DNA from: a virus
IMG/VR virus record: IMGVR_UViG_3300050138_000032
Location: 1 to 39,328 of that record
Direction: 5' to 3' (one strand)
Length of the DNA: 39,328 bases
A program made the position numbers and the translations under genes. Numbering within the stretch: the stretch's first letter is position 1; every line of letters starts with the position of its first letter. Positions 1 through 39,328 of the stretch are shown piece by piece. The notes beneath the pieces were generated by a model that was not told the origin of the DNA, did no database searches, and worked only from the letters and a program-made list of their open reading frames with translations.

Positions 1-1
1 C

Positions 2-1381
2 GCTGCCAACAACAACGGTGTTGATCCTACGTTGTTCACGCGGCTTATTCAGCAAGAGAGTGGCTTCAACCCGAACAGCAAAGGCACGTCCGGTGAGATT
101 GGCCTAGGGCAACTCATGCCCGCAACGGCTCAGAGCCTTGGTGTCAATCCTAATGACATTGGGCAGAACCTTGATGGCAGTGCTCGCTACCTTAAGCAGC
201 AGATGGACACGTTTGGTCACCCGCAGCTTGCGCTCGCCGCATACAACGCTGGCCCAGGGCGCGTAAACGACTTCCTTAAAATCGGGCGGCCGCTTCCGTC
301 TTCGACGAACGCCTACGTTCACGCAATTTCCGGCAGTCCCCTAGGGCCGTCCGGTCAATCAACCCAGGGAGCCCTTAACATGGACGGACCTCAATATCCT
401 CCGCAGCCTGACCAAGGCGCTCTCAGCGGCCAGCAAGTCGCTGGTGGTCCCAGCGCGCTCTTCGGCGGTCAAACGCCTGGAGGTGCTATCGGTGACTTTC
501 TGCGAAATACAGTTGGCATAGGCGCTGGTGGCGGCGTTGGAAGAAACATTGCAAACGCTGGCGCAGCACTTCAGTCAATCAGTAACCCGAGTGGTGGCGC
601 TGCGTTGATGAACGCGAACAACATGCCACTCTTCCGGCAGAACTTCAGCACGTTCACTGACCCGTATGGGCGCCAAGGCGTCCTCAATCACAAGAACGGT
701 TCGGTGACGATGTTTGGTCAGGATGGTCAGCCTATGGTGGCCGGTGGTCAACCCGGCGCCTCAGGCGCACCTGATACGGCTACGGCACTCGCGCAGACAC
801 CTAAGGCTATGCAAGAGCGCCTTGCGCTGGATCAGAAAACTTCTAGCGAAAAGATGAACGCGCTGGATGATGCTGCGGGTAAAGCGCAAGCGTACATTGA
901 CCAAAATAACTATGCGATGAGCCTCTCAAAAGACCCATCCGTTCTACAAGGTCCTGGTCTCTGGAACCAACTTCGGCAAACCGCTGCAGATAACACAGGC
1001 GGAACTATTGGCGGCATAGACGTTGCAAAGCAACACGAGTTCGCCAAGCTTAACACCCAACTGGTGCAGAACGACTTGCGGCAAATGCCCGGTATTCGCA
1101 CCGCTGCTCCTGAAATCAAGTTTGGTGAAATGGGAAGCGCCGACACCGAAAAGCCGGCTGCAACCAACCAGCAAATTTATGCTCAGAACATTCAGAACGC
1201 GCAGCGCGTAATCGCAACGCGTGACATTGCACGTCAACACATGCAGACGCGCGGCGTCCTCGGCCCACAGTTCAGCAAAGACGTTCAGTCGTACAACGAC
1301 GCGAACCCTGTTTATCAGGGAGACGCCATTAAGGGCGGTACTGCTGCGCCTGCGTTCAAGGTACTTGGCGTCCGCAATTAA
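2..1381 (+). CDS. Lytic transglycosylase-domain virion protein (5' end outside window)
   Basis: The reading frame is open from base 2, so the true start lies upstream of the window; a TTG at 32 is only an internal codon. The first ~90 residues are an SLT-type (lysozyme-like) transglycosylase domain: the catalytic Glu lies in the motif IQQESGFNP, followed by GEIGLGQLMPATA and LALAAYNAGPGRV, all standard for the family. The remaining ~350 residues are Gly/Ala/Gln-rich and not recognised. Such domains on virion proteins locally open peptidoglycan during DNA ejection. The next gene is a long low-complexity protein, so both are probably internal or ejection proteins. The fold is clear; the exact virion role is inferred from position. 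Confidence 0.85.
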   Translation, partial: AANNNGVDPTLFTRLIQQESGFNPNSKGTSGEIGLGQLMPATAQSLGVNPNDIGQNLDGSARYLKQQMDTFGHPQLALAAYNAGPGRVNDFLKIGRPLPSSTNAYVHAISGSPLGPSGQSTQGALNMDGPQYPPQPDQGALSGQQVAGGPSALFGGQTPGGAIGDFLRNTVGIGAGGGVGRNIANAGAALQSISNPSGGAALMNANNMPLFRQNFSTFTDPYGRQGVLNHKNGSVTMFGQDGQPMVAGGQPGASGAPDTATALAQTPKAMQERLALDQKTSSEKMNALDDAAGKAQAYIDQNNYAMSLSKDPSVLQGPGLWNQLRQTAADNTGGTIGGIDVAKQHEFAKLNTQLVQNDLRQMPGIRTAAPEIKFGEMGSADTEKPAATNQQIYAQNIQNAQRVIATRDIARQHMQTRGVLGPQFSKDVQSYNDANPVYQGDAIKGGTAAPAFKVLGVRN

Positions 1382-1401
1382 ATAATAAGGGATTTCTTCC
1401 A

Positions 1402-3825
1402 ATGCCTGTGTTCACCATTGAAACGCCTGCTGGTAAGCAGCTTGATATTGAAGCTCCCGACCAAGCGACTGCATTGCAGGGCGCACAACAGTGGCACGAG
1501 CAGCAGCAGCCGAGTGGCATTGTCACCAGCGCCCAACAGGGCCTCTCTAGTCTTGCTGGTGACACTGGCAAAACGCTGCACGACTACTTAGGCCCTGGCT
1601 ACGTTGGGGACGCCCTTACGCAGTTCTCTAAAGCAACTGCACCCGCTAACTTCGTTCAACCGAATATCGTTGACGACAGTGGCTTTCACCCCGGCAACAT
1701 TCCTGCGCGGCTAGCGCAGATGGCTCCAGGCATCACCGCGCAGATTCTTGCTGCCAGACTTGGTGGTGGCATTGCTGGAAAACTGGGTGGCGGCGCTGGC
1801 GCTAGAACTGCTGGTCAGATACTTGGCGCTGGTGGCGTCGGTACTCTTGAGAGCGCTGGTAACGAAGCCCAGACGGCGATGAACAATCAGCCGGGGAACA
1901 CCCCCGGTCAGGCGCCTAACGCCGACGCGCTCACGCGCGGCGCCGCTGTGTCTGGTGCTGCGAACTTAGGACCCGCCGCTGCTCTACAGCGCTTTCTCCC
2001 AACCGCAGCTTCCAGCAAAATTATACCGGGATTAGCTGGCGCTCTTTCGGCGGCTAAACAATTCACAGTCAACGCGGGCGCAAACGCGGTCGGTGGTATG
2101 ACCTCTGACGCTGCGCACCAACTCGGGCAGAGTGTTGGCGTTCCAAACGCCCCGGCGTTCAGCTTCCCAGAACTCGCTGACGCAGGCGCAAGTAGTCTTG
2201 CGGCTGGTGGCGCATTAGGTGCCCCACGCGCCGCTGGTGACGTTCTTAACTCAAAGGCGTATAGCGCCGCCAGCGCTCTACCCCGGTCTGCTATGTCCGC
2301 GTTCGCCAACCGAATGTCTGACGCCGCAGACGGCCGCAACCTAGACGCTGGCTTTATACGGCGCGCAGACGCGCAGGAAACTGGTAAAGACGTATTTACG
2401 AAAGCGCAGGACGGCGTACACAGTGAGCTAGACGCCGCTGTCTCTAATCTAGCTGCGCCACTTCCGGCCGCTGCCTCAAACATTGTCAAGTCTGTGAAGT
2501 CTGGCGGAATGCCTACTGGAGCAGACTACGCTACGTTGAAGACTGCTCTTGGGGCCGACCCGCAAGCTGCCAATGTTCTCAACCTCGTGCAGCAGGCCCA
2601 CGCAGCAGACATTGTTGCTAGCACTGGGTCCATGAACGAAGGAAAGTTCTCAGGTGGACTTGGTGCCGCTATAGCGTCCAAGCTCACTAAAGAGAACATA
2701 TTCAAGACGGCCGGTATAGCAATGGCCAGTGCTGCCGTTGAAGGCGGTGCTGGACACTTAATTGCGTACAGCCCAGAAATGCTTGGTGGCATGGCGGGGC
2801 TATCAGCCCTCGGCCGACTGTCAGATAGCATGACTGGTGTGGCTAGCCCTGCTGGTCGCGCTGTGCGCGGCTTCGGTGACGGCGGCGCAACGCCTGTTCG
2901 GCTCACACCGAACGCTCCCCCCCCTGCGGCTCCCGCCGCACCTGGGACTACCGGCAATCCGCTCAACGCTCCGTTGGGTGGCCCCGGTCAACCGTTTGGT
3001 GCTGCGCCTCCGAGCGTGGTTCCTTCTGTGGCACAAGCTCCTTTGCCCCAAGCTAAGGCGGCGGCTCTGCTCAACCCGCTCGCGCTTCCGTCGTCAATGA
3101 CTGCGCCTGTCTCCAACATCGTTAAAGGTTGGATGAACACGCAGAAGATGAAGGCGGCTGCGCTAGGCACACAAGACGCGGCGTCTGAAATAAATAAGTC
3201 TCCGCTCATTGACCAACTCGTCGGTGGCGCACAGAACATTCCGTCGCCCCAAATGGCGAAGGAAATCAGGACGGCCATAGGCAGCGCGAAAGCCTTAAAG
3301 CAAATCCAGTCTGACCCAGAAGCAGAAGCAATCCAGGCAACGGCCGATAAGGCTGCTGCCAAGTCTGCGGCTGTCCCAACGAAGGCACCAGTGGCCTCCG
3401 TAGCGCCCGTCCCGACCCCGAACGTAACTTCCGTCTCCAAGGGAAACGGAAAGGTGAACGTAGGGCACGATGGCCCCGACGAGTACGCCATTCCGTACTC
3501 ACCGCACGCTGACAAAGCACCTGACGTTGCCGCGCGGTCTTTCCTCGCGGACGCCAAGACTGCCGGCGTGAAGATCAATAACGAGAACGGCTTCGTCACG
3601 GCGACAACGCGGAACATTACGAATATCCGCCGCGCCTCCCAGGACGTTGCCGCTCGAACTCCTGGCGTTTCTTCGTCCGCTATCTCCGCTCAGTTTGAAG
3701 GGGCGCAGACGCGCGCCGAAGCAGCCGCCCATCGTGATTGGCTAGCGAAGACCGTGCCTCAGGCGGCTGGTGTGCTCGCCCATTACTTCTCTGACGCGGA
3801 AATCGCAAAGATATGGAAACGCTAG
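1402..3825 (+). CDS. Large internal virion / DNA-ejection protein candidate
   Basis: This 807-residue protein is dominated by Ala/Gly-rich sequence. It starts with MPVFTIETPAGKQLDIEAP, an opening I know from phage virion proteins of this position. Residues ~105-165 and ~415-470 are hydrophobic and Gly-rich. A proline-rich linker lies around 490-560, and a more ordered C-terminus of ~120 residues ends in a charged segment. No enzymatic motif is visible. Its length, low complexity and place between a transglycosylase and the terminase fit an ejected internal virion protein, like the large ejection proteins of P22- or T7-type phages. It begins 20 nt after the previous gene and overlaps the small terminase start by 13 nt. 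Function is inferred from context. Confidence 0.65.
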   Translation: MPVFTIETPAGKQLDIEAPDQATALQGAQQWHEQQQPSGIVTSAQQGLSSLAGDTGKTLHDYLGPGYVGDALTQFSKATAPANFVQPNIVDDSGFHPGNIPARLAQMAPGITAQILAARLGGGIAGKLGGGAGARTAGQILGAGGVGTLESAGNEAQTAMNNQPGNTPGQAPNADALTRGAAVSGAANLGPAAALQRFLPTAASSKIIPGLAGALSAAKQFTVNAGANAVGGMTSDAAHQLGQSVGVPNAPAFSFPELADAGASSLAAGGALGAPRAAGDVLNSKAYSAASALPRSAMSAFANRMSDAADGRNLDAGFIRRADAQETGKDVFTKAQDGVHSELDAAVSNLAAPLPAAASNIVKSVKSGGMPTGADYATLKTALGADPQAANVLNLVQQAHAADIVASTGSMNEGKFSGGLGAAIASKLTKENIFKTAGIAMASAAVEGGAGHLIAYSPEMLGGMAGLSALGRLSDSMTGVASPAGRAVRGFGDGGATPVRLTPNAPPPAAPAAPGTTGNPLNAPLGGPGQPFGAAPPSVVPSVAQAPLPQAKAAALLNPLALPSSMTAPVSNIVKGWMNTQKMKAAALGTQDAASEINKSPLIDQLVGGAQNIPSPQMAKEIRTAIGSAKALKQIQSDPEAEAIQATADKAAAKSAAVPTKAPVASVAPVPTPNVTSVSKGNGKVNVGHDGPDEYAIPYSPHADKAPDVAARSFLADAKTAGVKINNENGFVTATTRNITNIRRASQDVAARTPGVSSSAISAQFEGAQTRAEAAAHRDWLAKTVPQAAGVLAHYFSDAEIAKIWKR

Positions 3826-4367
3826 AGACCACTACGCCAAAGGCGCGGAAGAAGAAACGCAAATCTTCTCCGCGCCCACAGCGCTACACTGCTACGCGCA
3901 CCCGCCCAAGGCGAACAAATCCTGCTGTGGCTGCTGCTCAGAAACTTCTTTGGGCTGACCCAGTGTACCGCGCAAAGATGATGGAGAAGCGCAAAGCCCA
4001 AGGGCTGCTCAATAAGGGCTTCAAAGCCCGACAGGGCGTTCCAGACGGAATGCGCAAGGCGGAAGCCTACCCGCTGATTGAAGCTGCAAAAGAAAGCGCG
4101 AAGGAAACCATGAGTGAACTGAAACAAGCCGGTGTCGTAGACGGCACTGACCCACGCGCTGAAGAGGCTCTTGAGGCTGCTATCGCAGTCATGCGGTCGC
4201 CTGGGGACAAGAAGGTGGCGCTCGTAGCCGCGCGCCTCGTGCTCGACTTCACGAAGTCCAAGCCGGCCAGCAAGTCGGAAATCTCAGTCAACAAAGCCGA
4301 AGATTGGCTTGCAGCAGTGGCGGGAAAAGATGGCAGTGACGCAGGAGAAACTCCTTCGGACGCGTAA
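3813..4367 (+). CDS. Small terminase subunit candidate
   Basis: The protein has 184 residues with a very basic N-terminus (many Lys/Arg in residues 8-40), a helical middle and an acidic C-terminus. Small terminase subunits bind the packaging site and load the large subunit. I assign this role because the gene lies immediately upstream of, and overlaps, the large terminase, and because size and charge pattern fit. No specific domain motif is recognisable. The ATG at 3813 overlaps the 3' end of the preceding gene by 13 nt, and the gene ends 38 nt inside the large terminase frame. It could instead be an unrelated DNA-binding protein. Confidence 0.6.
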   Translation: METLETTTPKARKKKRKSSPRPQRYTATRTRPRRTNPAVAAAQKLLWADPVYRAKMMEKRKAQGLLNKGFKARQGVPDGMRKAEAYPLIEAAKESAKETMSELKQAGVVDGTDPRAEEALEAAIAVMRSPGDKKVALVAARLVLDFTKSKPASKSEISVNKAEDWLAAVAGKDGSDAGETPSDA

Positions 4368-5919
4368 GCGTCTGCTCACTGACTTCCAGTTCTATGCGCA
4401 ACAAGCCTGCAAGATAAGAACCAAAAGCGGAGAAATCAAGCCGCTCGTTCTCAACCGCGTTCAGGTGCGGTTTCTCAAGCACATAGTGGACCAGCTAGCC
4501 ACGACTGGTCGCATCAGGTCCGTCATTCTGAAGGGGCGTCAGCAAGGTTTATCCACTGTCGTCTCTGCGTACCTTTATTGGTGGCTCTCACAACACGCCG
4601 CCCAGAAGGGCATCGTCATCGCGCACGTCAAGGACTCGACCCAGACACTCTTTGACATGTACAAGCGTTTTCACGACGCCATGCCGGACCTTCTCAAGCC
4701 AAAGACGAAATACTCGTCACGGCGTGAGATTGTGTTTGACGCGCTTGACACCGGCCTCATGGTGGCAACCGCAGGCTCAGAGAACATTGCTCGTGGTGAA
4801 ACGCTCCAGTGTATGCACCTCAGTGAGGTCGCCTTCTGGCCTACGGTATTCGCCCGAGAAAACTTCAACGGACTTATCAAGTCTCTCCCGAACGCACCTA
4901 AAACAATGTGCTTCGTTGAGAGCACTGCCAACGGCGTCACAGGTGGCTTCTATGATCTGTGGCAAGGCGCGGTCACGGGGACGAACGGCTACGTTCCGTT
5001 CTTCAGCGCGTGGTTTGAAAGTGATGAGTATCGTGAGACGCCTCCAGCCGTGTTTGAAAAAGCACCTGAGGAAGTCGCACTGGCTGCGCAGTTCGGTCTA
5101 GACGACGCGCAGCTTTATTGGAGACGGCGCGAGATTGCGCTGAACGGTCTTGAACTGTTCAGGCAAGAGTACCCGTGTACGGCCGACGAGGCGTTCATTA
5201 CGTCCGGCAGACCCGTATTCAATACAGAAGTTCTGCAGGACATGCTTGCCAAGGCGCACGCGCCAATCACGCGCATGTCTGTTGAGTTAGGGAAACTTGT
5301 TGAGCACTCGCGCGGTGAACTTCTTGTTTATCACAAACGGGAAGAGACGGCGCAGTATTACGTGGGGGCGGACGTGGCCGTGGGCATCCGGGACCCTGAC
5401 AAGGGGGACTGGTGCGTTGCTCAAGTTCTCGATCAGAGCAAGCGACAAGTCGCCGTATGGCGCGGTCAGGTTACGCCTGACGAATACGCCCGCGTTCTGT
5501 TTGCGTTGGGGACCTATTACAATCTCGCACTGGTCGCCCCAGAACGAAACGGCCACGGCCTTCTCGTTTGCGTGCGGCTACACAAGGACATGAACTACCC
5601 AAACATCTTCATGGACCTTAAGGAAGGTGCGCTCGCAGACCGTGAGACCCTCGACCTAGGTTTTCAGACAAATATATCTAGTAGGCCGCTCATCATAGAC
5701 AAGCTGCGCGGCTACGTACGCTCCCGCGAAATCCAAATCTATGACCACCAAACGCTGACCGAACTGTTGAGTTTTGTGTCTACGGAAACGGGCAAGATGC
5801 AGGGGGAATCCGGCTGCTTTGACGATTGCGTCCTGAGTTTGGCGATTGCGGCGCACGTGGCTGGAGAAGCTTGGTGCCCCATTTCAGTTGGAGACGAATA
5901 TTACAGCGAAGCTATCTAG
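4330..5919 (+). CDS. terL: Terminase large subunit
   Basis: This is the packaging ATPase-nuclease, about 529 residues from the ATG at 4330. A TTG at 4309 would add seven residues. The Walker A-like loop is ILKGRQQGLST (residues ~66-76), and the Walker B/adaptor segment is LSEVAFW around residue 160. A nuclease-domain Asp lies in YVGADVAVG about 350 residues in, and a late Asp pair (CFDDCVL) near the C-terminus fits the RNase H-like nuclease. The Arg/Gln-rich Walker A replaced by KGRQQG is typical of many phage terminases. It overlaps the small subunit upstream and an HNH gene downstream. Identification is secure; the start codon is less certain. Confidence 0.93.
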   Translation: MAVTQEKLLRTRKRLLTDFQFYAQQACKIRTKSGEIKPLVLNRVQVRFLKHIVDQLATTGRIRSVILKGRQQGLSTVVSAYLYWWLSQHAAQKGIVIAHVKDSTQTLFDMYKRFHDAMPDLLKPKTKYSSRREIVFDALDTGLMVATAGSENIARGETLQCMHLSEVAFWPTVFARENFNGLIKSLPNAPKTMCFVESTANGVTGGFYDLWQGAVTGTNGYVPFFSAWFESDEYRETPPAVFEKAPEEVALAAQFGLDDAQLYWRRREIALNGLELFRQEYPCTADEAFITSGRPVFNTEVLQDMLAKAHAPITRMSVELGKLVEHSRGELLVYHKREETAQYYVGADVAVGIRDPDKGDWCVAQVLDQSKRQVAVWRGQVTPDEYARVLFALGTYYNLALVAPERNGHGLLVCVRLHKDMNYPNIFMDLKEGALADRETLDLGFQTNISSRPLIIDKLRGYVRSREIQIYDHQTLTELLSFVSTETGKMQGESGCFDDCVLSLAIAAHVAGEAWCPISVGDEYYSEAI

Positions 5920-6355
5920 AACGCCTAGGACTGAAGCCGAGAATAAAGAACTAACTCGCCTCTATAACCAAAAATACAGAGCAGCGAATAAAGAAAAACT
6001 CAACGCTCAGTCTCGTGTCTACCGCACCAAAAACAAAGAAAAATGTCAGGCCGCGCACGACGTGTGGGAAGAAAAAAATGGTGCGTCTTGGCGTTTGAAT
6101 TACAAATATGGGATAACACTCGAACAGCACAACGAACTTCTGCGGGTTCAAGGATTTACTTGCGCAATTTGTAAAACTGATACTCCGCCAAATGATAAAT
6201 GGAATGTAGATCACGACCATATGGCTGGAAATGTACGTGGCCTCCTTTGCACACACTGTAATTGGATGCTTGGGCACGCGCGTGATGACACTGGCATTTT
6301 AGCGAACGCTATTTCCTATCTCCAAAACCCCCCGGCCAACGCCGTAATTCATTAG
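5846..6355 (+). CDS. HNH endonuclease, recombination endonuclease VII family (probable free-standing homing gene)
   Basis: The C-terminal half carries the endonuclease VII pattern: two CxxC pairs (CAIC and CTHC), the VDHDH catalytic segment, then GNVRGLLC and NWMLGHARDD. These bind zinc and cleave DNA or branched DNA. The N-terminal ~75 residues are Lys/Asn/Glu-rich and coiled. There is no in-frame ATG near the N-terminus: TTG at 5846 or 5888 are the candidates, both inside terL, and neither has a good ribosome site. From about 5920 the DNA is visibly more AT-rich than its neighbours, as expected for a mobile HNH gene inserted between terL and portal. A structural role in packaging-associated nicking is possible, since HNH genes often sit beside terminases. 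Confidence 0.8.
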   Translation: MRRTWLEKLGAPFQLETNITAKLSRTPRTEAENKELTRLYNQKYRAANKEKLNAQSRVYRTKNKEKCQAAHDVWEEKNGASWRLNYKYGITLEQHNELLRVQGFTCAICKTDTPPNDKWNVDHDHMAGNVRGLLCTHCNWMLGHARDDTGILANAISYLQNPPANAVIH

Positions 6356-6363
6356 AGGACTTC

Positions 6364-8418
6364 ATGTCTACAAAAGATAAACGGAAGCCTCTCAGCGATG
6401 AAGAGGTGATGGTCCTCGTTGACCAAAAAGTTCGAGAGTCGGTTGGCTGGTACGATTCAAGATTGAGCCGTGAGCGTCAGCGAACAATTAATTATTACAA
6501 TGGAACGCTGCCTAAGCGGCAGCACCTCGGCTCGTCAACGTACGTGAGCACTGACGTTTACGACAGCGTTGAGAGTATGAAGTCCCAAATTTTGGAGACC
6601 TTCTCCGCGAACCCAGATAACTTGGTAGCATTCACAGCTAACGGCCCTAAGGACGTTGAGCCCTCCCGCATTGCGACCGAGTTTTGCAACTACATCGTTT
6701 TTCGAGAAAATGACGGCTACGGAATTTTTAGCGACGTTGTCCACGACGGCCTGACAGCCCGCAACGGCATTGTCAAAGCTTCCTGGGAAAAACGCGTAAT
6801 TGAAACTGAAGAAGAACTTCCTCCCGGCGCAACTTATCAGGACGTGCAGTCAGTTGCTTCTCAGAAGGACGTGACAGAACTAGAAGCTGATGCGGACCCA
6901 CAGAGCCCTGACCCATCAAACCCGACGTTCACTGGCACGCTCACGCGGAGCGTTGACGATAGTGGCGTTGCCTTGGTGGCCGTTCCGCCTGAAGAGTTCT
7001 TGATTGAGCCGCGCGCCGCCTCTATCGAAAAGGCGGGTGCCTGTGCGCACAGAACTCTGAAGACCAAAGCCGAACTCCTTGAAATGGGGTACGACAAGAA
7101 GAAGCTTGAAGACCTACATTATGATTCTGACAAGGGCCTTGATATGGGTCCTGAAGTCCTCGCCCGTAACTCACCAGTTGAGACGGCGCTGGCGCTGGAT
7201 AGTCCTATTCAGCCTGACGTTGAGAAGGTGATGTTCTACGAGGCCTACGTCCGTATGAACATGAAGGACGGAAAGGGCGTCAAGCTCTGGAAGGTTTGTT
7301 ACGCCAATACAACTCTTCTCTCCAAAGAAGAAGTTGAAAGTTCAAATTTCTACGCGTTCACGCCGCTGCCGATACCGTACCTTTTTTACGGGAACAATTT
7401 CGCAGCGCGGGTAATTCCGACACAGAACGCGCGTACCGTGCTGATGCGCGGCATCTTGGATCACACTGCCATTACAACAAACCCACGTTGGGGAGTTGTG
7501 AAGGGCGGTCTCTTAAATCCAAAGGAAATGCTGGAGAACAGGCTCGGTGGCATCCTAAATCTAACACGCCCAGACGCCGTCAAGGCGATGGAGCAGCCGC
7601 AGCTTAATCCGTTCGTTTTCCAAACGCTTGGATTATTAAAGGAATCCAAAGAAGAGAGCACGGGCATTTCGTCGCTCTCACAGGGTCTGAACAAGGACGC
7701 CATTTCAACGCAGAACTCTTCTGCGCTCGTGGACAACTTGGTCACTCTCTCGCAGACGCGCCAGAAGATCATTGCTCGTAACTTCGCCAAGTTCCTCGTG
7801 GACCTCTACGTCGGCGTCTACAAGCTTGTCCTCGACAACGCGGACAAAGAGAAAGAGAAGATCATTGAGGTCGCTGGCAACTTCGTGCCAGTGAAGACCA
7901 AGGACTGGGTTGACCGTACGACTTGTACGGCTGCACTTCACCTTGGCTATGGCGAACGCGACAGACAGACGGCGAAGTATCAAACGCTCTACAAAGAGCT
8001 TGCCGCCGACCCCGCGCTTGCCCCAATGTTCCAGCCGCAGAACCGTTACAAGCTCGTGACGGACGCCATGCGCTCCGGTGGTTTCCAAAACTACGGTGAG
8101 TACATTTCACCGCCACCGACAACGCCCCCACCTCAAGACCCAATCAAGCTGGCGGAAACTCAGGCGAAGACGACTGAAGCAAACGCTGCAATGCTAATGG
8201 CGCAGACCGCGCAGGCCAAGCAGCAAACGTCTGCTCAAATGGATCAGATCAAAGAGCAGCTTGCACAGCTTCTAGCGCACATGAAGGTACAAGTTGCCAT
8301 TCGCACAGAGGACCGCAAGGACCATGACATTGCGAACAAGATCGACGTTGAGCAGCGTGAAGTCACGATGCTTGAGAAGACACCCATCACCACTGAAACC
8401 GGCAGCGTAAGCGCCTAA
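6364..8418 (+). CDS. Portal protein (P22/SU10-like long portal)
   Basis: This 684-residue portal protein forms the dodecameric head vertex through which DNA is packaged. The N-terminal part includes YVSTDVYDSVESMKSQIL and a nearby FxxNPDN segment. I associate this pattern with the SU10-type/P22-length portals rather than the ~530-residue T7 gp8 type. The C-terminal ~120 residues are Gln/Ala-rich and helical, plausibly the barrel. It starts at an ATG preceded by AGAGGA, 8 nt after the HNH gene, and is followed by two small genes, scaffold and capsid, which is the normal order of a head module. Function is confident from context and pattern; family membership is from memory. Confidence 0.88.
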   Translation: MSTKDKRKPLSDEEVMVLVDQKVRESVGWYDSRLSRERQRTINYYNGTLPKRQHLGSSTYVSTDVYDSVESMKSQILETFSANPDNLVAFTANGPKDVEPSRIATEFCNYIVFRENDGYGIFSDVVHDGLTARNGIVKASWEKRVIETEEELPPGATYQDVQSVASQKDVTELEADADPQSPDPSNPTFTGTLTRSVDDSGVALVAVPPEEFLIEPRAASIEKAGACAHRTLKTKAELLEMGYDKKKLEDLHYDSDKGLDMGPEVLARNSPVETALALDSPIQPDVEKVMFYEAYVRMNMKDGKGVKLWKVCYANTTLLSKEEVESSNFYAFTPLPIPYLFYGNNFAARVIPTQNARTVLMRGILDHTAITTNPRWGVVKGGLLNPKEMLENRLGGILNLTRPDAVKAMEQPQLNPFVFQTLGLLKESKEESTGISSLSQGLNKDAISTQNSSALVDNLVTLSQTRQKIIARNFAKFLVDLYVGVYKLVLDNADKEKEKIIEVAGNFVPVKTKDWVDRTTCTAALHLGYGERDRQTAKYQTLYKELAADPALAPMFQPQNRYKLVTDAMRSGGFQNYGEYISPPPTTPPPQDPIKLAETQAKTTEANAAMLMAQTAQAKQQTSAQMDQIKEQLAQLLAHMKVQVAIRTEDRKDHDIANKIDVEQREVTMLEKTPITTETGSVSA

Positions 8419-8427
8419 GGAGACATA

Positions 8428-9213
8428 ATGTCTGACGTAAACGGCGCTACGCCGCCTCCCGGTTACATGGCAATGCTTGGTGATACAGTCGGGCTCCCCG
8501 GTCTTATCGCCGGGGGGCGCTTAGCGGCATCCAAGATACCTGGGTTACTCGCGCGCTATGGCGCGTCAGCGGGCGGTTCACTACTCGGTGGTCCCTTCAC
8601 TGCCGGCCTCACCGCCGCGCAAGTGTTACAACCGACACCTGCCAACGCTGGCGAAGTCCCTCCGTACATCAAGGACCCCGCAACGGGTCAGTGGGTCCCT
8701 AACCCCGCTGCAAAGGGGCAATCGCTCCTGCAGCAAGCCGCGCCACAGGGAATGGCGCCCGCTGGCAACGCGCCTCCGCAGTCGCCTCTGCAGACGGCAA
8801 TGTCTGCACCCGCCGCAGCGCCAGCAGCCGCTGGCGTTCCGCTACCAACACCGCGTCCAGCCACGCCGGCTCCGCAGGCACCGGGGGTTCCCTTGAGCCT
8901 CGCGCCACCTGCTCCAGGCCCCACTGCGCCGCCGCCTAATCTCTACAACGGCCCAGGCTCCCAGAACTTTGGGCAACCAGTTGCCCCCGGCGCTGCTGGT
9001 GGGATACCTAACGGCGCCAACATTGGGTCTGCTCTGCAGAAGCTAATGAGTGGTAACGGCGCGTCTATTGGCGCCCCGCAGACGCCCGCCATGCAGCAAA
9101 GCAATCCGGCCGGCAACATTCTGCCGTTCATCAAGAACCTTCTCTCGGGTTTTGGTGGTGGTGGTTCTTCACCAGCATCAAGTGATCCAACACAGATGGG
9201 GTCCCTATACTAG
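8428..9213 (+). CDS. Pro/Ala/Gly-rich protein of the portal-scaffold region, function unknown
   Basis: The protein has 261 residues. The first ~70 residues contain hydrophobic Gly/Ala segments (around GLPGLIAGGRLAASKIPGLL). The rest is proline-, alanine- and glutamine-rich, low-complexity linker. A short motif YIKDPATGQWVPNPAA lies near residue 75. I do not recognise a family. It starts at an ATG preceded by AAGGAGAC, 9 nt after portal, and its stop directly abuts the next start codon, so it belongs to the same operon. Its position suggests a minor head or ejection component. The hydrophobic N-terminus could associate with membrane or with other internal proteins. Confidence 0.6.
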   Translation: MSDVNGATPPPGYMAMLGDTVGLPGLIAGGRLAASKIPGLLARYGASAGGSLLGGPFTAGLTAAQVLQPTPANAGEVPPYIKDPATGQWVPNPAAKGQSLLQQAAPQGMAPAGNAPPQSPLQTAMSAPAAAPAAAGVPLPTPRPATPAPQAPGVPLSLAPPAPGPTAPPPNLYNGPGSQNFGQPVAPGAAGGIPNGANIGSALQKLMSGNGASIGAPQTPAMQQSNPAGNILPFIKNLLSGFGGGGSSPASSDPTQMGSLY

Positions 9214-9501
9214 ATGACTGACGACGAAATTATCTCGCTTGGGGACTACTGCGTCTCTTTGCGTGAACACCCTCATTTCAACACTCTCATTAGACAATTC
9301 GAATTGCAGACCGTCACTCATTTCCTAGGAACCGACGCCCACGAGAGCAAGAAGCGTGAAGGAATTTACGCTTCTCTCTCGGGGTTTCGGGACTTCCTCG
9401 GGAACATGAACGCGATAGTCGAAGAGGCAGCGCACATCGTTGCCAAAAATAAACCGGCGCCATCCGAATACGACGCGCCAATACAGGATGAAATAGACTG
9501 A
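9214..9501 (+). CDS. Small conserved virion-module protein, function unknown
   Basis: This 95-residue acidic helical protein has the core LREHPHFNTLIRQFELQTV followed by KKREGIYASLSGFRDFLG. I recognise this pattern as a small conserved protein lying between portal and scaffold in SU10-like and related podovirus or siphovirus head modules; its role is not known to me. The ATG directly follows the stop of the previous gene, and the gene ends 2 nt before the scaffold start. It may be a scaffold-associated or portal-associated assembly factor, but nothing in the sequence proves that. Confidence 0.75.
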   Translation: MTDDEIISLGDYCVSLREHPHFNTLIRQFELQTVTHFLGTDAHESKKREGIYASLSGFRDFLGNMNAIVEEAAHIVAKNKPAPSEYDAPIQDEID

Positions 9502-9503
9502 TT

Positions 9504-10559
9504 ATGACGGCCATCCACGTAGACGCCGCTGAACAAATTTCCGACGCTCCCCATACTGAAAGTACGGGTGAGACTGAATTTCTAAAGCGCCTTATGCCCT
9601 CCGACGCCGAAACGCCATCGGATACTGAAGACGCCAAAAAGACGCCGGCAAACGCTGGTGAAGACAAAGCTGACACTGAGACCAAGGAAACGGACGAAGC
9701 CGCCGCTGAAGAGCCAGCAGCCGACGCCGAGACTGAGGGAACAGCGGCCGAGAAAGCCGCCGCTCTAGCCGCACGCAAGTACGCCGACGAAGGCGCTTAC
9801 GTGAAGGTGAAGGTAGGTGACGAAGTGCATGAGGTTCCTGTAAAGGACCTTGAGCGCCTTTTCGGCCAAGAGAAGGCTTTGACGCAGAAGTCAATGGAAG
9901 CGTCCACGCAGCGCACTGCTGCTGACGCTGAATTGCAGAAGAACGTAGCGGCCACAGGTGCGCTTCTAGATCGTGCTAAGGCCCGCTTTGAGCCCTTCAG
10001 CAAGGTTGACTTCCTGCTTGCTGCCAAAGAACTTTCTGCAGAGGACTATACCAATCTCCGTAACGCCGCAGCGTCGGCGTATGAGGACGTGCAGTTCCTT
10101 GAACAAAATCTGAACAGCCACATGCAGGCTGCGCAGACCAAGCAGAACGAAACGCTCGCTACGCAAGCTAAAGAAGCTCTCAAGACACTTTCAGGCCCCG
10201 CCGAGAAGGGTGGGATTGAGGGATGGACTGAGGCTCTTTACAATGACATTCGCGGCTTCGCGGTGTCACAAGGTCTTGACGCGCGCATTGTCAACCAACT
10301 CGTTGATCCTGTCGCCATCAAGATGCTCTACAACGCTATGCTGTTTACGCGTGGGCAGTCGAAGGTTGTCACCACAAAGGTGAACAAGACCCCGACGAAG
10401 GTCGTTAAGACCACCACGTCACCTGACGCTGCTAAGGTCACCCAGAGTTCTGACAAGGTCAAGAAGGCTTTGAAGAACCTTAAGGAAACCGGAAGCACCG
10501 ACAGCGCAGCAGATGCGTTCATGGCTCGTTGGAAAGACAACGACGACGTGGGCGAGTAA
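9504..10559 (+). CDS. Scaffolding protein
   Basis: The protein has 351 residues. The first ~90 are strongly acidic and Ala/Thr-rich. A short conserved segment follows (VKVKVGDEVHEVPVKDLERL, residues ~105-125). Then come long charged helices and a basic, Lys/Thr-rich stretch before a final acidic helix ending in WKDNDDVGE. An acidic disordered N-terminus with a helical body just upstream of the capsid gene is characteristic of phage scaffolds, which direct procapsid assembly and are then removed. The ATG at 9504 is 2 nt after the previous gene. Confidence comes from composition and location rather than sequence identity. Confidence 0.82.
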   Translation: MTAIHVDAAEQISDAPHTESTGETEFLKRLMPSDAETPSDTEDAKKTPANAGEDKADTETKETDEAAAEEPAADAETEGTAAEKAAALAARKYADEGAYVKVKVGDEVHEVPVKDLERLFGQEKALTQKSMEASTQRTAADAELQKNVAATGALLDRAKARFEPFSKVDFLLAAKELSAEDYTNLRNAAASAYEDVQFLEQNLNSHMQAAQTKQNETLATQAKEALKTLSGPAEKGGIEGWTEALYNDIRGFAVSQGLDARIVNQLVDPVAIKMLYNAMLFTRGQSKVVTTKVNKTPTKVVKTTTSPDAAKVTQSSDKVKKALKNLKETGSTDSAADAFMARWKDNDDVGE

Positions 10560-10577
10560 ACCCAAAACAACTTCAGA
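10557..10577 (+). promoter_or_regulatory. Weak candidate phage-RNAP promoter before the capsid gene
   Basis: The leader between scaffold and capsid reads TAAACCCAAAACAACTTCAG. It partly matches the recurrent promoter-like motif found elsewhere in this window (TAAnCnCTACACAACAGGA). The match is imperfect, lacking the central CTACAC. Capsid genes often have their own strong promoter. Treat as tentative. Confidence 0.3.
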
Positions 10578-10597
10578 ACAAAAGGCATAAGGCTACA

Positions 10598-11500
10598 ATG
10601 GCTCTCTTTCAGACCTACGAAACCGTAGGTATCAGGGAAGATATTTCGGATATTATCTCGAATATCTCTCCGACCAAGACCCCGTTCCAGTCAGCGATTG
10701 GCAACGAGAAGGTCACTCAGACTGTGTTTCAGTGGCAAGAAGACAGCTTGCGTGCGGTCGCAGCGGCTCCCGTGCTCGAAGGCGCCGACGGCGCTGACGT
10801 TACGGTCAATCCGACTGTCATGCGCTCCAACACCACGCAAATCTTTGCCGAGACCGTCAAGGTTTCCGGCACTCTCGACGCTACCTCGACGTACGGCCGC
10901 GCTCGTGAAAGTGCTTATCAGCTTGCCAAGTCTTCGGCACAGTTGAAGCGTGACCTTGAGAACGCGTTTGTTGGTACTGCCCAGGCCAAAGTGTCTGGCG
11001 CCGACGCAACTGCTCGCCAGTTGGCGGGCTTCCAGACCCAGGTGGATACTGGAAACAACATTTACACTGGCGGCACTTCGACGGCTCCGACAGAAGCGAA
11101 CCTGTTGACTGCTCTACAGTACGTTTACACTGCGGGCGCCGACCCGACCGTGATCCAGGTCACGCCGGCTAACTCCCTCGTTGTGGCTGCTTTCGCGGCT
11201 GCGTCAGGTCGTACGCGCTTCTTCGGCGTCACCGACAAGACGGTCACCAACGTGGTCAACCTTTATGTCTCGCCGTTCGGTGAGCAGAAGGTTCAGTTGA
11301 ACCGCTTCCTCAAGGCGGCTGAAACCCTCATCTACGATCCGTCTATGTGGTCGAAGGTGACCCTGCGTCCGTGGTTCCGTGAGACGCTGGCGAAGACTGG
11401 TGACAGTCTGAAGCAGATGATTATTGGTGAGTTCTCGCTTAAGCACAAGAACGCTAAGGCGAGCGCCCAGATCATTGAAGCAGTGTCGTCCGGCTTCTAA
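10598..11500 (+). CDS. Major capsid protein (SU10-like family)
   Basis: The 300-residue shell protein starts at ATG 10598, preceded by a GCATAAGG ribosome site; an upstream in-frame extension to 10529 is unlikely because it overlaps scaffold. The sequence opens MALFQTYETVGIREDISDII, then SPTKTPFQSAIG and an FQWQEDSLR segment. This is the pattern of the SU10-type major capsid family (DUF5309-like) with the HK97 fold. A C-terminal segment on receiving a Trp-rich RPWFRETLAKTGDS and ending with K-rich residues is also typical. It is followed by a strong hairpin, consistent with high expression from a discrete transcript. Confidence 0.92.
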   Translation: MALFQTYETVGIREDISDIISNISPTKTPFQSAIGNEKVTQTVFQWQEDSLRAVAAAPVLEGADGADVTVNPTVMRSNTTQIFAETVKVSGTLDATSTYGRARESAYQLAKSSAQLKRDLENAFVGTAQAKVSGADATARQLAGFQTQVDTGNNIYTGGTSTAPTEANLLTALQYVYTAGADPTVIQVTPANSLVVAAFAAASGRTRFFGVTDKTVTNVVNLYVSPFGEQKVQLNRFLKAAETLIYDPSMWSKVTLRPWFRETLAKTGDSLKQMIIGEFSLKHKNAKASAQIIEAVSSGF

Positions 11501-11570
11501 TACTGCTGAACTCGTCACTGCGTATAGGTTTCGCCTTGCGCGTTACTTCGTATACGTGTTCAGACTTCAG

Positions 11571-11608
11571 AGCCCCGCGAAGGCCCCTAAAAAGGCTCTC
11601 GCGGGGTT
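11571..11608 (+). terminator. Hairpin terminator after the capsid gene
   Basis: AGCCCCGCGA pairs with TCGCGGGGTT, and an inner GGCC/GGCT stem closes an A-rich loop. It lies 70 nt after the capsid stop and just before the next gene. There is no T-run, so it may be a partial terminator, or a hairpin that phage RNA polymerase responds to. Confidence 0.65.
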
Positions 11609-11626
11609 CACATTTCAAAGAGAACC

Positions 11627-11935
11627 ATGAAACCGCAACCGTACGTTTCTGACGTTGACGCTGTATTTCACGAAGACCGAACTGACGGCCTGATTATTGA
11701 GAAGCGCCAGGATATTTCTGATGATTTCCTTTCCCAACTGCGGGGTATTAAGGCCGACAGCGCTGACCAGCGCGAAAGAAACTTCATGCACGTTGCCGCT
11801 GTTCCTGTCTCTGTCCATGAACTGTGGATGGAACGGGATAACTACGACTGCACCAAAGAAGACATTCGCACGACGGTCAAGAAGCTTAAGGCTGAAGGCC
11901 TAGACGCTTTCGTCGTCACGAACAAACGAGTTTAA
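11627..11935 (+). CDS. Small conserved protein after capsid, function unknown
   Basis: This 102-residue soluble protein is rich in Asp/Glu/Lys, with the segment RERNFMHVAAVPVSVHELWMERD followed by a basic helix (TVKKLKAEGLDAFVVT). The C-terminal part looks like a short alpha/beta unit. I know similar small proteins immediately downstream of SU10-like capsid genes, but no function. It starts at an ATG preceded by AAAGAGA and sits 12 nt before the head-tail adaptor gene. A head-completion or capsid-associated role is plausible from position only. Confidence 0.7.
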   Translation: MKPQPYVSDVDAVFHEDRTDGLIIEKRQDISDDFLSQLRGIKADSADQRERNFMHVAAVPVSVHELWMERDNYDCTKEDIRTTVKKLKAEGLDAFVVTNKRV

Positions 11936-11947
11936 CAGGAAAGCCCG

Positions 11948-12607
11948 ATGACTTTAGACCAACTCAAGGCGAAATTCACCGGGCTAATGAACCGGCGCGA
12001 CCTGACCGCCAACACAGCGCTAGTCAGTGATTTCATTGACCAAGCGCTCATGCGCGTGCAGCGCGAACTCCGCGTCCCTGCGCTGGAGAAGTCAGCGTTG
12101 GTGACGATTGACAGCACCTACGCCACGAATGGCGGACTGTTGATCCCCAACGACCTCTTAGAACTCATTCAGATCATTCCAATCGAAAGCCTCCGCAGCA
12201 TCCTCCCCTGCAGCATTACGAAGGCTATGCGCTTGGCTCTCTACATTGATTGCCCAGAGAACTTCTGTCGGCAGGGTGTCGTGTGGGTCCTCGGGCCTAT
12301 GCCTGCCATTGGAGACGAGATACGCATCGACTACTACGCGCAGGCCACTCCGCTTGTGAACGGGTCTGACACAAACACCCTCTCCACGATTGCCTGGGAC
12401 CTCATTGTGTACGCAGCGCTCACAAGCGCGGCTGAATGGTTCACAGACAAACGCGTGACCACGTTCGAGGGTCGCTATCAGCAAATCCTGTCAGACATTC
12501 AGATGCTGGCTGACGAAGGCGAACTTGACACCGCTGTGATGCAGCCGTGTCTCCTGTTTCCTGATGAAGACGGTTACGGTGATTACCGGGAATGGGAGTG
12601 CTACTAA
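11948..12607 (+). CDS. Head-tail adaptor protein
   Basis: This 219-residue protein has a helical N-terminus (LDQLKAKFTGLMNRRDL, then FIDQALMRVQRELRVPALE) and a beta-rich middle containing YATNGGLLIPNDLLELIQI and DEIRIDYYAQATPL. It ends in a helix (WDLIVYAALTSAAEWF). This layout matches the adaptor/connector family of SU10- and T7-like podoviruses (gp11-like), which bind below the portal and receive the tail nozzle. It begins with AACAGGAAAGCCCG-ATG and its stop abuts the next ATG by one base. The assignment rests on pattern plus its normal place after the capsid gene. Confidence 0.8.
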   Translation: MTLDQLKAKFTGLMNRRDLTANTALVSDFIDQALMRVQRELRVPALEKSALVTIDSTYATNGGLLIPNDLLELIQIIPIESLRSILPCSITKAMRLALYIDCPENFCRQGVVWVLGPMPAIGDEIRIDYYAQATPLVNGSDTNTLSTIAWDLIVYAALTSAAEWFTDKRVTTFEGRYQQILSDIQMLADEGELDTAVMQPCLLFPDEDGYGDYREWECY

Positions 12608-13561
12608 ATGGCCTCCATAATTTCATTCTTCTTCGGTAATAGCACCAATTACCCATACGCTCTGCCTATGGCAGACGGGGACATTCCGGTTCTTCCTGCT
12701 AACACAGCGCTCCCGACTATCACGGGCGCTGCACAAGTCGGGCAGACGCTGACGTGCGCGCCCGGTACGTGGACGTACTACCCGACGTTCACCTATCAAT
12801 GGCAGCAATCTGGCAGCAACATCGGTGGGGCCACAGCGTCTACCTACGTGCCAGTTTCCGGCGACGTAGGGTACACGCTCGATTGCGTGGTCACGGGTAC
12901 TAACCTTAAGGGCTCAGCGAGCGCTGCGAGCGCGGCTACGGCAGCCATTACTAGTGGCGCCGTTATCGTTGTGGCGCCTACTAACAGCACTCCCCCAGTA
13001 GTCTCTGGGGCTGTTGTGGTTGGCAACGCCCTTAGTACGACGAATGGGGCATGGGCCAACACGCCCACGAGCTTCACGTATCAGTGGAAGGACAGCGGCT
13101 CTGTCATCGCCGGCGCAACCGCGAACACTTACACGCTTGTCTCAGGTGATGTGGGCGCCACGGTTACCTGCGTAGTCACGGCAATAAACTCAGCCGGCTC
13201 TGCCAGCGCTACGTCAAACGGCCTCGGGCCGATTACGTCAGACTTAGCTTGCAGCTATACGCCCGTCGTAAACGCGATCTACAACACCGCCTACACAGGC
13301 GCAACGCCGTCACCGTCTGGAGGAACGTCGCCGTACAGTTACACCGTAACAGGATCACTACCACACGGCATGACTATGAGTTCCGGCACAGGCATCATCC
13401 TAGGCACGGACAGCACTGACAGCAGCGGCGGGAGCTATCCCGGTATTCAAATTGTGCTGCATGACAACGTAGGCAATACGGTAAATTGCGGCCCGGCTTT
13501 CACTATAACTGTGGCGGCGGCCGCTGCCCCTATCAGCTACTTCTATTATTTAGGGTTCTAA
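12608..13561 (+). CDS. Ig-like domain virion appendage protein with C-terminal YFYYLGF motif
   Basis: The 317-residue protein contains two tandem bacterial Ig-like repeats (each with GQTLTCAPGTW/GNALSTTNGAW, YQWxxSGS and ATAxTYxxVSGDVG, residues ~45-210). A third domain of the LPHGMTMSSGTGIILG type (residues ~225-305) resembles putative-Ig folds that bind surface carbohydrate. It ends with ISYFYYLGF, closely matched by the C-terminus of the next gene. Ig-like domains on phage capsids or tails typically give weak adhesion to host or mucus glycans. The start is the ATG immediately after the adaptor stop. It could be a capsid decoration or a tail appendage; position beside the adaptor does not decide. 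Confidence 0.75.
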   Translation: MASIISFFFGNSTNYPYALPMADGDIPVLPANTALPTITGAAQVGQTLTCAPGTWTYYPTFTYQWQQSGSNIGGATASTYVPVSGDVGYTLDCVVTGTNLKGSASAASAATAAITSGAVIVVAPTNSTPPVVSGAVVVGNALSTTNGAWANTPTSFTYQWKDSGSVIAGATANTYTLVSGDVGATVTCVVTAINSAGSASATSNGLGPITSDLACSYTPVVNAIYNTAYTGATPSPSGGTSPYSYTVTGSLPHGMTMSSGTGIILGTDSTDSSGGSYPGIQIVLHDNVGNTVNCGPAFTITVAAAAAPISYFYYLGF

Positions 13562-13568
13562 AAATTCA

Positions 13569-13883
13569 ATGGCCTACACCACCACAGATTTTGAACACAT
13601 AACGGACGAAGTTCTTCTTACTGAATTTCAGAACATCGCTACGGCCATAAACAATTCAACGCCGTACACGCCAACGGACTTTGAGACTATTCAAGACTTA
13701 GTTCTGCTGGCTGAATTTCTGAAGATACAAACCGCTTTGAACACCTCAGCACCTTACGCTCCGCTTGGGTTTGAACAACTAACAGACCTTGTGTTGCTTG
13801 CTGAATTTGGAAAAATCCAAGTAGCAATCGGCATAGGCGGTGGCTCACCCCACACATTAACCTACTTCTTTTTAGGATTTTAA
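13569..13883 (+). CDS. Three-repeat small protein with C-terminal YFFLGF motif, function unknown
   Basis: The 104-residue protein is made almost entirely of three 30-residue repeats with the pattern Y-T-P-T-D-F-E-x-I-x-D-x-V-L-L-A-E-F-x-K-I-Q-T-A-I. They are followed by a Gly-rich linker and the ending LTYFFLGF. The repeats are predicted amphipathic helices; protein identity between units is higher than DNA identity, so they are old or selected. The C-terminal motif is shared with the gene before it (YFYYLGF), which suggests docking to the same partner. There are 7 nt between the genes. I do not recognise the family. Confidence 0.7.
   Translation: MAYTTTDFEHITDEVLLTEFQNIATAINNSTPYTPTDFETIQDLVLLAEFLKIQTALNTSAPYAPLGFEQLTDLVLLAEFGKIQVAIGIGGGSPHTLTYFFLGF
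13575..13829 (+). repeat. Three in-frame 90-bp protein-coding repeats
   Basis: Units start at Tyr3, Tyr33 and Tyr63 of the protein encoded at 13569-13883, with an exact 30-codon period. The last unit ends at about Ile87, before the linker. Invariant positions include F8/F38/F68, E9/E39/E69, D13/D43/D73, VLL and EF. Confidence 0.85.
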
Positions 13884-13886
13884 CAA

Positions 13887-14609
13887 ATGTCGGACCCAGT
13901 TGTCCATTTAACTAACGGTCTCCCCGACAGCGGTACCGGCAATGTCACTACCCTCGGCCAGACGCTCCTTGACGGTGCAAACGCCACTCACGGTATCACC
14001 ACAGGTGCTGCCGTCATCACTGACGCGGCGGGCACGTTTCAACAGTACCTGCGCGGTATCGTTAAGCTGCTTGCGGGCACGCTCACTGTAGCGTCTCACG
14101 CAGTCACCAACGCCGGCACGTTCGCCGTGCAAGCTGCTGCCACCCTTGCCGCCGAGACCACGAAGGTCATCGGCGTTGTTCGTCTTGCGGACGGCGCTGG
14201 CAATCTACTCACTTCAACAGGCGGCAAGATTGACACTAATATAGCGGCAGGCGTTAACGCGAACGGTCGTGCGACCCCTAATAATTCGGCTCCGGTTGTT
14301 TCAGCCTCGATGACGTACAAGTCTGTTGCGGCTAGCGCGTCTGCTACACTGTTTGGCGCTACCGGAGCCTCGGGAGACTATCTCGACGGCGTTCTGATTA
14401 TCCCCGCGACAGCCGCCGCTGGCGTCGTTTCGATCACAGACGGTTCTGGCTCTGCCATAACCATATTTGCTGGTGGCGGCACGACCGCACTTCCGACCCT
14501 CGCTCCGTTCTATGTTCCGGTGGGCGCCGTTAGCTCTGGTGGCGTAGGTGGCTGGAAAGTCACAACTGGCACGGGCGTTTCCGTTATTGGCGTAGGTAAC
14601 TTCACATGA
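13887..14609 (+). CDS. Beta-rich virion structural protein, function unknown
   Basis: The protein has 240 residues and is rich in Ala, Thr, Gly and Val with almost no charged clusters, typical of beta-structured virion proteins. Recognisable segments include NGLPDSGTGNVTTL near the start, VIGVVRLADGAGNLLTSTGG at the centre and a C-terminal VGGWKVTTGTGVSVIGVG. I have seen similar Gly/Thr-rich proteins annotated as phage structural proteins near tail or decoration genes, but no defined function. It starts 3 nt after the repeat protein and overlaps the next gene by 4 nt (ATGA), so production is probably coupled. Confidence 0.68.
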   Translation: MSDPVVHLTNGLPDSGTGNVTTLGQTLLDGANATHGITTGAAVITDAAGTFQQYLRGIVKLLAGTLTVASHAVTNAGTFAVQAAATLAAETTKVIGVVRLADGAGNLLTSTGGKIDTNIAAGVNANGRATPNNSAPVVSASMTYKSVAASASATLFGATGASGDYLDGVLIIPATAAAGVVSITDGSGSAITIFAGGGTTALPTLAPFYVPVGAVSSGGVGGWKVTTGTGVSVIGVGNFT

Positions 14610-15463
14610 GTATTCGTCTGAGAAGGTTTCAGAGCCCCGCCATCTTCGGCGCAGCAGGTGGGGGCGGAAGCAGCTACTCAGGCCCCGGCGACGTTAATGC
14701 TTTGGGTAACTTTTGGGCGCTTCGCGCGTACAGTAACGCTTATGCATTAAGAACAGCTGCGGCTATAGACATTGTTGACAGTGGCGGCGCAAACGCGGCT
14801 ACCATCAACGTGTTGACCACTGGTGCGTTAGATAGCTCAACGCTTTCATCTTGGATCACCGCACACGGAACTGCGTCAGTCGCCAAGATTTACGATCAAG
14901 TTAGCACAAAACATTTGACCCAAGGCACTGTAGCAAATATGCCGACGATAAACATGACCGGCATTAACTCTAAGCCGGTGATGATTTTTAATGGCACTTC
15001 ACAGTGCCTTTCTAATTCTTCTGGTAGTACGATTTCTGACCCTTTTGGGGCTTTAGCGGTTGCAAAAAGTACCAACAATGGCGCCCAACAGGACGTATTC
15101 GCAGACGATGGCACCTTGCTCCAGATAGGAGCGAACTCTGGCGGAACACATTCTAACACTATGTTCGCTTATGGTGGCGCCTCAGTATCCGCAGCAGCGA
15201 CCGATGGTGTCGCACATTCATTGATAATCAATTACGATACAACAGGGTCTGGACTTCAGCTTGTCCAGATTGACAACGTTCAAACAGGTGGGACGATCGG
15301 CTCTTTGGGCACCGGCACTGGTAAATGGAGTATTGGACAAATTTTAGGGTCAAACTTTTGGAAAGGCGCTATTGCAGAAGTTGGCCTTGGAGCATCAGGC
15401 GTTAATCTCGGTTCGTATCTTGCAGCCTATTACGCTGACCAACATGCTTATTGGAACGTGTGA
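14606..15463 (+). CDS. Concanavalin-type / arabinofuranosidase-like beta-sandwich protein (carbohydrate-binding candidate)
   Basis: The protein has 285 residues. After a short N-terminal Gly/Ser linker (residues ~14-28), residues ~35-110 contain AYSNAYALRTAAAIDIVDSG, then a WITAHGTASVAKIYDQVS segment. This resembles the beta-sandwich of alpha-L-arabinofuranosidase-B-type and LamG-like proteins, where a YDQSG motif is usual. Residues 120-280 continue with a PVMIFNGTSQ strand and a GKWSIGQILGSNFWKGAIAEV segment typical of concanavalin-like folds. No catalytic residues are evident, so binding rather than cleavage is likely. Its stop overlaps the start of the GH29-like gene by one base (TGATG), suggesting the two proteins form one receptor-binding or polysaccharide-degrading appendage. 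Confidence 0.65.
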   Translation: MSIRLRRFQSPAIFGAAGGGGSSYSGPGDVNALGNFWALRAYSNAYALRTAAAIDIVDSGGANAATINVLTTGALDSSTLSSWITAHGTASVAKIYDQVSTKHLTQGTVANMPTINMTGINSKPVMIFNGTSQCLSNSSGSTISDPFGALAVAKSTNNGAQQDVFADDGTLLQIGANSGGTHSNTMFAYGGASVSAAATDGVAHSLIINYDTTGSGLQLVQIDNVQTGGTIGSLGTGTGKWSIGQILGSNFWKGAIAEVGLGASGVNLGSYLAAYYADQHAYWNV

Positions 15464-16476
15464 TGCCAGCAGGACTTCTTTCTGTTGGTCATCCCCCGTT
15501 GATATTCAGCGGGGCGGCTGATTACGTCAGCAAAAAGTTTGGCGGGTTCATCCATTTTGGTATCAACACCTTTACGGGGAACGGTTACTCTGCATACGAC
15601 CCCACCACGAGCCCAAATGTCTTTAATCCAACAAGCCTGAACGTCGGCCAGTGGATTAGCACCTACAAAACCGCGAAAATGAAATACGCGATTTTGACGA
15701 TAAAGCACGCAATGGGGTTTCTGCCTTACCCCTCGTCAAACACTACGTTTGGGATTGCTTCGAGTACTTGGTACGCGGCCAATGGAAGTCCTGACATTGT
15801 TGCGGAGTTTGTTAATTGGTGTAGGGCACTTGGAATAATCCCAGGTTTCTATATATCCACCGCTGACCTTAATTTTGAGCACAACATCAGCGGTGGGACG
15901 TTCACGCAGGCAGCCTATCGCGCCTACAACCAAGCCATAATTATAGAACTGCTCACGAAGTACGGCCCGATTGGCGTATTTTGGTTTGACACAAACAACT
16001 GGGGTTTTGGGACACCCTCGTACACCGGAAGCGCCGGGTACGGAACTTATGGTCCTTGGTCAAGCGCGGGGGACATGCGAGCCTTCGTTCAGAGCATACA
16101 GCCAACTTGTCTTTGTATAGTTGACGACCACACGCATAGTTACGCCAGTCAAGACGTTGCAGAATTTGAAATCTTCAGCGTAGTCACCGAAGGCGCTTAT
16201 GCTACATCGTCTGATGCTATCCAGTCTGGCAACTCACAGTACGCAGAAGAATTTCTGGCGATTGCAGCCAAAAATCAGGGTGGCGTTAGTGGGTGCGGGC
16301 CGTGCTTCCATGACGCAAACTACACGGTTATTTCAGCGTCTTCGATATTAACTGAAATTTCCCGCGTCAACGCCTGTAACGGTACGTTGAGCCTTAATGC
16401 GCCTCCTAATCAAACCGGGCAGATCGACAGTTCGATTACGTCCGTCCTGGCGACCGTTGGGGCTTCGTTGCCGTAA
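15463..16476 (+). CDS. GH29 alpha-L-fucosidase-like tail-region protein
   Basis: The start is ATG 15463, overlapping the previous stop by one base; the upstream TTG extension is unlikely. The 337 residues follow the GH29 barrel: GGFIHFGINTF (residues 27-37), FNPTSLNVGQWI (54-65), KMKYAILTIKHAMGF (72-86), GIIPGFYIS (124-132), and ELLTKYGPIGVFWFD, where Asp176 aligns with the catalytic nucleophile. The usual KHHDGF motif is changed to KHAMGF, losing one substrate-binding His and the Asp. The small beta domain of full-length fucosidases is reduced, which fits the 337-residue length. A phage role in removing fucose-like sugars from capsule, LPS or exopolysaccharide is inferred; altered or lost activity is possible. 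Confidence 0.8.
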   Translation: MPAGLLSVGHPPLIFSGAADYVSKKFGGFIHFGINTFTGNGYSAYDPTTSPNVFNPTSLNVGQWISTYKTAKMKYAILTIKHAMGFLPYPSSNTTFGIASSTWYAANGSPDIVAEFVNWCRALGIIPGFYISTADLNFEHNISGGTFTQAAYRAYNQAIIIELLTKYGPIGVFWFDTNNWGFGTPSYTGSAGYGTYGPWSSAGDMRAFVQSIQPTCLCIVDDHTHSYASQDVAEFEIFSVVTEGAYATSSDAIQSGNSQYAEEFLAIAAKNQGGVSGCGPCFHDANYTVISASSILTEISRVNACNGTLSLNAPPNQTGQIDSSITSVLATVGASLP

Positions 16477-16494
16477 TCCTACACAACCTACAAC
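16474..16494 (+). promoter_or_regulatory. Candidate phage-RNAP promoter before the lysis cassette
   Basis: TAATCCTACACAACCTACAAC matches the recurrent motif TAACCCTACACAACAGGAAAC at about 16 of 21 positions. It is the best plus-strand copy. It sits at the start of the 101-bp gap between the GH29-like gene and the holin candidate. A GGGTGC/GCACCC hairpin follows at 16518-16547. Confidence 0.5.
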
Positions 16495-16577
16495 TATCGA
16501 GCCTCAGGGAAGCCCGTGGGTGCGTTAATCACACTCCACAGGCACCCTGGGACCCCCTCCAACTCAGCAGAACCGCC

Positions 16578-16796
16578 ATGAAATCCTGGGTCCTCTCCCG
16601 CCTCATAGACGACCACGCGCGTCTACACCTGCTCTGGAGCGTCCGTCTTCAACTCTTCTGGGCTGCGTTTTCTGGGCTCTACGTCGCGTTGCCTGCGTTC
16701 CAAGACTACGTCCCCCCAGTCCAGTTTGCGCTGCTCTGCATAGGCATGAGCGTCGCCATCTTGATTGCTCGCGTCACAAAACAATCCAAGGACTGA
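16578..16796 (+). CDS. Holin candidate
   Basis: This 72-residue membrane protein starts MKSWVLSRLIDDHARLHLLWS. It has two hydrophobic helices (about residues 25-42 and 46-64) and ends in a short basic tail. I recognise it as one of the small phage proteins annotated as putative holins in alphaproteobacterial and pseudomonad phages. A holin sets lysis timing by permeabilising the inner membrane. The endolysin gene starts 1 nt later and spanins follow, so the assignment fits. A second small membrane protein at 17705-18064 could be the true holin or an antiholin. Confidence 0.75.
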   Translation: MKSWVLSRLIDDHARLHLLWSVRLQLFWAAFSGLYVALPAFQDYVPPVQFALLCIGMSVAILIARVTKQSKD

Positions 16797-16797
16797 C

Positions 16798-17277
16798 ATG
16801 GCTGCCAATACGAAAAAGGGCGCACTCGGCGCCGCTGCGCTAGCCGTGATTGCTCTCGTAAACTGGGAAGGCATGGACCTAACAGCCAAGCATCAGCGCA
16901 TAGACCCTCCGGGTGTCATTACGGCCTGCATAGGCCAAACCAACTACGACGACCCAGACCTACGCATAGGTCAGCGGTTCTCCCCCGAAGAGTGCAAGGC
17001 GCGGCTGCTCAAGGACCTCCCCAAGTACGAGGCTCAAGTAGACCGCTGCGTCCACGTCCCCATGCCCCCGCATAGGCGCGCAGCAATTATCAGCTTCACA
17101 TACAACGTCGGCGGCGGCGCTCTGTGCAAGTCATCCGTGGCCCACAATCTCAACGCCCATCGGGTCCGTGAAGCCTGCGACGGGCTTATGAACTACACAA
17201 GAGCCAACGGCAAGGTGCTCCAAGGCTTAATCAACCGCCGTCGCTATGAACGCGACTGGTGCAACAGAGACGATTAA
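16798..17277 (+). CDS. GH24 endolysin (lysozyme), probably with signal-anchor-release N-terminus
   Basis: The 159-residue lysozyme starts at ATG 16798. Residues 8-23 are a weakly hydrophobic Ala/Gly/Leu/Val segment directly followed by WEG, the arrangement of SAR endolysins, which are held in the membrane and released when it depolarises. Catalytic Glu24 lies in NWEG, Asp36 in RIDPPGVIT and Thr42 six residues later. The Asp-Thr spacing equals that of T4 lysozyme, while the Glu-Asp gap is longer. The C-terminal half has SFTYNVGGGALCKSS and GLINRRRYERDWC, standard for the family. It cleaves peptidoglycan glycan strands at the end of infection. Confidence 0.9.
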   Translation: MAANTKKGALGAAALAVIALVNWEGMDLTAKHQRIDPPGVITACIGQTNYDDPDLRIGQRFSPEECKARLLKDLPKYEAQVDRCVHVPMPPHRRAAIISFTYNVGGGALCKSSVAHNLNAHRVREACDGLMNYTRANGKVLQGLINRRRYERDWCNRDD

Positions 17278-17281
17278 CGAA

Positions 17282-17563
17282 ATGCTAGCAGTTCTCTCAT
17301 TTTTATTGAGCCCCATCGGGCGTGTCGTCGGCGTTGCCGCACTGGCGCTCTCGTTAGTGGGCGGAATTTACGCTGCGGGTGCTTACAATGACCACCGCGC
17401 ATACACTGCAAAACTTGAAAAGGAAGCCGCCAATGCGGTCGATAAAGCTAACGCCGCACGTTTGGCGGCTGACAAGAAGTTCAATTCTCACCCTATCCTT
17501 GTTGGCCCTAAGCCTCACGCTTGGAGCCTGCGCCACGACCCGGACAGGTTCTCAAGGGACTAA
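17282..17563 (+). CDS. Inner-membrane spanin (Rz-like)
   Basis: The 93-residue protein has one N-terminal transmembrane segment (about residues 14-38) and an Ala/Lys-rich predicted coiled coil (DHRAYTAKLEKEAANAVDKA, then AARLAADKKF). This is the normal shape of an inner-membrane spanin subunit that bridges the periplasm to Rz1. I chose ATG 17282, just after the endolysin stop, rather than the upstream ATG at 17246 inside the endolysin. The gene contains the start of an out-of-frame lipoprotein gene (17433), the classic nested Rz/Rz1 arrangement, which strongly supports the call despite the lack of sequence conservation in spanins. Confidence 0.75.
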   Translation: MLAVLSFLLSPIGRVVGVAALALSLVGGIYAAGAYNDHRAYTAKLEKEAANAVDKANAARLAADKKFNSHPILVGPKPHAWSLRHDPDRFSRD

Positions 17564-17705
17564 CGTCGCCTGTGAGAGCTTCAATCCTGTGCGCTGGTCC
17601 CACAAGGACACCCCAGGAACCATAGAGCAGAGCGTCGGCAACAATGCAGCCGGCGTAGCTTTGTGCCCCTACGACCCGAAATGGCGCCCTAAGAGGGGTA
17701 AATAA
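17433..17705 (+). CDS. Outer-membrane lipoprotein spanin (Rz1-like) with extra C-terminal module
   Basis: The start is ATG 17433, preceded by AAGGAAGCCGCCA. The 90-residue product has a basic N-terminus, a hydrophobic stretch (SSILTLSLLALSLTLGAC) and a lipobox LGAC, so it should be cleaved and lipidated at Cys33. It starts inside the Rz-like gene in another frame. After a short Thr/Gly linker come ~40 residues with FNPVRWSHKDTPGTIEQSVGNNAA and a Cys-Pro segment. I know this module as a common small phage domain near lysis genes; here it is joined to the lipoprotein. The last base overlaps the next start codon. Confidence 0.78.
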   Translation: MRSIKLTPHVWRLTRSSILTLSLLALSLTLGACATTRTGSQGTNVACESFNPVRWSHKDTPGTIEQSVGNNAAGVALCPYDPKWRPKRGK

Positions 17706-18064
17706 TGTTACCCGATGAACTGTCCCCGTTAGGGCATTCCGCTGCTATAGGCAGTGTCACCGCAGCGTACTTTGGGTGGCTCCCACCTCTTGCTGCAGGT
17801 ATCGCGGCGTTCCTGGGCGCTATTTACTGGGCGCTCTCAGTGTATGAAACGCGGACAGTGCAGAACTGGAGAGTGCGCTTTATACAGAGACGGCGTGAGA
17901 AGAAACTGGCGAGGCTTAGAGCCGAAGAGAAGTGTGTCATCGCCCAAATCACGGCGTTAGAAAAGCTTCGGGCTGACAAAGTTGAAGCTAAAGAACTAGT
18001 AGCGACTGCTGCAGATGAAGCGGCACAGCTTGTCATTCACGCGGCTGTAGACGCAAAGCTGTAA
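17705..18064 (+). CDS. Small membrane protein of the lysis cassette (second holin-like candidate)
   Basis: The protein has 119 residues with two hydrophobic helices in the first ~48 residues (around SAAIGSVTAAYFGWL and PPLAAGIAAFLGAIYWALSVYE). A basic QRRREKK stretch follows, then a long Ala/Glu/Lys coiled coil to the C-terminus. The WLPPLAA...IYWALSVYET pattern resembles small phage proteins annotated as holin-like. It overlaps the Rz1-like gene by one base and is the last gene before the convergent terminator. It may be a second holin, an antiholin or a membrane scaffold; nothing in the sequence decides among these. Confidence 0.6.
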   Translation: MLPDELSPLGHSAAIGSVTAAYFGWLPPLAAGIAAFLGAIYWALSVYETRTVQNWRVRFIQRRREKKLARLRAEEKCVIAQITALEKLRADKVEAKELVATAADEAAQLVIHAAVDAKL

Positions 18065-18070
18065 CAAAGT

Positions 18071-18115
18071 TATACGCGTCTGCGTATAAAACACGAATAT
18101 ACGCGTCTGCGTATA
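18071..18115. repeat. Two tandem 18-bp palindromic sites
   Basis: TATACGCGTCTGCGTATA occurs exactly at 18071-18088 and 18098-18115, a 27-bp period. Each copy is itself a dyad (TATACGC / GCGTATA around GTCT). They lie between the last lysis gene and the bidirectional terminator. They could be protein-binding sites, or short hairpins helping termination. Confidence 0.8.
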
Positions 18116-18120
18116 ACTCC

Positions 18121-18168
18121 AAAAAAACCGATGCGACCCTGGGTTCTCCAGAGCGCATCGGTTTTTTT
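18121..18168. terminator. Bidirectional intrinsic terminator between convergent operons
   Basis: The 15-nt arm AAAAAAACCGATGCG pairs perfectly with CGCATCGGTTTTTTT. An inner CTGG/CCAG pair tightens the loop. The A-run and T-run flank a GC stem in both directions, so it works on both strands. It lies between rightward lysis genes and leftward replication genes. Confidence 0.95.
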
Positions 18169-18359
18169 CAATTTGTCTTCGGCTTCCCCACAGGGAGTTC
18201 TTCCACAAGCTCAAACATTCGTGAGAGCATGTCCAAGAGCGCCCCACGGACCTTTGGGTCCACTACGGTTGCCTCAGGGTTCGCATTGGCCCATTGATAC
18301 ACCAGGGACGTATGGACCCTCAGGATGCTCTTTGCTTCACATGTGGCTAGCGTTCTCAC
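18168..18359 (-). CDS. Small protein of unknown function, last gene of the leftward operon
   Basis: The predicted 63-residue protein starts at a GTG that overlaps the upstream stop by 4 nt (GTGA). Its stop sits at the edge of the terminator. The sequence contains a CEAKSILRVHTSLVYQW segment that could be a short helix-turn-helix-like unit, followed by a predicted helix (ALLDMLSRMFELVEEL). No family is recognised. The tight coupling to upstream genes, and the abrupt end at the terminator, argue it is real. Confidence 0.55.
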   Translation of the reverse strand: MRTLATCEAKSILRVHTSLVYQWANANPEATVVDPKVRGALLDMLSRMFELVEELPVGKPKTN

Positions 18360-18505
18360 TTCTTGCCTGCGTAGTTGCGCGCCGGAAGCGCGGCCGCCAG
18401 CTTCTCCAGCAGCTTCTCGCTACGCTCCAGGCACGCCAGTATCTTCTGCTCATTCGTGCGCTCGAATACGGCCAGATCAACCACTCCCGGTTGGTTAATG
18501 CTCAT
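18356..18505 (-). CDS. 49-residue charged helical protein, function unknown
   Basis: A short reading frame starts at ATG (complement of 18503-18505) and follows an AAGGAAA ribosome site. The product begins MSINQPGVVDLAVFERTNEQ and continues as an amphipathic Glu/Lys/Leu helix (ILACLERSEKLLEKLAAAL) with a basic end (YAGKK). It overlaps both neighbours by 4 nt (ATGA upstream, GTGA downstream), like most genes in this operon. The helix could form a coiled coil. No family is recognised. Confidence 0.6.
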   Translation of the reverse strand: MSINQPGVVDLAVFERTNEQKILACLERSEKLLEKLAAALPARNYAGKK

Positions 18506-18933
18506 TTGCGTTTCCTTTTCAGTTCCAGCTTCTGCACACGCCCCCCGCTGTAAACGTCCAGCGCTATGCCGGCCTTCACAGCCATCACGGCGTCTGCGCC
18601 GCTTAACAGCGCAGCGCGTGCAGCGGCGCCACCGCTCCCAAAGGCAATGAACTTCTCAGGCCAATGGTCCCACAGCCGGCCCTCAGACACATAGATGCGT
18701 CCGTTCGGGCGAATGTGGACGGCGTACATTTCGCCTTCCAGCGTGGGGAGAGGCATGTCTTTCTGGAGCGCCTTGAGAACAATCAAGCCGCTCTCGTTGT
18801 TGCCAGAGGCCCCGAAGAGCCCCCCGTCAGATAGTCGCCAAATCTTCTTACACTTGTTGGTACAAATCTCTTCGCCCAGTGTAAGTCTGCTGTCGCTTGC
18901 CAAGACCCCGTCTCGGTAAGCAATCGTGGTCAG
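18502..18933 (-). CDS. HslV / proteasome-beta-like Ntn hydrolase with apparent CTG start
   Basis: This is a 143-residue Ntn-hydrolase-fold protein. The first obvious start is TTG at 18903, but the frame remains homologous upstream, reading L-TTIAYRDGVLASDSRLTLG. An in-frame stop lies just nine codons before a CTG at 18933, and no ATG, GTG or TTG is available there. That CTG overlaps the upstream stop as CTGA, mirroring the ATGA couplings of this operon. With Thr1 after the initiator, the region aligning with HslV Asp17 and Lys33 contains SDSRLTLG and KCKKIWRL, and GGLFGASGN resembles the family's GFAGxT/GxxGS segment. The family cleaves peptides with the N-terminal Thr. A CTG start is inferred. 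Activity and partners are unknown; no HslU-like ATPase is visible. Confidence 0.72.
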   Translation of the reverse strand: MTTIAYRDGVLASDSRLTLGEEICTNKCKKIWRLSDGGLFGASGNNESGLIVLKALQKDMPLPTLEGEMYAVHIRPNGRIYVSEGRLWDHWPEKFIAFGSGGAAARAALLSGADAVMAVKAGIALDVYSGGRVQKLELKRKRK

Positions 18934-19343
18934 ACGCGACTGACCCAGTACGTCGTCGGCTCACCCGTATTGGGCTCCACCTGTACGCAGCGGTCATCCC
19001 ATAACTCGATCATGTTGAGGTCCTTGGAGCATGTCACTGGCAAACGCTGCCCAATGTGTTCCTCAGTCCAATCTTGAATTGCCTTCTCCACGTCCGTGAA
19101 CGTCAACGTCGCCGGGTAGTACGGCGGCGCCGCGCGGGCGGTCATAATGCGGACTTCGTGGCCTTCACGGAGCCATTGCTTCACGCGCTCGACCATCGGG
19201 ATCACGGGGTCACCAAATGCGAGAAGGTTTCCCCATGTGTGGTAATGAGCCAACGTGCCGTCCAGATCAACGCCTATCCAACCTTTTCTGGAATAAGTTG
19301 TTTGAGTTACAACGTCATCTGCGTCAGCACCTTCAAGATACAT
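18930..19343 (-). CDS. HAD-family phosphatase / nucleotidase-like protein
   Basis: The 137-residue protein has HAD motif I GVDLDGTLAH (Asp26 nucleophile, Asp28), motif II MTAR around residue 70 and a C-terminal ELWDDR motif supplying the acidic metal ligands. It lacks a large cap domain, so it acts on accessible phosphates such as nucleotides, nucleic acid ends or phosphoproteins. Similar small HAD proteins occur in phage nucleotide-metabolism clusters. It overlaps the upstream DUF3310 gene by 11 nt and the downstream Ntn hydrolase by 4 nt. Substrate cannot be read from the sequence. Confidence 0.8.
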   Translation of the reverse strand: MYLEGADADDVVTQTTYSRKGWIGVDLDGTLAHYHTWGNLLAFGDPVIPMVERVKQWLREGHEVRIMTARAAPPYYPATLTFTDVEKAIQDWTEEHIGQRLPVTCSKDLNMIELWDDRCVQVEPNTGEPTTYWVSRV

Positions 19344-19764
19344 TCAGTTTCCTTTCTTCAGCCACTGGCTTCTCCCAGAACCTCGGGTGTCCTTCCAGTG
19401 TCCGTATCTTCATGTCGAGATAGCTGCGGGCCTTATACAAGTCCTGTAAACCGTCTTTGGCGTCAAAGCGCATTGTGTACTTGATGACGTTCGCCAGCCA
19501 CCACGGCAGATCGTTGATGGCGATGAACTCGATTGGCTCCATCTTCCAGCGCGCGTAGTGCGAAGGGTGGCCGACTTGGTCACCACGGCTGCGGGCTTCA
19601 GTGTGCAGAATACCGCGTATGCTCTCAAAGAACCCTGCGTCTTCCGCAGCCGGCTTCTTGGGGATTATCTTGTCCCTATTCGGGCACTCGTCACACCGTA
19701 CATCTTTGCATTCCCGTGGCAGACAGGACGTGCCTCTGTCCTCTAGGCAGTAGTAGGCGTCCAT
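19333..19764 (-). CDS. DUF3310 protein with Cys-rich N-terminus
   Basis: The 143-residue protein has a DUF3310 domain in its C-terminal half: GHPSHYARWKMEPIEFI, a WWLANVIKYTMRFDAKDGLQDLYKA helix-turn segment and a YLDMKI end. This family is common in tailed phages and has been called nucleotide-kinase-like, but its reaction is not established to my knowledge. The first ~35 residues hold six cysteines in a pattern (C-x7-C-x4-C-x4-C-x2-C region) that could bind zinc. The start overlaps the HNH gene stop by one base (TAATG). The Cys-rich extension is not part of the core domain. Confidence 0.8.
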   Translation of the reverse strand: MDAYYCLEDRGTSCLPRECKDVRCDECPNRDKIIPKKPAAEDAGFFESIRGILHTEARSRGDQVGHPSHYARWKMEPIEFIAINDLPWWLANVIKYTMRFDAKDGLQDLYKARSYLDMKIRTLEGHPRFWEKPVAEERKLNVS

Positions 19765-20177
19765 TAAACGGCCTCATATTGGTTTTTCATTGGCGGAGTA
19801 TTCAACAGCCTTTCTACTGACCAACCGCGCTTTAAGCGGTGTGCCACAGTATTGTATGTAAGCCCGCGTGCGCGGCCCCATTGCGCTAGAGTTTTGGTTT
19901 CTTCACCATACGTGATGAACACGTTTCGCTCAGTGTTGTTGGCTTGTGTTATCAAGTCCGTCCATCGGCAGTTCTTTGCGTTGTACCCTTTGGTATTTTC
20001 TTCTCTGTCAAGTGTCAGTCCTGCCGGTTTAGGCCCCATGTCCTCTACGAACTTTTCAAAGCTGCCCCATTCAGGGCAAACGGTGATCCCCTTTCTGATG
20101 TAATGAGCAGACGTTCGGCACCGCTTGTGCATGTTCGCCCACGTAAAGTAGAGCGTCCTTCTACTCACGGCGTCCAT
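19764..20177 (-). CDS. HNH/AP2-type homing endonuclease
   Basis: The protein has about 137 residues from ATG 20177; a GTG at 20168 overlaps the exonuclease stop (GTGA) and is an alternative, and GTG 20204 is also open. It contains the familiar phage HNH pattern: WANMHKRC, YIRKGITVCPEWGSFEKFVED, LDREENTKGYNAKNCRW and QANNTERN. A C-terminal helix-turn-helix-like region (ETKTLAQWGRARGLTYNTVAHRLKRGWS) probably binds DNA. Free-standing genes of this kind move by cutting alleles that lack them. It lies directly behind the exonuclease gene with somewhat more AT-rich DNA, suggesting insertion into an otherwise tightly packed operon. Confidence 0.85.
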   Translation of the reverse strand: MDAVSRRTLYFTWANMHKRCRTSAHYIRKGITVCPEWGSFEKFVEDMGPKPAGLTLDREENTKGYNAKNCRWTDLITQANNTERNVFITYGEETKTLAQWGRARGLTYNTVAHRLKRGWSVERLLNTPPMKNQYEAV

Positions 20178-20947
20178 AGGATCGGCGTTTTTGTTTTGGA
20201 GCACCAGTCACTCCAGCGCAGTATGCGAGCGAGGCGTGCTTGGCGTAACGCGTCGTCTTCGGTGAGACCGGCTTTAATGTATGTCGCCACTATTATCGCC
20301 CAGTACCGCAGACGGATAAGCTCGTTTCCTTCCGCACCTTTCAGAACGGTGTTTGTATCAACGGCACCAAGAAGCACTTCAGCCTTCTTCGGCCCAATGC
20401 CTGGACAGCCTTTGTAGCCGTCAGCAACGTCGCCAATGAGTGTCTGATACAGGTGGTAGTAGTCTGCCTCGGCCTCAGTGATGAAGCTGAAGTCCAAACC
20501 GTTCCAGAGCTTCCCTGGAATGGTCTTCATGTCCTTGTCACGCGAGACAATGATCTTGTCGTCCGGTCCCGGCTTGGTCGCCAGAATGCCCATCACGTCG
20601 TCGGCTTCGAGGCCTGGGAACATGACGCACTGGTGTTCGGTTTCGAGACGCTTGCGCACGTCCCAGAAACAAAGAGGCTTGCGGGTCTCTTTGCGGTTGC
20701 CCTTGTATGTGGGGTCAATCGAGTAGCGAAAGCACGGCTTGCTGTAGTCGCTCAGCGTGACAACGAGGTCCTTGTTGTTGAAGTGGTCACTGATAAGTTT
20801 CAGAGACCCCGCAACAGTGTCCCACGCCTCAACCTCGTTAGAGGCCAAGACGTGGTTTTCGTCGTCCCACTTTACGTCACGTTCAGTTGCCGCGCAGGCA
20901 CGCCACAGGTATTGATCCCCGTCGATAAGGAGTATCGAGCGGGCCAT
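20165..20947 (-). CDS. T7 gp6-like 5'-3' exonuclease
   Basis: The 260-residue FEN-type nuclease has an N-terminal ILLIDGDQYLWR with the metal-binding Asp, then a GLEADDVMG and SRDKDMKTIP core, and a helix-3-turn-helix segment GCPGIGPKKAEVLL in the second half that binds double-stranded DNA. T7 gp6 removes RNA primers and degrades host DNA to supply nucleotides. It starts at ATG 20947, sharing one base with the previous stop. It follows DNA polymerase in the same order as in T7. The C-terminal end overlaps the HNH gene start. All main catalytic segments appear present. Confidence 0.9.
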   Translation of the reverse strand: MARSILLIDGDQYLWRACAATERDVKWDDENHVLASNEVEAWDTVAGSLKLISDHFNNKDLVVTLSDYSKPCFRYSIDPTYKGNRKETRKPLCFWDVRKRLETEHQCVMFPGLEADDVMGILATKPGPDDKIIVSRDKDMKTIPGKLWNGLDFSFITEAEADYYHLYQTLIGDVADGYKGCPGIGPKKAEVLLGAVDTNTVLKGAEGNELIRLRYWAIIVATYIKAGLTEDDALRQARLARILRWSDWCSKTKTPILWTP

Positions 20948-21399
20948 TAGTCCATCATTGCGGTGACAGCGCGGCGCAGGTAGCCTTCTCCGTCAACGTC
21001 CCACTCTTGGTCAACAATCGGGCACTCACCCATATCGTCGCCACGCTGTTCGTAGCCGGCGTCGTACATATCCTTGCCGTATGTCTCAGCGTCTGCTACG
21101 CCGTCAGCAAAGCCGTCGTCGTAGCCAATGTCGTAACTTTCCGCGCTACAGTTCTCCATGCCGTCGGCGTAGCCATTCTTGTAGCCCTCGTGCCGTGTGT
21201 CAGTCAGACGGTCACTATACGCAGCTTCATACCCGCGCTGCGCGGCACGCTCGACGCTCTTCTCGCCGTCAGCAAACCCAATCTTCTCAGCGTTATCGAG
21301 TAGCGTGTAAAGCTCACTCAGCACGTTCGCCTTCTCAGTGCCTAGCAGCGCCGAAGCGGCCGTCACCAGCGCAGTGATATTCAGTTCAGCCGTGTTCAT
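20947..21399 (-). CDS. Gly/Tyr/Asp repeat protein, function unknown
   Basis: The 150-residue acidic protein has a helical N-terminus (ITALVTAASALLGTEKANVL). It then carries at least six repeats of a GYxxGYxDG type (RGYEAAYSD, EGYKNGYADG, YDIGYDDGFADG, DMYDAGYEQ), ending in an acidic DQEWDVDGEG tail. Similar GYxxG arrays occur in Yae1-type domains, but I would not claim homology on this alone. The periodicity suggests a helical array or a metal- or partner-binding surface. It lies between DNA polymerase and exonuclease and overlaps the neighbouring gene by 4 nt, so it is likely co-expressed with replication genes. Confidence 0.68.
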   Translation of the reverse strand: MNTAELNITALVTAASALLGTEKANVLSELYTLLDNAEKIGFADGEKSVERAAQRGYEAAYSDRLTDTRHEGYKNGYADGMENCSAESYDIGYDDGFADGVADAETYGKDMYDAGYEQRGDDMGECPIVDQEWDVDGEGYLRRAVTAMMD

Positions 21400-21695
21400 C
21401 CTAGTTCCTTTGCTTCATTGAGCCACCTGTGGCCCTTTGCGGTGATCTGCCAAGTCCGTGAGAACACGTCCCTGTTGACCCGCGTGGTGATAAGTTGGAG
21501 GCTTGCGGCCATAGCAACCAGTTCGGGATGCTCTGCTCGCGCGTAGCGGCTCTGGACTGTGAAGCCCTCTTGCCACGCGAAGTCGAGAAGCGCGATTAGC
21601 TGCTGTTCGAGCCCTGGGTTGTCAGTGAGTGTCCGCCCACGTCCGCCCGATTTTGTACTCGCTGTCGAGGGCAATGCGGAACTTAAACTGTTCAC
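21396..21695 (-). CDS. Small winged-helix-like protein overlapping the DNA polymerase 3' end
   Basis: An open frame extends back to 21806, but that overlaps the conserved C-terminus of DNA polymerase by 185 nt. I favour the GTG at 21695, which has a GAGGAACGCAG ribosome site and gives 99 residues with 74 nt of overlap. The C-terminal half (SRYARAEHPELVAMAAS, then VNRDVFSRTWQITAKGHRWLNEA) resembles the wing end of a winged-helix DNA-binding domain. The function is unknown. Its stop overlaps the next start by 4 nt. The start codon is uncertain; the C-terminal half is the reliable part. Confidence 0.6.
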   Translation of the reverse strand: MNSLSSALPSTASTKSGGRGRTLTDNPGLEQQLIALLDFAWQEGFTVQSRYARAEHPELVAMAASLQLITTRVNRDVFSRTWQITAKGHRWLNEAKELG

Positions 21696-23646
21696 CTGCG
21701 TTCCTCGCTGCTGTGGTAAGTGTTGCGCCAATTCTGTCTCCCAATCCGTTTCTGCAGGCAATCTGTAATTCATCGTGTATCCATCCAAGAAATCCGAAAT
21801 CTCCATCCCAACCCCATTTCAGACCATCTGCAATGAGTGCGTCGTATGCGTCGCAAATCCACTGCTTGCACAGGATTGCTCCGGCGCTTTGCAGCAGAGT
21901 GTTGAGTGCGGCGTGTTCAGAACGAATGGGGATGCGGCGCTTGTCGAGGCCGGGTAGCCATCCGATTGCTACGAGGGTCTGAAGGTCACCCTTCAGTCTG
22001 TCGAAGCCCTTGATCCCCTGGACGACGCCGCGTTTGGCGTTTGGCCCCACGGTCTTCAGGAGCTTAGGGCCAGGGCTTTCATCCTTGCCAAAGAAGTGCT
22101 CGTAGACGAAGCCCCACTCGGGGTTGGTCTTGCGGGCAAGCCTGCAGGCGTCGAGGATGATGCGGCCGGCTTTCTCGTCGCCAGCCCCGTAGAGCATGGC
22201 GTAGAATAGACGCTTGGCGCCGGCTTCACGGATTACGGTGTGAAGCTGGTTGTCCTTGTCGCGTTCGCAGTCGAGGAAGCCCACGCCCTTGACGACGGCC
22301 CAATGTGGGTCACCGGATAGGACTTGCTCCCCGTAGGCGCCGCCGTCATGCTTCGCCAGATAGTGCGCAAAGCAGCGACCTTCCAGCCCACTCATGTCAC
22401 CGCCGACCATTTCCCATCCCAGAGGGACGTAGAACAGTTCTCGGCATTCGTGGCCGTACTCAGAAGAGGCAGCCGGCACTTGAGCGATGTTGGGATTGAA
22501 ATGAGAAGCGCGCGACGTAATGGCGCCCATCGGATTGTAGTCGTTGTGCATCTTGCCGTCGTCTTTGACGGTCTTCAGCCACGCACCCTTGCCGTCAGCC
22601 AGCATCCCGAGACGCTTGTCTAGCATCAGGTAACGGGAGAGCCCGATAGCCTGTGGGAATTGTGCAACGACGCCATCAATGATTTCTTCGTCAAGCTGCG
22701 CTTTGCCAGTTGGCGTGTGCTCTTTCGGCTTCCAGCCTAGCCGCTTCAGGCATAGTTCAATGTGGTCACGGCTGCCTGGGTTGAAGTCAATGCGTTCAAT
22801 CTTCGTACAGGGGTAGCCCTTGAAGACCTTCTGCTTGACGACGCGGGTGGTCAGTTTGCCGTCAATCTCTTCGTTGATGACGGCGTCAACTTCAGTCGTC
22901 TCCCCCCAGTACCCGCGCTTCTTGTCGGGCCGCTTGGGTGTCCACTCGCCTAGGTTCTTCCACCAGCTTCCAAACTGAAGCTTCAGTTCCTTCTCAACCT
23001 TGAACTTCTCGTCAATCAAGGTCGTGTGAAGCGTGTGGGCCTTCTCTGCATGGAAAGGCCACCCGAATGCAGTGATCTTCAGGCACAGGCGAGCAACACG
23101 ATGCTCTAGCTCGATAGCAGATTGACTGTATTTGTCCGGGTCCAGGTACTTCCACAGCTTCAGCGCAGTAGCAACGTCGCCAATGCACCTCTCCTGCATT
23201 TCCTTCGTCCATTCGGACCAGTCCTCAATGTCGGTGTGAAGCTTCGGTACTCCAAGTCGGAGGCCCCAAGCGGCAATCGTGTGCTTCCCAAAGTCAGCAC
23301 CCATCGGCGCTTGGCCGCGAGCGATGCGTACGCCGTTCCACTTGCCATCGGTCTCTTTGATGTTCGGGTGCTTGAGCCGGCTGATGACAACCGTGTCCAC
23401 CTGTTTCTCAATGGGGACCCGGAAGTCATAGAGCTTCTCAAGCGCCGGAAAGTCGTAGCCAAGACCGTAGTGGGCGATCAGCTTGTCAGCCGTCGCCATC
23501 GTCTCTAGGGCCTGGGGGATTTCATTAGGCCCCCAGGAACCCACGGGCTGACCTGTGTCAACGTCAGTGACGGCGATGCAGTGGAGTTTGGTTAGTTCGG
23601 GAAGAAGGCCGTTGCCTTCGAGGTCGAATAGGAGGCGCTTCACCAC
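21622..23646 (-). CDS. T7-like family A DNA polymerase
   Basis: The 674-residue replicative polymerase corresponds to T7 gp5. The 3'-5' exonuclease domain begins with FDLEGNGLL (Asp8/Glu10) and later HYGLGYDFPALEKL. The polymerase palm has motif A VGGDMSGLEGRC, fingers motif B around REAGAKRLFYAMLYGAG, and motif C GWIHDELQIAC. The C-terminus (LDSEYKIGRTWADTH) matches the T7 family end. Two adjacent GTG codons (23646, 23643) can start it; the second would give a GTGA overlap with the upstream micro-ORF. A thioredoxin-binding insertion is not obvious in the thumb, so the processivity partner is unclear. Confidence 0.95.
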   Translation of the reverse strand: MVKRLLFDLEGNGLLPELTKLHCIAVTDVDTGQPVGSWGPNEIPQALETMATADKLIAHYGLGYDFPALEKLYDFRVPIEKQVDTVVISRLKHPNIKETDGKWNGVRIARGQAPMGADFGKHTIAAWGLRLGVPKLHTDIEDWSEWTKEMQERCIGDVATALKLWKYLDPDKYSQSAIELEHRVARLCLKITAFGWPFHAEKAHTLHTTLIDEKFKVEKELKLQFGSWWKNLGEWTPKRPDKKRGYWGETTEVDAVINEEIDGKLTTRVVKQKVFKGYPCTKIERIDFNPGSRDHIELCLKRLGWKPKEHTPTGKAQLDEEIIDGVVAQFPQAIGLSRYLMLDKRLGMLADGKGAWLKTVKDDGKMHNDYNPMGAITSRASHFNPNIAQVPAASSEYGHECRELFYVPLGWEMVGGDMSGLEGRCFAHYLAKHDGGAYGEQVLSGDPHWAVVKGVGFLDCERDKDNQLHTVIREAGAKRLFYAMLYGAGDEKAGRIILDACRLARKTNPEWGFVYEHFFGKDESPGPKLLKTVGPNAKRGVVQGIKGFDRLKGDLQTLVAIGWLPGLDKRRIPIRSEHAALNTLLQSAGAILCKQWICDAYDALIADGLKWGWDGDFGFLGWIHDELQIACRNGLGDRIGATLTTAARNAGEQFKFRIALDSEYKIGRTWADTH

Positions 23647-23732
23647 TTACCAAAAGCGATGCGCGCGCCTACTAGCACAAGCCCCAAGACGCCTAACACA
23701 ACAAACGGAAAGAGTAGCAGTACCCAAATCAT
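23640..23732 (-). CDS. 30-residue single-span membrane peptide
   Basis: A short frame starts at ATG (complement 23730-23732) with AAAGGAACC upstream. The product is almost entirely one transmembrane helix (IWVLLLFPFVVLGVLGLVLVG) and ends in ARIAFGKW. It fits exactly between primase-helicase and DNA polymerase and overlaps the polymerase start by 4-7 nt, so the ribosome site and spacing argue for real translation. Similar micro-peptides occur at 34554-34643 and 25326-25630. The function is unknown; membrane targeting of host factors is one possibility. Confidence 0.6.
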   Translation of the reverse strand: MIWVLLLFPFVVLGVLGLVLVGARIAFGKW

Positions 23733-23749
23733 CAGTTGGTTCCTTTCAT

Positions 23750-25333
23750 TTAGAACACGCAGTCCGAAAGCCGCCCAGTGTCCCTTGAGTACGTCAGTGT
23801 CCCCATAGGTCCCTTGCGCCCGCCATTTCTCCTGTTCTTGATGCACACAGGCACCACGTTCATGCCGTGCGGATCATCCTTTGACTTGTTGAGAGCGATG
23901 ACCGCGTGAGATAGCTGCGCGATGCTGTGCGAGCCCCTGAGTTGCCCCAGGTGAACTTCAGCGCCGTCTTCGTGCCCCAAGTCACCACTAGGGCGCTTAA
24001 GATGCACTACGCAGAACAGGCCGATGTTGAGTTCGTTCGCCAGCGAGTTCAGCTTCGTCATCGCCATGTCTAGCGTTCGCCGCTCGTCACCCTCCAGCCC
24101 CGAGACGAGGATGGAGATATGGTCGAGAAATATCCAATGCACGCCGCAGACCTTGGCGAGGTAGCGTATCTTTTCGCAGACGTTGTCCACCTCGTTTGAG
24201 CCGAAGTGGTCGTAGAGATACAAAGGCTTCTCAGTGAGCAACTCGTAGGCCGCTGCAGTGTCTTCCTTTGACGCCAGCGAACGGTCCATCAGAATGTTCT
24301 TGTCTAGCGCTATGCCGACGAGGGCTTCCATCGTCTCGACGTTGCTCTCTTCTAGAAACAGTGCGCCAACGGCTTGACCGTGCGTGATCAGTGCGTGATA
24401 GAGCAACTCTCGCAGGAGAGTAGATTTTCCAATTCCGGTTCCGGCAGTGAGCGTAACAAGTGCTCCCAAGCGCATTTGGCCGAGAACTTCGTTCCATTCG
24501 TGCCACGGGTACGGGATGCCCCTGACTTCCGGCGGATTGAGGAAGGCTTCTCGAATGTCTTTCGCGTGCTTGATGCCATCTGGCCTCCATGTCGGTGCGT
24601 TCCAGAACGAACGGATAATCGGCGCAGGGCCATGCTCCATCAGGACCGCGTTTGCGTCCTTCTCCGTGAGCACCGCAATCGCTGCTTTGCCGACCGGGAG
24701 CAGCGCAGCGACCTTCTCGGCCGCCTCCTGTCCCGGCGCGTCCATGTCGAACATGAGAACGATGCGGTCGAACTTGTCGAGCCACTCGTACGCGTTCGTT
24801 ATGGCCTTCTCTGCCGATTGAGCGCCGTTCGGGAGCGAGACCACAGCCCACTTGTTGTCCATCGCCTGCGAGACTGACAGTGCGTCAAGCTCGCCCTCAG
24901 TGATGACGAGGTGTTTGCCGGCGTTGAACTTCCACTGTCCGTACAGCGGCATGTTCTTGCCGTTGCCAACGATGGAGAACTGCTTGCCCTTGGCGCGTAT
25001 CTTCTGTGCAACTAGCTTTCCCTTCTCGTCGCGGTAGGACGCTACGTGACACTGGGCGCCGTCAACTTCGGTCCAGCCGTAGCCCCAGGCTTCACAAGTT
25101 TCCTTGGTCAGTCCACGTCCAGGTACGGCGCGAACGTCCACGTCCAGTGGCGTCCAGTCCTGTACGTCGGGCTCTCGTTTTGAGACCATTTCCATAGCGC
25201 TTCCTCCGTGGACGTGGTGGCTACAGCCCATGCTGAAGCAGTGCTCACCGCCGTCGCTGTAGAAGGCGTTGGCGTCGTGTGATCCACACTTCGGGCACGG
25301 GCCTTTGCGGGTAACGTGCGCTTCATCAGACAT
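23750..25333 (-). CDS. T7 gp4-like primase-helicase
   Basis: The 527-residue bifunctional protein has an N-terminal zinc ribbon (Cys13, Cys16, Cys32, Cys37) that reads the priming site. A TOPRIM-type primase core follows, with LVITEGELDALS and IVLMFDMDAPGQEAA. The C-terminal RecA-like helicase has Walker A AGTGIGKSTLL (Lys303), Walker B around IFLDHISILVSG, and a His-containing FCVVHLKRP motif H3. It unwinds DNA and makes primers at the fork. It precedes DNA polymerase, as in T7, and its start overlaps the upstream membrane protein by 8 nt. All the main domains are intact. Confidence 0.95.
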   Translation of the reverse strand: MSDEAHVTRKGPCPKCGSHDANAFYSDGGEHCFSMGCSHHVHGGSAMEMVSKREPDVQDWTPLDVDVRAVPGRGLTKETCEAWGYGWTEVDGAQCHVASYRDEKGKLVAQKIRAKGKQFSIVGNGKNMPLYGQWKFNAGKHLVITEGELDALSVSQAMDNKWAVVSLPNGAQSAEKAITNAYEWLDKFDRIVLMFDMDAPGQEAAEKVAALLPVGKAAIAVLTEKDANAVLMEHGPAPIIRSFWNAPTWRPDGIKHAKDIREAFLNPPEVRGIPYPWHEWNEVLGQMRLGALVTLTAGTGIGKSTLLRELLYHALITHGQAVGALFLEESNVETMEALVGIALDKNILMDRSLASKEDTAAAYELLTEKPLYLYDHFGSNEVDNVCEKIRYLAKVCGVHWIFLDHISILVSGLEGDERRTLDMAMTKLNSLANELNIGLFCVVHLKRPSGDLGHEDGAEVHLGQLRGSHSIAQLSHAVIALNKSKDDPHGMNVVPVCIKNRRNGGRKGPMGTLTYSRDTGRLSDCVF

Positions 25334-25472
25334 TCATGCTCCAGATAACGCCGACGTTCGCTAACGCGTAGCCAACGAACATGAGTGAGAAGCCGTGACG
25401 GCCGGCAATCCATTCAGTCGCCGCCACGGCGCAATAGATCAGGCCAACTAAGCCGGTGAGGTAGGAACTCAA
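25326..25472 (-). CDS. 48-residue two-span membrane protein
   Basis: The frame can be read back to 25529, but I favour the TTG at 25472, which overlaps the preceding stop (TTGA) and has GGGGG upstream. The 48 residues form two hydrophobic helices (YLTGLVGLIYCAVAATEWIAG and FSLMFVGYALANVGVIWSM) separated by a GRHG turn. It looks like a holin-sized or superinfection-exclusion-sized peptide, but its place in the replication operon speaks against lysis. No family is recognised. It overlaps primase-helicase by 8 nt. Confidence 0.55.
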   Translation of the reverse strand: MSSYLTGLVGLIYCAVAATEWIAGRHGFSLMFVGYALANVGVIWSMNV

Positions 25473-25630
25473 TGCTGATACCCCCAGGTAACGGTTGCCG
25501 TGATTGCAAAGGCTGAGAGCCAATAGCAAACGTCTGCATAGCTACCTTGAACAGCCCACCGTGAAGCGTTCAGGGCGTACAAGCCCATGATTAGGTAGTT
25601 GAACGCTTTCGGGTCTAGCAGCAGCCCCAC
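25469..25630 (-). CDS. 53-residue membrane-associated protein
   Basis: The short frame starts with GTG (complement 25628-25630), one base before the HTH gene stop. It begins MGLLLDPKAFNYLIMGLYAL and ends with a hydrophobic segment WLSAFAITATVTW. Two moderately hydrophobic helices are likely. It overlaps the downstream membrane protein by 4 nt (TTGA). The two proteins probably work together or are a small paired membrane system; nothing identifies the function. Confidence 0.55.
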   Translation of the reverse strand: MGLLLDPKAFNYLIMGLYALNASRWAVQGSYADVCYWLSAFAITATVTWGYQH

Positions 25631-25891
25631 TCAATTCACCTTCGCCATCGTGTACTTGGCGTACTTGTGTCCCTGCGCGTCGTGCTTGATCTGCGTGTCC
25701 ACTTGGTAGCCGACATTGCGAATGTCGAAGATGCAGGGAGCAAGACGTGCGATGCCGTACACAACGATTGCCTGCATTGGGGAGATATGCCCGTGCTTGC
25801 GTAGGTGCCGAAGGATTGTCTTGGCCTGCGGCTTCAGAGACATATCTTTTACGATTGACGGGCCTTCAGACCATGCCCAGGGAGCATTCAT
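25631..25891 (-). CDS. Small helix-turn-helix protein (HTH_39-like)
   Basis: The 86-residue protein begins at the ATG that overlaps the endonuclease stop (ATGA, complement 25889-25891), rather than at 25921 inside that gene. Residues ~20-80 (KPQAKTILRHLRKHGHISPM, then GIARLAPCIFDIRNVGYQVD) match the small helix-turn-helix family often found next to T7-like replication genes. The C-terminus has a basic YAKYTMAKVN wing. It probably binds DNA or RNA, perhaps to regulate or assist replication. It sits between endonuclease I and small membrane genes in the operon. Confidence 0.78.
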   Translation of the reverse strand: MNAPWAWSEGPSIVKDMSLKPQAKTILRHLRKHGHISPMQAIVVYGIARLAPCIFDIRNVGYQVDTQIKHDAQGHKYAKYTMAKVN

Positions 25892-26304
25892 CGTTTGTGT
25901 TCCTTCATTTCCTTCAGCCAACTCTCAGGCACAATGCCCTTGTCCGCCCAGGTGAAGCCGTGGTCGGTCGCCCACTTTCCGTAAGTGGTCGGAGAGTTCT
26001 TGTAGATTTTCTTGTTGGCGTCGGAGAACAAAATCCGAATATCGAGTTCGGGGTGTTGCTCTTTCACGAGGATTAGCTTCTGCCGGTCCTTGGCGCCGTT
26101 GTAGAAGTAGCCCTTGGTCTCAATGATGATGGGCCTGCCCTTGGCCCAAAAGTCAGGGAGATAGGTCGCCTTACGTTGCGGGACTGAGATAGAGACAGTG
26201 CGGGGCTCGTAATCAAACGAGACACCCGCATTGCTCAGTTGCTCACCAACCCGCTTCTCCAGACCGTTGCGATAACGGGCCTGGATCAGAAGCGGTTCGG
26301 CCAT
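25888..26304 (-). CDS. T7 gp3-like endonuclease I (Holliday junction resolvase)
   Basis: The 138-residue protein matches the endonuclease I family. Glu16 (LEKRV), Asp51 (YLPDFW), Glu62 and Lys64 (IIIETKGYF) align with the catalytic set Glu20, Asp55, Glu65 and Lys67 of T7. The length is close to the T7 protein (149). It resolves branched DNA and helps break down host DNA. It lies between SSB and primase-helicase, the T7 order 2.5-3-4, and shares one base with the SSB stop (TAATG). Confidence 0.93.
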   Translation of the reverse strand: MAEPLLIQARYRNGLEKRVGEQLSNAGVSFDYEPRTVSISVPQRKATYLPDFWAKGRPIIIETKGYFYNGAKDRQKLILVKEQHPELDIRILFSDANKKIYKNSPTTYGKWATDHGFTWADKGIVPESWLKEMKEHKR

Positions 26305-26927
26305 TACAGATCAGTCGCAGAGCCGGCGTCAAACTGGTCACCAGCCTCAGTGTTGCCTTCGTACTCAAAGCCGCCCTCGTCTTCGTCAAACGCCGAGCCA
26401 TCGCCTTGCGCCTGGAACTCAACGAGCTTGCGAACCTGCACGTCGCCTAGCCGCAGGCTGACGCCGTACGCAGTGCTCTCTTCGACGGTGAACTTGCCGT
26501 CAGCGCCCTTGACCTTGACCTTCTCGGACTTCGACCAGGGGAAGATTGCGGACGCAACGCGAATGATTGATCCACCGCCAATCTTGACGCCCTCTGGGAG
26601 CGCCTTCTTCTTGCTGTCGAACACCGCAGAGCGATACTTCGACTTGAGCACGAAGCCACGCCCCTCGTCGTTCTTCTTCGCCTTCTTGTCCTCGGCGTTT
26701 TTGTAGAACGTCTTGAGCGGTGTGGTGACAATGTCAGCGTCCGGCCAGAACTGCTTGGCAGCAGCGTTCAGGGTCTTCTCGACCGCAACGTAGTCGGTGT
26801 CCTCGAGGACGGCGTCTGTCTTGAACTTGCCGTCAGCGTATTTGCCCTTGGTGTCAGGCTCCGAAATCTTCGGATAACGTGCCTTGAACCACGGGGTAAC
26901 GAACGGAATACTATCTTGTTTCGCCAT
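26304..26927 (-). CDS. Single-stranded DNA-binding protein (T7 gp2.5-like)
   Basis: The 207-residue protein has the gp2.5-like OB-fold pattern: PWFKARYPKISEPDT near the start, GRGFVLKSKYRS in the middle, then VRVASAIFPWSKSE-like strands. It has an acidic C-terminal tail (FDEDEGGFEYEGNTEAGDQFD), which in this family recruits polymerase and primase. It starts at ATG 26927 behind AGGAAACAC, where the candidate phage promoter motif at 26931-26951 also ends. It precedes endonuclease I, as in T7. The family is inferred from order and composition; the acidic tail is clear. Confidence 0.88.
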   Translation of the reverse strand: MAKQDSIPFVTPWFKARYPKISEPDTKGKYADGKFKTDAVLEDTDYVAVEKTLNAAAKQFWPDADIVTTPLKTFYKNAEDKKAKKNDEGRGFVLKSKYRSAVFDSKKKALPEGVKIGGGSIIRVASAIFPWSKSEKVKVKGADGKFTVEESTAYGVSLRLGDVQVRKLVEFQAQGDGSAFDEDEGGFEYEGNTEAGDQFDAGSATDL

Positions 26928-26930
26928 GTG

Positions 26931-26951
26931 TTTCCTGTTGTATAGGGTTAG
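26931..26951 (-). promoter_or_regulatory. Candidate phage-RNAP promoter before the SSB gene
   Basis: The minus strand reads CTAACCCTATACAACAGGAA directly upstream of the SSB start. It matches the recurrent motif TAACCCTACACAACAGGAAAC nearly perfectly. The GG would be the transcription start. The final AGGAAA also serves as the ribosome site, so the leader would be extremely short. Confidence 0.55.
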
Positions 26952-26960
26952 CTTATGGAC

Positions 26961-27149
26961 TTACTGTTTTGCCTCAGAGGCCTTGGCGATCCGCGCCGCC
27001 TCAAGGTTGGTCTCAGTGAGCGACGGCTGAGTGGTAACCGGCGCAGTAGCAGTCACTGGCGCCGGAGCCGTCGGAGTGGCAGCGGTTTCGGTGCCCATAG
27101 CTTCCGCAATGAGGGCTTCGGCCTTCTGCAGCAAATCTTTCGCGCTCAT
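26961..27149 (-). CDS. 62-residue Ala/Thr/Pro-rich protein, function unknown
   Basis: The small protein has an N-terminal charged helix (MSAKDLLQKAEALIAEAMG), a central low-complexity Ala/Thr/Pro stretch of about 25 residues, and a short C-terminal helix (LTETNLEAARIAKASEAKQ). No conserved family is visible. It overlaps the serine-protease gene by 4 nt upstream (ATGA) and is followed by a 33-bp leader that carries a candidate promoter. It may be an adapter or substrate of the protease, but that is speculation from position. Confidence 0.6.
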   Translation of the reverse strand: MSAKDLLQKAEALIAEAMGTETAATPTAPAPVTATAPVTTQPSLTETNLEAARIAKASEAKQ

Positions 27150-27886
27150 AGTGTTCCTTCAGTTGTTGGTTCAGCCTTAACCGGAGCGGTGTGCTTTGAA
27201 GCAAGCTCTGTAGCAAGCTCCCGGCAAATGACTGACTTGGGGATGATGTAGGTGAGCATAGTGAATGATGTCACGACACCAAACGGCCCCGCAGATAATG
27301 ACACGACGGAAGCCACTGTGATGCCGGCTAGGTTACCGGCAATGTCAAAGAGTGGGCCACCGCTGTTGCCGGGGGCGGTTGTCAGGTCCGCGATAAAGTT
27401 AACTTGACCAGGACCGTGTGCGCCGTCACGCGCAAGCACTTCACTAGCTGCACGCCCCCAGGTGTGAATGCGGTCGAGGGCTAGAGGGTAACCAATGGTC
27501 TTGACGTAATCTCCGATCTTCACGTCGGGGGTTTTGCAGGCCAGCGGAACTGGCACTGCGTTCTTCAGCGGGGCGTCGAGCTTGAGCAGCCCAACGTCCG
27601 CCACTTCGTTGAACCACAAGACGACGGCGTGTACTTCGTTGCCGTTGAGGTCCTTGACTGTGAAGCCGGCTGCTACGCCTTCCTTTGCGACGTGCGCCGC
27701 AGTGAGGATTTCGTTGTTGCCGATGTAGACGCCAGAGCCGTGCCCTTCTCCAATGCTGACTTTGACGACGGTGGCGTCACTGTAGGTGCCTCCGTAGGCG
27801 GGAGGCGTGTTCAGTATTGTGATTAAAGCGAGTATGGCGCCAGCCGCAAAAGCGGCGAGGCCTAGCGCGCCTAAGTATTTGAGCAT
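27146..27886 (-). CDS. Membrane-anchored trypsin-like serine protease
   Basis: The 246-residue protein begins with one hydrophobic segment (residues 5-25), probably a signal anchor or signal peptide placing the protease in the periplasm. The chymotrypsin-fold triad is intact: His65 in LTAAHVA, Asp97 in VADVGLLKLD and Ser175 in TAPGNSGGPLFD. There is no PDZ domain, unlike HtrA/DegP. A protease of this kind is unusual among T7-like middle genes. It could degrade envelope proteins, process virion proteins or alter host surface defence. It starts at ATG 27886 behind an AGGAAACAC site next to a candidate promoter, and is coupled to the downstream Ala/Thr/Pro-rich gene. Confidence 0.85.
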   Translation of the reverse strand: MLKYLGALGLAAFAAGAILALITILNTPPAYGGTYSDATVVKVSIGEGHGSGVYIGNNEILTAAHVAKEGVAAGFTVKDLNGNEVHAVVLWFNEVADVGLLKLDAPLKNAVPVPLACKTPDVKIGDYVKTIGYPLALDRIHTWGRAASEVLARDGAHGPGQVNFIADLTTAPGNSGGPLFDIAGNLAGITVASVVSLSAGPFGVVTSFTMLTYIIPKSVICRELATELASKHTAPVKAEPTTEGTL

Positions 27887-27889
27887 GTG

Positions 27890-27910
27890 TTTCCTGTTGT
27901 GTAGAGTTTA
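27890..27910 (-). promoter_or_regulatory. Candidate phage-RNAP promoter before the protease gene
   Basis: The minus strand reads TAAACTCTACACAACAGGAA, overlapping the stop of the upstream gene and ending at the protease ribosome site. It matches the recurrent motif at nearly all core positions (CTACACAACAGGAAAC). Confidence 0.5.
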
Positions 27911-28081
27911 CGCAACAACCCGCGAAGCGCGGAAGGCGTTCATCAGTTCACGGTGGAACGTGCTGCGGGCTTTCTTCTCCATACGTCTGAAGTTGAAGTT
28001 AATGAAGTTGCCCTTGCTGTCGCGCACGCGCGCATCCCAGTGAGCGGCGCCCATACGGATGATGATGTTTGGCTTGTTCAT
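27908..28081 (-). CDS. 57-residue basic protein, function unknown
   Basis: The frame runs from ATG (complement 28079-28081) to TAA. The product begins MNKPNIIIRMGAAHWDARVR, then has GNFINFNFRRMEKKARS and ends with an amphipathic basic helix. The charge and an initial beta-strand suggest a small nucleic-acid-binding protein. It overlaps the upstream zinc-motif gene by 4 nt (ATGA). No family is recognised. Its stop overlaps the candidate promoter of the protease gene. Confidence 0.6.
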   Translation of the reverse strand: MNKPNIIIRMGAAHWDARVRDSKGNFINFNFRRMEKKARSTFHRELMNAFRASRVVA

Positions 28082-28299
28082 TCGTCCCTCTTCTCTATGT
28101 CAAAGTTTCCGAACACGTCGTCCTGACAATCCTGGCAAAGCGCTGAAACCCGATACTCAATGCTCGACCGGCCATCACGGAACATGAAGTTGCTTGCGGT
28201 GTGCAGCGCGTTGCTTGGTCCGCGTCCACACATAGGACAGCGCTGGAGGCCGAACTTGTTGTCGCCGGCGTGCACGCCGATGGGGCGTGTGTCAGTCAT
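28078..28299 (-). CDS. Small four-cysteine zinc-motif protein
   Basis: I start it at the ATG that overlaps the upstream stop (complement 28297-28299), not at 28410. The 73 residues include CPMCGRGPSNAL and, ~40 residues later, ALCQDCQDDVFGNF, two CxxC pairs that probably bind one zinc ion. Between them is a beta-like SNFMFRDGRSSIEYRVS segment. Such zinc ribbons often bind nucleic acids or host RNA polymerase. The function is not known. It overlaps both neighbours by 4 nt. Confidence 0.65.
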   Translation of the reverse strand: MTDTRPIGVHAGDNKFGLQRCPMCGRGPSNALHTASNFMFRDGRSSIEYRVSALCQDCQDDVFGNFDIEKRDE

Positions 28300-28451
28300 G
28301 TGTGGGCTCCAGGCCAGATGAACTCTTTGTCCCAGAGCGCATAAAGCTCTTCGAGGATGTAGCCGTCCTCGACCAGCATCGCCGCCATGTCGAGCGGCAA
28401 GCAACCCCACAGCCAGTAGTAGGCGCGGGCACGTTCTTCGTTACGCGTCAT
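28296..28451 (-). CDS. 51-residue acidic helical protein, function unknown
   Basis: The frame starts at ATG (complement 28449-28451), overlapping the HNH stop by 4 nt, and stops inside the next start codon. The product begins MTRNEERARAYYWLWGCLPLD and continues AAMLVEDGYILEELYALWDKE. Aromatic residues and helical periodicity suggest a small protein-binding domain. Tight overlaps on both sides support translation. No family is recognised. Confidence 0.6.
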   Translation of the reverse strand: MTRNEERARAYYWLWGCLPLDMAAMLVEDGYILEELYALWDKEFIWPGAHT

Positions 28452-28888
28452 GTTGATTGTCCTTTGATGTGGGCAACAAGCCGCTCAAGCTCTGCAAGCG
28501 TGCAGGAGCCCTTGAGTTGATTGATGCGGTTGGAGACGAAGCCGACGTTGCCGATGACGTAGCCGAGTTCGGGGACGCGTCGGTCAAGAGAAGGTGAGTT
28601 GTTACCTTGATGCTTGCTACCCCGAACCATAGGGGTACGTAAAATTGGACAAAGACCGTCCGCAGGAAAGATACTTTGCAAGTACGCCGCCGTAAGATTA
28701 AACGGCAGTCCCTTTTCTTTAGCTGCTATGCGGGCGCTCTGCATGTTCGCACAAAACCGCGCCTTAGCCATGTACGCTGGAGAGCGCCACAACTCATACA
28801 GGCGTCCGCTGCGCAGCTTTCCTTGCCCGCAGTATTGGTAACCGTCCTCTCGGAGTGTTCCGGGTTTAGGCAAAGGCGAACGGCGCAC
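28448..28888 (-). CDS. HNH-like endonuclease (probable mobile gene)
   Basis: The 146-residue protein starts at GTG 28888 with a strong GGGAGGTA ribosome site, inside the last 23 nt of the RNA polymerase gene. The second half carries the phage pattern DGLCPILRTPMVRGS, then SPSLDRRVPELGYVIGNVGF and SNRINQLKG. These features are typical of a small HNH-like family often inserted among phage genes. The N-terminal half (SGRLYELWRSPAYMAKARF, NMQSARIAAKEKGLPFNLT) is helical and may bind DNA. It is the third endonuclease-like mobile gene in the window, of a different type from those at 5846 and 19764. Confidence 0.78.
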   Translation of the reverse strand: MRRSPLPKPGTLREDGYQYCGQGKLRSGRLYELWRSPAYMAKARFCANMQSARIAAKEKGLPFNLTAAYLQSIFPADGLCPILRTPMVRGSKHQGNNSPSLDRRVPELGYVIGNVGFVSNRINQLKGSCTLAELERLVAHIKGQST

Positions 28889-31310
28889 AGAGTACCTCCC
28901 TTATGTTCAGCGTTCCGTATTGTAACGCTTCTGGCAATCTATTCCTGTTGTGTACGGTTAGGTCATGGCTCGCCTGTGCTGTGACCTCCGCAAGAACGTC
29001 GTGGTCTGCATAGAGCTTTACGAACTGCTCTCTTATGATCTGATTGAACCGCGTAGCCTGTGGTGCAAGACACCCGAAGCTATCGTGAACCGTTGCGAGT
29101 TGTGTAATGTTTTCCGAAACGCAAGCGTTCGTCACCATCAACAAGTGCGCCGCGTCAAGCGCGTGGACGAAGTTCGGAGCCACGCCGTTCGCCGCTTTGT
29201 CTTTGTCGATTGCCTTCTCGCTGCCTTCAGCGACAACGGTACGAATGCGGGTGTCTCGTAGCCACAAGCCCACGCGCTTAAGAACGGGGGCGTGGTATCG
29301 GTTTATCCACGGAAGCCCAAGCGGGGTCGTCCATGTCAGCGGCTTGCCTTCATGTGCCAATGCTCTTGCGCACTTCTGCAACATGACCATCGCCTGCGCT
29401 GGCAAGGTCACCAGTTGTTCGATAGCATCATAAATATGGCAAGCCAGATACTTAGCCGCAGGGCGTCCATCGTCAGCGCCAAAAGGGTGTTCATCGAGTT
29501 TTCCTGAGAGTACGTCGAAGGCTAAGGGGCGCATGAGGTCTTCTTGAAGCTGCTTCGCCATGCCGAACTTCTTTGAAGAGTAGCTGTAGGTCATCACGTT
29601 CCGCTTGACCATCTTGCGGTCAATTCCGAACTCAATCGCCGCAGACGCATTCGGGACGCCACTCTCCACATCCAGGGCAACACGGGCCGTAACGGCTGAT
29701 GCTACCGTCTGATACACGTCCTGCGGAAGCGGTGACGGCGTCAGGTTCACTAAGTTCGCGGTATTCGCGTCCCGTGTCATCGCCGCTAGGTGTTGGAGAC
29801 CGGAGCAGCTTCCGTCGAAGGACACAGGCAGCCGTGTGATCCAAGAAGGCCCCCCACGTAGAGCATCCGACAGTTCCATAATAGCAGCGAGGAAGAGGAA
29901 CGGCTTGTCGGCTGACGCCCACCACTTGACGGTTCCACGCGGGTCCGCCGTACACGCGTTTATCTCCGCTATATTTACGTCCGTCCATACTTCACGTTCC
30001 TCCAGTGAACGCTTTGAAATCTTGTTGAAGTCGCCGCAGTTAGCGACGTGAATTTTCAGCCACCTCAAGCCCTCTTCGCCAATCGGTTGCCCGTCGGCAA
30101 ACAGGAAGAGCGCTCTTACGCGGTCGTCTCTTTGGAAATTGAAGTGACAGATGCCATATACACGGCCTCGCCAATCGCAGTTGAGGGGGGTCCAAAAGCG
30201 GCCTGCGTCCGCAAGGCGTTGAGCCGTGCAAGTATCAGACGCGAAAAGCACGCGCTCGCTGGTGTAACTGCGGTTTCGTTCTTTGACTTGTCCAGTACGG
30301 TATTTCCACAGTCGGCGCATAGCGTCGTCCATGTCGTCCCAGGCGCGGGGCTTTGCGGGAAGCGCGCAGTCTTCCTTTGGAGGCAGCCCTGGCACAGGAA
30401 TACTGTTATCGTAGGCCCACTGGAGAACATTGAGCACCTTTGTGTTGATTGACCACGCCGTATTCTGGAGCGCGTTGAGTGCGTCAAGGTGCGGCTGCAT
30501 CGAGCCGTCCCTGATTGCTGCGCGAATGACGCCTGCGGTTTCCTTGTGGAACGAGCGAACTACAGAGGTCCGCAAGCGCGTGCGTTCATCCCAGTATCCG
30601 CCAGCCGTCCATCCAGTCCACGGCTTGGGGGGCGTAGTGCAGGGCAGGAATACTGGGTTGCGACGGAGGGCAAACTCTACGGCCTGCTCTGCGAGATTCT
30701 GGGCGCCCGGTGTGATGGTCAGATAGCCGTCTGACCAATCCTCCATCCCTACTTCAAATATGTCTGGGAGTGCCACCAACAGACAATTAAGAAGGACTTG
30801 GCCGGCCTGCGCCAACTGAGTTGGTGACCACTTCGCCTTCATAAATCCGGCACGGAAAGCGATACTGCGCGCAGCCTGGGCGCGGTACTTCAGGGAACCG
30901 TGGCGCCGCCGCACGGCGCGGTCAATGCGCTTGGCGAGCTTAGGCTTTTCATCAAGTAGACAAGCCGCCCACGCCTCTCCATTGATGGCGCGCCCTATAC
31001 TGAAGCGTGTCTTCAGTAAGCCATTTCCCACGGCTACGGAGTTTAGGGCGCTGTCCAGCGCTGACACGGCTATGGTTTCAATAGGAAGGTTGCGGATTAC
31101 CCGCAAGAATGACTTCTCGGGTGCCGTCTCTGTAAGGTCCGACAAAGCGGTTATCCGTTCCTGAATGTAGACCGCTAGACGATCCACGCAGGCCTGAGCG
31201 ATTGCCAAGGCGCCAGCGCCCTGCCCATACCCAAAGTCTCTCTCAATTCTGGCCTGCGCCGCATTAAAGCGGTCAACTGTGGCCTGCTCGCTGAGGATTG
31301 CTGTTTCCAT
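28866..31310 (-). CDS. T7-like single-subunit RNA polymerase
   Basis: The 814-residue protein corresponds to T7 gp1 (883 residues). The palm has LPVSFDGSCSGLQHLAAM with Asp499 (T7 Asp537), the fingers have KMVKRNVMTYSYSSKKFG with Lys569 (T7 Lys631), and motif C is TVHDSFG with Asp743 (T7 Asp812). Gly640 of T7 is replaced by Ser after the Tyr. The N-terminal domain is shorter than in T7. It starts behind CAGGAG, downstream of an integrase terminator and a candidate cognate promoter at 31401-31421. A phage RNA polymerase should transcribe the middle and late genes from phage-specific promoters. The 3' end overlaps the HNH gene. Confidence 0.96.
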   Translation of the reverse strand: METAILSEQATVDRFNAAQARIERDFGYGQGAGALAIAQACVDRLAVYIQERITALSDLTETAPEKSFLRVIRNLPIETIAVSALDSALNSVAVGNGLLKTRFSIGRAINGEAWAACLLDEKPKLAKRIDRAVRRRHGSLKYRAQAARSIAFRAGFMKAKWSPTQLAQAGQVLLNCLLVALPDIFEVGMEDWSDGYLTITPGAQNLAEQAVEFALRRNPVFLPCTTPPKPWTGWTAGGYWDERTRLRTSVVRSFHKETAGVIRAAIRDGSMQPHLDALNALQNTAWSINTKVLNVLQWAYDNSIPVPGLPPKEDCALPAKPRAWDDMDDAMRRLWKYRTGQVKERNRSYTSERVLFASDTCTAQRLADAGRFWTPLNCDWRGRVYGICHFNFQRDDRVRALFLFADGQPIGEEGLRWLKIHVANCGDFNKISKRSLEEREVWTDVNIAEINACTADPRGTVKWWASADKPFLFLAAIMELSDALRGGPSWITRLPVSFDGSCSGLQHLAAMTRDANTANLVNLTPSPLPQDVYQTVASAVTARVALDVESGVPNASAAIEFGIDRKMVKRNVMTYSYSSKKFGMAKQLQEDLMRPLAFDVLSGKLDEHPFGADDGRPAAKYLACHIYDAIEQLVTLPAQAMVMLQKCARALAHEGKPLTWTTPLGLPWINRYHAPVLKRVGLWLRDTRIRTVVAEGSEKAIDKDKAANGVAPNFVHALDAAHLLMVTNACVSENITQLATVHDSFGCLAPQATRFNQIIREQFVKLYADHDVLAEVTAQASHDLTVHNRNRLPEALQYGTLNIREVLCAPFAFA
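28941..28961 (-). promoter_or_regulatory. Candidate phage-RNAP promoter inside the RNA polymerase 3' end
   Basis: The minus strand reads CTAACCGTACACAACAGGAAT, a close match to the recurrent motif, although here it lies within coding sequence. It would drive the HNH gene and the genes beyond it. Because the codons read Leu-Thr-Val-His-Asn-Arg-Asn, it could also be chance. Confidence 0.4.
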
Positions 31311-31400
31311 CTTATGGGGCTCTCCTGTTTTTGCGGCTTTAGGTAACGGCGGAAGAGGGCCGCCCGTAAGCCGTTGATATTGTTAGAGACGGAGTGACTA

Positions 31401-31421
31401 TTGCGAGGTGTGTAGGGTAAG
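31401..31421 (-). promoter_or_regulatory. Candidate promoter upstream of the RNA polymerase gene
   Basis: The minus strand reads CTTACCCTACACACCTCGCAA, matching the recurrent motif in TTACCCTACACA. It lies between the integrase terminator and RNA polymerase, so it could let the polymerase amplify its own transcript. The purine-rich +1 region is less conserved here. Confidence 0.45.
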
Positions 31422-31424
31422 GGC

Positions 31425-31460
31425 AAAAAACGACCGCCCCTTATGCAGAGGTCAGTCGTT
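31425..31460 (-). terminator. Intrinsic terminator after the integrase
   Basis: On the minus strand, ACGACTGACC pairs with GGGGCGGTCGT (with one GU and one mismatch), followed by TTTTTT. It ends the integrase transcript, separating lysogeny genes from RNA polymerase. Confidence 0.8.
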
Positions 31461-31501
31461 ATACAAGGGGTGACTATCACCTAACCGGATCGAATATCCG
31501 A

Positions 31502-32626
31502 CTAGGGATAATCAGAAATGTCGTCTTCCTGTCCCTCCAAAAGATGCGCGTTAAAGTCAGGGAGTTCTTGCACGTCCTTCTGGCCTGGAAGGAACGCCGC
31601 CGCGGCAGCGCGCACAGTTTGCCCCGCACGTGGGGAAAGAATTTTGGCTGCATCAGCGAGCAGCCCCTTGGTGACGTGGGTGTACTTCAGCGTCGTGTTC
31701 AGCGACGAATGCCCCATGAAATCCTTCACAACTGCGAGGTTGACGCCACCATGCACCAGCCGGGTCGCCGTCGTGTGGCGCAGACTGTGGATGGAAATAT
31801 CGTCAGATTGCCCCGCAGTTTTCAGCGCGACCTTAAAATAGTGGCGGAATGTGTCGTATCCAGGTGCGGCGTTTAGGGTCAACATTCGCCGCAAATCGCT
31901 AGCCAAGTCAGCGTCTATCGGAACGTCGCGGGGTGTGTCCGTCTTGGTCGCCGTGAGCTTGATCCAGGTGTCCTCCACCATTGCTGGCTCCAGGCCGGCG
32001 AACTCGCTCCAGCGCATCCCTGTGGCAATCAGCACGCGCACGGTGAGCGCAGCCTCAGGGTGACCAGCAGCCTGCAGCGCGGCCACTACGGCGTCCTCTG
32101 CCGCTTCCGGCAGCCAGTGAATACGGTGGCCCGCTTCCTTCTGCCAGGGCACTGATGGAACTCCCACGATGTACGCCCGCTTCTTGGCGAACGTCAGGAC
32201 GGCGGACGCGGCCGCAAGGTAACGGTTTATCGTGCCAGCCGACAGCTTGCCATTGCTCTTGATGCCGGGGCGGTTCTTAAGGGACCCCACGAGGCGGTCG
32301 AGGTCCGTGGCGCGCACGTCAGCAATGAGCGTGTCCTTGCCCAGGCAGGCCTCGGCATAGTCCAGGCGCTGCCCGAGCGACGGGTCACGGTCAGCCTGCC
32401 AGCCGGCGTGATGCTCCAGAGCCTCGGCCTTGACGCTGCCAAACGTTGGCCCGACGACAACGCCAGCCTCTACAGGCGGGGCGCCCGTGAGCTTGATGAA
32501 ATCGGCCCAGTGCTCACCGTCGCGTTTGGTGTCAAAGCGCTTGCGGCGACGGTCACCAGAAGCTGTGACCTCGGCAATCCACTTGCCAGTGAGCTTTCCG
32601 TTTCGGCGTTCAGGATAAATTGCCAT
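31502..32626 (-). CDS. int: Tyrosine-type integrase
   Basis: The start is ATG 32626, preceded by GGGAGGAAAGG, not the 32707 extension, which would overlap the membrane protein. The 374-residue protein has an N-terminal arm-binding region, a core-binding SAM-like domain (residues ~65-160) and a catalytic domain with Arg205 (ATGMRWSEFAGL), His280-x-x-Arg283 (IHSLRHTTATR), His306 (MGHSSLNTT) and Tyr315 (LKYTHVT). All catalytic residues are present, so the phage should integrate into the host chromosome. The attP site is likely near the 3' end or in the 31461-31501 stretch. An integrase directly upstream of a T7-like RNA polymerase is unusual. Confidence 0.94.
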   Translation of the reverse strand: MAIYPERRNGKLTGKWIAEVTASGDRRRKRFDTKRDGEHWADFIKLTGAPPVEAGVVVGPTFGSVKAEALEHHAGWQADRDPSLGQRLDYAEACLGKDTLIADVRATDLDRLVGSLKNRPGIKSNGKLSAGTINRYLAAASAVLTFAKKRAYIVGVPSVPWQKEAGHRIHWLPEAAEDAVVAALQAAGHPEAALTVRVLIATGMRWSEFAGLEPAMVEDTWIKLTATKTDTPRDVPIDADLASDLRRMLTLNAAPGYDTFRHYFKVALKTAGQSDDISIHSLRHTTATRLVHGGVNLAVVKDFMGHSSLNTTLKYTHVTKGLLADAAKILSPRAGQTVRAAAAAFLPGQKDVQELPDFNAHLLEGQEDDISDYP

Positions 32627-32879
32627 TGCCCTTTCCTCCCTTGTTCCCGAACACGCTGATAATTGCGCCAGCAACAACCCACAGCAGGATGAACGGCGCC
32701 AGCCCAATGAACACCGCGTAAGCGGCTACGAACGTGCCGCCCACAAGCGGCTCTGCGTGGTACGCGTAGATCACGTAGGCCACTACGCAGCCCGCTATGA
32801 ATAACCAAGTGTGTTCAATGACAACGTGAAACAGGATTGCTATGGCTAGCAAGCCAAGGATGCCTGTGAGGATTTCCAT
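32610..32879 (-). CDS. Three-span membrane protein of the lysogeny module
   Basis: The 89-residue protein has at least three hydrophobic helices (ILTGILGLLAIAILFHVVI, WLFIAGCVVAYVIYAY and AAYAVFIGLAPFILLWVVAGAII) and a short Gly/Lys/Asn tail. It overlaps the integrase start by 17 nt and begins one base after the winged-helix gene's end. Its position between regulator and integrase suggests a lysogenic-conversion or superinfection-exclusion role, but this is inference. No sequence family is recognised. Confidence 0.7.
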   Translation of the reverse strand: MEILTGILGLLAIAILFHVVIEHTWLFIAGCVVAYVIYAYHAEPLVGGTFVAAYAVFIGLAPFILLWVVAGAIISVFGNKGGKGNGNLS

Positions 32880-32880
32880 G

Positions 32881-33297
32881 TCACCTCTCCCATTGCCTGA
32901 GTATCTTGTGGGCCCACGCGCGTCCTTTGTCCGTCAGCATGTACTCGTGTTTCCGTAGCTCCATCGGGTTCGCCCGGTAGGTGACGAGCCCAAAGCCTTC
33001 TTCCATGTGCCGGTTGCGGTCGCCTATGTCGAGCAAGTGGCGCGACATGACCGAGACAGACACGCCAGCGCGTTCGGCGTAGTCACCGACGCCTAGGCCC
33101 TCTTCGTGGCAGACGATCAAGAAGGCCGTGACGTATTGCAGGGGCATTGTAGCCCGTAGGTCTCGGAAGGGCTCCAGGGCCGATAGCAGATTACGCACGG
33201 ATTTCTGTTCAGCGTCAGGTAGACCCTTTGTAGCCACAGCAGCACCTCCCCATCGGGCGTTAACTCCCGGCAGCGTGAAAGTATCTGTCATAGCCAT
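32881..33297 (-). CDS. MarR-like winged-helix regulator (repressor candidate)
   Basis: The 138-residue protein has a MarR-type fold in residues ~35-135: PLQYVTAFLIVCHEEGLGVGD (helix), YAERAGVSVSVMSRHLLDIG (recognition helix), then a beta wing and YMLTDKGRAWAHKIL. It starts at ATG 33297 (a second ATG lies three codons in) behind CGGAGAAC. Winged-helix proteins of this kind occur in many podoviruses as transcriptional or replication regulators. As the first gene of the lysogeny cluster it is the best candidate for the lysis-lysogeny repressor. GTGA/TCAC dyads at 33308-33321 could be its operator. Confidence 0.78.
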   Translation of the reverse strand: MAMTDTFTLPGVNARWGGAAVATKGLPDAEQKSVRNLLSALEPFRDLRATMPLQYVTAFLIVCHEEGLGVGDYAERAGVSVSVMSRHLLDIGDRNRHMEEGFGLVTYRANPMELRKHEYMLTDKGRAWAHKILRQWER

Positions 33298-33321
33298 TTG
33301 TTCTCCGTGAGTCGAGTCACT

Positions 33322-33342
33322 GTTACCTCAAGTGTAGCTAAA
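33322..33342 (-). promoter_or_regulatory. Candidate promoter upstream of the winged-helix regulator
   Basis: The minus strand reads TTTAGCTACACTTGAGGTAAC, which keeps CTACAC, AGG and AAC of the recurrent motif. The repeated element CCTCAAGT occurs at 33326 and again at 33371. It could be a phage promoter, an operator, or both. Confidence 0.35.
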
Positions 33343-33372
33343 GAACGCACAAGTCCCAGATTGGTTCCTGCC

Positions 33373-33669
33373 TCAAGTAAACATTACCGCTTGCCCCTCC
33401 ATAACGACTATAACGCTCGATAACTCAGGAAACGCTAAGAGGGCTTCGTTTCCCCAAGACAGTAGGCCGTGATGAAACGTGTCAAGCAGCACTTCTATTT
33501 GCCACACGCCGCCTTGGTCACTTTCAAGCGCTACTATTTCTCCAGTTTCGCCGGCACAAAGTGTAGTGTGCGGTAAAAGATCAATGTCCTTTGTGAGCAT
33601 TACGCGTTGGAATAGAACCATAGGTTCCACTAGATTGAAGTTCAAAGCTCTCACAATGTTGAACGGCAT
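33373..33669 (-). CDS. Small early-type protein, function unknown
   Basis: The 98-residue protein begins MPFNIVRALNFNLVEPMVLF and has a beta-rich body with a GETGEIVALESDQGGVWQI segment and a C-terminal SSVIVVMEGQAVMFT strand. The GEIVxL...V.I pattern resembles a small SH3-like barrel, but no specific family is certain. The start is preceded by GAAGGATGAATA. A promoter-like motif lies at 33701-33720 just upstream. It is transcribed towards the regulator and integrase. Confidence 0.65.
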   Translation of the reverse strand: MPFNIVRALNFNLVEPMVLFQRVMLTKDIDLLPHTTLCAGETGEIVALESDQGGVWQIEVLLDTFHHGLLSWGNEALLAFPELSSVIVVMEGQAVMFT

Positions 33670-33700
33670 TATTCATCCTTCGTTTATTGTTGGTGAACCT

Positions 33701-33720
33701 CGCCTTTTGTGTAGTAGCAC
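33701..33720 (-). promoter_or_regulatory. Candidate promoter before a small early gene
   Basis: The minus strand reads GTGCTACTACACAAAAGGCG, matching the CTACACAA and AGG core of the recurrent motif. The upstream TAAC part is not conserved. Confidence 0.35.
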
Positions 33721-33748
33721 GATAAGCGTAGCTCGCAATCTTTATTAT

Positions 33749-34105
33749 CTAGGTACTTCTTGTGACCATCTGCGCCACTCTCTGGATTTTAGCCGGGGGA
33801 TGGATACCCTCTAGCCCCCTGTGCAGCCGCCACAGATTGACGGTACGGGGGTCCCCCCAACAGTCAGCCGGCGCGAAAAGATAGAGGAACCGTATCCACC
33901 CAATAAGGTGAGTGTGGTTCTCCCAGTCCGCGTGGATGTACGCATGGACGAAGTCATTATCCATTATGAGATTTAGAAAGTACCCGCCGTCGACGCCGTG
34001 GTCTATGTAGTTTTCCACGAGTGTGTGCATGTGGGCCGGAATATGGTGTAAACCCCGGTGGTAACTCCGCGCGTGATGCTGATGTTGTCCGTGATAGTTG
34101 CCCAT
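33749..34105 (-). CDS. Conserved small phage protein with His-rich N-terminus, function unknown
   Basis: The 118-residue protein starts at ATG 34105 behind AGAAAGGGC. From about residue 20 it follows a pattern I know from many phage and integrative-element proteins: HIPAHMHTLVENYIDHG, then GGYFLNLIMDNDFVHAYIHAD, then LFAPADCWGDPRTVNLW. The first ~20 residues are His-rich and lie in an overlap with another frame. No function is established to my knowledge. The conserved core supports the reading frame strongly, and the IPxH motif indicates a start upstream of Met26. Confidence 0.78.
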   Translation of the reverse strand: MGNYHGQHQHHARSYHRGLHHIPAHMHTLVENYIDHGVDGGYFLNLIMDNDFVHAYIHADWENHTHLIGWIRFLYLFAPADCWGDPRTVNLWRLHRGLEGIHPPAKIQRVAQMVTRST

Positions 34106-34217
34106 AGGTTGCCCTTTCTGTTGAGCGTTTCAAGGTCACGACGATACGCCATAGAACAAACAGAACACTGAATGCTAGCCAAGAGGTTACTATTACGGCA
34201 CCTGTGCTTTGCATACA
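33957..34217 (-). CDS. Single-span membrane protein overlapping the next gene out of frame
   Basis: A frame starts at ATG (complement 34215-34217) behind CGGAGAGA. It encodes a convincing transmembrane helix (VIVTSWLAFSVLFVLWRIVV) and a basic cytoplasmic segment (TLKRSTERATYGQL). The remaining ~45 residues are read from the first 149 nt of the gene at 33749-34105 in a different frame and are Arg/Pro/Ser-rich. The N-terminal 45 residues look genuine; the overprinted tail may be functional or merely tolerated. An earlier stop would give the same membrane anchor. Confidence 0.5.
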   Translation of the reverse strand, partial: CMQSTGAVIVTSWLAFSVLFVLWRIVVTLKRSTERATYGQLSRTTSASRAELPPGFTPYSGPHAHTRGKLHRPRRRRRVLSKSHNG

Positions 34218-34261
34218 TTCTCTCCGGTTTGTGGTTACCAATATCCCTTCCGCCACCGTTG

Positions 34262-34552
34262 TCAACTGTGTAGGTAGCGAAGACAATCTTTAGCCGTCTC
34301 ACCACCAGCAAAGCGGTCGCCGGCTTCAGCGCCTTTGATCTGCTTTTCAATCAGACCAGCCAGCGCCGCCTTGTCGTACTCCAGCACGGGCACCGCCTTT
34401 GCCGTGTCCCAGGTCCCGCGCGGTAACGTCACCGACTGCAGGCCAGCAGGGTAGAACAGGCGTACCCATTTGGGACCGCAAGAGGCCACCAAAGCACGGC
34501 GGAAGCCACAGCCGATGTTGGGATGGTCAAGGTAGATCGTTACGTATTCCAT
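34262..34552 (-). CDS. Small early-type protein, function unknown
   Basis: The 96-residue protein begins MEYVTIYLDHPNIGCGFRRA and continues with beta strands (SCGPKWVRLFYPAGLQSVTL), ending in a Lys/Glu/Ala-rich helix and CLRYLHS. It starts behind GGGAGGTGAC, one base after the micro-peptide stop. A compact alpha/beta fold is likely, but I recognise no family. The C-terminal DNA also contains a weak copy of the promoter-like motif (about 34261-34280). Confidence 0.65.
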   Translation of the reverse strand: MEYVTIYLDHPNIGCGFRRALVASCGPKWVRLFYPAGLQSVTLPRGTWDTAKAVPVLEYDKAALAGLIEKQIKGAEAGDRFAGGETAKDCLRYLHS

Positions 34553-34553
34553 G

Positions 34554-34643
34554 TCACCTCCCAGTTACATAACAGATCGTTATGACTGATAGCGCAAACG
34601 AGAACGCCAGCCAAATGGCTATGATTTCCAAAAGCATGTGCAT
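34554..34643 (-). CDS. 29-residue membrane peptide
   Basis: A short frame starts at ATG (complement 34641-34643) behind AGGAGCGCC. Its product is a single hydrophobic helix (LLEIIAIWLAFSFALSVITI) ending CYVTGR. It lies exactly between two other genes with no extra space, starting 9 nt after the secreted-protein stop. The strong ribosome site and helix support it. The function is unknown. Confidence 0.55.
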   Translation of the reverse strand: MHMLLEIIAIWLAFSFALSVITICYVTGR

Positions 34644-34652
34644 TAGGCGCTC

Positions 34653-34988
34653 CTACATTCTGAAGCTGGCGCTGGCCACGCTGCGCGCACGTGTGCGCAC
34701 GGCGCCGCCGTCGTTTCCGCTTGTGACTATGCAAACCGAACCGTTGCAGGGTCCTGTTATCTTGCCGACATGGCGATGGCGCCCGTTGCACCACACGACC
34801 AGAGCGCCTTCATGCGCGTACGTCGCGCTACCGTAGTGACGCCAGTTGCACGCCAGATTGAAGCGCGCACCTGGATCAGAGTTGACTAGGTGCGACCGGG
34901 CATAAATCCCGCACCAGGGAACGTGGCGCGCCTCTGCTGCGCCAGTCAGTAGGCCGACGGCGACAATGGCTACAAGGATACGTTTCAT
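34653..34988 (-). CDS. Secreted CHAP-like protein resembling a Bradyrhizobium-type family
   Basis: The 111-residue protein has a cleavable signal peptide (MKRILVAIVAVGLLTGAAEA). The mature part starts RHVPWCGIYARSH and contains DPGARFNLACNWRHYG, a GALVVWCNGRHRHVGKI core and a C-terminal RTRARSVASASFRM. The Cys in PWCGIY and His in RHRHVG are where NlpC/P60-CHAP-type catalytic residues would be. I associate this family with Bradyrhizobium-type Alphaproteobacteria and their phages, so it is a clue to host. It may act on peptidoglycan in the periplasm, or be a host-derived cargo gene. It overlaps the upstream regulator by 4 nt. Confidence 0.7.
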   Translation of the reverse strand: MKRILVAIVAVGLLTGAAEARHVPWCGIYARSHLVNSDPGARFNLACNWRHYGSATYAHEGALVVWCNGRHRHVGKITGPCNGSVCIVTSGNDGGAVRTRARSVASASFRM

Positions 34989-35320
34989 GCGTGCGCCCTC
35001 CGAAGTGCTAGGCGGTAGCCAACTTTCTCTACCACCTGAATTTGAAAGCCCATATCATCCGCCAGCTTGCGCGCCCGCCAGATAGCTTGGCGCAGACAGT
35101 TGAAAGCGCCTTCAGGTTCGCAAACGCCGTACATCGAATGGATCAACTCGGTATAGCGCGCAGTCCCAACGCCCTTTGCGTGCATGGCGTAAAGCACATC
35201 AATGACCGCCCTGCGTGCCTTCCGCCGTTGGCCCCGGAATGTCACCGTGTTGGTATTCAGATCAACTATGAAGTCGGTGGGCGCGACGGCGCCACCACAG
35301 CACGGACATTTGGCGTTCAT
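34985..35320 (-). CDS. Winged-helix (OmpR-type) DNA-binding protein with N-terminal zinc motif
   Basis: The 111-residue protein begins with a short CxCC motif (MNAKCPCCGGAVAP) and a FIVDLNTNTVTFRGQ strand pair. It has a C-terminal effector-type winged helix: AVIDVLYAMHAKG, YTELIHSMYGVCEPEGAF, LRQAIWRARKLADDMG and VEKVGYRLAL. This is the OmpR/PhoB C-terminal DNA-binding layout without a receiver domain. It probably regulates phage or host promoters. It starts behind a GGAAAGGAACTATAACC leader shared in form with neighbouring genes, and overlaps the secreted-protein gene by 4 nt. Confidence 0.78.
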   Translation of the reverse strand: MNAKCPCCGGAVAPTDFIVDLNTNTVTFRGQRRKARRAVIDVLYAMHAKGVGTARYTELIHSMYGVCEPEGAFNCLRQAIWRARKLADDMGFQIQVVEKVGYRLALRRAHA

Positions 35321-35362
35321 GGTTATAGTTCCTTTCCAGGTTACGGTTGCGTGTTGACTACA

Positions 35363-35503
35363 TTAGAAGCCATAGACCAGCCGCACGAAGGCAACGTGCC
35401 GGGCGTGTTCATGTTCCCTATAATCCTCGGGAACGAACAGGTTGACGAGTACAGCGTGACGCCAGAACGCGGCCTGACGCATTGCTAAATAGAAGAAGGG
35501 CAT
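35363..35503 (-). CDS. 46-residue basic aromatic protein, function unknown
   Basis: A short frame starts at ATG (complement 35501-35503) behind TGAGGAAACGCC. The product begins MPFFYLAMRQAAFWRHAVLV and continues NLFVPEDYREHEHARHVAF, ending VRLVYGF. It is rich in Arg, His and aromatic residues. The gene overlaps the upstream stop by 19 nt and leaves a 42-nt leader before the next gene, similar in length to other leaders in the cluster. No family is recognised; existence is moderately supported. Confidence 0.5.
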   Translation of the reverse strand: MPFFYLAMRQAAFWRHAVLVNLFVPEDYREHEHARHVAFVRLVYGF

Positions 35504-35784
35504 GGCGTTTCCTCAATAGGTGGGTTGCAGATACCCGCGGCAATTAGCGCCGCCGCCGTGCGACCGAACCAGCGCGGCAAAGTCCACACGTCGCCCGTGT
35601 CAATCAGGCGTTGCCATTCGAGGGCGGATTGTTCGCTAGCGTGGCGCGGTACAGCGGGGCCGGGTGACCACGTGAACGGGTTGGTTTTCATGTGGGCGGT
35701 ACGCCTATGAAAGTCATTGCCCAGATCAATCGCTAGCGTGTCCACGCGGCGAAGGTTGCTGCCTAAGTCTATATTGGTATTCAT
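35485..35784 (-). CDS. Small early-type protein, function unknown
   Basis: The 99-residue protein begins MNTNIDLGSNLRRVDTLAIDLG; a second possible start is Met32. It has a Trp/Pro-rich middle (FTWSPGPAVPRHASEQSALEW) and a DTGDVWTLPRWFGRTAAALIAAG segment, ending in EETPCPSSI. The last half looks compact and conserved in character, but I recognise no family. It follows a leader with a weak promoter-like motif (about 35800-35820). Confidence 0.6.
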   Translation of the reverse strand: MNTNIDLGSNLRRVDTLAIDLGNDFHRRTAHMKTNPFTWSPGPAVPRHASEQSALEWQRLIDTGDVWTLPRWFGRTAAALIAAGICNPPIEETPCPSSI

Positions 35785-35846
35785 GGTGCCAGTTCCTTAG
35801 GGTGTAAGGTAGTGTTAAACTTTCCAGCCACAAGCTTTTGCTTGCG

Positions 35847-36059
35847 CTACGAGGCCGGGATTGCCTCCCCGATGAACCAAGGGGTCCGCAAGCGTTCACA
35901 ATCCGCGCCGGCCTTATCAATGCGCGCTTGCAGGTCGTCATGGTTCAATACGTCATTGAAGCGCAGCGCACCCTCCATAATGGCCTCTAAGAGGTTTTCG
36001 CGGCACTTGCCGAGTGCGGCGGATTGCTGGGAGGGCGTTAGGTCCTTGAAGGTCTTCAT
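35847..36059 (-). CDS. Conserved small phage protein, function unknown
   Basis: The 70-residue protein starts at ATG (complement 36057-36059), with GGAG nine bases upstream. Its sequence (FKDLTPSQQSAALGKCRENL, then EGALRFNDVLNHDDLQARID, then TPWFIGEAI) matches a small family I know from phages and mobile elements. It is usually found beside the larger protein encoded next door (36104-36742). The function is unknown. Highly conserved ALRFN and DDLQARI segments suggest a binding surface. Confidence 0.72.
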   Translation of the reverse strand: MKTFKDLTPSQQSAALGKCRENLLEAIMEGALRFNDVLNHDDLQARIDKAGADCERLRTPWFIGEAIPAS

Positions 36060-36066
36060 GGTGATA

Positions 36067-36087
36067 GTCTCCAATGGCGTAGGGTTA
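36067..36087 (-). promoter_or_regulatory. Candidate promoter before a small early gene
   Basis: The minus strand reads TTAACCCTACGCCATTGGAG, matching TAACCCTAC and the GG(A) start of the recurrent motif. It lies between two genes and ends at the next ribosome site. Confidence 0.45.
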
Positions 36088-36103
36088 AGACAAAGCTATG
36101 GCG

Positions 36104-36742
36104 TTAGCCTTCGCGGCGCCCTTCAGCGTCGAAGGTGCACTCATTAGCTAGAATGCTTTCATCCACCTGCGCGTCGGCATTGCGCCAATCGTATTCGCTT
36201 TCCAACTGCTTATAAATCCAGTCGGCAAAGTCGCGCATGAGTTGGGTTAGCTCTTCGCGCGCCTCTTCTGGAGCGTCGTTGCCTGTTCGGTCTTCTGTTA
36301 CGTCAACGGTCATGCAGCCGGAGTGATAGTAGTGACCGCTGTGCGCCATGCGCGCCTCTAAGCCATAAAAGTGTTTGCGCTGTAGCTCTTGCAAGGCGTC
36401 GGCAATGCGATGCAATTCGGTATCGGTTCCAGCGTGCGCGCGAATAGCTTTGCTGGCGCCCTTGGCGTACGAATAGGAACCTTCAAAGCACGCGCCGTCC
36501 CCTTGGCTACTGAAGCCGGAATAGTAGATGCAGGGATCCATACGCGTGCCACCACCATAAAGCTTTGCAGCGCGCGTTCGCAAATCAATGCCGAGTATCT
36601 CAGCGCATTGCGCCGCGTCTTCATAAGTGCATGACGTGTCCGCGTCGCTGTCACCTTCACGGAACCATGCGCGCGCCTTGTCCTTTGCGCGGTCACTCAA
36701 TTCGTCAAACGTGTAAACGGTACTCGTGATAGTGCGCGGCAT
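36104..36742 (-). CDS. Conserved phage/mobile-element protein, function unknown
   Basis: The 212-residue protein has the pattern TVYTFDELSDRAKDKARAWF at the start, a YEDAAQCAEILGIDL segment, YYSGFSSQGDGACFEGSYSY near the middle, a GHYYHSGCMTVDV strand, and a C-terminal DWIYKQLESEYDWRN helix. I recognise this as a widespread family of phages and conjugative elements; I do not know an established function. It starts behind a CTGGAAAGGACTAACACC leader. It is next to the small protein at 35847, a pairing also seen elsewhere. Some relatives are annotated as antitoxin-like, which I would not assert here. Confidence 0.75.
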   Translation of the reverse strand: MPRTITSTVYTFDELSDRAKDKARAWFREGDSDADTSCTYEDAAQCAEILGIDLRTRAAKLYGGGTRMDPCIYYSGFSSQGDGACFEGSYSYAKGASKAIRAHAGTDTELHRIADALQELQRKHFYGLEARMAHSGHYYHSGCMTVDVTEDRTGNDAPEEAREELTQLMRDFADWIYKQLESEYDWRNADAQVDESILANECTFDAEGRREG

Positions 36743-36784
36743 GGTGTTAGTCCTTTCCAGGTGACTGTTGCAGATTGCCTAGTG

Positions 36785-37012
36785 TTAGGCAACGATTACT
36801 TTGTGACCCATTGCGCGAAACTTATCCGCCGCAGTGAGCGCGCACGAATAGGCCATGCTCTGGGCGGTGGCGAATGTGGGATAGGACATTGCGAGCCTAT
36901 CGAGGCCTTGAGGGACTTTGGAGCCCGTGCATTGGCCGCGCGCGTTGCGGCAGACAATCATCGGCAGGAAAGCATCGCCGGTAGATCGTGCGGTAGCGTG
37001 AAAGCGGAACAT
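36785..37012 (-). CDS. 75-residue protein, function unknown
   Basis: I start it at ATG (complement 37010-37012), behind GGGAGACTAACGCC, rather than at 37105 inside the next gene. It begins MFRFHATARSTGDAFLPMIV, has a CRNARGQCTGSKVPQGLDR segment and a helical end (SYPTFATAQSMAYSCALTAA). A small alpha/beta domain is likely. No family is recognised. The preceding gene ends 4 nt upstream. Confidence 0.6.
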   Translation of the reverse strand: MFRFHATARSTGDAFLPMIVCRNARGQCTGSKVPQGLDRLAMSYPTFATAQSMAYSCALTAADKFRAMGHKVIVA

Positions 37013-37016
37013 GGCG

Positions 37017-37346
37017 TTAGTCTCCCTCAGTTTCATCGGGCCACGCAAAGAATTCTGCGTCATCCTCCCAAGGCATACCTTCAGGGATAAGCCAGCAGTC
37101 GCCATCCTGATACACTGTGTACCGATTGCCTGAGTTGTCCTCGACTACGCAATCCCGGCAAACACCATCCCATGCTTCCCAATACCATTCATGATCCGGT
37201 CCGGCCTCAAGAATAGCCTTGTCCTCGTCGCTCACATTCTTGACGTTAGCCCAATCAGCAAATGAGTTGACAAAGTCTCGCGGGATATAAACGCCGCGCG
37301 CGTCACTAAGCCATAGAAGAGGTTTAAGGCGGGTTTTCGTTGTCAT
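37017..37346 (-). CDS. Acidic early-type protein, function unknown (first leftward gene)
   Basis: The start is ATG (complement 37344-37346), preceded by GAAAGAGC; the upstream ATG at 37376 is less likely. The 109-residue protein is acidic and Trp-rich, with LLWLSDARGVYIPRDFVNSFA, a HEWYWEAWDGVCRDCVVEDN segment and DDAEFFAWPDE at the end. The pattern is one I associate with small phage early proteins of unknown role. Net negative charge is compatible with a DNA-mimic or anti-restriction role, but the sequence does not prove this. A host-type promoter may lie just upstream at 37386-37413. Confidence 0.65.
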   Translation of the reverse strand: MTTKTRLKPLLWLSDARGVYIPRDFVNSFADWANVKNVSDEDKAILEAGPDHEWYWEAWDGVCRDCVVEDNSGNRYTVYQDGDCWLIPEGMPWEDDAEFFAWPDETEGD

Positions 37347-37385
37347 GGCGTTTGCTCTTTCGTGTGCATCGCTCAACTGTCACTC

Positions 37386-37413
37386 TATGTATACTGTCCC
37401 CCGATGATTGCAA
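37386..37413 (-). promoter_or_regulatory. Candidate host-type (sigma70-like) promoter for leftward early genes
   Basis: On the minus strand, TTGCAA is followed 16 nt later by TACATA (or 14 nt later by TATACA). It lies 40 nt upstream of the first leftward gene. Early genes before phage RNA polymerase synthesis need a host promoter. The match is moderate. Confidence 0.4.
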
Positions 37414-37454
37414 TATCTTTGTTTGCATGGGTATCGATTGAGCTATGCGCTATG

Positions 37455-37465
37455 GTGATAGTCAC
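37455..37465. promoter_or_regulatory. GTGATAGTCAC dyad site
   Basis: This perfect copy of the dyad also occurs, inverted, at 31470-31480. It is followed by CTCGAGGGG, and a second CTCGAGCGGGG starts at 37483. A regulator-binding site is likely. Confidence 0.45.
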
Positions 37466-37511
37466 TCGAGGGGTAGCATTGGCTCGAGCGGGGATCAAGG
37501 TGAGGGGACCC

Positions 37512-37573
37512 GAGCGACGATAAGTTCTATCTTATCGAAGCCGCTCAAGATTATAACTTTTGTCTTATCGTCG
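37512..37573. other. Alternative hairpins sharing CGACGATAAG
   Basis: CGACGATAAG at 37515-37524 can pair with CTTATCG at 37531-37537, with an outer GAGCG/CGCTC stem at 37512-37546. It can also pair with CTTATCGTCG at 37564-37573. These are mutually exclusive structures. Confidence 0.6.
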
Positions 37574-37600
37574 TAACCCTCTATTCACTTAGCCCGTGGA

Positions 37601-37650
37601 AGCGTTAGGGGCTCCAAGGGGCTCTAAGGGGCTCTAAGGGGCTCTAAGGG
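37601..37650. repeat. Tandem 10-bp iterons (GCTCTAAGGG)
   Basis: GCTCCAAGGG at 37611-37620 is followed by three exact copies of GCTCTAAGGG to 37650, preceded by a related AGCGTTAGGG. A 10-bp period places each copy on the same helix face, as for protein-binding iterons. Confidence 0.85.
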
Positions 37651-37740
37651 ACGGCGGGCGCATGGCTGCAAGGCGCTGATAGCCGGCGCTATGGTCAGGT
37701 GAGCGCCGCGCAAGCGCAAAGGCCTTGTTCCTATATGTAC

Positions 37741-37809
37741 TAGATGTAGTGCAATAGCCCATAGATGTAGTGGCACTAGATGTAGGGGCATTAGGCATAG
37801 ATATAGGGG
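37741..37809. repeat. Four TAGATGTAG-type iterons with 21/15/21-bp spacing
   Basis: TAGATGTAGTG starts at 37741 and 37762, TAGATGTAGGGG at 37777 and TAGATATAGGGG at 37798. The last two share GGGG extensions. The spacing pattern 21-15-21 suggests paired sites for one protein. Confidence 0.8.
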
Positions 37810-38220
37810 CTATAGCTCGAGGGCTTCTCCCTTGTCGGATTGCTCAACCGTTGACAGCGCAAGCGGATCAATGGCTTAGGCGGCGCGCGGGGCAGAACGC
37901 GCGGGCAACGGGTCCCTCCGAGGCAGTGTTTTAAGGGATTTCCGACCGGGAGACCGACTTCAAAAGGCAGGCTAAACCCCGCCGTTGTTGTTAGACCTTG
38001 GCGTGCAGAGAAGGGTCCCTTGGCGAGGGGCATTCTGGCCCTAGGGTCCCATAAGTTGCACAGCCTACTTTCACAATCAATAAAGTTCCAAGTATGCCAT
38101 TAAAAGTTCCATTTGCACACCATTTTGAGCAATATCAATGGGTTACCGCCAGTAGGTAGCCACCGTTACCACAAGCGCCTCAGATGCGCTCTATAAATTC
38201 CCCTAGACGAAGGTGTCCCT

Positions 38221-39328
38221 ATGGCTCTTGAGAGCGCCGGCTTTATCTCTGCGCTAGTCAGCACCAACCCGGCAGCCTCAGACGGCCTGTCGCAGGGTGA
38301 CGACCATTTGCGGCTGATTAAAGCGACCCTTCTGGCGACCTTCCCCAACTTCACAGCAGTGGCGCTCGCCTCAACCCAGGCGAATATCGACGCGGCTGTG
38401 ACGGCGGCCAACACAACGCTACCTGCCCGGTTCCCGGTGGTCACTGCGGACATTGCGGCGCTCGCGGTCACCACGGCAAATATTGCGTTGCAGAACGTCA
38501 CAACGGCGACGATTGCTGACGCCAACGTCACCACGGCAAAGATTGCGCCCCTTGCGGTTACTACGGCGCTGATTGCTGACGCCAACGTACTGACAGCCAA
38601 GATTGCTGACGCCAACGTCACCTACGCCAAAATCCAGAACGTTGCCGCCAACAAGTTGCTTGGCAACGGCACAGGGTCCCCCGCAGCGCCGGCCGAACTC
38701 GGCATTGGCACAGGCCTTGTTGTCTTCGCAGGCAACCTTACGGCTCCCGCGTTCCCGCCGAAGGGCGCGTACACAAATAAGTCGATCAAAGTTGCGTCCA
38801 ACACCACAGTGACTGTGTCTGTTGACGCTGTGACTATGAGCGACGGGACCAACTACCTCACGAAGGCCGTAAGTGGCACAGTGAACCTTGGGACCAACGG
38901 TGGTGTACTTGCGCTCGACGCAGGCTCCATCGCTATCGACACTTGGTACGCGATTTGGGCTTTCGCAAAGCCGGACGGCACGGTTACTGCTGCTGCCTCA
39001 ACGTCCTTCAGTGCCCCGGCGCTCCCTAGCGGCTACACAATGTCCGCGTATCTTGGCGCAGTGCAAACAATTCACGCGTCTGCGACGCTTTATGGAACGT
39101 GGCAGTTAGGCCGAATTGCTCAGTATGTTGTTGGACTGGCACAAACGACAGCCCTGCCGAACATGGCGAATGGAACAGCGGGGACGTATTCACTAACAAC
39201 ACCCTCATGGGCAGCGGTTTCAGTTGCGCGGTTTTCGCCCCCAACGGCTACTCGTATAGGGTTGGTAGCTGTCAACGGGTGGAACGGCAATGCGGTTCAA
39301 AATCTGCAAGTAGCTCCAAACAATAGCT
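38221..39328 (+). CDS. Tail fibre protein (3' end outside window)
   Basis: The frame starts at ATG 38221 behind GAAGGTGTCCCT and stays open to the window end (369 codons). The N-terminal ~45 residues (ALVSTNPAASDGLSQGDDHLR, then a TFPNF end) match the common tail-fibre attachment domain. Residues 83-142 form a shaft of six 10-residue repeats of the VTTAKIADAN type. The following region (from NKLLGNGTGS on) is beta-rich, with a segment of strands including GTWQLGRIAQYVVGLAQTT. It presumably binds the host surface. It is the first gene to the right of the noncoding control region, so it may be driven from there. Confidence 0.88.
   Translation, partial: MALESAGFISALVSTNPAASDGLSQGDDHLRLIKATLLATFPNFTAVALASTQANIDAAVTAANTTLPARFPVVTADIAALAVTTANIALQNVTTATIADANVTTAKIAPLAVTTALIADANVLTAKIADANVTYAKIQNVAANKLLGNGTGSPAAPAELGIGTGLVVFAGNLTAPAFPPKGAYTNKSIKVASNTTVTVSVDAVTMSDGTNYLTKAVSGTVNLGTNGGVLALDAGSIAIDTWYAIWAFAKPDGTVTAAASTSFSAPALPSGYTMSAYLGAVQTIHASATLYGTWQLGRIAQYVVGLAQTTALPNMANGTAGTYSLTTPSWAAVSVARFSPPTATRIGLVAVNGWNGNAVQNLQVAPNNS
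38467..38646 (+). repeat. Six in-frame 30-bp tail-fibre shaft repeats
   Basis: Units start at Val83, 93, 103, 113, 123 and 133, each encoding V-T-T-A-x-I-A-(D/P/L)-x-(N/A) with minor changes. ATTGCTGACGCCAACGT recurs exactly. Such repeats make triple-stranded fibre shafts and can recombine to change fibre length. Confidence 0.85.

Follow-up and report, generated by a model that had tools for sequence, protein, structure and literature searches.

A repeated, directional leader motif as the candidate promoter family of a phage-encoded T7-type RNA polymerase

The window, the whole stretch of 39,328 nucleotides of viral DNA analyzed here, encodes on its minus strand an 814-amino-acid T7-type single-subunit RNA polymerase (RNAP; 28866-31310), the predicted reader of the motif described below, with a tyrosine integrase gene (31502-32626, minus strand) immediately upstream. 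An earlier note on this DNA had described the polymerase as T7-like, an assignment borne out by homology to phrog_414 (E 4e-193), T7 RNAP structures (E 9e-102), and PF00940 (E 9.6e-96); the catalytic residues are intact, with the DGSCSG, KRNVMTYSY, and HDSFG motifs aligned. The phage is temperate-looking and carries its own T7-type RNAP, and its layout is unlike that of T7, with opposed replication and structural blocks and N4/LUZ24-type head proteins. When species genomes were searched for the RNAP, a single-sequence query returned no match and an alignment query returned 9 loci, the best being a Bradyrhizobium contig at 45%. No near DNA match to the first 25 kb of the window was found among annotated phages.

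De novo motif discovery was conducted on 53 gene leaders, which rest on simple gene calls partly made by hand, and returned the motif TAACCCTACACAAC..G.AA at every width tried from 12 to 24. At 21 bp, the score was 19.7, compared to a mean of −1.5 and a maximum of 2.7 for 40 shuffles; as positive controls, the same program returned the known promoters of T7 and Ninurta. With intergenic leaders only and one of the near-identical pair at 26930 and 27889 dropped, the motif scored 18.2 (shuffle mean, 4.1; maximum, 9.9), and with both dropped, the remaining copies fell below de novo significance (9.3 versus a shuffle maximum of 9.8). Strong copies are few. Counting similar 21-mers over the whole genome found the T7 and Ninurta promoters at once and missed the window motif; therefore, the family is looser or smaller than either of those promoter sets. 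The exact pattern TANACAACAGGAAACACATG gave no match in IMG/VR.

Solid leader copies lie on the minus strand at 26930-26950, 27889-27909, 31400-31420, and 36067-36087 and on the plus strand at 16474-16494. The earlier note had given 36067-36087 and 16474-16494 correctly and had begun the others, along with a coding copy at 28940, one base too high (26931, 27890, 28941, and 31401). Its 21-bp pattern, allowing up to 3 mismatches, matches three sites, all on the minus strand, where the chance expectation is 0.00. With a single mismatch to that consensus, TAACCCTATACAACAGGAAAC (26930-26950) stands 23 bp before a gp2.5-like SSB gene (26304-26927) and is predicted to be a promoter fused to a ribosome site. 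Likewise 23 bp before its gene, which encodes a trypsin-like protease (27146-27886), is AAACTCTACACAACAGGAAAC (27889-27909; 2 mismatches). These two copies have about 20 bp in common, extending through ACATG; both belong to the de novo sets, and by matrices trained on the distant copies at 31400 and 16474, they rank 3 to 4 and 5 to 6, respectively. Between integrase and RNAP, immediately after a terminator-like T-run and 110 bp upstream of the start of the RNAP coding sequence, TTACCCTACACACCTCGCAAT (31400-31420; 6 mismatches) emerged from both de novo discovery and cross-validation and is a predicted self-promoter of the RNAP gene. Also in the de novo sets are TAACCCTACGCCATTGGAGAC (36067-36087; 5 mismatches; ranks 7 to 15), 28 bp upstream of an early gene at about 35849-36059, and, on the plus strand, TAATCCTACACAACCTACAAC (16474-16494; 5 mismatches), which overlaps the stop codon of 15463-16476 and is separated by about 104 bp from the lysis cassette, which starts at 16578 and includes the endolysin gene (16765-17277).

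The minus-strand copy TAACCGTACACAACAGGAATA (28940-28960; 3 mismatches; ranks 3 to 7) falls within the 3′-terminal part of the RNAP gene, as the earlier note had recognized in calling it coding. It is possibly an intragenic promoter for downstream genes, or else reflects coding constraint; the same codons (DLTVHN) yield similar sequence in the relative L028, which is without leader copies, so this copy is explicable by conserved coding. A second coding copy absent from the earlier list, AAACATTACACAACTCGCAAC (29092-29112, minus strand), lies in the same 3′ end and ranks 3 to 8 of about 78,600 positions with all four training sets. Less secure sites include AAACCCAAAACAACTTCAGAA (10558-10578, plus strand; ranks 6 to 20), which was also recovered de novo. 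It lies 40 bp upstream of the major capsid gene (10598-11500), corresponds to the weak copy reported near 10557, and is weaker than the solid copies. The de novo site TAACACTAGGCAATCTGCAAC (36767-36787, minus strand; ranks 5 to 33), 45 bp before the gene at 36104-36742, is doubtful; it overlaps a perfect hairpin (TTGCCTA-ACAC-TAGGCAA; fold z −2.0) and may be something other than a motif copy. Among other weak minus-strand copies, ACACCCTAAGGAACTGGCACC (35785-35805; de novo; before the gene at 35485-35784; ranks 16 to 137) and 33699-33719 (ranks 20 to 116) are marginal, and two proposed previously, at 33342 (ranks 46 to 3453) and 34280 (ranks 4897 to 17819), are unsupported. Upstream of the late operon start at 38221, no good plus-strand copy was found.

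Copies adjoining start codons and copies more than 100 bp away predicted each other with the ribosome-site half excluded (about 78,600 positions). With the matrix built solely from the two ribosome-site-coupled copies (26930 and 27889), minus their Shine-Dalgarno (SD) part, the copies at 16474, 31400, 36067, 28940, and 10558 took ranks 3 to 15 of 78,630; among them, the far copies at 16474 (104 bp from its gene) and 31400 (110 bp) came third and eighth. In the reverse direction, training on the 31400 and 16474 copies over 21 bp placed those at 26930, 27889, 28940, and 36067 at ranks 4 to 9. Sense leaders held 16 of the best 40 held-out sites and antisense leaders 2, compared to an average of 4.8 in sense leaders for column-permuted matrices; a matrix of the 12-bp core only (ACCCTACACAAC) was not significant in the held-out permutation test (p 0.14 to 0.18). 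The motif displayed no dyad symmetry (p 0.96); together with the sense bias, this is the pattern that promoters rather than operators should show, and it does not fit a palindromic repressor operator. No motif copy was among the sigma-70-like sites (−35/−10 hexamers, 16- to 18-bp spacing; E. coli-type, which may not be the host's), of which 25000-39328 contains 3 versus 6.8 expected. We conclude that the repeated leader motif is real, non-random, and directional. The earlier note's claim that leaders of both strands carry related motifs is thereby upheld, and the checks that it had suggested, on enrichment over shuffled sequence (19.7 versus at most 2.7) and on strand bias (16:2), came out in its favor.

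A G at motif position 17, two bases past the 14-bp block TAACCCTACACAAC, is present in 8 of 10 copies. This single G is what is constant, rather than the GG start proposed earlier, as the GG position reads CT, TC, or TT in copies distant from start codons. ACAC or CACAA occurs in most copies, in a register that is ambiguous relative to the CAC core of T7 (or T3) at −7 to −5. The description of the family as T3-like was not supported beyond a resemblance. The T3 phi1.5 promoter CATTAACCCTCACTAACAGGAGA matches the 26930 copy at 15 of 20 positions ungapped (TAACCCT....AACAGGA.A); T3 promoters (phi1.3, phi1.5) have both TAACCCT and AACAGGA at the corresponding positions and are likewise located after RNAP and before gene 2.5. 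A T3-promoter matrix favors sense leaders in the window (7 of the top 20; permuted mean, 2.1; p 0.01), a preference absent with T7 and K11 matrices. The likeness fails at the core, however, where T3 CACT aligns to the 26930 copy only with an insertion plus a compensating deletion, not with the one inserted base previously claimed. In place of CACT, the window has ATAC/ACAC without a fixed GG, and it differs from T3 further in its few copies, its integrase, and its convergent gene blocks. Identity with T3 promoters (consensus ACCCTCACTAA, with a CACT core) was rejected, TAACCCT being in common but not the core, as was a T3-like RNAP specificity loop, given a T3 loop of RLDMIFLGQFRLQ versus RVGLWLRD-TRIR in the window. 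Judged from the matrix comparison, the resemblance is real but modest and partly due to the SD-like end.

Relatives of the phage have leader families of their own at positions typical of phage promoters, several of them immediately before or after the RNAP gene, and the window motif was not found in the leaders of L028, G001, G002, G003, L029, or L105. In G004, AAAGGTGTCCCACCCTAG is exact before and directly after RNAP, with near-copies before a tail gene and an early gene; in the L070/L075/L077 group, TAATAnCTTCCACnTGTCAAAAG occurs at −151 of RNAP, at +6 past its end, and further upstream. Similar-word pairs flanking RNAP reached the lowest attainable p (0.016) in 13 of 73 relatives, many of them near-duplicates of one lineage, with about 1.2 expected; the window's own best flanking pair is not the motif. 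Two families of G003 were set aside: GCACTCAAC, which has a T3-like look, is repeated coding sequence ([DN]A[LF]N), and TAATACaGCACAAacGGCAG, which resembles the window motif by eye, was not significant by matrix comparison (p 0.11). An element follows the terminator in relatives at the same place as the 31400 copy. A matrix from the RNAP leaders of ten relatives scored window sites well (p 0.003), and its best site in the window RNAP leader was exactly the 31400 copy at width 20, not at 17 or 23. This match was not counted as proof, as several relatives have, 79 bp upstream of the post-terminator element, an att-type repeat that it resembles: the att-like element TGCCACTTGTA precedes a similar post-terminator element by that distance in L033, L035, L036, and L028 and probably corresponds to 31479 in the window.

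A directional RNA-level leader element on the mRNAs of key operons, acting in processing, antitermination, or translation control, would suit the sense-only placement as well as a promoter does, and it would accommodate both the extension of some copies into the ribosome site and the position of the 31400 copy after a terminator-like T-run. We nevertheless consider it unlikely, given that no consistent RNA structure was seen (fold z −2.0 to +0.7, strong only at the doubtful 36767 site), that copies on the two strands lie anywhere from 23 to 110 bp away from start codons, and that the phage encodes an RNAP requiring promoters. The coupling of the two strongest copies to ribosome sites, along with a second, different ribosome-site leader common to early genes (AAGGAACTAACACCATGA), could instead point to AGGAA repeats near start codons that spread through local duplication. 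Such an origin seems quite improbable, since the SD-less block ranks the far copies third and eighth and these in turn place the coupled copies among the top ranks (fourth and sixth); for the 14-bp block, it is mostly refuted already. Nor is the earlier caveat that AGGAA may serve as the ribosome site fatal for a promoter reading, since T7 phi1.5, phi1.6, phi4.3, and phi4.7 are fused to ribosome sites, starting 11 to 13 nt before start codons, and phi4c lies within coding sequence, as do the window's RNAP-gene copies.

Binding sites for a regulator (e.g., the winged-helix protein at 25631-25921), or an integrase arm-type or att site in the case of the 31400 copy, would draw on the TGCCACTTGTA arrangement and its counterpart at 31479. 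The absence of a dyad, the sense bias, and the distance of most copies from the integrase region make this very unlikely.

The T7-type RNAP encoded in the window probably uses the motif as its promoter family, and this remains the best reading of the candidate promoters put forward in the earlier note, based on a real leader motif family on both strands and an encoded T7-type RNAP. The motif, its enrichment, direction, and positions, and the RNAP homology were obtained directly. From sequence, we infer that the RNAP recognizes the motif and would initiate at the G of position 17, likely the first transcribed base, with the 31400 copy upstream of its own gene likely providing positive feedback. 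Candidate promoters would then follow in the RNAP 3′ end (29092, 28940) and before the protease (27889) and SSB (26930) genes, with others ahead of the early gene (36067) and, on the plus strand, the lysis cassette (16474), plus a weak one ahead of the capsid gene (10558). At the two copies adjoining start codons, the ribosome site would be formed by the initial bases of the transcript, an arrangement shared with the T7 promoters named above. The copies around the end of RNAP are placed as promoters are in T7 and T3, and the 26930 copy before the SSB gene also parallels phi2.5 of these phages, which precedes gene 2.5, although the recognition sequence of T7 is different and its copies are far more uniform among themselves.

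In the Pseudomonas phage LUZ100, a phage promoter (phi1) was mapped experimentally before RNAP, downstream of the integrase terminator (PMC10134795). LUZ100 is likewise a T7-like RNAP phage with an integrase adjoining RNAP and a promoter motif unlike that of T7; its promoters were mapped by experiment, whereas those of the window are predicted, and its genome follows the T7 layout, in contrast to the opposed gene blocks of the window. Tentatively, there may be a clade of integrase-bearing T7-RNAP phages in which each member has a fast-diverging promoter family tied to the stretch between integrase and RNAP. In such phages, a single short region would serve both integration control and the feedback promoter of the RNAP gene, and the post-terminator element may even stem from att or integrase arm-type sequence; we regard this broader picture as possible but doubtful. 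If confirmed, the motif and polymerase would constitute a new RNAP-promoter pair, distinct from those of T7, T3, SP6, and K11. The group that they come from, temperate-looking phages with a T7-type RNAP, has been little studied, and the pair would illustrate a way in which such a phage could supply its opposed gene blocks. The families of its relatives would provide a set of RNAP-promoter pairs in the course of divergence, useful for the study of specificity change and as orthogonal expression parts.

The window, one virus record of 39,328 bases, reads as a mosaic phage, with an integrase, a T7-type RNA polymerase (RNAP) and replication genes on one strand and N4/LUZ24-type head genes on the other, in convergent arrangement. 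Between about 37.3 and 18.9 kb, the minus strand is given over to early, lysogeny and replication genes, including a tyrosine integrase, gp2.5-like SSB, endonuclease, primase/helicase, DNA polymerase, exonuclease and, at 28866-31310, the T7-type RNAP, whose assignment is certain and whose best IMG/VR relatives match at 53% over the full length and 60% over part. The gene for a trypsin-like protease that lies between RNAP and SSB (27146-27886, minus strand; PF13365, E 3.4e-20) is an unusual neighbor of T7-type replication genes. Genes for head, tail and lysis functions lie on the plus strand; annotated relatives of the portal, scaffold and capsid proteins belong to LUZ24-, N4- and phiEco32-like phages, not to T7. 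A search of annotated phages for close DNA relatives of the first 25 kb found none. The gene blocks converge near 18.7 kb and diverge from a non-coding region between 37.35 and 38.22 kb; this candidate origin or lysogeny control region (37350-38220) holds a 10-bp tandem array (AGGGGCTCTA x4.4, 37607-37650), CTACATCTA-type repeats (37739-37810) and an inverted repeat (CGACGATAAG/CTTATCGTCG, 37515/37573).

Leaders of the window carry a real, directional motif family. Allowing three mismatches, the exact pattern occurred three times, all on the minus strand, with 0.00 expected. Looser copies were judged by de novo motif search in the leaders of 53 genes, using a purpose-written program that also recovered, as a control, the promoters of T7 and of Dickeya phage Ninurta; leader and motif statistics rest on our own scripts and gene calls. 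The search returned TAACCCTACACAAC..GGAAAC at widths of 12 to 24, and the 21-bp score was 19.7 (shuffles, mean -1.5, maximum 2.7). With leaders trimmed to intergenic sequence, the score was 30.1 versus a shuffle maximum of 9.9, and 18.2 versus 9.9 without the copy at 26930-26950; the signal was lost when both near-identical copies (26930-26950 and 27889-27909, minus strand) were removed. Sense leaders held 16 of the top 40 held-out hits and antisense leaders 2 of 40, and no dyad symmetry was found in the motif. Permutation tests on matrices of the short core alone were not significant, which calls for caution.

Mutual prediction, in which a matrix from some copies ranks the others among 78,630 positions, was the strongest test. 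A matrix from 26930 and 27889, with the ribosome-site half removed, placed 16474-16494 (plus) and 28940-28960 (minus) third, 29092-29112 (minus) fifth, 10558-10578 (plus) sixth, 31400-31420 (minus) eighth and 36067-36087 (minus) fifteenth. In the reverse direction, a 21-bp matrix trained on the two copies that are each over 100 bp away from the nearest start codon gave rank 3 to 29092, 4 to 26930, 6 to 27889, 7 to 28940 and 9 to 36067. Because ribosome-site-coupled and distant copies predict each other, the common part is neither a ribosome-binding site (RBS) nor a single local duplication. A second repeated leader, the RBS-plus-start-codon repeat AAGGAACTAACACCATGA, occurs at early genes (36756, 36073, 35798, 35334, 37026 and 28465, minus strand). 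The earlier note had set four minus-strand copies one base too high (26931, 27890, 28941 and 31401) and missed that at 29092; of its weaker copies, 33701 and 35800 are borderline, and 33322 and 34261 find no support. Nor is GG the common start; what recurs is one G, at motif position 17, in 8 of 10 copies.

The family probably represents promoters of the phage's own RNAP, and we infer recognition of the motif by this enzyme, the start site and feedback. Placement matches T7-type promoters: copies stand before SSB and near the RNAP end, as in T7 and T3, and before RNAP downstream of integrase, as does the mapped promoter of LUZ100 (PMC10134795). At 26930 and 27889 the putative promoter runs into the ribosome site, an arrangement for which T7 phi1.5, 1.6, 4.3 and 4.7 offer direct precedent. 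On the plus strand no strong copy precedes the late operon at 38221, a gap that the promoter reading leaves unexplained. The 28940 copy lies at the end of RNAP, in the DLTVHN codons, and may reflect coding constraint, since the relative L028 keeps similar sequence there despite having no leader copies, although T7 too has an intragenic promoter, phi4c. The T3 likeness proposed earlier is measurable (15 of 20 bases shared with T3 phi1.5; T3 promoter matrix favoring sense leaders, p 0.01) but does not amount to membership, because the CACT core is lost and the RNAP specificity loop has diverged.

Many relatives show a terminator and then an element before RNAP, with the terminator in 24 of 52 deduplicated relatives (shuffles, 4-8). 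A matrix built on ten of these elements scored the window sites above its column-permuted versions (p 0.003). In L033, L035, L036 and L028, however, this element is similar to an att-type repeat lying 79 bp upstream, so that some members may use it as a site for the integrase, and the fit lends the promoter reading weak support. An att-like element also occurs in the window (TCACCCCTTGTATAACG, 31479-31457, minus) and, as TGCCACTTGTAT, in relatives, where it adjoins half tRNA genes and lies upstream of RNAP in G002, G003 and L105; the copy that follows 79 bp downstream in L033, L035, L036 and L028 is a diverged repeat of it. L105 is an RNAP relative (45%) on a 278-kb contig of Bradyrhizobium sp. 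BR 10289 (NZ_JACOFR010000008.1), with a tRNA-like half adjoining; the locus is likely a prophage, a hint that the phage group has an alphaproteobacterial host range.

The window motif was not found in the leaders of six relatives tested, and several relatives carry their own families at promoter-like places. In G004 (IMGVR_UViG_3300030376_003034), AAAGGTGTCCCACCCTAG stands exact before RNAP and directly after it, with near-copies before the tail gene and an early gene; this clear four-copy family (21915, 30667, 33220 and 37572, minus) has an SP6-like form and likely serves the RNAP of G004 as promoters. In the L070/L075/L077 group, TAATAnCTTCCACnTGTCAAAAG lies 151 bp before RNAP and 6 bp past its end, with further copies upstream. 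A leader unit of about 100 bp, containing TAATAnCTTCCACnTGTCAAAAG and CGGGGGACGTTTAGCCAAGAC (L078/L086 version, CAGGGGGTTTAGnCAAGAC), is duplicated before and after RNAP in L070, L073, L075, L077, L078 and L086. The leader family of the window is predicted to add to a known kind of phage promoter, with a new specificity.
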